Shown: positions 1 to 64,000 of the stretch, one piece after another | Numbering within the stretch: position 1 is the first letter of the stretch | Layout: each line of letters starts with the position of its first letter | Assembly: GCA_012295275.1 (NCBI GenBank) | Contig: CM022672.1 | Span: forward strand, 28,625,972 to 28,689,971 | Direction: 5' to 3' | Source: Chrysomallon squamiferum | Lineage: Eukaryota; Mollusca; Gastropoda; Neomphalida; Peltospiridae | Length of the DNA: 64,000 nucleotides | Notes under the pieces: generated by a model | What the model was told of the DNA's origin: nothing | Databases searched by the model: none | The model's input: only the letters and a program-made list of their open reading frames with translations | Program-made: the position numbers and the translations under genes

Positions 1-2009
1 TTGCACATTCACATTATTATTTTTAAATGTATCCTGTACCCATAAAAAAATATCAGAACATTATATTAAAATGTTTTAAATACAATTATATCTAACAACA
101 TACTAGTTGAGTTATGCCAGAATATTAGAGGCAGCTAACTGACAGGATAGTGGATTTCTGATTTATGAACAGAGTTGTAAATGGCTTCTGCTGCTGTGGC
201 TGGATTCTGCAATTACATGAGTCACTAGGGACTGGGTTGAGTTTTGTTGACAGTCAGTCACACTGCCAGTTCAATCAATAGAGAGCCAGACAACTTTATT
301 TATGATCTTGATGGACTCCTGTTTATCATCAGTGTTGGTCACTGACTGGTTAGGAAGGACACCCAGATAATAGTATTACTATACTGTACTGAATTAAACA
401 GTTTGGTGTGGAGTACCTTTCCCATTATTTAAATTAAGATATTAGTTTTTTCAAATAAAATTGATTTAGGGAAAATAAATATAGTTTGTGTTAAATCACT
501 GTCGATATTAGAATAAATTTATAGCAGCTTTTTATATGATTATTATTATTATTATTATTATTATTATTTTTTTATTATTATTATTATTATTTTAGTTTCT
601 TCTGAGAATAAATCAACAGAATGACAGTTTACTTTATTAAATCTTGAATAAATATATAAATATTTAGGGTTGGGGAAGGTAGTACTATAAAGCCACATAA
701 ATTTTCATGATTAAAAAAATTTTAGAAAAATGAATATCTGTGTACCCTGTCTGAATTGAGACTCTTTTTGACACTTTTTTCTGTTGCATAACTACATTCA
801 TTTTGATGGACTGAATTAAACTAATAAATATTTAATAATCATACTGATTAACTGGTGGAAAGATGAAAGGAACATACGATATTTTGACTAAATTTTAGAT
901 TTCTCTATAGTATTATTAACACAAAGCATTTTACTGTTTGGGCCTAATTAAAGTTGTGTGAATCGATGTGGGAATACTAAAGCAGTGATTGGGACTGAAG
1001 CAATTACAGAATGATGCTAACGTAATCAGTGGATTGAAGAGCTTACATGAACTTATTAGGTTCTTAGTATCTTGCTTTTAAAAACAATCGATTAGCAGCC
1101 AGCCATTTATTAAGCACTGACTTGCGAGGATATACATTTTTTTTTTTTTTTAGATGTAGGTTAATTATCTCTGTGCACTTCAGGTGCAGTAAAATAATGT
1201 TTAAAAATCAGTAAATACAGGTAAACTGATAGTTATTTTTGAAACAATTTTTTGTGTGTATTTAATCTAAGTGAGATTTAGTGGACATTTTATAATTGGG
1301 AAGAGATCAAATATTAACATAACTGCTTTAAACTATTACATTTCATGAGAAAAATAATTAAAATGATATATTAGATCTCTCAACTAAATTTTTGTTTTAA
1401 TATTTTGCACTGATTAGATAAACTGTCATACTAGAGAGCACATTTTAGGTAGTTCCCAGTTGAAGCGATTAAAAATTTAAAGGTTTGATGTACAGTTTCA
1501 TTCTGAAAAACAATTTTTTTTTATTTTGAAATATCACAATCATTTCCAATTGTTATATATTTAATATTCAAGAATCATATGTCTCCTGTGTTTTTACTGA
1601 ATATTAAGTTATTTCTATAATGTAGCTATCTAAAATATTTACAGTGGGGTTTTTCTTTCTAATTTTTTCTAATTTTATCTATCTTTTTAATTTGGAATTC
1701 TATTATATATTAATATCTAACAGATAAATTTTAGAAGTTACTTGGATTTATTGTCAATAAATTTTTTACAATCAATACATTTTTGCTTGTATATAAATGA
1801 CTCCTTGAAATGTGATAACATTTCTCTAAAAGTGTATTTCAGTCACTATTATTTTACTGTTGGACATTTATTAAGTTATTTTCAGATGCAAAGCAAGTGC
1901 TTCTTGTAAAATATGATTTAAGAGGCTATTATCTGTATAGAGAAGAAAGTTATTGATCCACGATTGGAATCAGAATTTTTTTTTTTAATTATTATTTCTC
2001 TGTTTTCAG
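1..2009. other. Non-coding DNA upstream of the first recognised GPSM2 exon
   Basis: AT-rich sequence with a TTA/ATT repeat near 538-596 and T runs. I found no reading frame with GPSM2 similarity. It ends in a polypyrimidine stretch and AG acceptor at 2008-2009. It is probably intron, because the next exon begins inside the coding sequence in phase 0. Confidence 0.6.
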
Positions 2010-2233
2010 CATGGGGAGTGCTCATGTATGGAGTTAGCGTTGGAAGGCGAAAGACTGTGCAAAGCTGGTGACTGCAGAACTGGTGTTCAGTTCTTTGAAA
2101 CTGCTGTCCAAGTGGGAACCGATGACCTAAGGACTCTGAGCGCCATCTACAGTCAGCTTGGCAATGCATACTTCTATCTTCAAGAATATTCAAAAGCATT
2201 GGAATACCACAAGCACGATCTGAATCTTGCAAG
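2010..2233 (+). CDS. GPSM2: GPSM2 exon a (first TPR units)
   Basis: Phase 0 entry after a pyrimidine tract and CAG. It encodes MELALEGERLCKAGDCRTG followed by the TPR segment with SAIYSQLGNAYFYLQEYSKA. It ends in phase 2 at a GTTAGT donor, splitting an Arg codon that is completed at 8686. The ATG at 2028 is internal; family members have coding sequence before it. Confidence 0.95.
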
Positions 2234-5200
2234 GTTAGTAGTGTGGGTTGGTGTTATGTGTTTCTTTAACAACAGCTGGAAGCAAATTACAGGCTTGTTG
2301 TTAATAATGAAGTGTATTTGTCGTCAGGACATGGACATTTTGTGCATTTGTCATTTCCAGCAGGAATAGATGGCTCATTTACATGAAGCTGAGAAAATGA
2401 GATGGAATAATACATATATCTGATTTAGTTTCTGCATCTGGAAGTCTGCATGGGTTAATCGACATACACAATATGGATTATGACGACAGTGTGCGTGACT
2501 GTGACTACTGTACAAGGTGTGTATCATTAATGTCAGCATTAGACAGGCAGCAAGTTTTGCAGTGCAGCTTTTATGCAAGATTTAACCTGATAATCATTAA
2601 AATGTTCCACAAAAAAGTCATTTTTCAGTTGTAATTTAAGATTTCTTTATTTGTGTAATAGATGTGAAAATGGTATAATTTTTAAATTACCTTAGTTTTA
2701 ATTAAATGATTTAATTCTATTTATATTCATGCACACTATCTTGAAACTGTATATGTATATAATTATTTTATTTCTGAGATTATATGTCTCTTTTCGTGCT
2801 GTTATAGAGTATGTCTGTGTGTTTATGTTTAAATATACATGTAGGTATGTATTTTAAATTTAATGCATTAATACAATTTATTTTTGATTCTTTGGTGTCT
2901 AAAATTTACTTTGAAGTTACATATTCTTGTTATATAATTATTATAATTCTGAGATTATATGTATTTTTTTCATGTGTTCGTCTGTGTGTGTGTATGTACA
3001 AGCTTAATTGGCTACTGTTTTCTTATTTGTGATTAGACTTTTCTGTCTACTGTAATGACTACGTCTGGTCAGAAATAGATTAAGAGCTACACATGACATA
3101 ATAAGATATCATCTAACCAAACTCTTTCCATTATAGAATTAACATAAAATATGTGGTAGCTGATTAACAAAGACATTAGATGGCATGGTTGATGTGATGC
3201 ACACAAACCATGGTGGGCACCACTGAAGCTTGTATAATCTGCAGTCTGATAATACTATTGTACTTACAATTAATCCATGAGGAGATGTCTCAAAATGTGT
3301 TTTATTTTCTTTTTAAATAGAATTTAATACAACAGCTTGATTTCCAAAAAGAAAAAGAAGTATAAACTGCTCTGTTACATTAAATTTAATTTTTCAGACA
3401 ATGATTGCATAATTTAAATTTTTTTATTTTTAACCTGATCATTTTTTCAAAGTGGCAGTTTATAAAGCACGCACACACACACACACACACACACATAAAT
3501 AATAAGAAACTAATAATGAAAAGCTTTTTTTTTTTTTTTTTTTTTTTTAAGAACAAAAATACTTCCAATGAGTTAATTTAATTTTTATAATGGTATTTCC
3601 TGAAGAAATCATTTCCCAAATACCTTGACTAGAATTCCTTTCCTCTTTAAAATCACTGTTTTAAAAATATGTAAGAGACTTGTTTCTCAGACAGTGCAGA
3701 TAATGGCAGTACTAAAATGATATGTAATTATTCTATTTTAATAATGTTTTTCTGGTTGTAAAAGAAAAGCTAAAGAAAAGAACAAAATGCATAATGCACA
3801 GTATGCAATGTATATAAACTGTTTAAAACACATAATAAATTTCTGTTAATATTTTATATCTGAACAGAAATAGAGAAAGAAAAAAAAAATATTTTGATTA
3901 TATTCTTGTAAATTAATTTTATATCTTTGTAGATGTCTCTAGTAAGTGTTTTGTTTGGTTAAATGCAGTCTAATTTGAACTAGTAAGGAATGGAAAAGGC
4001 AGTTTTCAGAGTTGTATTGTTTTAATTTCACTAGTCCCAATGAAAAAAACCTAATACACCATTAGTTTTTGGGTTTTAAATGTTTAATAAACACTTTGAC
4101 CTCATTCTTACACAGACTTCATTGATTTATATTACCAATGATGTATATGAGATAATTGTAAAATAATATTTTAAGACAATCATAACTGAAAAGCACCTTC
4201 TCTATTAAAAAACCAGAATTTGGGACCAGCTTGCTTAACTGAGATCAGATTATGTTGTCATCTAATAAGTTGAATGATGTCTGAATCAGAATACCTAAGA
4301 ATAAATCTATATTTAATTATTTGCATGGATGGTTATTGGTTATTACATACCTACTCTTATTTGTTGTTCTACTTTTTATATCTCATTTTAGTGTTCCTCT
4401 GAAGGTTGCGTTAGCAGTATTGGTTAGCATGCATACATATTTTTCTTCTACATATATGTCATTGGTTCATTGTTAACTGTTATCAAAGGACTGCTGTAAT
4501 GGCTTAGGCAAAGCTTAATTTTGTCTGAACCCATGTAATTAAGGATAATATTGAGCACTTTTGAAGTAGACCTTTCTAACAGATCTTTGTTGTAGGTAAG
4601 TGAAGTTTTCAACTAAATTAAAAAACTTGTTTTTAAATTATGCTTAATTGCAGTTGTCAAAAATATTAATATTAAAATGAGAGAAAGAAAAAAGCCATTT
4701 TGTTTTCAGCAGTATAACAGTTAATTTTCAGTATAATTCAGGGTTTTTTTTGTTGGCTCAGTCATCTTTTTCAATTTTTAAAACATTTTATTTTAATTTT
4801 TGTTTTAATTTTTTTTTTTTTTTTTTTCACTTATTATAATTTAATTTTTAGACAAAAAACAAAAAGTATTTTCTGTATTTAATTTAAACTTATCTTCATC
4901 ATAATAGGCAAAGATTATGGGCAAACTGCTGGTTTGAGATTTTGTAATTGGTATGTTTGACCCTCCACTGACAGTCATATTGATTAGTCTTAAATGGAAG
5001 GACTTTGTAGAATTCTGCTGATGACAGGTAATATTCACCAACAGGTCTGAATTTCCAGCCTTAGATGATAAAAACTGGATATTCCATTTGAAATATTAGT
5101 TACCCTACTGCAAAGAAGGATGCTTACAGTTGTTGAATGATTTTTTTCGTCTCAGTTAATCATTACAGCATTACCTTGATCATCACAGATCATGATCATC

Positions 5201-8200
5201 ACAGATTTCATTTATCTATATGATGCTAATTTGTGGTTTAGTCATTAGCTTATATTATGAAAATGAGAAAGAAAAAATCCAATAATAATTATCCTTTCAA
5301 AAATGAAGTTTTTAAATACAATGGTGCCTTGACTTACAAATTTGATTCATTCCATGGCTGAGCTCATAATTCAATTCGCTCATATATCAAATCAATTTTT
5401 CCAGCTGACATTAACTGAAGTACCATTAATCCATTCCAGCTGCCAAAACCACCCCATTTTTTATGTAATGAGTTTTTAAACAATAAAAATGTATTTGTAA
5501 ATTATAAATATTGTATAACAAAACTAAATAAAAGAGAATGTAAAAAAAAAAAAAAAAAAAATTGATATTGTAAAGAGTATTTATCTTGGAGATCCAACAA
5601 ATTATTTTCGCAACTTTGGCTTTACTGACTCCTGCTTCAGTATGGTACATATAGCATATGTTTGTACTGCCTAGCCAAGTCAACTACATGCATATCTCGC
5701 TCATGTTTTTCTGTGATTTCATGCTTTAATTCAATGGATATCATCTGCTTCTTCTTCTCACACTGTCCTTTGCACTCACTCCATGGTAAGAAAAAAAAAA
5801 ATTGAGCAAAATACTGCACAAATTGCAAACACAACTCACAGGGAGGCTTCAGTGGCGAGGTAATCATGTGAAGTAAATATGTGAGACACGGGATGCTGGC
5901 CAGATGTTTTGTTGTTTGTTGCATCAACTGGTGGTGGTGTATTGGATTTTGGCTCGCAACTCAAAGCAAAACATTGACCAAGTGACTGCTCGTAACTTGG
6001 AAAACTCATAAGTTGGGGCACTTGTAAGTCAAGGTACCACTGTATATTCATAAACATAGTCAGTCAAGATAAAGTGAGGTGAATATAATTATGTACTCTT
6101 TAATTAATTCAATAGTCTGATTGTTAATTATGATTAGAAATTAATTTACATTATTACTTTTGAATAGAATATTAACTTACTAATATAGTGTTACAGTATA
6201 TTATTACAGAGATAATCTATTGCTACAATATTAACTTTACAACTGCTAGTTTTGTTTATATCCAGATATTAATAAATAAACACTCCCTTACAAACACAGA
6301 CCCATATTCAGGTAATAATTTCATGGTTTAGTTTTGTAGACTAGTTTACCTGCATAAATTAAATTATGAATCATAGTGACTTTTTCTCATTTTATTATAC
6401 ATGAATATTTGTCCTGCTAAAAGAAAAAATCATGTTTCCTGAAAATCTGTGAAATTTTAAATAAAAATAAAACTAATAATAATAATAATAATAATAACCT
6501 AAAATAATGTAAATTACTAGCAGTGTTGCTTTTCAGAATAAAAGGTTTGTATTAAAAACTGAATCATGGTTTTAAGCATGTTTTGTTTTCCCATGATTTC
6601 TGTTAAAAATGACTCCTCTTTTTCTTCTGGGATGTCTAGTTTAATTGTATACCAAGTCCCTGTATTCTGGGAAAGGCTGCAGCAGTCATTTGAATTTAGA
6701 TTGAATATATGATCATATGTGAATATGTATTATTGTGATTGGATATGAACCTGTGAGTGTCATTTGTTTGATCATTCTCACTGTCCAGGCTTGTCACTGA
6801 CCATCAGAATAGCTTGCAGATCTTCTCGTAAACATGTCATACAAGTTAGCTCATTTCCTTCTTGTAACTGTGCATGTGAATATTTCCTGGTGAGCTGAAA
6901 GTTTAAAATTTGAATTAGTGTTATTGAACTGGAATCTGCTATTGCCTGCAACAGTCAGCCTTGCTGTTGAAAAGGTTGATGATTTTATGTAGCTACTGTA
7001 ATTTTATTTTTTATTTTTGTTAATGTTTGTGTGTATGTGAGCAAATAAAAAGAAAGAAACCATTTCTGTGGGATACTACAGTCCATTATTGTATTTATTG
7101 CCAGGATTGCATATAACTTAAAATCAAATGTTTAATTTTATTTATCTTTTATTTTTGGATGTGTATTTGTGTGAATGTGAAATAAGAATTCAGGTGTGTG
7201 CTCATTTCATTTGTAATATATAAACAAGTTAGAAGGTTATAAAATATTTTCATACAAACAAATATATTTATTTCTAATAAGTGAGAGAGAAACTATTGAA
7301 CAAGAAATTATTTTGAAGTTGGAAATGATAAATGTTAATAACAGCTGTTGAATTCTTTCAGCTGCTTTTAGGAAGACAGCTGCTGGTTACTCTATTATGA
7401 ACAGAAAATTACTTTTTGAGTTTATAAATGAAGAGGAATAAAATTGTTTTTTAAAATATATAAAATTTTAACAGCAGGAGGTGCACAAAAAAAATACTTA
7501 AATATTTTCCTTGAGTAAACTGGTGAGAAATGTTTATTAATTATTTACATTGAATTTTCAGTATTTCCTTTTCTTTCAGTGTTTTAACAAAAGATTATAA
7601 AAAGGTCTGTACTTTCTACAAATTCCCTTCAGGCTATTTTAATTTTATTTTTGTTACACAGATGTTCCAGTACAAGAACATCTTGACTCAAGGCTCAAAC
7701 CTAGGTTATCTGTTTGACTGCTAATTGATTTTTATTGGTAAAAGAACAGATTTGTAATAAACTGAAAGTAAATATGTCTGGTCAGGAAGAGTGTATATTA
7801 TTTAGTAGCAGATGTTATGTATTAAGTCCTCTGTTTGATGTTTTATCTGAGATCAGGCCATGTTGAGTAATTAACACTTGTCTGTTACATCCAGAGTTAA
7901 TCCCATCAAATAGTTCAACACTGTGTGTAACCATGTTATACAGCCTAATTATCTGACTTCAGTTTGTAGTTACAAGGATAAAGAGAATTTAGCTATAGCA
8001 TACCTAATGAAACTGTAGATATTTTATGAACACTGCATGTGCAGCTTTACAGCGAAGATAAGCAAAGGAAATCTGTGAATCAGAGGTAGTGCTTTTTTCC
8101 TTTCCCTTTTTTTTTTTTCTTCTCCAGAATTTGTCCTCCTTAAATTTTCATTTCTTGTAGATAGATGACATCTCATTATTAATTCTCATTGCTCTTCTAA

Positions 8201-10800
8201 TACATTGACAAATAAGAGATACAAATTAATTAATTTGATTCCAAAACTAATTTTTGTAATAATATTAAATTATTATTGTTGTTATTTTTTCAGACAGTTA
8301 TTTGTTACAGCATTACATTTGGTTTAAATTTTCTATTTTAAAAGAAAAATTAATATTGGTTTTGTTCCCCTCTCTTATTTTTTCTTTATTACTATTTATT
8401 ATATTAACAACTTTCGAAATTTATTTTAAATATTTTCACACACACACATACACAGATACATATTATCACAGTTTACCTGCCTCTTCAAATGCAGTGAACT
8501 GCATATCGCTCTGTGTTTGGAATTACCAGTAATTGTACTAAATGCATTGTAATTGTAGACATCTGAAAGTGAAACACTTCATTAAAAATAAGCCTATGAT
8601 ACGGTATATACAAACTGCAGTGATAATAAATACATTGACAGCAGGTGCCACTGGTTCTGATGATTAATTGTATATTTAATTTCAGAGCTTTGTCGGACAA
8701 AATGGGTGAAGCAAAAGCAAGTGGAAACCTGGGGAATACTCTCAAAGTTCTGTGTAAATTTGATGAGGCGATTGCATGCTGTGTACGACATTTAGACCTC
8801 TCTCGGGAGATGGCTGATAAGGTAGGCCCTTGATTAGCTTGGTGATTTGTCAGTTGACTTAGTAATGCATGATGTTGGCTGTAGTCTGGATCATTATAAT
8901 CACACAGGTGACATAAATGTACAGCAGATTAGCAGCTATAAAACTTTTGCCATTTTTATTTTTTCTCTTTAATTTTTTGAGCATTGAATTAGATATAATT
9001 AGATTTTGCTATTTGTGGTTTTGATCAGTTATTTTAAACATATTAATTACTCTACCCAATCTACTCTGTATCAGTTGCAAATGTTATGGTTTTCATTTTC
9101 TGTTTCAGTATAAAACTGTAAAACAAAATATGTTTTTTTTTTTTTTTAAATGTGTTGGGTTCTCACAAATTGTACCAGATCTTGTAAAAATTCAAAAATG
9201 AGGGAGGTTTTTTTTCCCACTTAAAAGAACAGCATTTCAGCTTTCTTGTGATGTATTATAATAGAAGATCCGGCAATACTAACTAGGAGTTATAACATGA
9301 TAAACACACTCAGTGTTTAATTATTTTGTAGTTACTACCATTATTCTTAGGTAATCATGACACATCTGACTTAAAATTGGACCAGTCAATGACTTTTTCT
9401 TTATACTGTATTAATAATAGTCCTGTTTGAAATAGTTAATAGAAAAATACGTTACTCTTATAATACTAATTAAAAGGTGTAATCTAATAGCTCAAAAGAT
9501 AATAAAATTATTCTGCATGTTTTTATGATAAAAATAATTGTTTCTATAATTACCATGTTCAATAACAATGGCTCAAATCTTTGCAAAACACCCTAATTCA
9601 GATGGACTAAATTAGTAGTATTCAAAAATAATTCTCTTTATATCTTTTTGATAATGACATAGACTCAAAATGTAATTTAATAATTATCATGAATAAAATA
9701 AAACACAGGAAAAACAAAAATACCATACTATAACTACTTATGTAAATATGAACAATTTTATGGCCAGAGATATCTCTGTTTTAATATTGAATAGCAACAG
9801 TTAACATATAGGTGAATAAGCAATAATAAAGTAATTGTTACATTTTTACTTATTTCTTTTCTCCATGATCTCACTTACTTGGTACATTGATAACGACAAT
9901 CAATGCACCTTGTCATGTTCCCTTCCTTTCCCCAGTGCTTTGCTTTCATTGCAGTTTGGAAGTATTTTTTCTTGAAATTGTTGTGGTCGTTGGATTCTGA
10001 CTAACTGTCAAATCCTCAAAACAATAGTCTTCAATCAAATAGTTGAATTATGCACAATCACATTCAAAGCTATTATTGGTTTCTTTTTCTTTTATCTAGA
10101 TCTAGCTGTCACACAAAGGAAATATGTTATGCACATATTAATTTTAGGTTTATTAAATGACCTTTCCCTGAACCAGTGAGATCAACTGCATGTCATCAAA
10201 TGTTTACTCTGCTTAACATTACATGGGTATGTTCCTAGCAATCTAAATGTTGAAAAGCATATTGATGTCCATAATTATATGGAAAGATGATGTTTCAAGC
10301 TTTCTGGTGAGGCCTGCTTTGTCAGGGTTTGTCTCAAAATTTTCAAACACAAATCTCGCAAACCTGCTGTTTTCCGCACGTTTTCAAGACAGTTTAGCAA
10401 ATGAATTTCCACCACTTTACAGAAATCACTTGATGCAGGAGAGAAAAAAAATATATTTTGATGCTATCAACAGTGGAAATTGATAAATGGATAGCTAATG
10501 AAACATTTACAGGGATAATCTCAAAATTTATAGATGTACCTTTTTTTATAAAGAGCATTTATTAAAAATGTGTTTTGCTGACTTGTGACTCAGTTTGGGA
10601 GAACATAACTAGTTTCTAAAAGCTTTACCTTAAAACAATCATGTTCTAACATTAACAGACACATTTGAGGGCATTATGTATTTTTTCATTTTGCTTGGAA
10701 TTCTAAGTTTCACATCCGTTTCTGCTGATACATAGCTGAATTGACTTTTGTATTTATTTCATTTCATTAATTTTTTTTTTTATTGAATTTATTAATGATT

Positions 10801-10848
<48 letters not shown>

Positions 10849-13800
10849 TTATAGGAAAAAAATCCATTAATCTCTGGCATTTAATAATAATTACAGTTAG
10901 CATGGTAATGTGTCCACCAAGCTTTACACTCTCTGATCTCAGTAGGTGGAGATAAGTGAATTTTGTCTGATTTCAGTTTATATCTATGGTGAATATCTTT
11001 ATTAGAGATCTAAGAACATTTCTTTTTCATATCATGGTTCTCCATTGACACTTTACAGTATGTACTATTTAAAGAGTTTTATCAGTATTCCAGAGATTAA
11101 CAGAATGTTGTAAATGGACAACAGTTTTGTAGTAACATCAATATCATGACACTTTTATAAATACAGACGTGATTGTTTTTACTTTTAAAAATGTTTCAGT
11201 ACATTCAAATTATTGTGCTTAGCTTGTAATGTATTAAATGTTAGGATATTGACTGTTCTGTTAAACAAGATTTGTTGTGAAATTATTTGTGACTTGCTGG
11301 TTAGTTAATGCAAGCCAAAGAAATAGTAATAGTGTCTATTCAAAAATGATCTATGGGAAAGAAACCAGAGCTGATCAGTGGTCTTTTCTAAATGTTTAAA
11401 ATATTTTAAATTACTGTTACTCTGAATATTGCCAAGAATGATTGAATTAGGTAGCGGCAGATAGTTAGGTTTCAGCAAATCAGTGTTCATATGTGCATAA
11501 TCAGTGGTTTTTAACCTCTTTTAACTTTGCTTACAAACAACCTGTAACATTTTGAATTGCATGGAAATAAAGATGAAGATTTGCCCTTCAGTTGTGTGTT
11601 TGATCATGAGGTATTCAGCGAATTTGTAATTAACATTTGAAAAATGTGATATTTTAAACACCACTGGCACAGATGAGCCGGACAGTGAAAACCATACCCC
11701 AACTTCTGTGGCATCTGGCTCTGGAAGCAGAAATGCTATATGGCTGGTTTTAGTACTGTTGGAAAGCTAGTGAAATGAGCTTTCAAATGGTATGTGACAA
11801 GGCTAGAATTTCAGTTTCCTTTTGAATGGTATTTTGGACAAAGCATAAAGTTCACTGGGATAGGGAATCAAGCACAAGTAGTAAAAGATTTGATCTTGGA
11901 AAAACAGTTATTTAATTTCTTATAAACTTAATCAAGAGTAAATTAATTATCTAATTATTTTTTATATATTCTGCTCTGAAATACTGTAACAGGCGGTCAG
12001 ATCTAATTAAAAAGAAATACATTTCTCTTGCTTTATAATGCTGAAATGGATTGTAAAATCAACAAAGCCTGTCTTATACATTTGTCTTTTATTTTGGTTT
12101 GGAATAAAAAATATGAATTTTATTTTAAAATAATTCCTGTAGTTTAGCTTTTAAACTTCAAGGGGGTTCCCAGCGATCTTACATTGGTGTAGGTTGTGGA
12201 AGTTAGCTTTGTTCTATAATAGAAAATCAGCCTGTAGCTCCCACATGTTTCAGTGTTCATTACAGAAACACATTATTTTGTTTAAAGCAAGTAATCCACA
12301 TTTTAAAAAGAAAGTCAGTGAAGTGTAGATGTGCCCAAAATGTGAGTCAGAAGGTAAGTGAAAAATAAAGATCAAAATACAATTAACAAATTACAAGTGA
12401 ATACTACAGTATGTCTCATTCACTGTTAGATAATAATATTTATTCAGCATATGCAGGTTGTTAGTTTATTTAATTTCATTTTTATTATTATTTTTTTTAA
12501 CTAAGGCAAATTGTTTAGGGTAAGTAGGTGGGTTTTTTTTAAAGAATGAAATATTTTATTTTAAGATATATGTAGCAAGAGAGAAAGTTTGTTCTTAAAT
12601 TTAATGATACTTATAATGCAGCTAACATGTAAGCTTTTATTTTTGCATTGGTTAATTTTAGTGATGAAATAAATCAAACAGTAGATGTACACTGTCGTGG
12701 GCAACCAGATTTATTATGATGACAACATGTCTGTCTTTAAGTGACATCTAGGCATAGAGCAACATGCTTGCGACATTGTTGTAAATTCAGTAACTTATCA
12801 TTGTTAGCAGTGGCTTTAGTTGTAAGCATTGCAATCACAGGACTGGTATAGACTGCCTGATCTGCTGAGGGCAGATAACTCACTAGGTCTCTTCATTGAA
12901 TATTACTAATTTAGTCAATTTTCTTCTAATTACTGTTATTTCTGTAACAAATAGGCAGAGTTAATGCAGTCTCATTCCATAACCAGGACATTACTTTATG
13001 CTGTCAAATCATATACCTTTAATATAATATTTGGGTTTAGGGCTTGCTGCTTGTATGACTATTGTGAGTACACCAATATCTATTGATTAATGAGAAATTG
13101 GCAAGATTCTTTGTGGCAAGCTTTAGGATTGACATTTTCATATAAAGAATCAGTATTTTAATGTTTCAAATAGCAGTCAGATTATGATATAGTGCTTATA
13201 GATTACTGAACAGTCTTAAGTGGTTTTGCACCAACTGCTGCATGCAGAATAATACATTTCTGAATTTCTTGTCTCAACTAATGGCTAAAATATGTTTTAT
13301 AGTCGGTTTGTCCTAAAACAGATTTATTTTTACATCCATCACAAATCCATGACATTAACAAATCTTTTTAAGAAATATAGTGAAAAACAAAAGTCAGGTT
13401 GTTTTTAGTACAAGTTTTTATTATAAACAATATTTTTTCGTTTAGAAACTACAAATCATGCTTAGGCCTATGATACTGTGATCACCATTCATATCTATTC
13501 ACCATTAGAATGTAGACACAAATGTTTTGGTTTTAGACATCTTGAACCAGAAGGTAAACAAATGTGTTTGATTCTGCTAATGAAAACAAGAAATAATTAC
13601 AGACAGTATGTATACCAGAGATTATGTACAGTCTGCAAGTTTTATTTAGGTATTTATTAAATATTTCCTGAAATTGGCTGATCTTTTATTCTATCATTGT
13701 AATTAAATTCTCCCATCCTCTTCATAACACATAATAAAATGTTCTTCAAATAATGAACAGGCAATTGTTTCAACAATCAAGAAGCAAAATCTAGATTATA

Positions 13801-16800
13801 AATGAATTGTTGTCCTCTACTAATGACTGTTATAAATATACATCTAACAACAAATGGAAATAAAGTTAGATAAGTGATCAGAATTTGAATAACATTTACT
13901 GACTTTATAAAAATAATATAATGGCAAAACTTGATTAGTATGAAAAGTAACAGATAAAACTTTCAGTTATTATACACAATTTCTAGGTGAATTATTACAC
14001 ATAATACCTGAAAATTTTACTGATTAAACATTATCCCTGGTTATACATATTACATACACACCATGAAGTAGTGAAGAAGAAAAATATTTATTTTATAATA
14101 ATAATCCAAAGCACCAAAAACACACAAAAAAAAAAGATTAAATAAATAAAAGCATAGTGTAACAGAAAATAAATGAGTAAGAATTGTGTAAATCAAAGAG
14201 ATAGTGAAAAAAATAATAATCAATATAAATTATATATTTAAAAAAAAAATTGAAGAGAATAATAATAACAATCTGAATTTAGAACTAAAGCTATAAATGT
14301 AAATGATTTTAGAAACTGAAGATATATGTTAAAACTTGTCATTCGTTAATCAGCCAAAATTATTTTTTTGTAATAATAATGCTGACAATAAATGAAAGGC
14401 TATTCAATGTGATTTGAAAGCATAAAAATTATCATTTTTATTTTTATTAAAGTTAGTTTTAAAAATTAAGAATAGTAATTTTTTTTATTTGCGATTTTTT
14501 TAAACATGAATGTTGATTTTTTTGTTCCTAAGTTTGAAACATTAGTTTATCTACCACCTGTTTTTTGGTGAGTCTGCATGTGCATGTATCTTTGCATTCG
14601 TGGAACATGTAGCATAATGATGTTAATTATTAATTAAAATGTTATGCATTATAAAAGTATTGCTTACAGCTTCTTTTACCTGTTTATTGATAATTCTATG
14701 ATTTCAGAATGGCCATTAAAGTTTTTTTATATTAGGTATTATGAATATAACTGCAAATATTTATATCCTTTTCCAATAAAAGGCAGTAACTGTGTTTGAT
14801 TGTATGTAAATGTGAATTTATTGAACTGCATACTAACTCCTAAAAGTTAACTGAAACAATAACTGTTTTTTTTTGTTTTTTTACATTTAAATTTTTTTTA
14901 TTCTAGAGTTACAGATAAGGTTACTGAAGTAAAAAAAGGCCATCCCCCAAAATTATGTTTCTATCGTTATTCCAACAAAAGTTAGTGATAATGTTCTCAG
15001 ATTTTTCAGTAACAAATATTAAAATTACACTGTTTTGAAAAAATGCTGATTTTGGCACCTTACATCTTTTGGAATTTATACACTAAAACTTGAAAATACT
15101 AAAAATGGCTCTTAAGCTCCTAAACTGAACAGCATTTTCCCTCATTATTGCAGTACAATGCATAATTTTTCTATTCATTTCCTTCAGCATGAATTTTTTT
15201 TTTTTTTTTAATGTGTTTTTTAAATCACAAGAAAACCTTTTATGGAAATACTTGCAACTGTTTGTCAGAATAAACCGAAATTTGAGCTAAAATCTTAAAG
15301 TGGATGTAGCTAAATTTGCAACACAGCCATCACAAATTATCTCCCTTGAAATCACCAACGTCAACTTTCTCAACAAAAATATGAATATTGTTTAGAGAAA
15401 AAAAACCGTTATATTGCTTCATTCAAGTTAAGTGTCATAATTTCCTTAGTTTTCTCCATAACCCATTGCCATCCACGTGCTTAGAGAGCAGACTGCTGTT
15501 GCATTTTATTTCTGACAAACAAGTGACCAACTTTTAATATGTCCTATGTCTTCTCCACATAACCATCTTAATAATCTTGACTTCAAAAAGTGCTTGATAG
15601 AGGATTTTTTCGTGAAAAGATAGAGAATTTTCAGTGCAAAAATTTGGTTTTTAAGTTTCCAATAAAAATTTGGTTTGATTTAAAAAAGGAAAACATCATT
15701 TTGAAGAAACTATTTTTTTAAAATGAATCCATGTGCATTTTCAGAAAAGAATGCTGGGCTGTGTAAGTGAACAAATCATTATGATTCTTCAAAAAATAAT
15801 AAAAGTTGAAATTTTGCTCTTATTGTGGTACACGTTAGACTTAGAGGCTCATTTGAGAAAAATAGCTCATTTTAGCTGACTCAGACTTGCTGGGCAGCAG
15901 TGCAGTGCAGTTGCCAGTGCCTAATTAAACTGTTGTATGGATTTTTTAAAATGGTAACACAAACAAGGCATTACTTTACATTCAGTTTTAGTTAAAACTC
16001 ATCTAACAGCATTTTGCCAAGAAAATATTGTACTGTAAACAGCATTAATCAAATTAAATGACACTCTGTCAATAACTAAATATTTATATAAACAACAACA
16101 ACCTGCAGTAATCAAGTAATAAAGATAGTAAGAACATTAACATTGTAAGTTCACAAACTTGGTGAAAAAAACAAGTTAAACAACAATTTTTTTTAAACTT
16201 AAAAATTGTTATTTATTACAATTATTATAAAACCATTTCATTTCATCTATTAAATTCCAAAATTAATCATTTAAAATTCAATACATATGTGTGTGTATGT
16301 ATGTATGTATGTACACACAAGCACAGCATATGGGTGTATTCAGTTGTGTTTGTTTTATTTACATAAAAAAAACGGTACACTACATCTTTGATTCAGTATA
16401 AAACATTATATTTCTGAGTCTGAAAGAAATTCTGGCTGGTATGATTTAAACAAGGTGTTCTGATTATGTGTGCTATTTCAGTTAGCATTGACTTATTGAT
16501 TCTTCTTAGTTTCTGAGAAACACACAGTAATAATCTTTTCTTTTGACTGCATTGTTAATAAATGTGAAGTTTTGATTGTAACTTTGAGAAAGGACCTATT
16601 GTTATTGCTGCTAAAGTCCATATGAATGTTTTGATGCGGTTATGTTAAATATTAACTGCATTCAGATCAGCTGGAATTAGCATTTTTCAGTAATCTGTTA
16701 GTGGAGTTAATTATTTCTGTGTTTTTGTTAAAGAAAGAAAGGATAAAGAAATGGGGGGGATGGGTGTTTTTATTATTATTTATTTTAGTTGTTTTGGGGT

Positions 16801-19800
16801 TTTTTACTAAGTGTATGTCTGTTGTTTAAAAGTATTCAACAATGCTATATAATTTAATTTTGTTTGATTTTATATAACAAAACTCAGTTCACCTGTTGAG
16901 AAAATTGAAACTACTTTTATGTTAGTTATTTCTGATCATCAATCTGCACTTGATATATTGGATTTTTGGGGGTTTTGTTTTGGGGGGAGTTATTAGAATA
17001 AACAAAAATGGAATAACATTTTATTTAATTTTTGAATATTTAACTGGAATCCTAAAACAGAACATGCTATGTTTTTTTTTTTTTTTTACAAAATAAAAAT
17101 ATTAACAAATATAAATGGTACACTTTTTATGAAACCATAATTGCTTCTGGATTAATAATGGAGAAAACAAAAGAAAAAAACACAAAAAAAACAAACAACA
17201 TTTTGACATTTAAGTAAGTTCAGACATTTTGCTTTCTTCACAAAAGATTATTACATTCAACAGTAATTGGCTCAACTGAAGTGTATGTATGTGGTGAGGG
17301 CTATTGGCAATACCAGTGGGTGGAATGTTGTTTTTGTTCTAAGGAATAATTTGTAAGTTTGAACAAAGTTGGTAATTAAGTGCTGTCCAGTTATTATGGT
17401 ACTCCACTGATGAATATTTCAGATTCATAATTCTATTGCATTATTATGCATTTTGTTTTATAATAAAATGCATAATAAGATATTCCGAAGCAATTTTCTG
17501 TTTGGGAAATACAAGTTTGACTCACAACTGTATTTATAGATCTTTTTATCCTGATTTAAACTGATAAAAAATTTGAAGTTGTCAGATGGCAAATTGTCAT
17601 AATATGTTACAAATATGTTTTCTACATTTTTCATAACTGTGCAAAGTACATTTATATTAATATGTGAAGCTGAAGATGGTAAGATCATTCATTTGTACTA
17701 GCTCATTCACAATGCAAAACAAAAAACCTCCACTTCAGTTTCGATTACAAACATAGTTTTTGTCCTAAATTAATCAGAGTGAATTAGAAGATGGAATATC
17801 TTTAGGGATAAATTAGAAAATCTGAAATGTTAATTTTTCGATGGATCAACTTTTTTCTTTTAACATGTTCACTTTTCTTCAGCAATTTAATCCTATTAAA
17901 GACTATATAATAATAAAGATAATTTGTTGAGTGCCTTTTCCTCCTGAGAGCAGAACTTAAAGCATTTTACAGTGAGACATATTAAGAATACATGGACAAA
18001 AATTGAATGAATTATACTTTAAAAATTAAAACAATGGAGTGGAAATTAAATGTCACTTTGATAAGATTTAAGAAGTGACTTTAGAAACGATTTTTTTAAG
18101 GACATATTTGTATTTGGGAATGGACATTATGAAGCAAATGTCAAACCAAAGAGGAGACTGAATAAGGAAATTGGTACTGTGTGGCCTACTATGTTATTAT
18201 TTATTATGTATGTAGTATATTTTGAAGCAGATTTCAAAATTTTAAACAGATTTTTGAGCAGGGGGCCTCCTCCAAAGTCTGTAACTTACATTTTGCTGAG
18301 AAGTAATGTGACTAAATAATTTTGATGATTTATTAACCAAGGTAAAGGCACAGTAAGGTTCTGATATCATTTCAGCCCAGATTTCATCACTTAAATTGTA
18401 ATTTATACTTAAATCAACATCTTAGGAAAAGAATGATAATTTTGCTCACCACACAGAATTTAAGTTGAGGAAAATCAACGTAAGCAGATGGTTTCTCAGA
18501 GGTGAACCAGCTTCAGCAGCCAAGACTTATCCAGGTTGGAAGTATTGCTATATTTTGCCTCCATTTTGTTCATTGAACATGTAACATTTTATATCTGTTA
18601 TATATAATTTTTATTGAAAGAGATCATGAGACCATCTGTATGAATAGCTGCAAAAATGCATTGTTTTACTGTTGTGATTGACAATAAAAATAGTTCTTTT
18701 AAACTTGTATACAAATTAAATGAATTGAGATGGACACCATAAATGACAAAACCTCACTTCGCCCTCATATGTCACATATTTTTCTAGCCTAGCTTGAACC
18801 GTGCTTATTGCAGGGTTCAGCAGAAAACATCCTCTAGTTGGTGTAGTTAGTTGTTTTAAGCTTCAATTCCACTATCTTCTAAGAAATGAAATATTGCTTT
18901 CTGGTGATTATATTTGTAAAAGTGATCTGTTGCTTGGAAATAGTCAAGAGTTCTTGCCAAAGTTTTTTTTCATCAAGGATTTCTACCACATTAGCAAAGC
19001 AGACACATTTGTATCAGATATAAGAATAAAGCTAAGAGATTGAACTTTAATTTTGTCAACTTTATTTGTAGTAAGAAATCTCATGGAGTTATCTTTGTAA
19101 GCGTAATAAGCAGTGTATGGACAATGTTTGCAGTACACAATTGTAGATTCATAACAAGATGACCACTATTTGTTACACGTTTAAGAGATAGAAACTGAAA
19201 CACAGAGCAAATCAAGCATTCAGATGCCAGTAAAAATAGGTAAAAACAATTTTGTGGACCATCAGAAAGCTTTGGAGTACCTAACTAGCAGACATTTTTG
19301 ACATGTTAATACTGTGTAATGCTAAAACCAATTTTAATAACAATCAAGATTAATTAATAAAACTACATAAAATAAATATCACATAAATTGATACTTGATC
19401 AGTCTTTGAATATAGAGTGGGTTTTTTTGGTTGGTTTGTTTGTTTGTTTTTGTTCCAGGTCAAACTTAACTGAACCAATAACTGTGAAGAAAATAAAGCA
19501 TTTCATTGAAATGCCAAAAACATGTTATCCAGTTTCATGTTTATGCCATATTTTTCAGCTGATGACCATGTTAATTAGCAACAGAAATCTGTAAATGTAC
19601 ACTTCAAAACAAAACATATCAAATAGTAAATTAGTTTTGTTTTCACTGTGGTTATTGATAATTATTAACTACTGTATATACTTGTGTACAAGGCGACCTT
19701 ATGTATAAGTCGATGTGTATTTTAAGACCAAAAATTGCATCATTTTAGGTATTACTTGTGTATAAGTTGACTGTAGATTCCAGGCACCGTCACTATTTTT

Positions 19801-22800
19801 AGACCAGTGTGACAGTGCCATGAAGGCCTACATTGTACGCCTACTGTAACATAACTTGCACGAACATATCATAATAATGTAAATGCATGTATTACACAAG
19901 CTATAGCCTAAATGTATCATAAATAGTATCTCTTTAATGTAATAGGTCTAACATGGAGACCTAACTTACCGTTATATTTAGTCGATTTGATGGTAGTGGA
20001 TATTAATGACGATTGCAATATTATTTCACCAAATTCTTTACAATTACACAAGTGAGTTTTGTTTATGAAATTAGGACCGATATTTAGTGCAGAGAAGTCT
20101 GCATTCCTAGATCATTGCAAGACGCCGCAAGGCATAATGCCGTACTGACGGTTTTCTCGCTTTAAAATGTATTTTTATGTCATTAAACGGAAGAATATCA
20201 TGTTTTACATTCATATTTGGTTTCGTTATTTAATTTTTCAAAATTTTTTATACGATAAAATTATATTTTTGAAAAGCTGAAAGACCGCGATTATTTTAGA
20301 TGCATCCCGTAGCAAAAAATAGTCAAAATGGCGACTCTTCAACAACAGCTACAAAAGCATTACCTATGTATAAGTCGACCCCCAAAATATTACCTTAATA
20401 TAGTCTTCCAAAAATTCGACTTATAAACAAGTATATACGGTATATTTCACTTTCATAAAATAAATAACAAACCTGGTTTAAGGCATACTCATGGCAAATA
20501 ATATTGAGATATTGTACATATAGCACATTGTTGCTTAATATTAGTGTTTTTATTTGATAGATATTGGTGGATGCACCAAATATAGATTATGATAATGTAC
20601 ATATTTCAGGTGACTGTTTAATCTGTTTTGTGAATAATGTAGAAAATTAAAAATAATGTCGTTTGAACAAGACATAGATTTTATTTTGAAAATGTAAATT
20701 CAGTACAGTGTTACACCAAAGATTCTCCTATTACACAATTCATAATTTAGTATTCACAAAACAATGTATTATTTGTTGTTGTTGTGGTTTGTTGGTTTAA
20801 AAAGAAAAGAAAAAAAAAAGAAGACTTTTATACTCAGAATGTTTTTGTAATGACTACCAATGGTATTTACTTAATGATTTCATAACTAAAGTGACCTTAT
20901 AAAATATCAAAGCAAATTTTGGATTTTTCATTTTTTCTGACCATTGATATTCTTATTTTGAAGAGGTTTATAAAATTTTAAACAGATTTTTGCTAAAATT
21001 AACCTCTATTAACTGATGTAAAAAAATGTATTAATGAGAATAGACAGTTACTTTTAATTTAAAAATATAGGGAAAAACAAATATAGAGGTAAATGAACTG
21101 TAGGCACATGTTTTTAATAAATCTTTGAAGTGTGTTGATGAATGATAGTGAAAGTAATCTGGATAGTGACTGTAATATAAGTGTCTGTTAACCTACAATC
21201 CTGTCTGTTGATGTTGATGTATATACCTGTTTCATTTAGCTGTAAAGCTACTAAATTGCTATTATTATAAACTTCCAGGAGATTTCTTTTTAAATTCTAA
21301 TTTTCTAATTCATATCATACTTTCATTTAGATACTGTAATCTGATCTAGAGGTTCAGTTTACATTATTTATATTAAAGAACCAAAATTGTTGTAAATTTG
21401 GTGTTCATTGACTAGATTATATTAATACTTGTGTTGAAATCATCTTAGAGTTTGCTAGATCATACTTTTTTGTATTCTGGTGCATTGTTATTTATGAATG
21501 TTTACATCAGGTTGGTGAAGCCAGGGCTTTGTACAACTTGGGAAATGTTTATCATGCTAAAGGAAAACACATAGGAAGAACTGGCCATCAGGACCCAGGA
21601 GAGTTTCCTCCTGAAGTTAAAGAATGTCTGCAAAAAGCTGCTCAGTACTATGAGTAAGTAATGTCCAGTCAAATTTTAATGGCCTTTAACCATGCCTTTC
21701 ATAATAAATTTAAAATGTATTTTAAATATATTTTGAGTATTTCAGTTGTTTTCTTTGCTAAAAATAGTGTTATGATAATAAATGTACAACAGGCACAAGA
21801 TTGGACATTTTAGAATGTAGAAATATAAAACAGTTCAAATATATATATGGAATGCTTGTCAGTTACAGTGATTCATTATCAATTATAAAGAGATAGGCAT
21901 TATGATGTTTTCCTATATTATTAGCATCAACTGGTCATTAGTATAATGAAATTTGTTAATAAAAACAGTATATATGTACTATCCAGGAGTTCCTATAAAC
22001 ATACTTTCTCAGCATTTGATAAACTATTTGTGGAATACCCAAGTAAGTAGTCCAGATGAAATATAACAGGAGCCTGTTACAAACCGTGTCTCCAGTGTGA
22101 CAAACTCCAGTCCACTAATAAAACAACCCTCACAGGATTTGGCTTTCATGATTAAATAAACAAAGCCACTTTTTCACTTGATTACTTTTTAGTTGGTAAA
22201 CTGAGATTACTAGTTAGTTTAATGGTATAACATGAGAATTAAAGAATTCCAATTAGTTGTGTTATTTTACCCGCATTGATTTTGTTATAAAAATCAAATA
22301 TTCAGACTAATTAATGAATTCACTATGAACTATCAAAGTTGGATTAAATCAACTAATGTTATAGAATATAAAAAAACAAACAATCTGAAGAACAAAAACA
22401 ACATAATAATTTTATCATTATTGAATTCTTTTGGAACATAAATATTATTTTATAATATCTAAGATTATGGTACCTGTTTTTAAATGCATTCATGGTTTAA
22501 AATTTTAAAATAACCATTTTAGAAATGTTTGTATTTTTTGTTAATAGAAATAGATAATGTTTACTGTCTGAATTTCTTTACTTAATCTAACACAGAAATA
22601 CTATATATATACTATAACTTACAATAGAATTATAATTATAATTTGGGTTTTTTTACAGAGAAAATTTGAAAATTGTTCGTAACCTTGGTGACCGTGCGGC
22701 CCAAGGTCGTGCTTGCGGCAATTTAGGCAATACGCATTATCTTCTGGGTAATTTCAGCCATGCCATACTCTATCATGAAGAGGTTAGTGCTTTCAGATTC

Positions 22801-24472
22801 AAATATTAATTAGGTGTATATGTGCATGAATGTGAATATTTTATTAATTAAATAAGATGTCGTGTTTGTGTTTGTTTGTGTGGTTTTTTTTTGTATGTGT
22901 GACAGTTTTGGTATATACTTGAATTCTAATGAATTTAATAAAGAAATATTTTGAATACAATTTGCATGAAATTAAGAATATTTTTCATATTACAGAGATT
23001 AGCAATAGCAAAGGAGTTTGGTGACAAAGCAGCAGAGCGAAGAGCATACACTAATCTTGGCAATGCTCACATCTTCCTCGGCGAGTTTGAGGTGGCTGCT
23101 GAACAGTACAAGTGCGTTTAATTATTTGTACTTTTTAAAAATTTATTTAGTTCTCTCTCTCTCTTTTTTTTTTTTTTTTTTTAATTTGCCAGCTGATATA
23201 CTTTATTTTTGTATATATATAAGTGTGTTATTTGATCACATCTTTTCAAAGTAGATTCTTTTTTTTTTTTTAATTTCTCAGTTTATTCCAAAGGGAAATT
23301 TAGCTTCATTCGTGGAATTTATATTGCTTGGTTTTCAACTGATATTATTTAATTTTAAGGATAAACATTTGGTGCTGAACTTGTTTAATAATACAAATAT
23401 GTTTTCCAGTATATCAGTTCTAAAAGACAGATAATTGTTTTAGTTAGTTGTCATCTTTTAGAAAAGAACGTACATTTGTTTTTTCAAAAAATAATATTTT
23501 TTGTCTTGGGAAATTAAAATGGTCAATAGAATATATGTATTATATTTTTGTTCTAACATAGTACAGATATTACTGGGTTTTCGTTTTATTTTTAATATAT
23601 ACATATTGGTTTTTTAATTTGTTTTATCGAAAGTTAAATAATTTTATCTCCAGAAAAAGTTTACAGATAGCTAAACAGTTGGAAGACCAAGCATTGGAGG
23701 CTCAAGCATGTTACAGTTTGGGTAACACGTACACATTACTGCGAGATTATGACAAAGCCATCGAATACCATATGAGACATCTTAGAATAGCTCAGCAACT
23801 TCATGACAGGGTTGGAGAAGGTCGAGCATGTTGGAGTCTTGGTAATGCTCATCTAGCTCTGGGAAACCATGAAACAGCTCTGCAGTTTGCTAAACTGCAT
23901 CTGGAAATTTCTCAAGAAGTACGACATGACTAAAAGTTTAAAATTATTTAAATAGTTCTCATACAGACAGATAATAATTATTTTTTAAACAGTGTAATTT
24001 CAGTATAGATAAAGATTAGAATGGTTTTCTGGATTTTTCATTTGTTTTCAGTAAAATCATTGAAATCAGTTATAAAATAAATTAAATGAACTGTTATTTT
24101 TTTTAGTGATTTAAAGGTCAATTTTAATTATCTCTGGAAAACATTTTGAGACAGTTTCTTGTAACTAAAAGATAACATCATGAAAATATATCTGTAACTT
24201 AGAGTGTTACACTTGTTTTCAGATTGGGGATGAAACGGGACAGCTTACAGCTCAGATGACACTAGCAGATATAAAAACGACTCTAGGAATGCCGGACAAT
24301 GTTAAAGAAAGAGTAGATACAAGCAGGTTGGCATAATCAGAATTAAGAAAAATAATTTATGTTAAATTCTCATCTATAAATCTCTTTGATATATTAGATT
24401 TATTAATGTTTTAAAACTGATCATGTTTTTTTTAACATTTATTCAGAAGGAAAAGAGTATGAAGATTTGCAA

Positions 24473-24505
<33 letters not shown>

Positions 24506-27500
24506 AAACAAATTGGGTTTACACTTAGATTCTTATGAAGGAAAAAAGAAATAAAAATTTTGAATAAAATTTGATTCAAATTAAAAATAATATGTATTCC
24601 GTTTTAATTCAGTACAACAGACCAGAAGGAAGTTGAAAAAGGCACAGATGTTGTAGATGTTGGTATCAGTAAGTAATAAATTTTTTACGTGTGTTTGTGT
24701 GTGTGTGTGTGTGTATGTGTGTCTGTGTTTTGTTGTTGTTTTTATGTCTTCATTTTTTTTCTTCACTATAATAACTGATTGAGATAACTTAGTGTTTTTG
24801 CAAAGATATCACCAATAGATTGGTTCTGTTACTAATTATTTTGTAAACCTTCACATTGCAGGTCGACCTAATAGAGGACGAAGATTAAGTATGGAAAATA
24901 TGGAACTTATGAAATTAACACCAGATAAACAAAAGGTAATTATTTTGATAACACTGATTCTTTCTTAACATCAAAAACACTTTATACACATTAAATATTT
25001 TAATCTCTAACAAATAAATTTAAATATAATGTACTACTGACAAAAATAATTAGATTATAAAATTTGGTACTTCACGATTTTAATGTTTACATATTATGGA
25101 AACTTGAAGTTATATTTTTAGTGGGTTTTTTCTCTCTGTGACACGTTTTATAAAATATATATTAATTTACAGTCTTAAATTATTTGGTTAAATGCAGACC
25201 TGAGGCTTGATAAATACATTTTAATTCCTGTCAGTTTTCTTGGATTGTTATCAAAGTCCATGTGGTATATGTTTGTGGTTGTGTGTGTGTCTCAAATCTA
25301 TGCAACGGTAAATAACTTCTTTCCTGTATATTATAGTCCAGTAGAATTATGAAAAACCGAGAACAAATTGCAATAGCATTTTCTTCTGACGGTTTCTATG
25401 ACTATCCATACCAAATTTGGATAAAATCAGGCCACCTTCTAAATGGTCTGTCCTAGACCCTATGAATGTATTATTGGCAGAGAATAAAGTGACATCACGG
25501 AGCCACAATATATTTTCAGAATGTTTGTGTGATATCACAAACAACAGACATTACATAACTGACAAGAATTACATAATGTATGCAGACACAATATCATGGA
25601 GAGTATGAACTAAGATTAGTTTTTATTTTTCCTGTTCCTTATATCAGCCATTTACAGGCTATAACTCATGGCTTCAATACATTTGTACCATATGCAGTGC
25701 CAAACCATCTGAAGGGTAAAAGGGTTGTTTGTATATGGTTTTACTTCCCCAGATATCTTAAAACACTTGTTCCGATTCTCCATGGTCAGTGTACAGAGCA
25801 ACATAAGCTTTGTTACTACAATGAACCTCTGCAACCTGTGCATGAATTGGAACTTTTAGTTCCATTTTTGTGGCATAGTATATAACAGACTCCCTTGCAC
25901 TGGCATTATATACAGGCTGCAAATCCATCTTTCTGGATTGTTGATGACTGTCTGGCAACTGCCAGCCCCAGTCCCATGCATTCATAAATTCTGAACCCAT
26001 CCAGACTGAAAAAACACATTTGTATCATATCCTCCACTGGCAGGGGTTGCTTGCAATAGGCTCCACAACTCCTTTTCTAACTGCTGGCTGAGGTATACAG
26101 TCTACTTTTCAATTCCTGACAGATTTCCTTTCTTGTTGAAGGAACAGCCCTTTGCTATCATCATTCCAGAAGAAACAGAGTATCACAAATAGATCTGTAT
26201 CTTTGCTTAGTAGGTGGCTGCAAACAGAATACTTAACAGTGGTTTTTCACTATCAAGAAATCAGCATTTCTATCTGCACTTAAAGTTTCAGTATCTTTGA
26301 CCTTCATCAAACAGATGAAACATTTCTTGTTTTCTCTATTTGCCAAAAACTATTCCTTTTTTGACTTCAGGGGCAATTTGGGTAAAAATGATTCTGATTT
26401 TGAAGGAACTCATAGACATAACCATCACATTTTTTGGGTGTCATCCATGACACATTCAAATTTAAGTGTCCACATTAAGACCTGCTCGATTACAAGTCCG
26501 TGTGGTAACCCCAAAATTGTCAGTCATTCAAATGATCAATTTTCTAGACAAAAACTGTTTTTAAACATAATTGTTTGTCTTCTCCAAGCTGACTTTCTCT
26601 GTCACAAGAGACTTGGTATAGTGGGATTGTCCAGCAGAAAAGCAAGATTTGGAAATATCTTTTTCATATATGATGAGAAGGGTAGGTACACCAATTCTTC
26701 AGGGTCTTGCATTCTGCATAATACATTGACCAGTTGTGGGAACTTAAAAAAGAAAGGAAAATTGCCAAGAAAAAAGGGATTCAGGCAATGTTTGACATGT
26801 CAAAGTCTTTAAAAATCAGATTTAGTCAGTTCAGCAGAGGTTGTAATGAGCCTATGATTTTCACCATTATCACAACACACAGTCTGCTTTCAAAACTGAA
26901 TGGCACTCAATCTACCTCCACTAAACTTGTGACTGACGTATTGGACACCCCCGATTTAGAAGATAATTGTCTTCAGACTGCTCTCTAGTGGCCATTTTTT
27001 CTGAAATTGATATGGATGTTCAGAGTGATCCTCTAAACCAGAAGCAACAATAAAAATGTTTTGGGTTAAGTCATTTTTTTTTACATATTTTTACTGGACT
27101 AATTAATATAAAAAAAAATTACTAATTGTGTATAGGAAACAGATGATGATATATTATTAAACATCATTCACTCATTATTTTTTTCCTGCAGAATAGCAAA
27201 AGCCAGAAAGGTGCTGGAGCTCGTCCAAAAGTCCAGAAGTCTGCAACCCTTACTACAGAAATGGAATACCCACGACATGAGGAGAATTCAACATCTTCTA
27301 GAATAACTCATGCCTCTAGTTCAGCAGGAAATCAAAAGGTCTGAATTCTAATGAAGATATTTGTAGGAAGTCATTGTTATCTTGAAAGAATGGTGGCTTT
27401 CGATTGCTTTATTTGATGTACATTTGTAATGATTAAAATATGATTATTTTCAAAAAATATTGATTATGATCCTTCTTTAATTTCAGCTGTTCTGTAATTT

Positions 27501-29067
27501 AATTATATAATTAAAAGAAAAATTAAGAGGAAAAAATTATTATGGTTGTGTATTTTATATATAATTACTGTAGCTCCTAAATCTTTATTCACATTTAAAC
27601 TCATATACATAGTTGTTTTTTCTACCAGAGTGATGAAGAAGATGACAGTTTCTTTGATTTGCTCAGTCGGTTTCAGAGTCGACGTATTGATGATCAGAGA
27701 TGTTCTATCAGACTGGCAGAGAATGGCAGCCTCACCAAATTCCAGGAAAAATCTTCAAAACAGAATGTTGCTTCTCAAGGTAGATTATTCTTGTGCAGAA
27801 GAAAATTAAAATGTTACTTGGCTAAATTGAAATAGAATACAAGTGTATAAAATAATTTCATAAGTGATTACAAAATACATAGATTTAAAACAAAACAAAA
27901 AAAAAAAAAAAAAAAAAAAAAAAACATTTAAAATGAAACAAAGTAAAGGTAAAGATAAAATTCAAAAATTGAAATTATTTCAAAAACCTAATATTTCATG
28001 GTTGATGCTGTTTTTTAACCAAGATCTGTTATTAAGACAAATGAGCTGCAGTCAATGAAGATGTCTAATTTTATTCATTACATCCTCTACTCTGTATGTG
28101 TTGTGTGTGTGTATATTTTTCCAAAATATATGTATAAATTCCAAAAGCAGAAAAATTCAAAATTGGAGAAGCTAATAATAAGGTTAATTGCTATTGCTGC
28201 TATTTTATTATTATTATAACTGTTATTAATTTGGTTGTTATTTTCAACTGCAGTTGCCTCCCCAGGTGCAGATGACTTTCTAGATATGGTTGCAGGAATT
28301 CAAGGGTCACGTATGAATGATCAGAGAGCAGAACTGGCCACATTTCCTGGTCTAAGTTCTCAGTCAGTGATCGGTCAGCTGCTGCAACAGAAAACAGATG
28401 AAAGCGTGCCAGACGATAGTTTTTTTGAAATGTTAATGAGATGTCAGGTGATATAAATGGCATTTTCTTGTAAAACTATTTTCTAGGTGTATTCTTGTGA
28501 AATAAAATTCCTTTTCTTTACAACACGTATAATTTCCGGCATAAAGCTATGTAGTGGTTACAAAAATAACTTAAATTTGAATAAACTCAGTAAAAAGAAC
28601 TCCTAACAACATGATGATCTTTATAATTAATATTTTAATATGTAGTGTAAGGGGAAAACTAATTGCTTTGCATGATTTGATTAATATGAATAAGAGTATA
28701 TGTTATTTAAAATAATTATTCATTAAATTATCAAAAACTGCCATTTTCACACCAAACAAAAAAGTAAATCACTTGGATTCAGTTCATAAGCATTGTTATT
28801 TATTTTAATTTCTCTCAGTATAAGAAGAAATGACTAAATTTAAAAATGAATTTTTTTAAACAGGGAACAAGGTTAGAAGATCAGAGAAGTGCTTTGCCGC
28901 AAATACCACCAGCACCAACTGTCCCTGATGAAGATTTTTTCAAACTGATCCAAAAAGTACAGTCAAGTAGATTAGAGGAACAAAGAACTACAATGCCTAA
29001 AGATCAGGTTTCAACAGGAAGCATCAAAAAATCTACAAATTCTTCAGGGAAAAAGAAAAAGAAATAA
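2010..29067 (+). CDS. GPSM2: GPSM2/LGN/Pins, G-protein signalling modulator (13 exons, 5' end missing)
   Basis: Joined exons: 2010-2233, 8686-8821, 21511-21653, 22659-22782, 22996-23111, 23654-23918, 24223-24326, 24613-24668, 24862-24935, 27192-27338, 27629-27779, 28254-28447 and 28864-29067. All junctions agree in phase and use GT..AG, giving 645 residues plus a stop. The N-terminal part is a run of TPR units with repeated GNLGNT/GNAY signatures. It is followed by the linker around SMENMELMKLTPDK and four GoLoco motifs with the D/E-Q-R signature. In this family the TPRs bind NuMA/Mud and Inscuteable, and the GoLoco motifs bind GDP-loaded G-alpha-i at the cell cortex to orient the spindle. 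The start Met is absent: known family members begin one short exon earlier, so the first coding exon lies upstream or was missed. A lysine-rich tail (GKKKKK) ends the protein. Whether it is the GPSM1 or GPSM2 type cannot be fixed here; invertebrates usually have one pins-like gene. Confidence 0.95.
2234..8685 (+). other. GPSM2 intron (6.5 kb)
   Basis: AT-rich intron. It holds a CA repeat near 3470-3494, a T run near 3524-3548, a Tigger-type transposon remnant (5319-6042), an AAT repeat near 6471-6496 and a short CA repeat near 8438-8455. I saw no further exon: the flanking exons join directly in phase and match the continuous family sequence. Confidence 0.85.
5319..6042 (-). mobile_element. 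Tigger/pogo-like DNA transposon remnant with TA target site
   Basis: The left end begins CAATGGTGCCTTGACTTACA and the right end is its near-perfect reverse complement (about 19 of 22 positions). Both ends are flanked by TA (5317-5318 and 6043-6044), the Tc1/mariner/pogo target site. On the minus strand, the frame at 5637-5927 contains MISIELKHEITEKHER followed by VVDLARQY, which resembles the N-terminal pipsqueak-type helix-turn-helix of Tigger transposases. The catalytic part is missing, so this is an internally deleted copy. T and A runs interrupt it. Confidence 0.8.
8686..8821 (+). CDS. GPSM2: GPSM2 exon b (TPR)
   Basis: Phase 2 entry, phase 0 exit at GTAGGC. It encodes a TPR unit with GEAKASGNLGNTLKVL and CCVRHLDLSREM, close to the second and third TPRs of LGN. 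Confidence 0.95.
12000..12450 (+). repeat. Dispersed repeat, copy 1 (relative at about 40490-41580)
   Basis: Ordered matches to the 40.5-41.6 kb region include GCTGAAATGGATT followed by A-rich sequence and CATTTGTCTTTT. Others are AAAAAGAAAGTCA, AACAAATTACAA and ACTGTTAGATAATAA. Their order is the same in both places while spacing differs, as expected for old copies of one transposable element. No coding frame was recognised. Confidence 0.55.
19671..20441. mobile_element. Non-autonomous DNA-transposon-like element
   Basis: The left end (ACTGTATATACTTGTGTACA, then AGGCGAC) matches the reverse complement of the right end (ACCGTATATACTTGTTTATA, then AGTCGAA). Further copies of the subterminal motif TGTATAAGTCGA occur inside both ends. 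The interior is locally CpG-rich compared with the intron and has no recognised gene. The superfamily is not assigned, and the target-site duplication is unclear. Confidence 0.55.
21511..21653 (+). CDS. GPSM2: GPSM2 exon c (TPR with lineage-variable loop)
   Basis: Phase 0 entry, phase 2 exit at GTAAGT. It encodes VGEARALYNLGNVYHAKGK, then a loop with GRTGHQDPGEFPPEVKE and the start of the next helix. The loop lies where LGN proteins have an insertion between TPR helices. Confidence 0.95.
22659..22782 (+). CDS. GPSM2: GPSM2 exon d (TPR)
   Basis: Phase 2 entry, phase 0 exit at GTTAGT. It encodes a TPR unit with GDRAAQGRACGNLGNTHYLL and the following helix ending in HEE. Confidence 0.95.
22996..23111 (+). 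CDS. GPSM2: GPSM2 exon e (TPR)
   Basis: Phase 0 entry, phase 2 exit at GTGCGT. It encodes RLAIAKEFGDKAAERRAY, then TNLGNAHIFLGEFE. This is among the most conserved LGN segments. Confidence 0.95.
23112..23653 (+). other. GPSM2 intron
   Basis: Short AT-rich intron with a CT stretch and T runs near 23150-23180 and 23258-23272. Nothing else was recognised. Confidence 0.8.
23654..23918 (+). CDS. GPSM2: GPSM2 exon f (two TPR units)
   Basis: Phase 2 entry, phase 0 exit at a weak GTACGA donor. It encodes two TPR units, with CYSLGNTYTLLRDYDKAIEY and GEGRACWSLGNAHLALGNHE, ending in HLEISQE. Confidence 0.93.
24223..24326 (+). CDS. GPSM2: GPSM2 exon g (end of TPR array)
   Basis: Phase 0 entry. It encodes IGDETGQLTAQMTLADIKTT followed by LGMPDNVKERVD, the capping helix of the TPR domain. 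The exit at GTTGGC (phase 2) joins cleanly to 24613. Confidence 0.88.
24473..24503. repeat. GT microsatellite
   Basis: About 15 tandem TG/GT units in the intron between GPSM2 exons g and h. A second, imperfect TG tract lies at about 24690-24728. Confidence 0.9.
24613..24668 (+). CDS. GPSM2: GPSM2 exon h (linker)
   Basis: A 56-base exon in the linker, encoding TTDQKEVEKGTDVVDVGI. It enters in phase 2 and leaves in phase 1 at a strong GTAAGT donor. It is low in conservation and supported mainly by splice sites and frame continuity. Confidence 0.8.
24862..24935 (+). CDS. GPSM2: GPSM2 exon i (conserved linker motif)
   Basis: Phase 1 entry, phase 0 exit. It encodes RPNRGRRLSMENMELMKLTP and then DKQK. 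The RRxSMENMELMKLTP block is diagnostic of LGN/AGS3/Pins. From knowledge of the family, the Ser here lies in a region phosphorylated in polarity control; that role is not visible in the sequence. Confidence 0.95.
24936..27191 (+). other. GPSM2 intron holding an unidentified ORF-rich insert (about 25.33-27.05 kb)
   Basis: Between about 25.33 and 27.05 kb the sequence is less AT-rich and has overlapping open frames on both strands, up to 171 codons on the plus strand at 26297-26812. No protein family was recognised, no terminal repeats were found and the frames do not join. An old transposon insertion is possible. Confidence 0.4.
27192..27338 (+). CDS. GPSM2: GPSM2 exon j (linker)
   Basis: Phase 0 at both ends. 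It encodes a Ser/Lys-rich linker (NSKSQKGAGARPKVQKSATL onward). The donor (AAAAG/GTCTGA) is weak, so the exact end is less sure. An exon phased 0-0 could be skipped without breaking the frame. Confidence 0.85.
27629..27779 (+). CDS. GPSM2: GPSM2 exon k (GoLoco 1)
   Basis: Phase 0 entry, phase 1 exit at GTAGAT. It encodes an acidic lead (SDEEDD), then GoLoco 1: SFFDLLSRFQSRRIDDQR. The terminal Asp-Gln-Arg is the part that reaches the nucleotide pocket of G-alpha-i in this family. Confidence 0.95.
28254..28447 (+). CDS. GPSM2: GPSM2 exon l (GoLoco 2 and first half of GoLoco 3)
   Basis: Phase 1 entry, phase 0 exit. GoLoco 2 reads DDFLDMVAGIQGSRMNDQR. The exon ends within GoLoco 3 after DDSFFEMLMRCQ, so the intron splits that motif. 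Confidence 0.95.
28864..29067 (+). CDS. GPSM2: GPSM2 last exon (end of GoLoco 3, GoLoco 4, stop)
   Basis: It completes GoLoco 3 (GTRLEDQR) and carries GoLoco 4 (DEDFFKLIQKVQSSRLEEQR), where the usual Asp before Gln-Arg is Glu. It then ends in a Ser/Lys tail and a TAA stop. Confidence 0.95.
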   Translation, partial: GTRLEDQRSALPQIPPAPTVPDEDFFKLIQKVQSSRLEEQRTTMPKDQVSTGSIKKSTNSSGKKKKK

Positions 29068-32000
29068 AAAGTAAAAAGATACCATAGTTTTCAAGTGAGG
29101 GACATGTTAAAAGATTATTAAATATGTAGCAGAAGAAACCAATGAGAAGTTTGTGCCTGGGAAATAGATTTGCTCATTGAATTTTAACTTTAGTAGCTTG
29201 GTATCAAAAGCTTTAAGTACAGGGTAGCAGCAAGAGACAGAGAGAAAGCAAGAAATATTATATGCTGCTGCTGTGGTGACACAGTGGAGTCTTCTAGCCT
29301 AAGAAATGGAACTCTAATACAGACATCTTTCTGCTTTTGCAGTTTGATCAGAGACTGATAGTGTCATAAACATAACACTGTGCTCCTCCATCAGCTCTGA
29401 TGAACTTCATTTGAAAATAAAACAATGTGCTGCATTTTAGAACAAGCATCCATTTCTTGAAATAACAAGTGATATTTTTATGTTGTCTTGATAAAATATT
29501 TTTACATCCTGATTGTTAAATAAATTAATGCAGCTTATATCAGTAATCTACCAGATATTAAAAGCCATGTAAATAAAAATAAAAAATATCTTATTAGTAG
29601 ATAATCAAAATAAAGTATTGTCAATATTAGAATTAATTCTACTATGAATGAATCAGATAATACTAGTAACTTAATGGAATGCTCAGGCCATACTTAGGCA
29701 TATGTAACAAAATTTAGTACAATGTATACAATAAACAAGAAAAGTATGTTGGTATATTTATTTAAGATGGTTGTACATAATGTCCCTTACAAAATTGATG
29801 CTGCCATTTTCTTCTCTTTTTTTTTCTTACATATATTGTATATAGACTGCCACACATTTTGTCACATAGTGTAAAATGATCACAAGAGTAACAGAACCAC
29901 TTCCAAGGAAGCTGTTGTTGGCTGTTTGTAAAAAGGACACCAGTGTCTGCTTGCATTGACAAAAATGGTCTTTAATAATTGCTACACAATGATTTCATCT
30001 TTCTGACATTGGTCTGAGCATTCCATTAATGTGTTAATACAAAAAACTACAAAAAACCCACAAAGTCCTGTAGCAGGTGATATTTATTTATGATTCAAAT
30101 AATGTGTCAGTATGAATAACAAATTAAATATTTCCATTCATATTCAACATAATAACTGGTGAGAAATCATGCATTTAAAATTTTTAGGAATTTTTGTTTT
30201 ATAGGATGGTTGTTCTTTCTTTTTTACATTTTATAAAATTCATTCAAATTTATTTTATTTTTTTCTTATTTTAATGCACTTCAAAATCCTTCATTCCGTC
30301 TATGGTTTATAAACATTACCTATTTTTTGTTTACAAAGTCCCATTAAATTATCTGAGTTGTAAGTTAATGATAAAAAGTAAACAACGACATGAGTTACAT
30401 ATTTAAAAATAAATTTCTTTTAAAATGTTCAGCAACTTGTAAAGAAAATTGTAAATTATTTCAATTCATTTTGATACTAACCTTTCTGTTTAAGCTCTAA
30501 TAGGATATATTTTTCAATAAATAAATTGAAAAATATGCTTTTCTGAATAATATTATACCCATCTTCATCATTTATTTATTGTACTTCATAATCTTAAATT
30601 TTTTTATTTATTTTGGGGGGGGGTGTTTTTTTTTATTATTATCCATTTAAAATTTAAATTTTCTAACTGAATACTTTTTTCAAAGGTTCATTTGTATTAG
30701 CTTTTGTTTATGAAAAAAGAAAAAACAGAATATCAATATTTAATATCAAGAGAAAAAAAAGTTTTTTTTTTTTTTTTTACCATATTCTAAATGATAAAGA
30801 ATTTTGCTTTTATATTAACATTTCACCAAAATTCTTTAATCTTTACTGTATAGGTTTATCAGAAACATAGATTTATATGATTTAGTAAGCTGTCTGTGAG
30901 GCTCAGTGTAAATAGTTAGCAGTCTTGATCAAGCAACAGATTAAACAATTTTAGTGGAAAACATTAAGACACCATTTGGAATATTCCTTCATATTGTATC
31001 ATAATAAGTTTAAAGACAACATATGTAATAACTGAAATATTCAGAATTTCACTGGTATCAGGTGTGTTACACTGGTGTTTAATGACAAAGGTTTTATCAA
31101 TCATGATTCAAAATAATTCAGACTGGATGTTGTAGTTAAGTATATAAAATTTACATGCAACTTGAAGTTAACCGAGTTGGGGGAAAGCAGTGGAGTCTCA
31201 TTATTTGTTAATGTGCATCAGATTTTGTGAACAGCAGAATCTATACATGTATCTCTTTCAGTTTTAATTTAAAAAACGTTTGTCAATCTCAGCTTATTTT
31301 TTCTATTTTGCTTGTTCTGATCATGAAGTACATAATTATTGTTCTAGGTAAAAATGTTTGTTCAGAATAGGTACTACAAAATTTTGACTCGTACATTACA
31401 ATTAGATTTTCATCCGAATTTTTTTTAATTGGCATTGTGAAAATGAACTCTAAACCTTGCCGTTTACTAAGAATGCATTCTGTGATACGGTTTCACACAT
31501 GTAATTTCATGTATGTATAGCTTCTATGAAATGACCGATTAGCAAAATTAGTTGAAATAATAAATGATTTTTTTCACCAATTATTATTATTATTATAATA
31601 ATACTAAGTATTATGTACTTAATTTCTTTCCTGTATTAAAACAAATTGTTTTCATAACACTCCTTTACAATTCACTATCATTATTTCATATCTTATGGTT
31701 TTTTATCCTCACACTGTGGACTTGTAAATATATGTACATCTCAGATGAAGTCTTTTGCATGTAAAGCCACAAAGATAACATATGGGTCTTCACATGCCTT
31801 GGTCACCTTTCAGTCATATTCAAGTCTGCAGATAATCTGAAGTCATGGTATAGGTTAAGAAAAATTAATATGAAACTAGAAAAATGCCTTCTTTTTTTTT
31901 TTGATCCATTTGTACACACAAATTCACCAAATCTGATTCCTGAGTCAGTTTGGAAACATTGTTACATAATTATTTTAAATGTAAATGTTTTATTGAAAAA

Positions 32001-34640
32001 AAGTTTTAATAAAAATGAAATGGTATTTTCTGTATTTAATTGTATTCATTTAAGAAAAAAATTGTTTACTTATCTGTGTTATGTCACACATTTATGCATA
32101 TGGCTTTACAGATAAATGTCTCTCAGACAAAAGCCTCTATGACATTAGTTCAGCAGCAGAGGTCATGGAACTCGGGCAAGATAAACCTCTCCAGATTGAA
32201 CATTTCCAACAGAAGGTTCTGTATATTTATTTTACCTGGTGTAATCATCTAAACATAAAAATTGTTACGGCATATTATTATTCCAGTGTTATCACCGGAA
32301 TGAACAATAACTGCAGTTCAGGAACGTTAATGTATAAAGTTGTATGTAGAGAAGTCTTTTTACAAAGGGCATATTTTTCTGATCTATACCGAAGAACCCA
32401 CCTTGAGCAATAAGAAGGAAAATGGCTATATTGTCAACATGTTAAAAACAAAATCTAAACATCTTTACAGAGTCGCTAGTTGAAATAAAATATTTTTTAT
32501 TTTACAGAAGTGCTGCAACTATGTTCAATCAGACATCACTATGTAAGCATTTGTAATTGTTGTCAATTACATTAGTTTATTGTAGTTGGGAGTCTTTTCA
32601 TGTTTTTTATTTTATCAAAACGTTTTTAAAATTTTAAATTTCATGTGGTTCCAAAGTACTTTGTAGGTAGCCTTTCAACTTTCTAGAAGGTAGCATTGCT
32701 GAATATAATTATTAGGTTAGGGCATATATGCTACAGATTGAACATATAATGTTGTGTGTCTGACATTCTGGGTTTGCTATTTTAAAAAATAATAACAATA
32801 ATGATGAATTGGTAATAAGGCTTGTGAAAGCATATTTTTGACTTATAAGTTGTAACTGCAATGACAATTGTTGCCACTATAAATTACAACTGAAATTTGG
32901 ACTCCCGATTCTTTTTTTGTTGTTGTTGGTGGTGGTGTTGCTACTGCTGCTTTTTTTTCATTTTTGGTTTTCCCTCACAATTCACACACACTTTTCTCCA
33001 TTAACTTCATTAAGCATGCTGAATGATTTTTATTTTATTTTCATTTTGAAATGAATCTCTTTTAATTAGTGTCTGTTTCTACACTAATTTGTAGATCAGC
33101 TCGATGATAGCAAACTTTGAAAACGAGATTACATTTTCCTATGAAGTAATGATGTTGTTTTTGTTGTTTTTTTTTGTTTGTTTTTTTTTCTTTTTTATCA
33201 ATAACCTTGGACCAACTGTGTATACTCTTCTTCTATAAACAAATATTTTGTTAATGACACAGATTACACTGCCTAATGATGACGGTACCAAAAAAACAAG
33301 GGAGAAGAGTATTTTACCATATCATGCTGCCAAATGGTTGTCAAAGCAAGACCAAGTGTTGTGTAACCACCTGCTTGTTACTACTTCTTCCCAGACTCGG
33401 ATTAAAAGCAGGATGCCTGTGTATATTAAATCCTGCAGACAACAGTGAAAACCTTGAAATCAAAGAGAAAAGTGATGCCATTTCATGCACAAATTTCAAA
33501 GCTGTTAGTTTGTCCACAAAACTCAGCTTATCTTGGCTTCTAATTTACCTAACTTTAAATTTTAAAAGTCCATCATTGAATAATTTTCTCTAAAAGGGTT
33601 TTATTGATGGTCAAACAGAACTTTATTGATGGCCTTAAATTAACTTCATACTTGGTTAACAGTGCCTGAAGTCCTAACTGTGTATTATTTTATGAGGGGG
33701 CCGTGTTTGATTACATTACCGACCTGGAAAAAAAAAAAGGCACCTGGAAGAAATGGCACTGTGCAAATTTGGAAAAATGGCATCACTCAGCAACTTGGTT
33801 TTGCTTAACAAAGTACAGTATTATATCAGAGTTTAATATCAAACACACACACACACACACACCCACACCCACCCATATGTATGTACGTTTGCATGCATAC
33901 ATAGATGGACGAGTACGTCCATAAACATGTACCTAATGTTAATATGCATACAACAGTTGAAATATCCTGCAGAATATTATTCCGTCAATTCAAAAAAGTT
34001 ACATAGCATAACACATAGTGACATACGTGTAGTCTTTAGCAATTGTTGACAGTTCACAATTAAATGGTCAGTCAAAACAAATGTAAACCAAAAACAACAG
34101 CCCCCACCTCCAAATACATACAGGTATAATATATATATATATAAGTGTGTGTGTGTGTGCAGGACTACCTACTACCGATAACAAAATGATAATAAGCAAT
34201 TAAAAAAAAAATTCAGTTGCCATTTTTTCCCAAATTAAATTTAAGTTTTTTTTCCTATACACATAAGGTCATTTGCTTGTCTTTGCACAATCATCAGGTG
34301 AGTGGCGTCGACACACTAAAGGGCCGAGTTCACCTTTTCTTGCTGGATTCGACCTACTAGAACGTAGCATCAGGCCGAACACGCTCGACACGTTTACACT
34401 GCCATCTTTTATACAGGGTCGTCACTATTTCAGTATTTGTGGCGTGTGTCCCATTTCTACAACGCCATTTGACTTTAAAATTTCGCAGTTTTTGTGCATT
34501 GATCTATTGGTTTCCCCACAAAAGAAACCCAAAAAAAAGAACCACGACAACAAACAAACCAACCAATTTTTGACAGAAATTGTCTTACACTGTTAACAAA
34601 TCATCTGCAATCTTTCAAAATGTAAACAACGTCATTTACT
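29068..34640 (+). other. GPSM2 3' UTR and intergenic DNA
   Basis: A candidate poly(A) signal AATAAA lies at 29416-29421, with others further on (near 29571). The rest is AT-rich DNA with T runs, an AC tract (about 33843-33862) and an AT/GT tract (about 34130-34160). Open frames in this interval (for example 32081-32413, 33276-33593 and 34273-34596) lack recognisable domains and are not called. Confidence 0.7.
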
Positions 34641-34823
34641 CAAAAGTTTAGTGCCAGTGTTCAGCCAATGGAATCGCCATACGTGTGGAACTGCCGAATT
34701 TATCCGAAGTCTCACGAATGTTGCTGAGTCACGTGGTCACGCTAATAAAATGGAGGCCATGCTGGTGCATTAATGTGAGATATAGACGAAGAAATAACAA
34801 TTTTCTCGTATCTTATTATTGAG
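34641..34823 (+). promoter_or_regulatory. Candidate promoter and non-coding first exon of the multi-cassette gene
   Basis: This stretch is richer in CpG than its surroundings. It has a CCAAT box (34665-34669), a CACGTG E-box within TCACGTGG (34729-34736) and AAAATGGAGGCC (34747-34758), close to the YY1-type AAAATGGCGGC element found just downstream of many animal start sites. A GAG/GTATCA donor at 34823/34824 could end a non-coding first exon that joins the acceptor at 35839/35840. This is inference; no TATA box was identified. Confidence 0.5.
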
Positions 34824-35839
34824 GTATCAGTATATTTATATAAATTTCTTATCAATGTTTAATTAAAATGGTTTTAAGATGATATCAGTCATTACAAATA
34901 TAAACATTTGTTAATCATCGGCACAGTCCTCAAAAAATCTATTTGAATTTAGAGTATTTAGTGTAGTTTTTGTTATCCACTTGGAAAAATTAATTAATTA
35001 ATTACTATAAATCACGAAGCTAGATAGATATATTTGATAACGCTGCTTTGTCAGAAACATTTTATTGATGCTACTGAAAATACAACAATAAAAAGGCAAA
35101 AAAACTTAAATTTACTTTGACCCCCGCCTGTAAAATCAGCGTTTCCATCGTTATCGTAACTCAGACTGGCACTTTTAATTTGCATTCAAAACCTGGTCTT
35201 GGTCTAAGTTTATCATTTTTTTTCATTCTTTCCGTCGTCGTCTTCTTTTTAAATCTTAATTAAGATTAAAACGTTGAAGGAACTTCAATATGATAAAATT
35301 ACAACCAATAAAACTGGAATATTAAAATTAACACAAAATTAAATATAAATTAAAAAAAAAAAAAAATTAATTGATAAAGAACACCTTTTCTATCATAATG
35401 TATAATATGCATAATACAAGTAGTTCATTTCATCAATGTTAAGGAAGTAATAATATGAAGGAAAAAAAATACAAAAGCTTGTATCTCCAGCCAACACACA
35501 GTTCAGTTTACACACTGCAATCAGAGCAGGTTGCAGATATACCATGTACAAAAAGCACTGATGTTCATATGAATGTACAGAGTAGATCTAATGCACTTTT
35601 TAAATAGTAAGTAATCTGTTGTCTGCTGCAAATAGATGTTGATGCAGTCTGGATTTGATTTAAAGATGTATAGGAAGTATATAGTAATCTAGAGTATGCA
35701 GACTAATTTCCTTTGTATTAATAAAGGATCATTTCATTTACATAATTTTTAATTTCTGTTCTACGGTTAGTTAATTTAACTTATAAAACAAATTATTTGA
35801 TTGCACTGAAATATTTATCTTCATGTTTTTCTTATTCAG
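34824..35839 (+). other. Probable 5' UTR intron of the multi-cassette gene
   Basis: AT-rich interval with A runs (about 35350-35365) and no gene recognised. It ends in TTTTTCTTATTCAG, a good acceptor 32 bases before the start codon of the shared coding exon. Confidence 0.5.
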
Positions 35840-35871
35840 CTCATTTGAGAAATACAGAAAAGTGAGTCATA

Positions 35872-36652
35872 ATGGATAAACAGTATTCTGTGAAATTTTT
35901 CACATCATTTGTTGAAGCAATACAAAAACTGTGCCGTGAATATTTAGACTTTGAGCAGGGTGTTGAATTGAGTGGTTACCTGGCTGTAGAAATAGACAAT
36001 TTCAAAAAGGAAAGATATGTGCTTAGTGAACTTGTTCAAAGTACTGGAAATGTTATTAGTGAGAGTTATTGCACAAAAGCTTTCAAAACACTGAGAAAAG
36101 AAATACCACCAAGAATATCAAGAGACAGTGAAAACATTACACCTAGAAAGAATAATTACAGTGTAATTCACAAACCACATAGACCACCAAAACCTGCAGA
36201 AGTTACTATTGATTTACGAGACAGCCCTGAAAGAGAGATGCCTTCTAGTTCTCCTCGTTACCAACACACTCCAAGAGGCCAATCAGTAGCAAGCCCTATG
36301 AGATGGCAAAATCGTACACCAACTACTCCAAGTCCAAATAGAATAAATAATAGATTTCCATCATCTTATGGAACCCCGCCCAGAATGAGAAGCATGGAAG
36401 TTGTAAGATCACCAAGAACCTCTCGATCAGTTAATACAGGACAGCCATCTAATCAAATCCAGCCAAGACGCATTGAACAGACATCTTTGCAGTCATGGAC
36501 TCCACCACGTATTACATCTGTTAAGTCACTTCGCAGTCCTCAGCATAATGCAGTTGTTCCGTCAAGTCCTAATCAGTCTGTAGCCGCTAGTGTTCCTAAA
36601 AAGAGAACCTCTGAATCCTCTGACTCTGTTTCATCACCTTCAGCCAAAAAAG
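35872..36652 (+). CDS. Shared N-terminal exon of a multi-cassette putative transcription regulator
   Basis: The ATG at 35872 follows an acceptor at 35839/35840. The exon encodes 260 codons plus one base and leaves at AAAAAG/GTAATT in phase 1. Reading through the donor would give only three more residues before a stop. Residues 1-80 look like a compact domain: a helix around SFVEAIQKLCREYLDF, then strands around GVELSGYLAVEID and ERYVLSELVQSTGNVISESY. It is not a recognisable BTB domain, although its position equals that of the BTB in lola-type genes. Residues 85-260 are Pro/Ser/Thr/Arg-rich with many SP and TP pairs (TPPRMRS, RSPRTSR), probably disordered and phosphorylated. I do not recognise the family. 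The spliced mRNA would attach this part to any of the downstream terminal exons. Confidence 0.85.
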
Positions 36653-36811
36653 GTAATTTTTAGTATTCTTAGAATTTTGGAATACATTTTTAAATTTTAA
36701 ATTATTTTTTTACCTCTTTCTTTTCATGGATTTAATTTGTTTGATTTTTATAATCTCCTTAGATAATTGCAATTGAAATAAAGGAATACGCTTTTTTTCA
36801 CATCCTTTCAG

Positions 36812-37242
36812 ATAAACTTGATGAGAATTTGGAGGCATTAATTGATCTAGCTAATATGGCCAAAGAAATTAGTAGTGAGGCACAAACAGAGACAAAAACA
36901 GATAATTCAGTAACAGAAACTTCAACAGTGACAACTGCAGCAGTTTCAGCATCTACTACAACAGCATCACAAAACCAACAAACATCTTCATCTGAAACTG
37001 TTGTCACACAAAACATCATTAGTGTGTCGTCATCTGAAGTGAAGAAAGAACAAGAAACAAATGATCCAGTTCTTGTTATTGACAATGCCAATGAAGGGGA
37101 GATCAGTTCTGGAAGTGATAGTACTTTTAATATTAATCAGTGTCTTGAATCATTCACTCCATTGATTACAACAGACTCGGCTTCATTTTCTACAGAACAA
37201 CAATCCACACCAAGTACATCATTTGAAGGGACAGCAGTACAG
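36812..37242 (+). CDS. Second shared exon, Ser/Thr-rich acidic linker
   Basis: It enters in phase 1, joining G to AT to make Asp, and continues KLDENLEALIDLANMAKEI. It then has a long Ser/Thr/Glu-rich stretch ending in FEGTAVQ. It leaves exactly in phase 0 at CAG/GTATGT. Together with the preceding exon it makes a 404-residue common region. Reading past the donor gives VCVL and a stop, so an intron-retained short form is possible. The phase 0 exit is what every downstream cassette acceptor matches. The only feature seen in the linker is a likely helix at its start. Confidence 0.85.
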
Positions 37243-38476
37243 GTATGTGTTTTGTAATTACAAGTTCATATGTGAGGCTTTTAAAAAAAGGACATCGTAG
37301 TAATTACTAAAACAAAACAAATTTAAAATTTAAATTTAAATTAATTTCCTTTTATTAGTATCCATACCATATAAAAATTAAAAACGGATTAATCATTTTT
37401 GATATGGTTTAAAATGGAGAAAAGTGTTTACATAAACATGTAAAATTGCTAGTAGCCACTTAAAAATAATTGTCCTCTTTTTTTAAGAGCCTTATGTTTG
37501 TATTTTTAAAAAAATGAACTGTTTTGTAGTTAAATGTTTCCTTGATCAGACCATGCATTTCAGTCAGTTTTAGTGACAATAGCCAGGTAATGCCAAGCTT
37601 CCCAATTGTTTGTGACCAATCTTTAATGCTGGTATTATTACACCACATTACAAAAATAATTATTTCAGATCACTTTTCTTCATGTAAATAATCAATTATT
37701 GTACATTGCTTTTGGCCAGAACATTTTCAAAACTTGTGCATTGCATTGAAAAAAAAAGAAGAGAGAGGTCACTACTAGTTGTATGATATCTGCAGACAAA
37801 CAATTTTGACAAAAAAGTTACTTTTAATATTTACTTTATAACAAAATTTGCTATCAGTAATACATGTCTATATACTTACATTTATTTTGAAATAATTTAA
37901 ATTAGATATCTGGGTTGATAAAATGCTGAAAAGATACGAATAACAGTAAGAGATAGAACCAGTATATTATATATTTTCTGAAAGGTGTAAAATTTTATTA
38001 TAATTTAACTTATTTAATTGGAAGCATCAAATATCAGGAATAGAAATATCATGAATTATTACTTGATGTTATCAATTTATTAAATGTTTACTGATGCATA
38101 TATGGATATACCTTTTTTTTTTTAATGACTACTTCACATGTGACATAATGATTAATTTGATATTAAAATTGCTCAGGAAATATTATCGATTATGGAACAA
38201 TAAAAATAACTGCTGATAAAAACCTATCAAAAATGAAATATATGTTGCTTACCTTATTATCAACATTCAGCTCTAGTTGTGGAGAAGTTCTTACAAAAAC
38301 ATGAGTTGACATCTAAATCCTGTTCGTTTCAGGGCAGATAGTAGCCCAAATATCTTTTGGTGGAGAACAGCTTAGATGGACATTTGAGTGGATATTGCTG
38401 GTTGTCTACCTGTATAATTGTTTTGGATGATCTTTGCCAACAGTACAATTGGCAACAATTTTAGTTTGCTTTTCAG
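37243..38476 (+). other. Intron before the first candidate 3' cassette
   Basis: AT-rich. The last part (about 38318-38461) is the left arm of an inverted repeat described separately. No gene was recognised. Confidence 0.7.
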
Positions 38477-39245
38477 TCATTTTTGAGTTCAAGTAAAATG
38501 TACCGTGCAAATCATATAAATGCTCACTACAAGAAGACACCTGAGACCCCTATCATAAAATCACCAACTGGGAAATCTTCGGACATGTTTGAATCCACAT
38601 CAGTTGTGATGTATAATGGTCAGCTGATAACGTGTCATCAGTGTGCCAGTACAAGGGATAGTTTCAATACATAGTACAGGAACAATGGTTATTGGACAGT
38701 ACAGGATATCAGATACACATAAATTAATGGTATATTAACAGTTTGATTTCATTGCCTAAATTGCATGGAACAAATTAATTCATCTGCTGATTTTTTTCAA
38801 ATAATTTTGCTTTGATCAAACAATTGCATATGCCTATCCTGTCTTTCTTTGTAATCATGAAGAGAAGTAGTACAGGCTGCTAAATTGTGTGCCCAGTACA
38901 TGAAGGTTGAAACTTAAAAGAACAAGAAAACTGAGATACGTGTGCATACGTATACATAGTATATATTTTCAGATATTTCTTTAGTGTTTAACTGCATGTG
39001 AAAGTACTTTCTGTGGTTTTAGCAAACTTGAAAATTACTGTCCTAAAGGAATGTAAAGCCAAAATTACTGTTAAATAATTTTAACAGGTAGGTTTATTGC
39101 CAACTGTGCAGTTGGCAAAGATTAGCCTAAAACAATAGACCTATCTCTGACCGACAATCTGCATTATCCATCCAAATGTCCTTCTGAGCTGTTTTCCACC
39201 AGAGAGGATACTCAGTTTAGACAGATAGCAGGCAATTAAACAGTT
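38318..39245. repeat. Foldback inverted repeat surrounding a candidate exon
   Basis: The left arm (about 38318-38461) matches the reverse complement of the right arm (about 39086-39245). Shared blocks include GGTGGARAACAGCT, GGACATTTG and GATCTTTGCCAAC (allowing mismatches). A near-perfect palindrome, TTGCCAACTG-TG-CAGTTGGCAA, lies at 39097-39118. Its diverged counterpart is near 38436-38456. This may be an old non-autonomous DNA transposon. Confidence 0.6.
38477..38674 (+). CDS. Candidate alternative 3' exon 1 (KTP-rich, CHQC end)
   Basis: A TTTTCAG acceptor is followed in phase 0 by 65 codons and TAG. The product has a basic, Pro/Thr-rich stretch (YKKTPETPIIKSPTGKSS) and ends GQLITCHQCASTRDSFNT. 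The Cys-x2-Cys is not enough to name a zinc finger. It fits the phase rule of the other cassettes but lies inside an inverted repeat and has no recognised domain. It could be a real terminal exon, an exonised transposon, or chance. Confidence 0.45.
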   Translation, partial: SFLSSSKMYRANHINAHYKKTPETPIIKSPTGKSSDMFESTSVVMYNGQLITCHQCASTRDSFNT

Positions 39246-39741
39246 CCAGGTTACAAGGTAATGTTTGTATATTGTTTGAGCCAGTTAAAGTCCTTTCATT
39301 TTTATTTTATTTTATTTTATTTTTTTTGCTACCAGTGGAAAATTCCTGTCTGTAAATCCAAGTAGCAAGTTTTGAGATAAAACATTTGTTTCATATGAAA
39401 GCAAAACTCAACAATTAATATTTGTTTAAATTTGCTGGCAATGTAGCTCACTTTTATTTATACCATTATGAAGATTTGATACAGATACTACAGATTTAAA
39501 CACACACAGTGAGGTAGTAAATCTGAGCTAATAAAGTTAGATAAAATTGGTAAAGAACTACAAAAACAGGATAGCAAGAAAAACAAAAACAAAGTTAATT
39601 ATTGGTTCTTTCATTCTTATAATAGAATTATTATACACATAATCATTTCTTTTGACTAGATGCTTTGAAGTTGCTATAATTTTGTGACTTACAAGTTGCT
39701 TAATGTGAAATTTCACCAGCATTGACAATAGAAATGATTAT

Positions 39742-40104
39742 GGGTCATTCCATGTCAAATCACCCCAAATAAAAATAAATTTAAACCCGACCGTCTCAGA
39801 TTTTTATAAAACTTGGTATACTTGTTGACTGGGATCCAGTCGGACCAGTGGTGTGGGAGATATGGCCCACCAAATTTTGATATTTTTGATAAAAATGGGT
39901 GTGACCACCAACCTTTGAACCCTCATATCTCAGGAACTACTGGGCCAATCTTCATAAAATTGGTACTGTTGAAAAGGCAATATGACAAGGATTGCAAATC
40001 TGCCATTTGGTGCTGTGGGATCCCAGTCAACAAGTATACCAAGTTTGATAAAAATCTGAGATGGTCAGGTTTAACCCATTGGGTGATTTGACATGGAATG
40101 ACCC
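39742..40104. mobile_element. Palindromic MITE (long terminal inverted repeats)
   Basis: It begins GGGTCATTCCATGTCAAATC and ends with the exact reverse complement of that sequence, over 24 bases. The similarity continues inward: TCAGATTTTTATAAAACTTG and GTATACTTGTTGACTGGGAT near 39796-39836 pair with 40013-40066. The whole element can therefore fold back. Open frames across it are artefacts of the repeat. A lone end of the same family lies at 44755-44779. Confidence 0.85.
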
Positions 40105-40489
40105 GTATCCAAAATGAAATACCAACAGAAATTATTTGCAAAGACACCAATAATTTAATTGCTGATTTATTGTCTGTTGTTGTTTATTTATTTTTTAGCT
40201 ATATAAAGCTGAAACCATGCATTTCTGTGTTTTCATTATTTGGCTCAAAAAATGTAAACCCTCCCCCCAACAAGATTCATACATGAAATTTTCAGTGAAA
40301 ACTAGATTAATTTCAGTTTGTTGAAGATATGTTTTATTCTGCTGAATAAGGATTGTAGAATAAAAAAAGTTACATTTTTATTATTAATATTTAATTGATT
40401 ACCTAAAGTTTATATAATTCTTAGCAGTATTCCAAAAGGATACCCAATCATTATCTGCAGGTAGTCCAATTCACTGAAAAATAAGTTTC

Positions 40490-41580
40490 TTTCACTTTCT
40501 GCTGCTGAAATGGATTATAATATCAACATTTGTCTTTTCTTTTATTTAGGAACAAAAATATGCATTATACTTCTTGCTTCAGTTTTAGTGTTAAGGGGAT
40601 ATGTTTGTCAAAATCTTTATTTCTTATGTTACAGAATTGAAATTTGGAGATAATCCCCTTTTGTTAATGAGTACTATTTTATTTTTTATGACAAATGGAT
40701 ACTTTCTTTTTAGATTTAAAAAAACAACATTATTGTACCCCATTTCATGAACCTGTCCAGTCCAAGCAGATATATATATCATATCATTCAAACTGCTGGT
40801 GTTCATCATACACTTGTATTTCTACAAAATAACCGAAATTGGTCTTTGTTTACATACTTCAAAAGAAATTAATTAAAAAAAAAAAAAGATTTTCATTAAT
40901 TTTTGGAAACAATAGAAAGTTGTGTAAAGTTTATATGAAAAGGAAAGTTAATTTTTCAAAAATTTTCTTTCCGTCATTTTGTAGTGTTTGTTTTTAAATA
41001 TATATATTCCAAATTTGGAAACTCTAGCACAAATAGTTAGGAAGGTAGAAAAAAGGATAGATGATAACAAAGACAAATCAAGTTTTATAAACCATATTTC
41101 CATTTGTTATGCTATAGGGGTGATGTTACGCATCATTATTATGTAATTTACACCTGCTTTTGCAAAACACCTGAAACATTTTCTGAAAAAGTAAATTTTT
41201 TCCATTTAAACAATCTAAGTTACAAAAAGAAAGTCAAGAAATATATTTGGATATATTAACTGCACAATAAAACATAGATGTGTCTGGAATGTGATTCTGA
41301 AGTTGACAACAATTACTTAGCTAATGGGAGAAGAATTGTTTGAACTAGTATTAATTTTCTCCACAGAATAGTAGTAATAATAAAATGGACAATAACAAGT
41401 ACATCTGACTGTTCACATTCCACTTATTTTCAGCTATTAGTAAGCACTTTGAAATTAATTCTTCACAACAGATTCTTGAATGCATACCTGAAAAGTTCAA
41501 AATCAAAATACAACTAACAAATTACAAATGATAGTATATGTGTCTGATTTACTGTTAGATAATAACATTTCTGGATTGAA
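40490..41580 (+). repeat. Dispersed repeat, copy 2 (relative at about 12000-12450)
   Basis: It carries the same ordered motifs as the copy in the long GPSM2 intron: GCTGAAATGGATTATAA, AAAAAGAAAGTCAAG, ACTAACAAATTACAAATG and ACTGTTAGATAATAACATTT. It contains more sequence between them. Element class is unknown. Confidence 0.55.
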
Positions 41581-43029
41581 ACTGTGCTTTAGTTCAACTG
41601 TCTGTTATTGTCTTTACTCACTAAAACTGTGAAGCAGATCCATATGATAGTTTTTACTATGTAGTGAGTTTTTGGTTATATCTACACAAGACATTTTTGG
41701 ACCTGTCTCATATTTGGAGATTGTATCATCAAGCAGATTATAGTGATCATTGGCAGAAATATTACAGGTCCTCCTTTTTTAATATTGCATCCTCAGCCTT
41801 CATGCAGTAGCAGTAAAAGACATCTCAGGATACAGTCACAGTCATTTGTTAATTAATCAAGTTAAAGTTCATTATGAATGGCTAAAAATTACTCGTGTCA
41901 TATTACTAAAAAGTAATTTTTTTTTGTTCTGTTCTGTTTAAAACAAATTTAAAAAATTGAAAAGTTTTAAATTTGGTTTTATATGGTTTTGGAAAGTGTT
42001 AAAATTTATTCTGTCAAAAAAATGTCCATTTTTATTTGTTATTTTTTATTATTATTAAAAAACAAATTAAAGTATTAAGATAATATAACTTTTATCAAGC
42101 TAGACCATCCCTTAAGACATTCATCAATAGGTAACTAATACCTATATTAACACTAAGTAACTTTGAGGGAAATATGACAGAAACAGTATGGTTACTTATA
42201 TTAGTAATGATATCATAACTTGAAAAGATTTATCATACTGCAGTATATTTGATATCATTCTTAAAAAAACAGATACAAAAACAGGTAATTACAGGTGAGA
42301 AAAGGAAAAGATATTCAGTCAGATAATGATTTGAATGAGAAAAAAACTTTAGCATTAGTACAAATACAGATGTATTTACAGGTAATAAATCCTTAACAAG
42401 ATTGAACAGCTTTTGTGTGTGTGTCCATATTACTGTTACTGACTTTATATATATTGAATATTTAGTGTTTGTTTTTCCTTGTTAACCAATGTATCGAGAA
42501 AAAGTTATCAAACATAGTTACATCTATATGTCATGAAGTGAACAGGTTAGTCAATACACAGGTAAATACCTAGTTCACTTCCATTTGTATACTTTGGTAT
42601 AGTCTTTGTCACAAGTCACTGTTGTCTTTATTCTTTTGATTGGTGCTTCACGATGATTGTGTCGTAGTCCTTGTGTTTTTTCAGACATGTGACATACAAT
42701 CGATTGTTGGCAAAGGATTATTTCCATCAAGACAAATCATGTTCAGCTTGTCTTATTGAATGCTTTTGTGTGTGATGGGTTGCCATTATTTGCTATGGTG
42801 ACTTCCTTTTAAAACAATAACAAGTACCATTATCATTTGTCTAACCTGCAGTTTACATTCTTCCAGTTGACTCCATTAATGAATTCTGCTGCCAAGTTAC
42901 TTTAATTTTGTCAAGACTGGTGTGCTTTATAGTGATTTCAAATTTATGTGTTTTTTATTTTGATTTGGCAAGATTATTGGAACAGTGCAATTGTGATTAC
43001 ACTTTATTGTATTAAGCCAGTCGTGGGAA

Positions 43030-43175
43030 AGTGGCAGTCTCCTAGAGGCAGTGCAGGAAGGATGAGATAGTCTTGTATCATGCTTGTTCATTTATCCTGA
43101 AGAAGATCATCCACCACAGTGTGAATATTGCCATATTATCTTCAGCAGTTTAAGAAAAATATATTTAGTCAAATA
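43030..43175 (+). pseudogene. Possible relic C2H2 zinc-finger cassette
   Basis: One frame reads HPPQCEYCHIIFSSLRKIYL and then VK-stop, the first half of a C2H2 finger. The preceding stretch reads RQCRKDEIVLYHAC in another frame, similar to the second half of a finger. Stops and a frameshift separate them. It lies just upstream of the intact zinc-finger cassette, which suggests a dead duplicate. The evidence is short. Confidence 0.4.
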
Positions 43176-43805
43176 AAGTTGATGAAATCATTATGATTCC
43201 ATCCTGAACATATTTTAAAAAATTTGATGGTGACAAAATTTACTATAAATTTTAATTTAATTAAAGTGTGTTACTTTTATTTTGATACAGCTGTTTTGTT
43301 GTGTGCTTTAATTAATTCATGAATTTTTCTAAATAAAATCATTACCATTTTTTTAATATTTTTTTTTTTTTATCTACCTTTGGTTTGACACCCAGTAGCC
43401 AATTTTGAGTTAGGTAATTTAATTATTAATTTAAAAAAAAAAAAAATTCAAAGGCTGCAGTGAAGTTTTTACTTTATATATGATGCATTAATATTTTTAA
43501 TTTTTAATAGATGTATAAACAAACATTGATAAGTTACAGTATGTACTTAAATATTTACTTTTTATCATTTTTTTTTATTTGATGCATAACCCATCAGATT
43601 TATTATAAATAGTGCCTCATAGATCATACCTGGAAGTTTTTAAAAGTTTCTTATTTGTAATTTAACCCTTTAAAGGAAAGGATGTTAGCCATTTAGTTTT
43701 GGATTTGTTATTTGAAATTAAAGCCATCGTTTTAAAACAGGTAATGGAAATCAAAGATTAGTGTTACAAGCTTAAATTCTAAGCTTTCCTGTTTAATCTT
43801 TGTAG

Positions 43806-44168
43806 ATGGATCAGTCACACACTGGAATTCAAAATGAATCACTGATATCCAAAGATGTCATCAAATGGTCTTTAGAGACTTTAAAGCCTGTGCAGAAGGA
43901 GCTGTTTTTATGTGATTCTTGTGGTCGGTCATTTATTAACAAGAGTGGCTTGAACAGTCACTGGCACTCAACACATGCAAACAAAGAGCGATATACTTGC
44001 CACATATGTTTATCAACATTCATTCAATATGCAAGTTACCAAGATCATTTTAATCTCCACAAGAATATTCGACCCTATAAATGTTCAAAATGTGGTAAAG
44101 CTTTTTTCAACAAGGGACCTTTGACAGCTCATGTAAAAACCTGTGGTACAGCAATCAGTAGACCATAA
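43806..44168 (+). CDS. Alternative 3' exon: three C2H2-type zinc fingers
   Basis: A TTTGTAG acceptor is followed in phase 0 by 120 codons and TAA. Finger 1 (LCDSCGRSF onward) is C-x2-C-x12-H-x4-H. Finger 2 (CHICLSTF onward) is C-x2-C-x12-H-x3-H. Finger 3 (CSKCGKAFFNKGPLTAHVKTC) is C-x2-C-x12-H-x3-C. The exon starts MDQSHTGIQNE, but the ATG is read as an internal Met if spliced. The isoform would be 524 residues with a C-terminal sequence-specific DNA-binding region. A stand-alone zinc-finger gene is possible, but the acceptor, phase and strand match the shared exons. Confidence 0.82.
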   Translation: MDQSHTGIQNESLISKDVIKWSLETLKPVQKELFLCDSCGRSFINKSGLNSHWHSTHANKERYTCHICLSTFIQYASYQDHFNLHKNIRPYKCSKCGKAFFNKGPLTAHVKTCGTAISRP

Positions 44169-45986
44169 TTAAATTTTTATCCTGTAGTGTGCATTTTACT
44201 GAAATTTGTTAATTTCGGAGAGAGGATATACAATTATTTTTGCAGTTGAGATATAAATATGATTTTCATTTTCCCTAGCTGCTTATATTATTTGTGAACT
44301 TCTGATAGCAAACAATTTTTACAAAAGTTTCATATTGCCTAATCAGATGCAAAATTAGCAATAACTTTTTATGCAAGTAGATTTTGGAATCTATTTTATA
44401 TTTATGCATGTTTTGCAGAAACACTCTGCTTCAAATTACATTATTTAAATGCAGATACTTTAATGCCTGAGGTTTTTTGGGGGGTGGGGATCAAATGTTT
44501 ATAATATAATTTCCAGGAAGTCATTTGAAATGAAATGAAAATTATTATAGTTTGGAGTTTTATAAATTTGTGCTGTTTACATACACAAAATATTATTTTT
44601 GGAATTTTTAATTTTTAAACATTCTTTATATATATATTGAACTTTTGTGATATTTATTTTTCAGTAAAATAACTTTTTTTCTATTTTTGACAACTGTGAT
44701 CGAAACTTTTGGTAATTTTTAATGATTTGCTTTGATATGAACAGTTATGCATTAGGGTCATTCCATGTCAAATCACCCAGTAAAATAGATAAAGTTGTAA
44801 TTATACAAATTCAGATTTTGATAATATCTACCACCAGACCATTCTTAAAAATTTAGATGTTGCTGGAAAGAAAATTCCATAAGATATTTGTGATTTTGTT
44901 GGCCCATAGAAGGAAAAATGTGACTTCAAAATTTTGATAAAATTGAAATCAATCAGGATACAACCTTTGAATGAATTGACAAAGAAATACCCATTCATGT
45001 TATATGTGGGTAAATTATAAACCATGTTTTATTCATATATTTCAAAATAATCAAACCAGTAATAAAGACAAATCACATTTGACAACACTGACAGATGTTT
45101 TTTAATATGTGGCAAAACAATTGTTATGATTTCTGGTCCACATGGTAAATTCCCATCATTTTCTGCAATTATGAAAAACACTGGATTTACCTGTTTATAT
45201 GTATATGTTACTGTTGAATCCAATAAAAATGTTAAATTTAATTTAAAAAAAAAAAAATAATAATAAAGAACATGAACCAAAAATATAAATATCTTTTCAC
45301 ATTTCAGTGAAGACTACTGGATTCTTTTTAATGAAAACATGTAAACATTTCAAATAAATTAATAAAAATGCATTTTATCATATTTATTTTTTAAAATTTG
45401 TCTTTGTTAATTTAATGAAAATGATATTAAGCTGATGCAAATTCCTTAAATTCTGTCATTCCCTGAGGTGTTTCAGGAGATCTATATCTGTATTAATATT
45501 TCTGGTGTCAATCCTTCTATATTTTACAAGTACTAATATATATTATTTTTATTAATTTCTGTGTGTTCATTTCATATATTAGTTGGTTTAAATAATTTAA
45601 ATACTTGATGTTAATTTGTTGATTGAAAGACATTGTTTACTTTAAACACACACACACAGGTACAGAGAGAGAGAAGAAAAACACAAGTTTTATCGGGAAA
45701 ATACTGGCAGTTTTAATTTGGATAAAAAGATCTGAAATTGAATAATTTTTTATACTTGTTTTTATTTATTTTATTTTTCTTGTATTTTTATTTATTTTAT
45801 TTTATTTTTTATTTTTTATTTTTTTGTTGAATTGTGATAAACAAATACTTTTCATTTAAAAACAAATTATTGTCATCTTATTTTGTTATTCTTTTACTAT
45901 TATTATTAATTTTTTTTTATTTTTTTTAAATAAATAAAGCTTCATTAAAAACAAATAAAATTTAACCTTTGATTGGTCCATTTCAG
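44169..45986 (+). other. Inter-cassette DNA
   Basis: AT-rich. It holds a single MITE end (44755-44779), a short CA tract near 45643-45658 and TTTTA-rich repeats near 45758-45830. No other gene was recognised. Confidence 0.65.
44755..44779. mobile_element. Solo end of the GGGTCATTCC MITE family
   Basis: GGGTCATTCCATGTCAAATC, then ACCCA, is the same as the left end of the complete element at 39742-40104. No matching right end was found nearby, so the far boundary is unknown. Confidence 0.6.
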
Positions 45987-46729
45987 ATGGGCACCAATCA
46001 GACCATGAAGCAGGCACCTATGTTATCTGCTTTAAGTGAGGACAGTGAGGCAGCCAGGCCAACAAGTAATATTTGTTACCTTTGTAAGAAATCATTTTCT
46101 ACGCAGTTAGAACTAGAGAAACATTCTACTTGAAATCACAGCTTACGCTGCCCCCATTGTCCTTTAATTTTTATATGAACATTAGATTTAGAAAATCATC
46201 TTGCTCAGGAGCCTCAGCACAACTGTCATGTTGACAAAAAAATGTGGATTTGATTTTGTTAGTGATACAGATAAGAGAAAATGAAGTGAAGGTCCACAAC
46301 ATTTATAGCGTCATCTTGCCTAAAACAAAGAACAGGGGCCATGTACTAGAGAATATTAATAATGAAGATTTGTTAACTTGTTGTGATTGTAACATGATTT
46401 TCTTTTCTCAGAATGGTCTTTTACTTCATGAACAAAAGTGTAGAAGTGCTTCTAATTACTTTATTTGTCCTACTTATGGTTTCTGCTGTGGTGACAAAAA
46501 GACATTATCTGATCATATTAAAATTATTCACAAGAAAGTGGTGTACCTGTGTAATATATGTGGTGCAAAGTACAGCTGGAGCACTGGTCTTGCAAAACAC
46601 AAAAAAACATCATTTCAAAACATAGTATTAAGAATTTTGGCCTTTATTGATCTTTATAGCCCAAACAAAATACCACATTTATTACTGAGACAACCTACTT
46701 TATTAACATTTAAAGTTCTTAGTATATAA
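45987..46729 (+). pseudogene. Decayed C2H2 zinc-finger cassette
   Basis: A good acceptor (CCATTTCAG) opens a phase 0 frame starting MGTNQTMKQAPM, with a finger (CYLCKKSFSTQLELEKH) broken by TGA at 46131. A second finger start (CPHCPLIF) is broken by TGA at 46176, and the frame closes at 46251. The homologous frame then shifts (46244-46729) with three more finger-like units. One is CCDCNMIFFSQNGLLLHEQKC. The next has CPTY where the second Cys should be. The last, CNICGAKYSWSTGLAKH, lacks its second His. The exon therefore probably once coded about five fingers. It now has stops, a frameshift and lost ligands while keeping its acceptor. Confidence 0.75.
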
Positions 46730-47245
46730 CGAATTATGAAAAACATTGTTATTCTTTTCATTTTGTTTTCTTCATTGCATTTGTGTTTTTGGTTTTTCAT
46801 TTTTATAGACATTACATGTTTTTGTAATAAGAAACAAAAGTATTCTATTATGTCAACAATGTTAACCAGGAATTATATTTCTGAAACTGCTAAATTATCC
46901 GTAAAAAGTATTTTTATTATAATTTTTTTTATATAACCCTTCAGTCATGAATAATTTCAGATATTAAATAAATAGGTTATGTTGCTAATGTTATATTTAT
47001 TAAAACAGAAACTAAGTTTAACAATTGTTGTTTATCATTTTATTGTGTTAACAGTTTTCAGGATGTGTTAAAAACTAATGTGTATAAACTTTAAAATGTA
47101 TTTAAAATGTTGTTAAATAGCAGTAATATTAAAAATCATTTGCACATGAATCAGCACCAGTCGGTGTTTAGTTTATTCCTAAATGACTAGATTAATTTAT
47201 TAATCTGGCCAAACCCTGAACCAATTTTGTTAATTTGTGTTCTAG

Positions 47246-47557
47246 ATGGAGATGAGCCGCAATGATCAGGATAGATGGGGACTGAAGATGAAAACAAGAA
47301 TTGGTACAGGAAAACATAATGTATATTTCACAAGGCCAATTTTGCAATCAAAGACACCATGTGTGTGTAAAATATGTGGCAAGCGGTTTTCATTTGTGAG
47401 ATACCTGAAGGATCATTTAAAAATGCGTCATGCCTCAGATGATACACTTCCATACGCTTGTCAATGTGGGAGACAGTTTAGATACAGAGCTGCATTAGCC
47501 AAACATCGTACTAAGGAATGTCCAGTTAATACACTAAATTCTTTTAAGATAAGATGA
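47246..47557 (+). CDS. Alternative 3' exon: two zinc fingers, the second C-x1-C
   Basis: A GTTCTAG acceptor is followed in phase 0 by 103 codons and TGA. After a basic lead (MKTRIGTGKHN), finger 1 (CKICGKRFSFVRYLKDH onward) is C-x2-C-x12-H-x4-H. Finger 2 (ACQCGRQFRYRAALAKHRTKEC) is C-x1-C-x12-H-x4-C, with one residue fewer between the cysteines than usual. A two-finger end with an atypical second finger is also the common layout in lola isoforms. The predicted isoform has 507 residues. Confidence 0.82.
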   Translation: MEMSRNDQDRWGLKMKTRIGTGKHNVYFTRPILQSKTPCVCKICGKRFSFVRYLKDHLKMRHASDDTLPYACQCGRQFRYRAALAKHRTKECPVNTLNSFKIR

Positions 47558-47682
47558 AGAAAAAAAACAACTCAGTAACAAGTATAATATATAAACATTT
47601 TGTTAGAAAAGTGGCCAGTCCTATTAAACAACACTTGCTGATACTGCTGGACATGCTCAACAGTTTTTATCTTTGATTTCAG

Positions 47683-47841
47683 CTTTGGCCAAGGCAAAGA
47701 TACAAACAGTACACAGAGGATGATATCAGAAAGGCCATTCAGCTGGTTCAACAGAAAAAGTTGAGTGTTTTGAAAGCTAGCATTATCTGCAGAGTTCCAC
47801 GTGAGACGCTGAGAATTAGACTTAAATCATTGCAACAGTGA
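47683..47841 (+). CDS. Alternative 3' exon: pipsqueak-type helix-turn-helix (copy 1)
   Basis: A TTGATTTCAG acceptor is followed in phase 0 by 52 codons and TGA. The product starts LWPRQRYKQYTEDDIRKAIQ, then LVQQKKLSVLKAS and VPRETLRIRLK. This matches the HTH_psq fold: helix 1 DIRKAIQLV, helix 2 SVLKASIIC and recognition helix RETLRIRL. There is no usable start Met, so it is only meaningful as a spliced 3' exon. An AATAAA at 47903-47908 could end the transcript. The predicted isoform has 456 residues. Confidence 0.85.
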   Translation, partial: LWPRQRYKQYTEDDIRKAIQLVQQKKLSVLKASIICRVPRETLRIRLKSLQQ

Positions 47842-49094
47842 ATAACACTAGATATGAAATTAATGAAATAATGCTTTGTCTAAACTGTATGAAATAATAA
47901 AAAATAAAGGCTAAAACAATTTTTAATAATATGTAACAGTTTTAAATTTCTACTCGAGTTTCAGTTCATTTACTATTTTGGGTAATATTATGGAGAATAC
48001 TTTTATCCAGTCTCTGCTGTAAACTTCAATCCATTATAATTCCGATGTAATTCTTGCTTACAAGAACAGACAATATAAAAATTCATACTTAATGTACATT
48101 TTGTTTATTTCCTAGTATTAAGTTTTGATGATAATGAAAATAATACTATTTTATGAAGAATGCTGTGACACCAAATAATTATTAGTATTCTTAGAAATTA
48201 AGAAGAAAAAATAAAATGATGAACAGTTACCTGATGACCCACATTCACATATTTAGTGTTCATTCTCAACTTGAATTATTATTATTATTAAAGAACAATA
48301 AAGGGATCGATTAGAAGTGTACAAGTGTTATTGCATATAATTTACACTTGCAAATTAATGTATATCAGATTTAAGAAATTACTTTATAATGTCATGTTTT
48401 GACATTTTGCCTGTAAACGATTCTTCAGCTATCCTTTTATCAAAGGCTACTGTGATATGGTGAAAGCATTTCTATACAGGGGTCAAAACTTGTTTTCTAA
48501 ACTGCCTTCAAGACATGGAAAACAGCATGTTTCTATACTTTCTGTTTGGGTAATTTTCAGACAGACCCTGACAAACTGGCATCATGGAAAGCTTAAAACA
48601 GTATCTTTTCATATGTCATGTTTAATATTTAGTACTGTAAACTGTTCTGATCATATGGTAGCAATGACAAGGTCGTGCCTCTAGTTGCTGATCTCATTGG
48701 ATCAGTGATAGGTTATTTAATAAACCTCTTTGCATCACTTATCTCCATTTTGTAGCAGTTGATCTAGATAAAAGAAAAAGAAAGACAAATAGTGTTAAAT
48801 TTTGATAGAATGTTCATTGTGATAAAGAATCGTTGGCTATTTGATTGAAGAAGATTATTTTGAGGATTTGACAGTGAGACAGATGAAAACAATGACAGCT
48901 GATCAAACTACAAGACAGATAACAATGACTGTTTCAGCTTAGGGAAAACAATGGAAGCAACATCAGAATATACCTGTTACAGCCCTACAGCAGGGTAGGA
49001 AAAAAGGCAGGACTCATCACCCTTCTGTATCAAAAAACAAAATTAAACTAATAAATCAAATGCTTAGAAAAATGAAAACAGTGTTCAGCTATAT
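47842..49094 (+). other. Inter-cassette DNA with a possible relic cassette
   Basis: AT-rich DNA. About 48870-49094 is more complex and coding-like in one frame with a single stop; it is described separately. Open frames around 48457-48684 have no recognisable domain. Confidence 0.5.
48873..49094 (+). pseudogene. Possible relic CENP-B-type cassette cut by a hAT element
   Basis: One frame reads MKTMTADQTTRQITMTVSA, a stop, then WKQHQNIP and GRKKGRTHHPSVSKNKIKLI with NQMLRKMK. The pattern of a basic GR, then VS-x-x, then a helix with L/I spacing resembles the start of the CENP-B/Tc5-type cassettes at 55.0 and 56.8 kb. It ends at the hAT insertion. The resemblance is weak. Confidence 0.3.
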
Positions 49095-50997
49095 CAGGGG
49101 TGGCCAAACTTTTTTACCAGAGGGCCAAATTTGCAACTTTCTTGCCACTGGAGGGCTGGATTAAATGAAATTTACGTAAAATTTGTCGTAACTGGTTGCC
49201 ATCTTTATTAAAATATATATTATTGTAGTAGAATAACAATAAATAACACCATCTTGTTTACACTTGTATTTAATAAAAGGTTTATATATCAATGAGATAA
49301 ATGCAACTGTCCACAATTTTGAACAAGCCTTTTAAAGTCTGGAGTAAAACTAGTTGTCGAAACTTTCATAATTGCTTGTAAATTTGCATCTGACAATACT
49401 GATCTGTTTTTTGACTTTGTTCGATTTAAGCATGAAAAAGTCTGTTCACAAATATAAGTTGATCCAAATATACACAGCATCCTAGCAGCAAAACCTCGTA
49501 GATTGATAAACTTTTCAGCAGGCAAATATTTGAAAAATTCTGCCAACGGCATATTCCTAAACTTTATTTTCAGCTCATTATTAGCTTGTAGATCTATTAG
49601 TTCCAGCTGAAGAACATCAGGGGCTGTCTCAATTTCTGTACTGAAGGGTGAAACAAGTATATTAAATGATGAATCCATTACTCTGAAGTCTGAAAATCTT
49701 CTTTGGAATTCTTGTTTCAAGATGCAGAGTTGATTGCTGTATTTTTCAGCAAGTTTACTATCTACTGTTGCCTTCCTTAGCAAAGAAAAATGAATAAAAT
49801 TACATTCTGATATCTGTTTGGCAAAAAGTGAGAGCTTTGCCTCAGAAGCTTTTACTTTGGTGTACATATCATGCACAAATAATCCTTTTCCTTGCAATTC
49901 CAAATTTAGAGAATTGAGCTTTTCAAACATTTCAGTGGCAAACATAAAATCACAAAGCCAGTAATCATTTTTCATCTTCTCTATAAAATCACATTTCATT
50001 TGTTTGATATCAAGGAAAAGGAGAATTTCATCTCTTAGTTCAAAGACTCTTCTTAGAACTTTCCCATGACTAAGCCACCGAACACTATTGTGATATAGCA
50101 CATCTTTATATTCAGTCTCAATATCATCCAGTAATGTCTTGAATTGTCTGTGTGATAATGGTCTGGATCTGAATAGATTAACTACTTCAACTACAGGACG
50201 TATCACATGATTAAAATCCAGAGCTGACTTGCATAAACTTTCTTGATGAATGATACAATGAAATTTCCATATTTCATGCTGAGGACAGTTTTCTTTAATC
50301 TTCTTTTTTGTAGGAGGCTAATCATGCCTTTGTTTTTCCAGTTAGAGCAGGTGCACCGTCAGTAGTGATACTCACCAATTTATTCCACGGCAGGCCAGCC
50401 TCCTCCACACACTTTATTACACATTTACACAGGTCTTCCCCCGTAGTTGTGCCTTTTAAAGGTTCAACTGATAACAACTCCTCTGAAATTGTAAAATCTG
50501 ACTTGATACCACGTATAAATATCATGAGTTGTGCAATGTCCTGAACATCATTGCTTTCATCCAGAGCTAATGAAAACCACATGAAATCAGTGCAAGCAGT
50601 GTGAAGCTGTTGGGACAAATCTTTGCTGATATCTTGTACCCTTCTCATAACTGTATTCCTTGATAGTGCAATATTCTCAAATTTATTCTGTGCTTCTGGA
50701 CAAAGTATGCGTGCCGCATCCACAATGCAGTCTTTTACAAATTCTCAATCAGAAAAATGTTAGCTACTTACGTCATGGTTGGCAGACTGTTCTAAAAATA
50801 ACGCTGCAAGGGCATTTATTCTAAAAATAACAACGCTTGCCACAAGCTACTGCTAGTAGCAGCCAGCGCTGTTGCACTGCTTGTTCACAGTGGTAAATAT
50901 GGTGCTTGGAAAAAAACAAGGCAAGGTGTTTGGCGGGCCGGATGAAACAGGACTGGGGGCCGGATGCGGCCCGCGGGCCGTAGTTTGGCCACCACTG
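49095..50997 (-). mobile_element. hAT DNA transposon with inverted ends and 8-bp duplication
   Basis: The left end (CAGGGGTGGCCAAACT) matches the reverse complement of the right end (CAGTGGTGGCCAAACT) at 15 of 16 bases. The flanks are AGCTATAT (49087-49094) and ATCTATAT (50998-51005), an 8-bp duplication with one change, as hAT elements make. The right end is unusually GC-rich for the window (GGCCGGATGCGGCCCGCGG). The few differences between flanks suggest a moderately recent insertion. Confidence 0.92.
49289..50723 (-). pseudogene. hAT transposase, disrupted (ZBED5/GTF2IRD2-like group)
   Basis: Two frames on the minus strand belong to one protein. The frame at 50322-50723 holds the N-terminal RNase H-like part with WFSLALDESNDVQDIAQLMI and SITTDGAPALTGK. 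The frame at 49289-50206 holds the remainder (VRWLSHGKVLRRVFELRDEI) and ends in the hAT dimerisation region (FGSTYICEQTFSCLNRTKSK). Between them (about 50207-50321) the sequence reads through stops where the zinc-ligand and insertion-domain start should be. The N-terminal BED finger is not intact. It cannot make a whole transposase. The group is named from recognised motifs only. Confidence 0.88.
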
Positions 50998-51720
50998 ATC
51001 TATATTATATTTACTGTCATTGTTTGGTGGTAAAACAGTGAATCATGGCCTTAAAAATGTGCATTCTTAGTCATGCTAATTTGACATTTGTTTTTCCTGT
51101 TTTTGTCAAGAATAATTAAGTGTGTGTGTGGTCAAAGCTGTCTATAATGGCCATCCGTGGGACTTCACTAGATTGACCATTACAGACAGGTAACCATTAT
51201 AAATATGTCTTAGATTTAATATGAACAATAATTTTTAATTTATTTTATTTTATAATTTTTTTTTTTAAGGCTATGTTAACATTTGCAGCTGAGAAATAAA
51301 ATGCTTTTGTGAGAAATATCAATTTTATTTTATAACAGAATTTCCATGTTTGTAAATGTGATGCAATCTGGGAAAACCCTTCACATTAAAATTTATTTTG
51401 CTTTTCAAAACTTATCCGAAAACGAAAATGGAAGAAAAATGTGTTTATAAAACTGCTTTATACTGACATAATACTTAAACCAGTTTGTGAAAAGTATCCA
51501 TATTTATAAAAATGTAATCATAGTAAACTGACACCAAATAAAGATGTGCAAAATTTATTAAAAAGACGTTAAACATAAAACAGAAGATTTTACACGCACA
51601 CACACACATTCAAACATAACATTCAAACATTCACTGCTTTGTGGAACAGTCATGTTCACTGTAAGCCCATTTGTTTGATGGTGGAGTTGCACTTTCTTCA
51701 CCTGTTTCACCCATAACATC
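50998..51720. other. Inter-cassette DNA with a small foldback
   Basis: It contains GTCTATAATGGCCATC near 51138 and its approximate inverted partner ATTGACCATTACAGAC near 51173-51188. They could be the end of an unidentified DNA transposon. A CA tract lies near 51595-51608. No gene was recognised. Confidence 0.45.
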
Positions 51721-52513
51721 TCATCTTATTTGTTCTTTAGGAAGTGGACATGCAAAATCCTGTTTTAATACATGATACAAGTACCACTGGCGCTTAATAC
51801 TGAGCCCATTTGTTTTGATCTCATCTGGAATATTGTCCTGCAAGACATCAATATTCACTTTAAGCAGTTCCTGGTATGCAGATTCAGTGTCTAAATAAAC
51901 ATTTAATCTGATTTCTGTACTGTCTTTATTAAAACAAAAAATAATGGAATGTTTTAATTTTTGTCACCTTCCTGAAGTACTAGCCAAGGAAAGCTGACCA
52001 GTTAGGCACAGGCACTAAAACTGTACCACTTGAGCTGTGTCTTGCAGGCTGTCAATTTTAGATCGGCAGAACTTTCTTTTGACCAATCCAAAAGACCAAT
52101 GAGAAGAAAATCTGGTATGATCTTTCAGCAGAAGACTCATTGTTACTGAGTCATGTCAGTCAGTGATAACTCCACAGCATGAACCACGTGACATATGAAT
52201 TGTCATTTTGTCCTGCACAGTTGTCAGCATGTAGGTGCATGTGTTTTTATCCCAAGACATAGTTTTCCAAGTAATAATGAAGAAAATTAATAACACTATT
52301 AGCTCCTTCCCCACTCTGTACTAATTCATCCAATAAAAATGTTACCTGCTTTGGCAGTACTTTCACAGGATTCACCACATATTGCACATTTTCTGGCTTT
52401 TCTGAGTGTTTTTCCTTTTCTGCTTCTGACTTTTTTGCTGCCTTTCTGATACTTGGCTTGGATCTCTGATCTAATCTAATTGTCTCAACCTTCTCCAATG
52501 AAAACATTAACAA
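51721..52513 (-). pseudogene. Decayed transposase-like gene of the DUF7869 type
   Basis: The minus strand from 52513 reads KVLPKQVTFLLDELVQSGEG, ANSVINFLHYYLENYVLG and a stop, then in the same frame KHMHLHADNCAGQNDNSYVT. A second frame holds LLKDHTRFSSHWSFGLVKRK, and further on IKTNGLSIKRQWYLYHVLKQ. This order (HADNC-GQN-KN, then GHT-F-x-FGL-K, then GLS-x-RQWYLY) is recalled from a transposon-associated family, DUF7869-like, common in aquatic animals. Several stops and frameshifts show that it is dead. Its boundaries and terminal repeats are not resolved. Confidence 0.72.
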
Positions 52514-53727
52514 ACTTGGATCTGGAGAGTAGTAATGACAGTTATATTGAAATTTTTTCAGTTGTTATTGTTCTGTGTTTGTTAGCAGTGGTGGAAGAAT
52601 CTCTGTGATATTGTTGAATACAGATGCATCTTCAGCTGAAATAAATAATTAAAAGATCTACCAGTATACTGAAGAAATCACACTGCTAAGCAGAACAATC
52701 AGTTATAGCATTTAATTCAAGCTAACAACATTATTACCACATTTGGTAATTTTTAATTATTATATCATGTTTTAAAAGTATCAGTAAAAATAAATGAATA
52801 ATTTGTATGTAATTTATATTATTTAAAATTAATTAAAAATCAGTGTTGGTTGATGTTTATGTCTGACTTAAAACTTCAGAACACCTAACATAACACACTG
52901 TTTGGTTTTTCTCAACTAGCTAATGTAATTACACAACATGGTCAAAGATGTGAACAACCAGTGATAGCTCAACTTTTAACTGCTTTGAGTGCAACAACTG
53001 AGATTCCATTGAATTGTGACCCTGATTCATTGTAACATCGTGTCAGAGAAGTTACTGACTATATTCATGTTTTTCAATTATGATCGGTGGAATTTGCCAA
53101 TTCTGAAGTGCTGTGACCGTCATAGCAGGTTCTGTTGACAATTTTCCATGAAAATATATAGGTTGTTTAAAGAAGGAAATGCTTTAAGGGGGATTTATGG
53201 TGACCATTTGACCAGTTTCGACTGTTTGTGTCTATATGTATGTATGTATGTATATTTATTTGTATGTTTATTTATATGCTGTGTGTGTGTGTGTGTGTGT
53301 GTGCATGGCAGTTAATTAAGATAGATATCTTTAACCTTACTTCATCTGATCAGTGTTATAACATAAAAATGGAAAATTTGTTACAAAAAAACATTAATAA
53401 AACTTTTTTGTTGTATGTAATGTTTATAGGGTCATCCTAGTAAGTTATTATTCAAATAATATTTTTTTATTAAGTGTTGATAGTTGCATTCACATGCATG
53501 CACAAAAAACATATAAATACAAAAAAACAAAAAAAAAACAATCTTTATGTAAGTGAGAAAAGCAGCTGGTTCCATTTTTAATAAAGTTTCTTTGAGTTGG
53601 TTTGTTGATATTTATGAATTAGTATTATTTATAAATGTAAATTCAGAACAGGTTTTGAACAAAACTGAAAATAAAGGCTTTCTGTTGAATATTCATCAGT
53701 GTTTAGTTATTATTCCTGTCCTTTCAG
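52514..53727. other. Inter-cassette DNA with a short coding-like stretch
   Basis: It has an unidentified coding-like stretch on the plus strand at about 52900-53090, GTAT and GT microsatellites (about 53236-53258 and 53279-53302) and otherwise AT-rich sequence. No cassette acceptor with an open phase 0 frame was found. Confidence 0.5.
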
Positions 53728-53910
53728 TCTTGGCCATTGTCAAGGCGGCGGTCTTCTTACCTGCAGTACACAGCACAAGACCTGAGGAAGGCCATTCAGT
53801 TAGTGGAGCAGAGAAAGATGACTGTGTCTAATGCAGCCAAAAAATTCAGAATTCCATTGAGAACATTGTATTTCCGGATTCAGCAGTCAAAACAACAGTA
53901 CTCTAGATAG
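53728..53910 (+). CDS. Alternative 3' exon: pipsqueak-type helix-turn-helix (copy 2)
   Basis: A CCTTTCAG acceptor is followed in phase 0 by 60 codons and TAG. The product begins SWPLSRRRSSYLQYTAQDLR and continues KAIQLVEQRKMTVSNAAKKF, then IPLRTLYFRIQ. It aligns along its length with the cassette at 47683-47841 (W-P start, RKAIQLV-Q-K--V), so the two are duplicates that diverged in the recognition helix. A nearby AATAAA is at 53948-53953. The predicted isoform has 464 residues. The usual three-helix HTH_psq pattern is complete. Confidence 0.87.
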   Translation, partial: SWPLSRRRSSYLQYTAQDLRKAIQLVEQRKMTVSNAAKKFRIPLRTLYFRIQQSKQQYSR

Positions 53911-55042
53911 ACAAATCAAGAAAAATAATAAGTACAAAACAGCTACAAATAAACAAAAAAGCAAAATAAATAAGAGAGAGAGAAAGAGAAAAATGAACCA
54001 GAAATGTTTTCAAAATGAATTGTTATTGATGACATAATTTGCTTTGTTTTGTATATTAGTAATGTTCATGAGAAATGAATGTTAGTTACATACAATACAG
54101 TAATTTAGGAAGATAAAATCCTTCCTTTCAGAGTAAAAACATTTTATATATTTATTCATAACAGCAGGATTGGGCAAGTCCAGCAACCTGGTTACATACC
54201 TGTGTGTTACAGTTCTTCTCATTTGAAATCTACTTCACAAGGATCTTGAAAGTGTTTAAAGATATTATGTGATAGGTTCCTGTTGTGTAATTTTTAATGA
54301 ATGGTAACCATTCAAGCATAAAAAAAAAAAAATTTTAACATTAATGAATCATCTTTGAGTATTTATTCATTAACAAGACTGAAATAAATTTTAAATAATC
54401 AGAGTCAAAGAAAATAAAAATGTGGTTTGATACAGTAATATGTGTTTTGTTTTTTTATCTTTCCATAATTTTAGTTTTATAAGCTGTTCTTTTCTTAGTT
54501 GAAGGATTAAAAATACTATGAGAAAGAGTCAAGATCAAATTTATCTACACTGTTTTGTTAGTGTAAATTTCAGATTAGAGTACACCTACATTTTCAGCAG
54601 ATTATCACATCTGTTACGTCTAAAAATGACAAATTTGGAAATAAAGTCAACATTAAAAAATGCATTTAAAAAAACAAATATTGTTGAAGCATACAAATGA
54701 ATCATACAATTTCATAATAAATTGAAGCTATATAAGCAGAGGCACTCACAAAATATTTTCCTTACAAATTTACATGGTACCAACAGTTGTTTTAAACAGG
54801 GAACATATTTAAAATTAAAATATTAATATGTGTTCAGTGTTAATTTTTGGACATTTGTACATCAAACAAAATGACTTAAAAGGGTTAAGGAATTACATTC
54901 TACTCTTTATGATGTTAGGTTTGTAATACAAGTATGTAATTTTGAAACCTGTTATAAAAGATAGTTGTTACATGTTTATCTTGGGAGACTGATTTCGGGA
55001 TGACAGTGTTTCACATGACTTGTCTTTTTTCTAAATCTTCAG
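53911..55042 (+). other. Inter-cassette DNA
   Basis: AT-rich with an A run near 54320. No gene was recognised. It ends in CTTTTTTCTAAATCTTCAG, the next acceptor. Confidence 0.65.
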
Positions 55043-55483
55043 GTGTCTCAGTCTGATAGTAGGTATGATTTGGGGGCTCCAGATTTTCCACTGTCAGCTC
55101 AGGTTTTGGATACTTCTCTGCAAAACAGTAGAAAAGAAGAGACTGAGTCTGTCCAGCAGTTTGATACACATCCATCTAACTTGCAAAATACAAATCCAGA
55201 AACTGTTTTATTGACAAGAGGACGGACAGTTCTCAGTGTTGTAGAAGAAAGTCAGCTGGTGCAGTTAATCAAAGAACGAATAGAAAATGAAGGCAGGCTG
55301 AGTAGATCTGAAGTGCTACGATTAGCTTCAGAATTTGCAGTGAGTTTAAAGAGACGAGAAACAACACATGGATTTAGCAGACAGTGGTATTACAGTTTCT
55401 TAGAAAGATGGCCTGACCTACAGCAGATGCTTAATGTCACTAAATGGACAGGAGACCTAAGACTGCAGAGAGATGCAAAGTAA
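55043..55483 (+). CDS. Alternative 3' exon: CENP-B/Tc5-type helix-turn-helix (copy 1)
   Basis: A phase 0 entry is followed by 146 codons and TAA. Residues 1-60 are a Ser/Gln-rich lead. Residues 61-126 (RTVLSVVEESQLVQLIKERI onward, through LSRSEVLRLASEFA and FSRQWYYSFLERWPDL) match the CENP-B-type HTH of Tigger/CENP-B proteins. Conserved features include R-x-E-V-L-x-L-A, the W-Y-Y-x-F and the R-W-P ending. It lacks any DDE nuclease domain, so it is not a transposase copy. The predicted isoform has 550 residues. Part of its 3' end is duplicated at 61115-61276. Confidence 0.85.
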   Translation: MSQSDSRYDLGAPDFPLSAQVLDTSLQNSRKEETESVQQFDTHPSNLQNTNPETVLLTRGRTVLSVVEESQLVQLIKERIENEGRLSRSEVLRLASEFAVSLKRRETTHGFSRQWYYSFLERWPDLQQMLNVTKWTGDLRLQRDAK

Positions 55484-56798
55484 AAACTGAAACTTGAAAA
55501 TGTGTTTTTTTAATTTTTTAAAATTATTTTAGTTTTTCTGAGCTAAATAGTTTTGAAGCACATTTACATTAATTTTATTTTCTGATGTCATATCACAAAA
55601 ATCTTCCAGACTTTTCAAGAATTTATCTCTATTTATTTAAATACCAGCATAACATATGAAAGTAATTACAGATAAAAAGTTACAAACACACCACAAAAAT
55701 AAAAATGAAAATCTTCCAGCAACACATATGTTACACTTAACTGATAATTTTTAAAGAAACTGTATAGCCAGGATTGTTATTTTTGTATGTCTGTCTGAGA
55801 TGTGTTTATTTAAGCAACAACAAAGATTAGTTGCAGTTTTCTCTCTTTAAAAAAAAACTTAAATAAAGAACATCTAAAAAGATTATTTCTTTCAACAATT
55901 TATTTAAATTTTTTATCCAGTTTTGTATGACTGGAAATTGTTTCATTATGACTCTGTTTACAGATGTTTTATTACTAATCAAAAAAAAAAAAAAAAATTG
56001 TGATTATTAATTTACAATATGCATAAATGTTAAAATTTTGTTTCAATCAAAATTATTTGTGAATTATTTCCTGTTGCTCTTTAATCAGGTCAAAAACTAA
56101 AATATTGGATTTTAATGGTCATATATTTATACTACAGTTGAGTCTCAAAATTATAAAAGGTGTATGCAAAAAAAAGAAGGAATGACTGAAAACAAAATAT
56201 AGCGAAAGTGAAGAATTTAAAAGAAAAACAAATGACTCAGAATGCACTGAAAGAATTAGATAAATGATATTGATCAGTAATTAAACAAATTTGGTATGTT
56301 GACAACTTTAAACTGGGTTAAAATAGGATAGCTTGAATACTGAGTGATGTATATAAATATACAACCATCTGTTACATCCATAAAGGAATGTCAAAACAAA
56401 TTATTTTTGTATTTTCAGCATTGTTAAAACCATTAGTAAGTTTGAGGGGTTTTTAATTTGCTTATTTCTAAAGTGTATATCTTGGCAACATCATCAAAAT
56501 AATTTTATTGTGAATCAAATGAGATATAGTTATGATCCATGAAGAGACCCTCATTAATATTAGTTTGATTTCAAACAAACTATAAACAGTATCTTTTATG
56601 GCACACATTGCATCAACTAGTTTAAACTACTTTAAATTAAAATTCATGCATGGGTGCATTGATATTGTGAATTTGCTTATTATAGGTTAAAAGCATGGTT
56701 TTAAAGTATTTTTTTAGATTGGTTTAAAGAACAAGCAATATATCTGATTATAGACAACAGAAAACCCCTGTAACACTATGTTTTTGTTGATTCTACAG
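55484..56798 (+). other. Inter-cassette DNA
   Basis: AT-rich with an A run near 55980-55997. About 56352-56475 has an inverted copy at 61277-61400. No gene was recognised. Confidence 0.7.
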
Positions 56799-57176
56799 AT
56801 GCCTCAGCTGACACCTGAATTGTCTAACAATCATCCTGTCAAAGGATCTGGAACACAAAATAGCTTAGAAGAGAGTCATACTCCACCGGTCAGTCAGGAT
56901 GGACAACAAAGTTTTAATCAGACATGGGCAACAGTGGCTGAACGTGGCCGACCACCAGTGTTAACCAGTCAACAGGAAGCTGAGCTTGTGGAAGTTTTCA
57001 AATCTCATGCAGCAAAAGGTCATTTGGTTTCACGGGTAGAAGTGTTACAAATTGCATCTGAGTTTGCTACCAGTGTTGGTAAACGTGATGGTGCCAAATG
57101 TTTGAGTGTACAGTGGTACTACAATTTCATGAAACGTTGGCCAGAAGTAAAACAATTTTTTCAAAAACCCAATTAA
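56799..57176 (+). CDS. Alternative 3' exon: CENP-B/Tc5-type helix-turn-helix (copy 2)
   Basis: A GATTCTACAG acceptor is followed in phase 0 by 125 codons and TAA. A Ser/Gln/Pro-rich lead precedes residues 50-117 with GRPPVLTSQQEAELVEVFKS, SRVEVLQIASEFA and LSVQWYYNFMKRWPEV. It is parallel to the cassette at 55043-55483 in layout and key positions (EVL-IASEFA, WYY-F-RWP). The region just before the third helix (GKRDGAK) differs most. The predicted isoform has 529 residues. Confidence 0.85.
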   Translation: MPQLTPELSNNHPVKGSGTQNSLEESHTPPVSQDGQQSFNQTWATVAERGRPPVLTSQQEAELVEVFKSHAAKGHLVSRVEVLQIASEFATSVGKRDGAKCLSVQWYYNFMKRWPEVKQFFQKPN

Positions 57177-58297
57177 TAACAAAATAACGTGTTTAATAAG
57201 CAAGGATATTTTTCTCAAAAAAAGTGCCAGTGCACTCTTTTTTTTGTATAAAAATGAAAACTGTTAAAAAAAACAAAGCAAACAAAAACCATTTTTATTG
57301 CATACTTAACAGAATTCAGTGTATTTGTGCAGTGTAGTATTGTGTTTATGGCTTTTAAATTTATATAGCATTTCAGTTCTTCAAAAGTTCATTTATTTAT
57401 CACAGAAAAGAATGTTTCAGATGTATTTATTTTTTCTTCCATAAAATGGAAACATTTATTGTAATCTTTAATTTTTAATTTTCTGTACTTTCATATACTT
57501 TTGGATGTTTAAATTTCAAATTACACGTTTCTTTATTTTTTCTTTGTAATTGTTTTTGTAGAAATGTGATGCAATTTCAAAACTGAGGTGTATCATCATT
57601 ATATATGTAGTGAATTATGAATTAGAAATTTGGCATGTAAATCAGTTAATTAACAAAAGTGGTATCAGTGTTATATCAGTGATTTCAGTATTATATTTAA
57701 GCATTGTTTTACAAGTTCTTACTTTCAAATATTTTTAGGCAGTATTTAATTATGTCAAATTAGACAATAAGACATATTCTTGTACTTAATAAATAACTGC
57801 TTGACAAACTCCCCAACAATTCATTACTTAATTTACATATTATATTCTCTAAATCAGTGAAGTTCATAAGATTACTGCAAAATGAAAATAGCTGAGTGAT
57901 CTAATAACCATTGTCCAGATATATAAATATTAAGGTATTTAATTCTCAGTTTTGGAATTTTAATTATGCAAAATTCAACAGTTTTCATGAGATTTTCAAA
58001 ACGGTTGAATCTGTAAAAACTGATTGTGAATTAACATGGTTTAAATGTTTCTCAAATTTACCCTTTTTATTTTATTTTATTTTCTGGTTTTTGTTATATA
58101 GACTTCCAGAAAAACGGCAGTTAAAAAGTTATTACTACAGGTAATTTGTAAACATAAAAAAGAGAAGGAATATCTTATTCTGTTTCTAGTTAAGTAAGCA
58201 GTAAATATTCTTCAAGAATGGAAATAATTTGTTATTTCACTTATCCTAGTTTTTAAAAAAAGATTGTTCTTTGGCATTTTACTTAAAAAGTCTAGAT
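57177..58297 (+). other. Inter-cassette DNA
   Basis: AT-rich with T runs. A short phase 0 frame after an acceptor near 58101 (TSRKTAVKKLLLQ) is basic, but too short and unlike the other cassettes to call. Confidence 0.6.
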
Positions 58298-59591
58298 CAG
58301 GGGTCACCAACTATTTTGAACATGACAGCTACTTCATAGGTACTGAGTCATATGAAGGGCTATTAGTTTGTTACTCTTCTGAAATAACAAATTTGTTCAG
58401 TTTATCTTTAGTTATATATTATTATTAATGATTTCTCACTATAATTATCACCAGTGACTTAACAAGGTTGGATACACATAATATTCAACCTTTAATTCTA
58501 CTGACCTCAATAATTGTTTAAATTTCAGATGATCAGTTCTACAACATTTAATAAGAAAAATGTAGCATTTTTGCTAACTACTGACAACCCCTATTAATAA
58601 ATCGTGAACTATGTTGCACCATCTTTGAAAAATGTACTCATTGTTTAATGTCCAAAAAAATCATTTTTCATATTTTTGAATAAATCTTACCACATTTTAT
58701 ACTTATGAACAAATCTGTGGCTTTTTTAACAAAATTATGTCTGTTACATTTCATAACACATTTTTGAATTAAACACAATTTTTTAATTTTTTAATACTAC
58801 TTTGTCATGGCACTGCCATATTTCCAGTGACAACATCTGGTGTTTGTTTCTTTGTTAATGGGAAGATTGGCATTGCTTGCTGTTCACCATTGTATTGTAC
58901 ACCATTGTATTGTAATCTGGTATGTAACTTGATTCTGAGTGAGTCTTGTAGATGTATGTGCATTGATAAGGTGTATTCTGTGTTTGTTTTTGATGAAGTT
59001 CATGCCAGAAAATGCTGATTTACAGAGATAGGTTGAACCAAAAAGGCTGGCAACCTTCATAGCTGCTGTGCACACACCACAGTACGTTTCTGTGTCAACA
59101 AGGCAGCAAAAGTTTGTGAGGCCTGGTAGGCTTTAAGGTGGAGGTCATTTTGCAGTGTTACAGTTTCAATCTCCACCTGTCCAGCATCCAAGTTAAATGT
59201 TGCACTCAGTTGCTTAGCAAGGTGTGTTAGGTGTTTTTTTAGGGGAGAAGCCACATTCAGCTCTCCATCTTCGTTTCATCTGCTTTTTTACTCACCATAA
59301 ATGCTGTATTTTTGTCATGCTAACAATAGACTTGAATAGGCCTGAGTTCACCTTAACTTAGTGAGACTTCATGTATAATATTAATATTTTTATTTATTTT
59401 ATTTTAAAGATATTGTTGTTTTCAAATTTATATAAATGCAACTGTGATTATTACAAAAGAATAAAAGCAGAATAAAATTAAATTTTAGATGCAACTCACT
59501 GTGTTGTGCTATTTTAATAACAGGCCTGCAGGTGACTCACGTGGTTCTTGGGGGCAACCTGTGCCCATGGTTACCGTGTTGGTGATCCCTA
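58298..59591 (-). mobile_element. Second hAT transposon remnant
   Basis: The left end CAGGGGTCACCAAC matches the reverse complement of the right end (TAGGGATCACCAAC). The flanks GTCTAGAT (58290-58297) and TTCTAGGT (59592-59599) agree at 6 of 8 bases, consistent with an old hAT duplication. On the minus strand, VASLFGSTYLCKSAFSGMNF and IKNKHRIHL (58884-59075) match the hAT C-terminal dimerisation region. The upstream frame at 59057-59254 (SPLKKHLTHLAKQLSATFNL) is likely from the same transposase. Most of the gene is lost. Confidence 0.8.
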
Positions 59592-61114
59592 TTCTAGGTC
59601 ATCATAAAATCCTATAAAGAAATGTAACAGTGTTTTTAAATATGAGAGAGGTGGTTTCAGTATTTCATTATTATTTTATGAATAATAATTTTTAATAATA
59701 CCTATTAAATTTATTGCCAAATAGCACTTTACTATTATTTCTTTTTAAGTTTGCACTAAGTTTCATGTGTTTAATATTCAATTTTTTTTTTTTTAAATCA
59801 TTTGTTTATAATTTTTTTTCTGTCGAATGTCCTGCCATATCAGTCTGGAGAAACCATAAAAACCAAAAAGATCAATGAGTAAATGTTGCGAGTTAGCAAA
59901 AGAAGCCAAAAACATTATGTTTTCTCTAGATTATATGTAATTTATTACTTATTATAAATTTAAAGTTAAAGGTATTGCCTAATTTGAAAGCATAAAACAA
60001 AAAAAAAAAAAAAAAAATTACTTGTAATTAAATGTTTTTGGATACGTTACTGTATGATGTATTAATGCAAATTTCAGTTAATGTGGCATAATTTTAGCAA
60101 TATGAATGCTATAGGCATCTTTTTCCAGAACTAATTAAAACTTTTTCTCAGAATCAGCGTATATGGCGAGTTCACAATATTTAGTAACTGAAAAAGAGAA
60201 GAACCCATCTTGAGAAATCATTTTGTAGTGTGGAGTTCATTACAAAATGTTTTTATAATTTCCTACTTAATATTCAGTTTAGTATGACAGATGACTAATT
60301 AACATAAAATGTATGTTTCATTTATTGTCTACTTTTCATAACCTAAACAAATAACCTACATACTTACATATATAATTATATACTTCCAAATGATTGATTA
60401 CTTTTGTTCTTGTACCAGTTTTAAGGAGATAGATGTTAAAATCCGTTATTACAGTAGCAGAAGTATTTGATTTAGATGAGGTTTTCTTGTATCAAAGACA
60501 TGGACATTTATTTATCAAATAGTTTGTGTTTGTTTGATGTTTTTTAAAGCTTTGCAGCATTTATGATGGTTGTACTTGCTAATCTTTAAATTGGAATATT
60601 TTAGATACGTTATCTAGTAAATAAACAGTTTGCATAAAATAAATTAGTTAGAATTTCTTAATGTTTTATGTAGGACTTTTAAAATTATATTCCTCTGTAC
60701 TGTACTTCATAAATAAAATGTGGCATATCCTACAGTGACAGTTCATTTCCTTATCAGGGATCAGATGATTCATAGATTGTCTGTAGTTAATATTATTATT
60801 ATTAGGTCACTTTGATAGTTCTTATATCTTTGTAATTTTATGATGTAAATGATTATTAAATAACCAAAAAATTTCATAGTAATATCAGAATATGTTTTTT
60901 TCTGTTTATCAAACAATCAACTGAAACCTGGCCATGCTGATACTAGAAAGCTCAGATATTACCTTGAAAACAGAGAAAAGAGGCTGATTACTGTTTTCTA
61001 CATGGAAACATCTGATACAGTTCACCTTGGAAGTGTTTAGTTTTTTTACTTGCAATACTCACTATACTGTTAACTAATGAATACCTTTACTTGCAGTGCT
61101 GAAACACCTATCCG
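59592..61114 (+). other. Inter-cassette DNA
   Basis: AT-rich with an A run near 60000-60017. An open plus-strand frame at about 60903-61020 has no phase 0 acceptor and is not called. No gene was recognised. Confidence 0.6.
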
Positions 61115-61276
61115 ATAGGAGACCTAAGACTGTAGAGAGATGCAAAGTAAAAACTGAAACTTGAAAATCTGGGGTTTTTTTTTAAATTTTAAATTATTTT
61201 TGTTTTTCTGTGTTAAATAGTTCTGAAGCACATTTACATTAATTTTATTTTCTGATGTCATACCACAAAACTATTC
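61115..61276 (+). pseudogene. Duplicated tail of the CENP-B-type cassette (from 55448-55608)
   Basis: GGAGACCTAAGACTG, AGAGAGATGCAAAGTAAAAA and the following 3' flank (GAAGCACATTTACATTAATT and beyond) repeat the end of the 55043 exon and its downstream DNA. In the copy, a CAG codon has become TAG, so the coding part is only about ten codons with a stop. It is directly joined to an inverted copy of 56352-56475. Confidence 0.9.
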
Positions 61277-61400
61277 CACTTTAGAAATAAGCAAATTAAA
61301 AACCCCTCAAACTGTATTACTGGTTTTAACAATGCTGAAAATACAAAAATAATTGGTTTTGATTCTTCCTTTATGGATGTAACAGATGGTTGTATAAATA
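61277..61400 (-). repeat. Inverted copy of 56352-56475
   Basis: AGAAATAAGCAAATTAAAAA and CCCCTCAAACT, then AATGCTGAAAATACAAAAAT and ATGGATGTAACAGATGGTTG, are the reverse complement of the inter-cassette DNA between the two CENP-B-type exons. Similarity begins at the base where the direct copy of 55448-55608 stops. Confidence 0.9.
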
Positions 61401-61868
61401 TTAGCAAAATAAGCTCTCCCGATTAGCAAATACTGAGAATGCTGAAAAGTTACATATTTTGCCATATGTTTAGGTGGTTAAATAACTGCTGTAGAAATTC
61501 TGTTTTTATTGGAAACAAATTCATTTGATGCAATTAAAGCTGTAACCTTTCAACTAGTGTGGTAGGCATTGAACTGGACTGAATATGTGATTCAGTATCT
61601 CAAAGATTTTGCTTGAATCATGTATGCTAAATAGATATTAAACAGTTTAATTATGTTAACTGTAATTATTTCTTTAATTAAAAATAATATGACATCTACA
61701 AATAACTGTATCATTGGTGGAACTTGGATATTACTTTTTATTGTTCTGTACTCAGATTTAGGTTCACACAAAAAAACCCACGTTATTACCATTTTAATAT
61801 TACCATGTAGATAAATTCCTTGCAATATTTCATCCAACGAAAATTAATTTGGTCTCTCTTCATTTCAG

Positions 61869-62030
61869 TTTTTATGGCAGCATCAACTTCCATCCAAGTT
61901 TCCACAAAAATCAAGGGCACAAAAACAAAAAGAGTACAGAGAAAGACAAAAGTTAAAAGAGGGGTCTGACTTTCTATTAAGAGAAAGAATTAGAATCAGG
62001 AAATATGCAAAAAGAAGAAAAAACAATTAG
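61869..62030 (+). CDS. Alternative 3' exon: basic YRERR module (copy 1)
   Basis: A CTTCATTTCAG acceptor is followed in phase 0 by 53 codons and TAG. The product starts FLWQHQLPSKFPQKSRAQKQ and continues KEYRERQKLKEGSDFLLRER, then IRIRKYAKRRKNN. About 40% of its residues are Lys or Arg, predicted as helix with the repeated pattern R-x-x-x-x-K/R-E-Y-R-E-R and F-L-x-x-E-R-x-R. I recall similar REYRxR / ERxRxRKY strings in uncharacterised invertebrate proteins but no named domain. It could bind nucleic acid or act as a nuclear localisation module. AATAAA at 62198-62203 follows. The predicted isoform has 457 residues. Confidence 0.78.
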   Translation, partial: FLWQHQLPSKFPQKSRAQKQKEYRERQKLKEGSDFLLRERIRIRKYAKRRKNN

Positions 62031-63852
62031 CAGAACAGAATACCTAAGAGTCCATGTTGTTCAGTGGAACTGTCCTGCTCACCTGTGTATGGTACCTGAC
62101 TGTTTCAAATGCTGCTATCTTTTTAATTTACTTATTATTATTATTATTTTTTTTTTTTTTTTTTTTTAGTTTTTTTTTTTTTTTTTTTTATTTGTTTAAT
62201 AAAAATGGAATATATATGTTCAGAAATGTATCTGGATACTTAAAACATCCAAAATAACGAACATTTTTGGTGAATGACCGGAAAGGAAAGTGGCAAGATT
62301 ATCTTTCTATCAAAAGCAGTTTAATTTTTTTACTTTAGAAAAATCTATAATAGAACAATATATTCCCTGCAATGACAAGTACTAAACCCTTTACTAAAAA
62401 TAATTGTCATTCAGTTGTTATTTTGGAAGTGTCTTTGATTTACAATTTCAAGTGCAAATCTTTCATTATATTTCTGTGTATATTAACTGTTTTGTTGTGT
62501 CAAAAATAATATCACATTTGTTTTATTTTATTTACTTTGATATTTACATGTAACAGGCTTTCCAAATTATTGTCTTAAAGGAGTTTTCTACATACATTTT
62601 ATTGCTAAATATTTTATCTGTAAGTATTTACAATACACTTTTTACAGTTGATCAGAGATGAGACTGAATTATCTTGTGTTTTGAGATATAGTCAGATTAC
62701 TAATAAATCATTTGTATTTTCCATTCATTCACTTTTTGTTTTTAATAAATGTTTTCTTACAAATATTTGCAGAAATGTTCCTCCGCAGCAATATTGTTTT
62801 TGTTATCAATATTTCAGAAGATTCTGCTGGTGATATGTTGATATGAGTGTATTATTGATTTTCAAACTAGTTAACTTAATGTAAATTCATGTGTTAGTTA
62901 TGGTAACTTTTCACTACAACATCCATGCAATGTTTATTTCAGGGAGCATGTTTAATCATGATAACTTACCAAACATTTAAATGAAATTTGAGTACACAAA
63001 GTTTAAATTTTCAATTTGCTCTTTCCTTTGTATGACTGTATCTGTGTGTGTGTCTGTTACTAATTCAAGTGAGATCTATGCTATTGGATAAATATCTTAT
63101 TTACCAATTTTAATAAATAATGTACTCACTGTACTGTTAAATTAAAAAACAAAGTCAAAACAGACAGTGGTTTGGAAATCAGTTTTGATAACATGCTCAC
63201 ACAAATGCTATTTTTAGACATGTTGGGTAATAACATCTCTCAACCATTAATAATGATAGTAAACATTCTCAGAGTCACATGATCAGAACAGAAAATGCAA
63301 CATAATAAAATAGCCAGAAAGTATATTAACGTGTTTGTCACTCTAAATACCTATTTGATACTGTACACTATTATAGTAACAAAATTTGTGAAGACAGCTG
63401 TCTAAACTAAACATTGACATTTCTCTTGTTTGGATTAAATTACTCATTTAATTAAATCATTGCACAAGTGTATTTGTGCAAATTTGTAAATAGTGAATCA
63501 AGTTTTTCCTGTTAAGTTACAGTGATTATCAATATTTTTACATTTTGATACTGAAATGGCCCATACATTTTTGTCTTTGTGTGTGTTCTCTGAGAATAAT
63601 AATAAGTATTGCCTGTGTAACTATGTAATAATTATTTTTATCTAAAGACAACATTAATTCTGTTTTAAATAAAATTTTACTTCATACAGCAAAATCTAAT
63701 GTTGTTTATATTGAAATAAATAAAGAGAAACACGTTTTTAGCATTAAAATAAAGAGCTGAATGAAAAATAATAACATAATTGTACACTGATAAGTATTAA
63801 TAGACTGTGGGCATATTATATAACTTAAGATGATGACATGACTTCTTTTCAG
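62031..63852 (+). other. Inter-cassette DNA
   Basis: It holds a long T tract (about 62149-62189) and AT-rich sequence. An open frame after an acceptor at 62647 (62648-62833) is in phase 0 but has an AT-driven composition and no domain, so it is not called. Confidence 0.6.
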
Positions 63853-64000
63853 CATTTCCTGTGGAAAATGCACAAGACAAAATCTCGAGCACAAGTGCAG
63901 AGAGAATATAGAGAAAGAAGAAAGAGACGTGAAGGAGAGAATTTCTTGTTCAAAGAAAGAATGAGAATTCAAGCCTATCGTCGCAAAGCAAAGGAAGACT
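63853..64000 (+). CDS. Alternative 3' exon: basic YRERR module (copy 2, cut by window end)
   Basis: A CTTCTTTTCAG acceptor is followed in phase 0 by an open frame to the last base. The product reads HFLWKMHKTKSRAQVQREYR, ERRKRREGENFLFKERMRIQ and AYRRKAKED. It aligns with the cassette at 61869-62030 (F-L-W start, KSRAQ-Q-EYRER, EG-xFL-xER-RI). The stop is expected just beyond the window. More cassettes may follow. Confidence 0.78.

What the first reader, a model, noticed from the sequence alone, without database searches (positions are those of the whole stretch)
35872..64000. Lola-like locus: one shared N-terminus and an array of interchangeable DNA-binding 3' exons
Two shared exons encode 404 residues and end in phase 0. 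At least seven intact downstream exons, all on the + strand, begin in phase 0 after good acceptors, carry their own stops and mostly lack a usable start Met. They encode C2H2 fingers, pipsqueak HTH, CENP-B-type HTH or a basic module. This is the architecture of Drosophila lola and mod(mdg4), here in an apparent lophotrochozoan with a different shared domain. Mutually exclusive use of the exons is inferred.
Basis: partly seen in the sequence, partly recalled or inferred. Interest (0 to 1): 0.95.

Follow-up and report, generated by a model that had tools for sequence, protein, structure and literature searches.

The report
Snail gene with swappable DNA-binding ends
In what is probably a deep-sea vent snail, one shared protein front half sits before a row of interchangeable DNA-binding back halves, an arrangement known from the fruit-fly genes lola and mod(mdg4) but built here on an unrelated front domain that recurs along a single chromosome.

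Summary
Confirmed and extended. Two shared exons (35872-36652, 36812-37242) encode 404 aa and end CAG|GT in phase 0. Eight intact + strand terminal exons follow (two C2H2, two psq, two CENP-B/Tc5-type HTH, two basic), plus a broken C2H2 cassette and a relic. In 9 of 9 cassettes scored the best acceptor is in phase 0; 229 control frames are phase-random (71/77/81). The genome is probably Chrysomallon squamiferum. The shared domain recurs 24 times, all on one of 22 contigs; four other copies read here head similar arrays, 24 of 25 cassettes in phase 0. A neighbouring minus-strand array uses another uniform phase (21 of 23). RefSeq models of the snail Gigantopelta aegis show the mechanism: 81 proteins in 13 groups share 284-385 residues, then diverge at one residue; in two orthologous loci the donor lies exactly there and 16 of 17 tails match exons downstream. 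So: a lola-like alternative 3'-exon locus, one of a chromosome-confined family with an unrelated N-terminus. RNA use in this species and mutual exclusivity remain inferred. The 38477 'cassette' is doubtful; 'mostly lack a start Met' holds for half.

The parts
35872..36652 (+). shared coding exon 1: ATG, conserved ~75-aa N-terminal domain plus linker; phase-1 donor AAAAAAG|GTAATT
   Evidence: domain homologues
36812..37242 (+). shared coding exon 2, phase-0 donor GTACAG|GTATGT
   Evidence: homologous donors of loci B and D lie at the residue where G. aegis isoforms diverge
38477..38674 (+). doubtful cassette (65 aa, phase 0, no known domain) inside a possible inverted-repeat element
43806..44168 (+). 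terminal exon cassette, 120 aa, three C2H2 fingers; begins with ATG
45987..46729 (+). broken C2H2 cassette: phase-0 acceptor, in-frame stop at 46131-46133, further finger fragments downstream in another frame
47246..47557 (+). terminal exon cassette, 103 aa, two C2H2-like fingers; begins with ATG
47683..47841 (+). terminal exon cassette, 52 aa, pipsqueak HTH, no Met
53728..53910 (+). terminal exon cassette, 60 aa, pipsqueak HTH
55043..55483 (+). terminal exon cassette, 146 aa, CENP-B/Tc5-type HTH (PF03221)
56799..57176 (+). terminal exon cassette, 125 aa, CENP-B/Tc5-type HTH (PF03221); begins with ATG
61114..61278 (+). relic: decayed duplicate of the 3' end of cassette 55043 and the stretch behind it (89% and 88% in two overlapping stretches)
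61869..62030 (+). terminal exon cassette, 53 aa, basic module (RAQKQKEYRERQK), no Met
63853..64000 (+). terminal exon cassette, 61 aa, basic module (RAQVQREYRERRK); its stop ends at window coordinate 64038, outside the window

Best explanation
One transcription unit with two constant 5' coding exons and an array of alternative 3'-terminal exons. The donor at 37242 (phase 0) is joined to one cassette at a time; each cassette brings its own DNA-binding module and stop codon, and presumably its own poly(A) site, so one gene could yield at least eight proteins with a common N-terminal half and different DNA specificities. The constant N-terminal domain (low-confidence model: all-helical) most likely mediates dimerisation or cofactor binding, as BTB does in lola and mod(mdg4). 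Shown from sequence: the parts, uniform phase, recurrence in the genome, conservation of two sister loci. Present in a relative as database gene models only: the joining of one constant part to many tails. Inferred: splicing in this species, one cassette per mRNA, transcription-factor function, role of the N-terminal domain.
For: Phase: 9 of 9 window cassettes; 9/9, 8/9, 3/3 and 4/4 in loci A-D; a different but uniform phase in 21 of 23 cassettes of the neighbouring array; control frames are random, 71/77/81 of 229 on + and 59/44/63 of 166 on -. Recurrence: 24 matches of the shared domain, all on contig C8; a same-strand copy lies upstream of 5 of 6 psq clusters of C8; the copy that the minus-strand array called for was found at C8:28735080-28735328 (-). 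Comparative: 13 groups (81 of 105 proteins) of G. aegis RefSeq isoforms share 284-385 aa and then diverge directly after K, Q or E; in loci B and D the homologous exon ends CAG|GTAAAT and AAG|GTATTT at residues 317 and 314, the divergence points; 7 of 8 and 9 of 9 tails match exons of those loci, at 50-76% and 60-98% identity over part or all of the tail. Constraint: the three window paralogue pairs show pS 0.73-1.0 against pN 0.33-0.48. Orthology: the window's exon 1 groups with P0001 (100/99) and four other copies with G. aegis or ENA proteins.
Against: No RNA evidence in this species. G. aegis isoforms of the window's own locus were not found; P0001, its orthologue, reads exon 1 only. No window cassette has a close match among the fetched tails: best are 36% for 43806 and 40-42% for the psq cassettes, and the two Tc5-type and two basic cassettes have none at E 1e-3. 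RefSeq isoforms are computed models. Half of the intact cassettes have an ATG at or near the acceptor, so independent starts are not excluded for those. Poly(A)-signal spacing after the stops is not better than background. psq pairs on contigs C7 and C12 have no shared-domain copy, so psq exons also occur outside this family. The domain model has low confidence (pLDDT 56).
Confidence: 0.87

Rival explanations
1. The cassettes are separate small genes, each with its own promoter and start, that merely lie downstream of an unrelated gene.
For: 3 of 8 intact cassettes begin with ATG at the acceptor and one more has Met at residue 6; some gaps between cassettes exceed 4 kb.
Against: Uniform phase within each array but different phases between arrays against random control phases; 4 of 8 have no Met ahead of the domain; G. 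aegis models join homologous exons of sister loci to the shared part.
Confidence: 0.05
2. mod(mdg4)-like trans-splicing: constant exons and some cassettes are transcribed separately and joined in trans, perhaps also between loci of one phase class.
For: mod(mdg4) and lola do this (PMC4667647 and PMC11426971, passages). The + strand two-finger exon at 65696 (outside the window) has the phase of the minus-strand neighbour array, not of the window's donor.
Against: All intact window cassettes are on the donor's strand, downstream of it and in its phase; cis-splicing suffices. 65696 may be a stranded or dead inverted copy.
Confidence: 0.06
3. A decaying or transposon-derived cluster without current function.
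For: One broken cassette, one relic, and hAT-like remains inside the array.
Against: Eight intact in-frame cassettes with less nonsynonymous than synonymous change between paralogues; in sister locus D an exon is 96-98% identical in protein to G. aegis.
Confidence: 0.02

Closest known systems
Drosophila lola (longitudinals lacking)
   Same: Constant 5' part with an N-terminal interaction domain joined to one of many 3' ends, mostly C2H2 fingers (17 of 20 isoforms, PMC11426971, passages).
   Different: The shared domain matches no BTB model; cassettes also include psq, CENP-B/Tc5 HTH and basic modules; the shared domain has 24 matches on one contig instead of a single locus.
mod(mdg4) of flies and moths
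   Same: Common 5' exon with many 3' variable exons; [quoted passage not shown]
   Different: BTB and FLYWCH are not found here; no antisense cassette in phase with the window's donor was seen; trans-splicing not shown.
Gigantopelta aegis uncharacterised RefSeq loci (e.g. LOC121383526, LOC121383032, LOC121384041)
   Same: Same shared domain and architecture; the first two are orthologous to loci B and D on this chromosome.
   Different: RefSeq names them isoform by isoform as assorted zinc-finger or uncharacterised proteins; my literature searches listed no description of the family.
Haliotis proteins with the same N-terminal domain
   Same: N-terminal domain 67-77% identical over 81-96% of the query for the seven found; five more.
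   Different: 11 of the 12 carry DUF3504 (Pfam column; the twelfth, P0111, lists no domain), a Crypton-derived recombinase domain (PMC3212892, passages); possibly the ancestral form (hypothesis).

Membership tests
lola-like / mod(mdg4)-like alternative 3'-exon locus (architecture) | constant 5' coding exons ending in one donor | tested here: met
   404 aa, phase-0 donor at 37242
lola-like / mod(mdg4)-like alternative 3'-exon locus (architecture) | several downstream acceptors in that phase, each exon with its own stop and a DNA-binding module | tested here: met
   8 intact cassettes, 9 of 9 scored in phase, Pfam DNA-binding domains over cut-off in 6 of 8
lola-like / mod(mdg4)-like alternative 3'-exon locus (architecture) | transcripts joining the constant part to one variable exon | not testable with these tools
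   no RNA data for this species; only G. aegis RefSeq models for homologous loci
lola / mod(mdg4) gene families (descent) | N-terminal TTK-type BTB domain | tested here: not met
   only DUF713 at E 0.1, below cut-off, in the shared domain; TTK-type BTB is called Arthropoda-specific in the title of PMC11426971
mod(mdg4) | FLYWCH 3' exons | tested here: not met
   C2H2, psq and Tc5 HTH matches and no FLYWCH in the seven cassettes scanned or the in-window part of 63853
mod(mdg4) / lola | trans-splicing | not testable with these tools
   needs allele-specific RNA; all intact window cassettes are on the donor's strand
shared-domain cassette family of vent snails (proposed here) | homologous N-terminal domain followed by an array of terminal exons | tested here: met
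   arrays read for 5 of the 24 matches (the window and loci A-D)

The most novel reading that the evidence does not exclude
A chromosome-confined modular transcription-factor system: about 23 loci on one chromosome of a vent snail couple a single snail-specific interaction domain, possibly split off from a Crypton-derived DUF3504 gene, to hundreds of swappable DNA-binding exons (C2H2, psq, CENP-B-like, BEN, basic), some of transposon type; loci of the same phase class may even exchange cassettes in trans, as the inverted phase-2 exon at 65696 would require.
Probability: 0.15. Interest if true: 0.95.

Novelty: new variant of a known kind. Interest (0 to 1): 0.8.

Why it matters
lola and mod(mdg4) are the best documented insect loci in which one interaction domain serves many DNA-binding ends. 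An independent origin on an unrelated domain in molluscs would show that the architecture is convergent, and with 24 copies of the shared domain on one contig it offers a replicate set for asking how terminal-exon choice is controlled and how DNA-binding modules, including transposon-type ones, are recruited. It would also explain a scatter of RefSeq names (myoneurin-like, ZBTB17-like, EGR1-like and others) as isoforms of one family.

Tried and rejected
The second protein search (linker plus cassette) returned only P0001; 8000 candidates were the limit, probably filled by low-complexity words, so it says nothing about absence. In viral contigs 12 stretches matched a pattern and none encodes a relative. 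The N-terminal domain matches no Pfam family above cut-off. In the PDB profile search all 60 of 90 matches shown lie in the zinc-finger part of the alignment. The AlphaFold model has four helices but low confidence; the fold search was never accepted, so no fold is claimed. Distances to poly(A) signals (38-893 nt) do not differ clearly from background (median 211). Cassette 38477 was first read one base off and re-read. The script used wrong-frame anchors for some window cassettes (6 of 10 in phase 0 there); one search repeats all ten with corrected anchors: 9 window cassettes in phase 0, and 65696 in another. In locus B one of nine anchors gave another phase, with a poor score. Two of 23 minus-array cassettes depart from the common phase. 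Rfam and tRNA scans of the window were empty. I considered the separate-gene, trans-splicing and decay readings; see rivals.
Full report
WHAT IS THERE. Two exons (35872-36652 and 36812-37242) encode 404 aa; the first donor is phase 1, the second (GTACAG|GTATGT) phase 0. The residues across the first junction (KKDK) resemble several G. aegis proteins (KKDK, KKDR, KKDT in P0003, P0006, P0044). Downstream on the same strand eight exons open directly behind acceptors in phase 0 and end in their own stops; joined to the shared part they give 456-550 aa with a single terminal stop each. Six of eight have Pfam domains over cut-off: C2H2 at 43806 and 47246, psq at 47683 and 53728, HTH_Tnp_Tc5 at 55043 and 56799. 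The two basic modules (61869, 63853) resemble each other (52% of 48 aligned residues) and no Pfam family (for the 49 aa of 63853 inside the window). A ninth, at 45987, has the acceptor and a finger but a stop cuts it. A relic of the 3' end of cassette 55043 lies at 61114-61278.

MORE THAN CHANCE. For each cassette I asked which AG in its frame scores best as an acceptor. In 229 other open frames of 50 codons or more on the same strand of the 114-kb region the phases were 71, 77 and 81; on the minus strand, outside the neighbouring array, 59, 44 and 63 of 166. The anchors in the other loci came from searches that take no account of phase. Cassettes have GC 0.32-0.44 against 0.30 for the region. 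The three paralogous window pairs are near or at saturation at synonymous sites (pS 0.73-1.0) but less changed at nonsynonymous sites (pN 0.33-0.48); such saturated values are rough.

THE GENOME AND THE FAMILY. The assembly has 404,604,130 bases in 22 contigs. The Chrysomallon squamiferum assembly has 15 pseudo-chromosomes and seven unanchored contigs, and a total size of 407.8 (unit cut off in the passage) before scaffolding (PMC7142155, passages); 15 + 7 = 22, so I take the window to be from that snail (inference). The first 87 residues match 24 places, every one on contig C8, which holds 35.8 of 404.6 Mb; 23 are strong (E 3.9e-25 or better), one weak (E 9.7e-8). HTH_psq matches number 29 at E 1e-3, 24 of them on C8 in six clusters of two or more; the window's own two psq cassettes are not among the 29, so the list is a lower bound. 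Five of the six clusters have a shared-domain copy upstream on the same strand (703077, 15587570, 24118122, 27506866, and by position only 28988326). The sixth, at 11.148 Mb, is two psq domains in a 527-aa frame, apparently another kind of gene. psq pairs on C7 and C12 have no shared-domain copy on their contigs. I read the first four regions (loci A-D): best-acceptor phase 0 in 9 of 9, 8 of 9, 3 of 3 and 4 of 4 cassettes.

A NATURAL CONTROL NEXT DOOR. From window coordinate 67.4 to 96.4 kb the minus strand carries 23 short C2H2 exons in the DNA that I held; 21 of 23 share one phase, phase 2, not the window's. They needed a shared exon upstream on the minus strand, beyond that DNA. The genome search then showed a copy at C8:28735080-28735328, minus strand, 88% identical; its exon structure was not read. 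A related copy at C8:685679 (-) ends in a phase-2 donor (AATCA|GTAAGT) where its G. aegis relatives diverge. So phase is uniform within an array and differs between arrays, as one common donor per array demands. A + strand two-finger exon ending at 65909 has its best acceptor at 65696 in phase 2, the neighbour's, and would not fit the window's donor.

EVIDENCE FROM A RELATIVE. The shared domain finds 105 proteins at E 1e-3 or better: 86 Gigantopelta aegis, all listed with a contig of 91,665,651 bases, 12 ENA readings without a name and 7 Haliotis (a word-based search with 146 candidates). Grouped by identical first 150 residues, 81 of 105 fall into 13 groups of 2-19, all G. aegis; every group shares 284-385 residues and then splits directly after K, Q or E, as expected of a common donor with AG before GT. 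Tails carry C2H2, psq, BEN (P0022, 24 bits, cut-off 23.2) or basic stretches (P0016, P0074, my reading), and DUF3504 in P0018 and P0045. In one group seven of nine tails share a BEN-bearing stretch and then split again. Two G. aegis loci have orthologues among the regions read (tree support 100/100 for B, 100/99 for D, midpoint root, some long branches elsewhere). In both the second shared exon ends at a GT donor exactly at the divergence residue. Of their 8 and 9 tails, 7 match six exons of locus B at 50-76% and 9 match three exons of locus D at 60-98%; the seven BEN tails match D only over their common first 87-90 residues, and P0019 and P0020 over 73 of 117 and 51 of 96; the remaining tail, P0092, matches locus D best instead of B. 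That RefSeq alternative models usually rest on transcript alignments is recalled, not checked. A passage of PMC7736800, cut at its start, gives about 66.3 My for a split involving G. aegis, which I take to be from C. squamiferum. The window's own orthologue is P0001 (100/99), a reading of exon 1 only; no close relatives of the window's cassettes were found among the fetched tails.

MECHANISM. Most likely cis-splicing of the common donor to one of several terminal exons per transcript. Shown: anatomy, phase, recurrence, conservation of sister loci. Modelled by others in a relative: the junctions. Inferred: use here, exclusivity, function. The N-terminal domain is predicted as four helices at low confidence (pLDDT 56). 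In Haliotis 11 of 12 proteins found with this domain carry DUF3504 (Pfam column), so a domesticated Crypton-type gene may be the ancestor; this is a hypothesis. Of six cassettes of loci A and C scanned, all six have psq over cut-off and two also HTH_Tnp_Tc5 over cut-off, with a third just below (21.2 of 22.2) and a fourth weak (13.5); in the window the two types sit in separate exons, as if a bipartite CENP-B/pogo-type module had been split (my reading; the pogo link is recalled).

WHAT IS KNOWN. mod(mdg4) makes at least 31 isoforms sharing a BTB 5' exon, most with FLYWCH 3' regions, some from the opposite strand (PMC4667647, passages); lola makes 20 isoforms, 17 with C2H2 ends (PMC11426971, passages). 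Works like them: yes on anatomy. Member of them: no, the shared domain matches no BTB model and FLYWCH was not found. Literature searches (open-licence PMC papers; for I saw 10 of 57 and 10 of 32 listings) showed no account of this family. In three vent-snail genome papers, searched for terms only, 'zinc finger' occurs 0, 1 (ZFHX4) and 0 times (PMC7142155, PMC7895826, PMC7736800).

SCORES.

Noticed in passing
window 49289-50744, minus strand: hAT-like transposase remains inside the cassette array: PF05699 dimerisation region (E 4.5e-6) in the frame 49289-50317; the adjoining frame 50322-50744 was not scanned.
   Followed up: partly
C8:28.693-28.722 Mb (window coordinates 67400-96423, minus strand; L009-L012): A second, convergent array of 23 short C2H2 exons, 21 of one phase, with its probable shared exon at C8:28735080-28735328 (-). 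Two exons (68406-68622 and 72650-72866) are 97% identical in protein: recent duplication.
   Followed up: partly
window coordinate 65696-65909 (L009), + strand: Intact two-finger exon with a strong acceptor whose phase matches the neighbouring minus-strand array, not the window's donor: stranded copy or candidate for trans-splicing.
   Followed up: partly
C8:28750751-28751002, + strand: A shared-domain copy 96% identical to the window's, about 89 kb downstream: probably a recent duplicate locus.
   Followed up: no
window 1989-2366 and 23562-23930, + strand: TPR stretches upstream (the second over Pfam cut-offs, the first below), possibly exons of one gene of the GPSM2/LGN type (name recalled).
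   Followed up: partly
window 39781-40074: 57-nt inverted repeat, 95% complementary, 180 nt apart: probably a small mobile element.
   Followed up: no
locus D, C8:27522917-27523186: An exon 96-98% identical in protein to G. aegis over 87-90 aa, far more conserved than the other cassettes; alone it scores below the BEN cut-off (14.3 of 23.2). In G. aegis this stretch is followed by a second set of alternative ends.
   Followed up: partly
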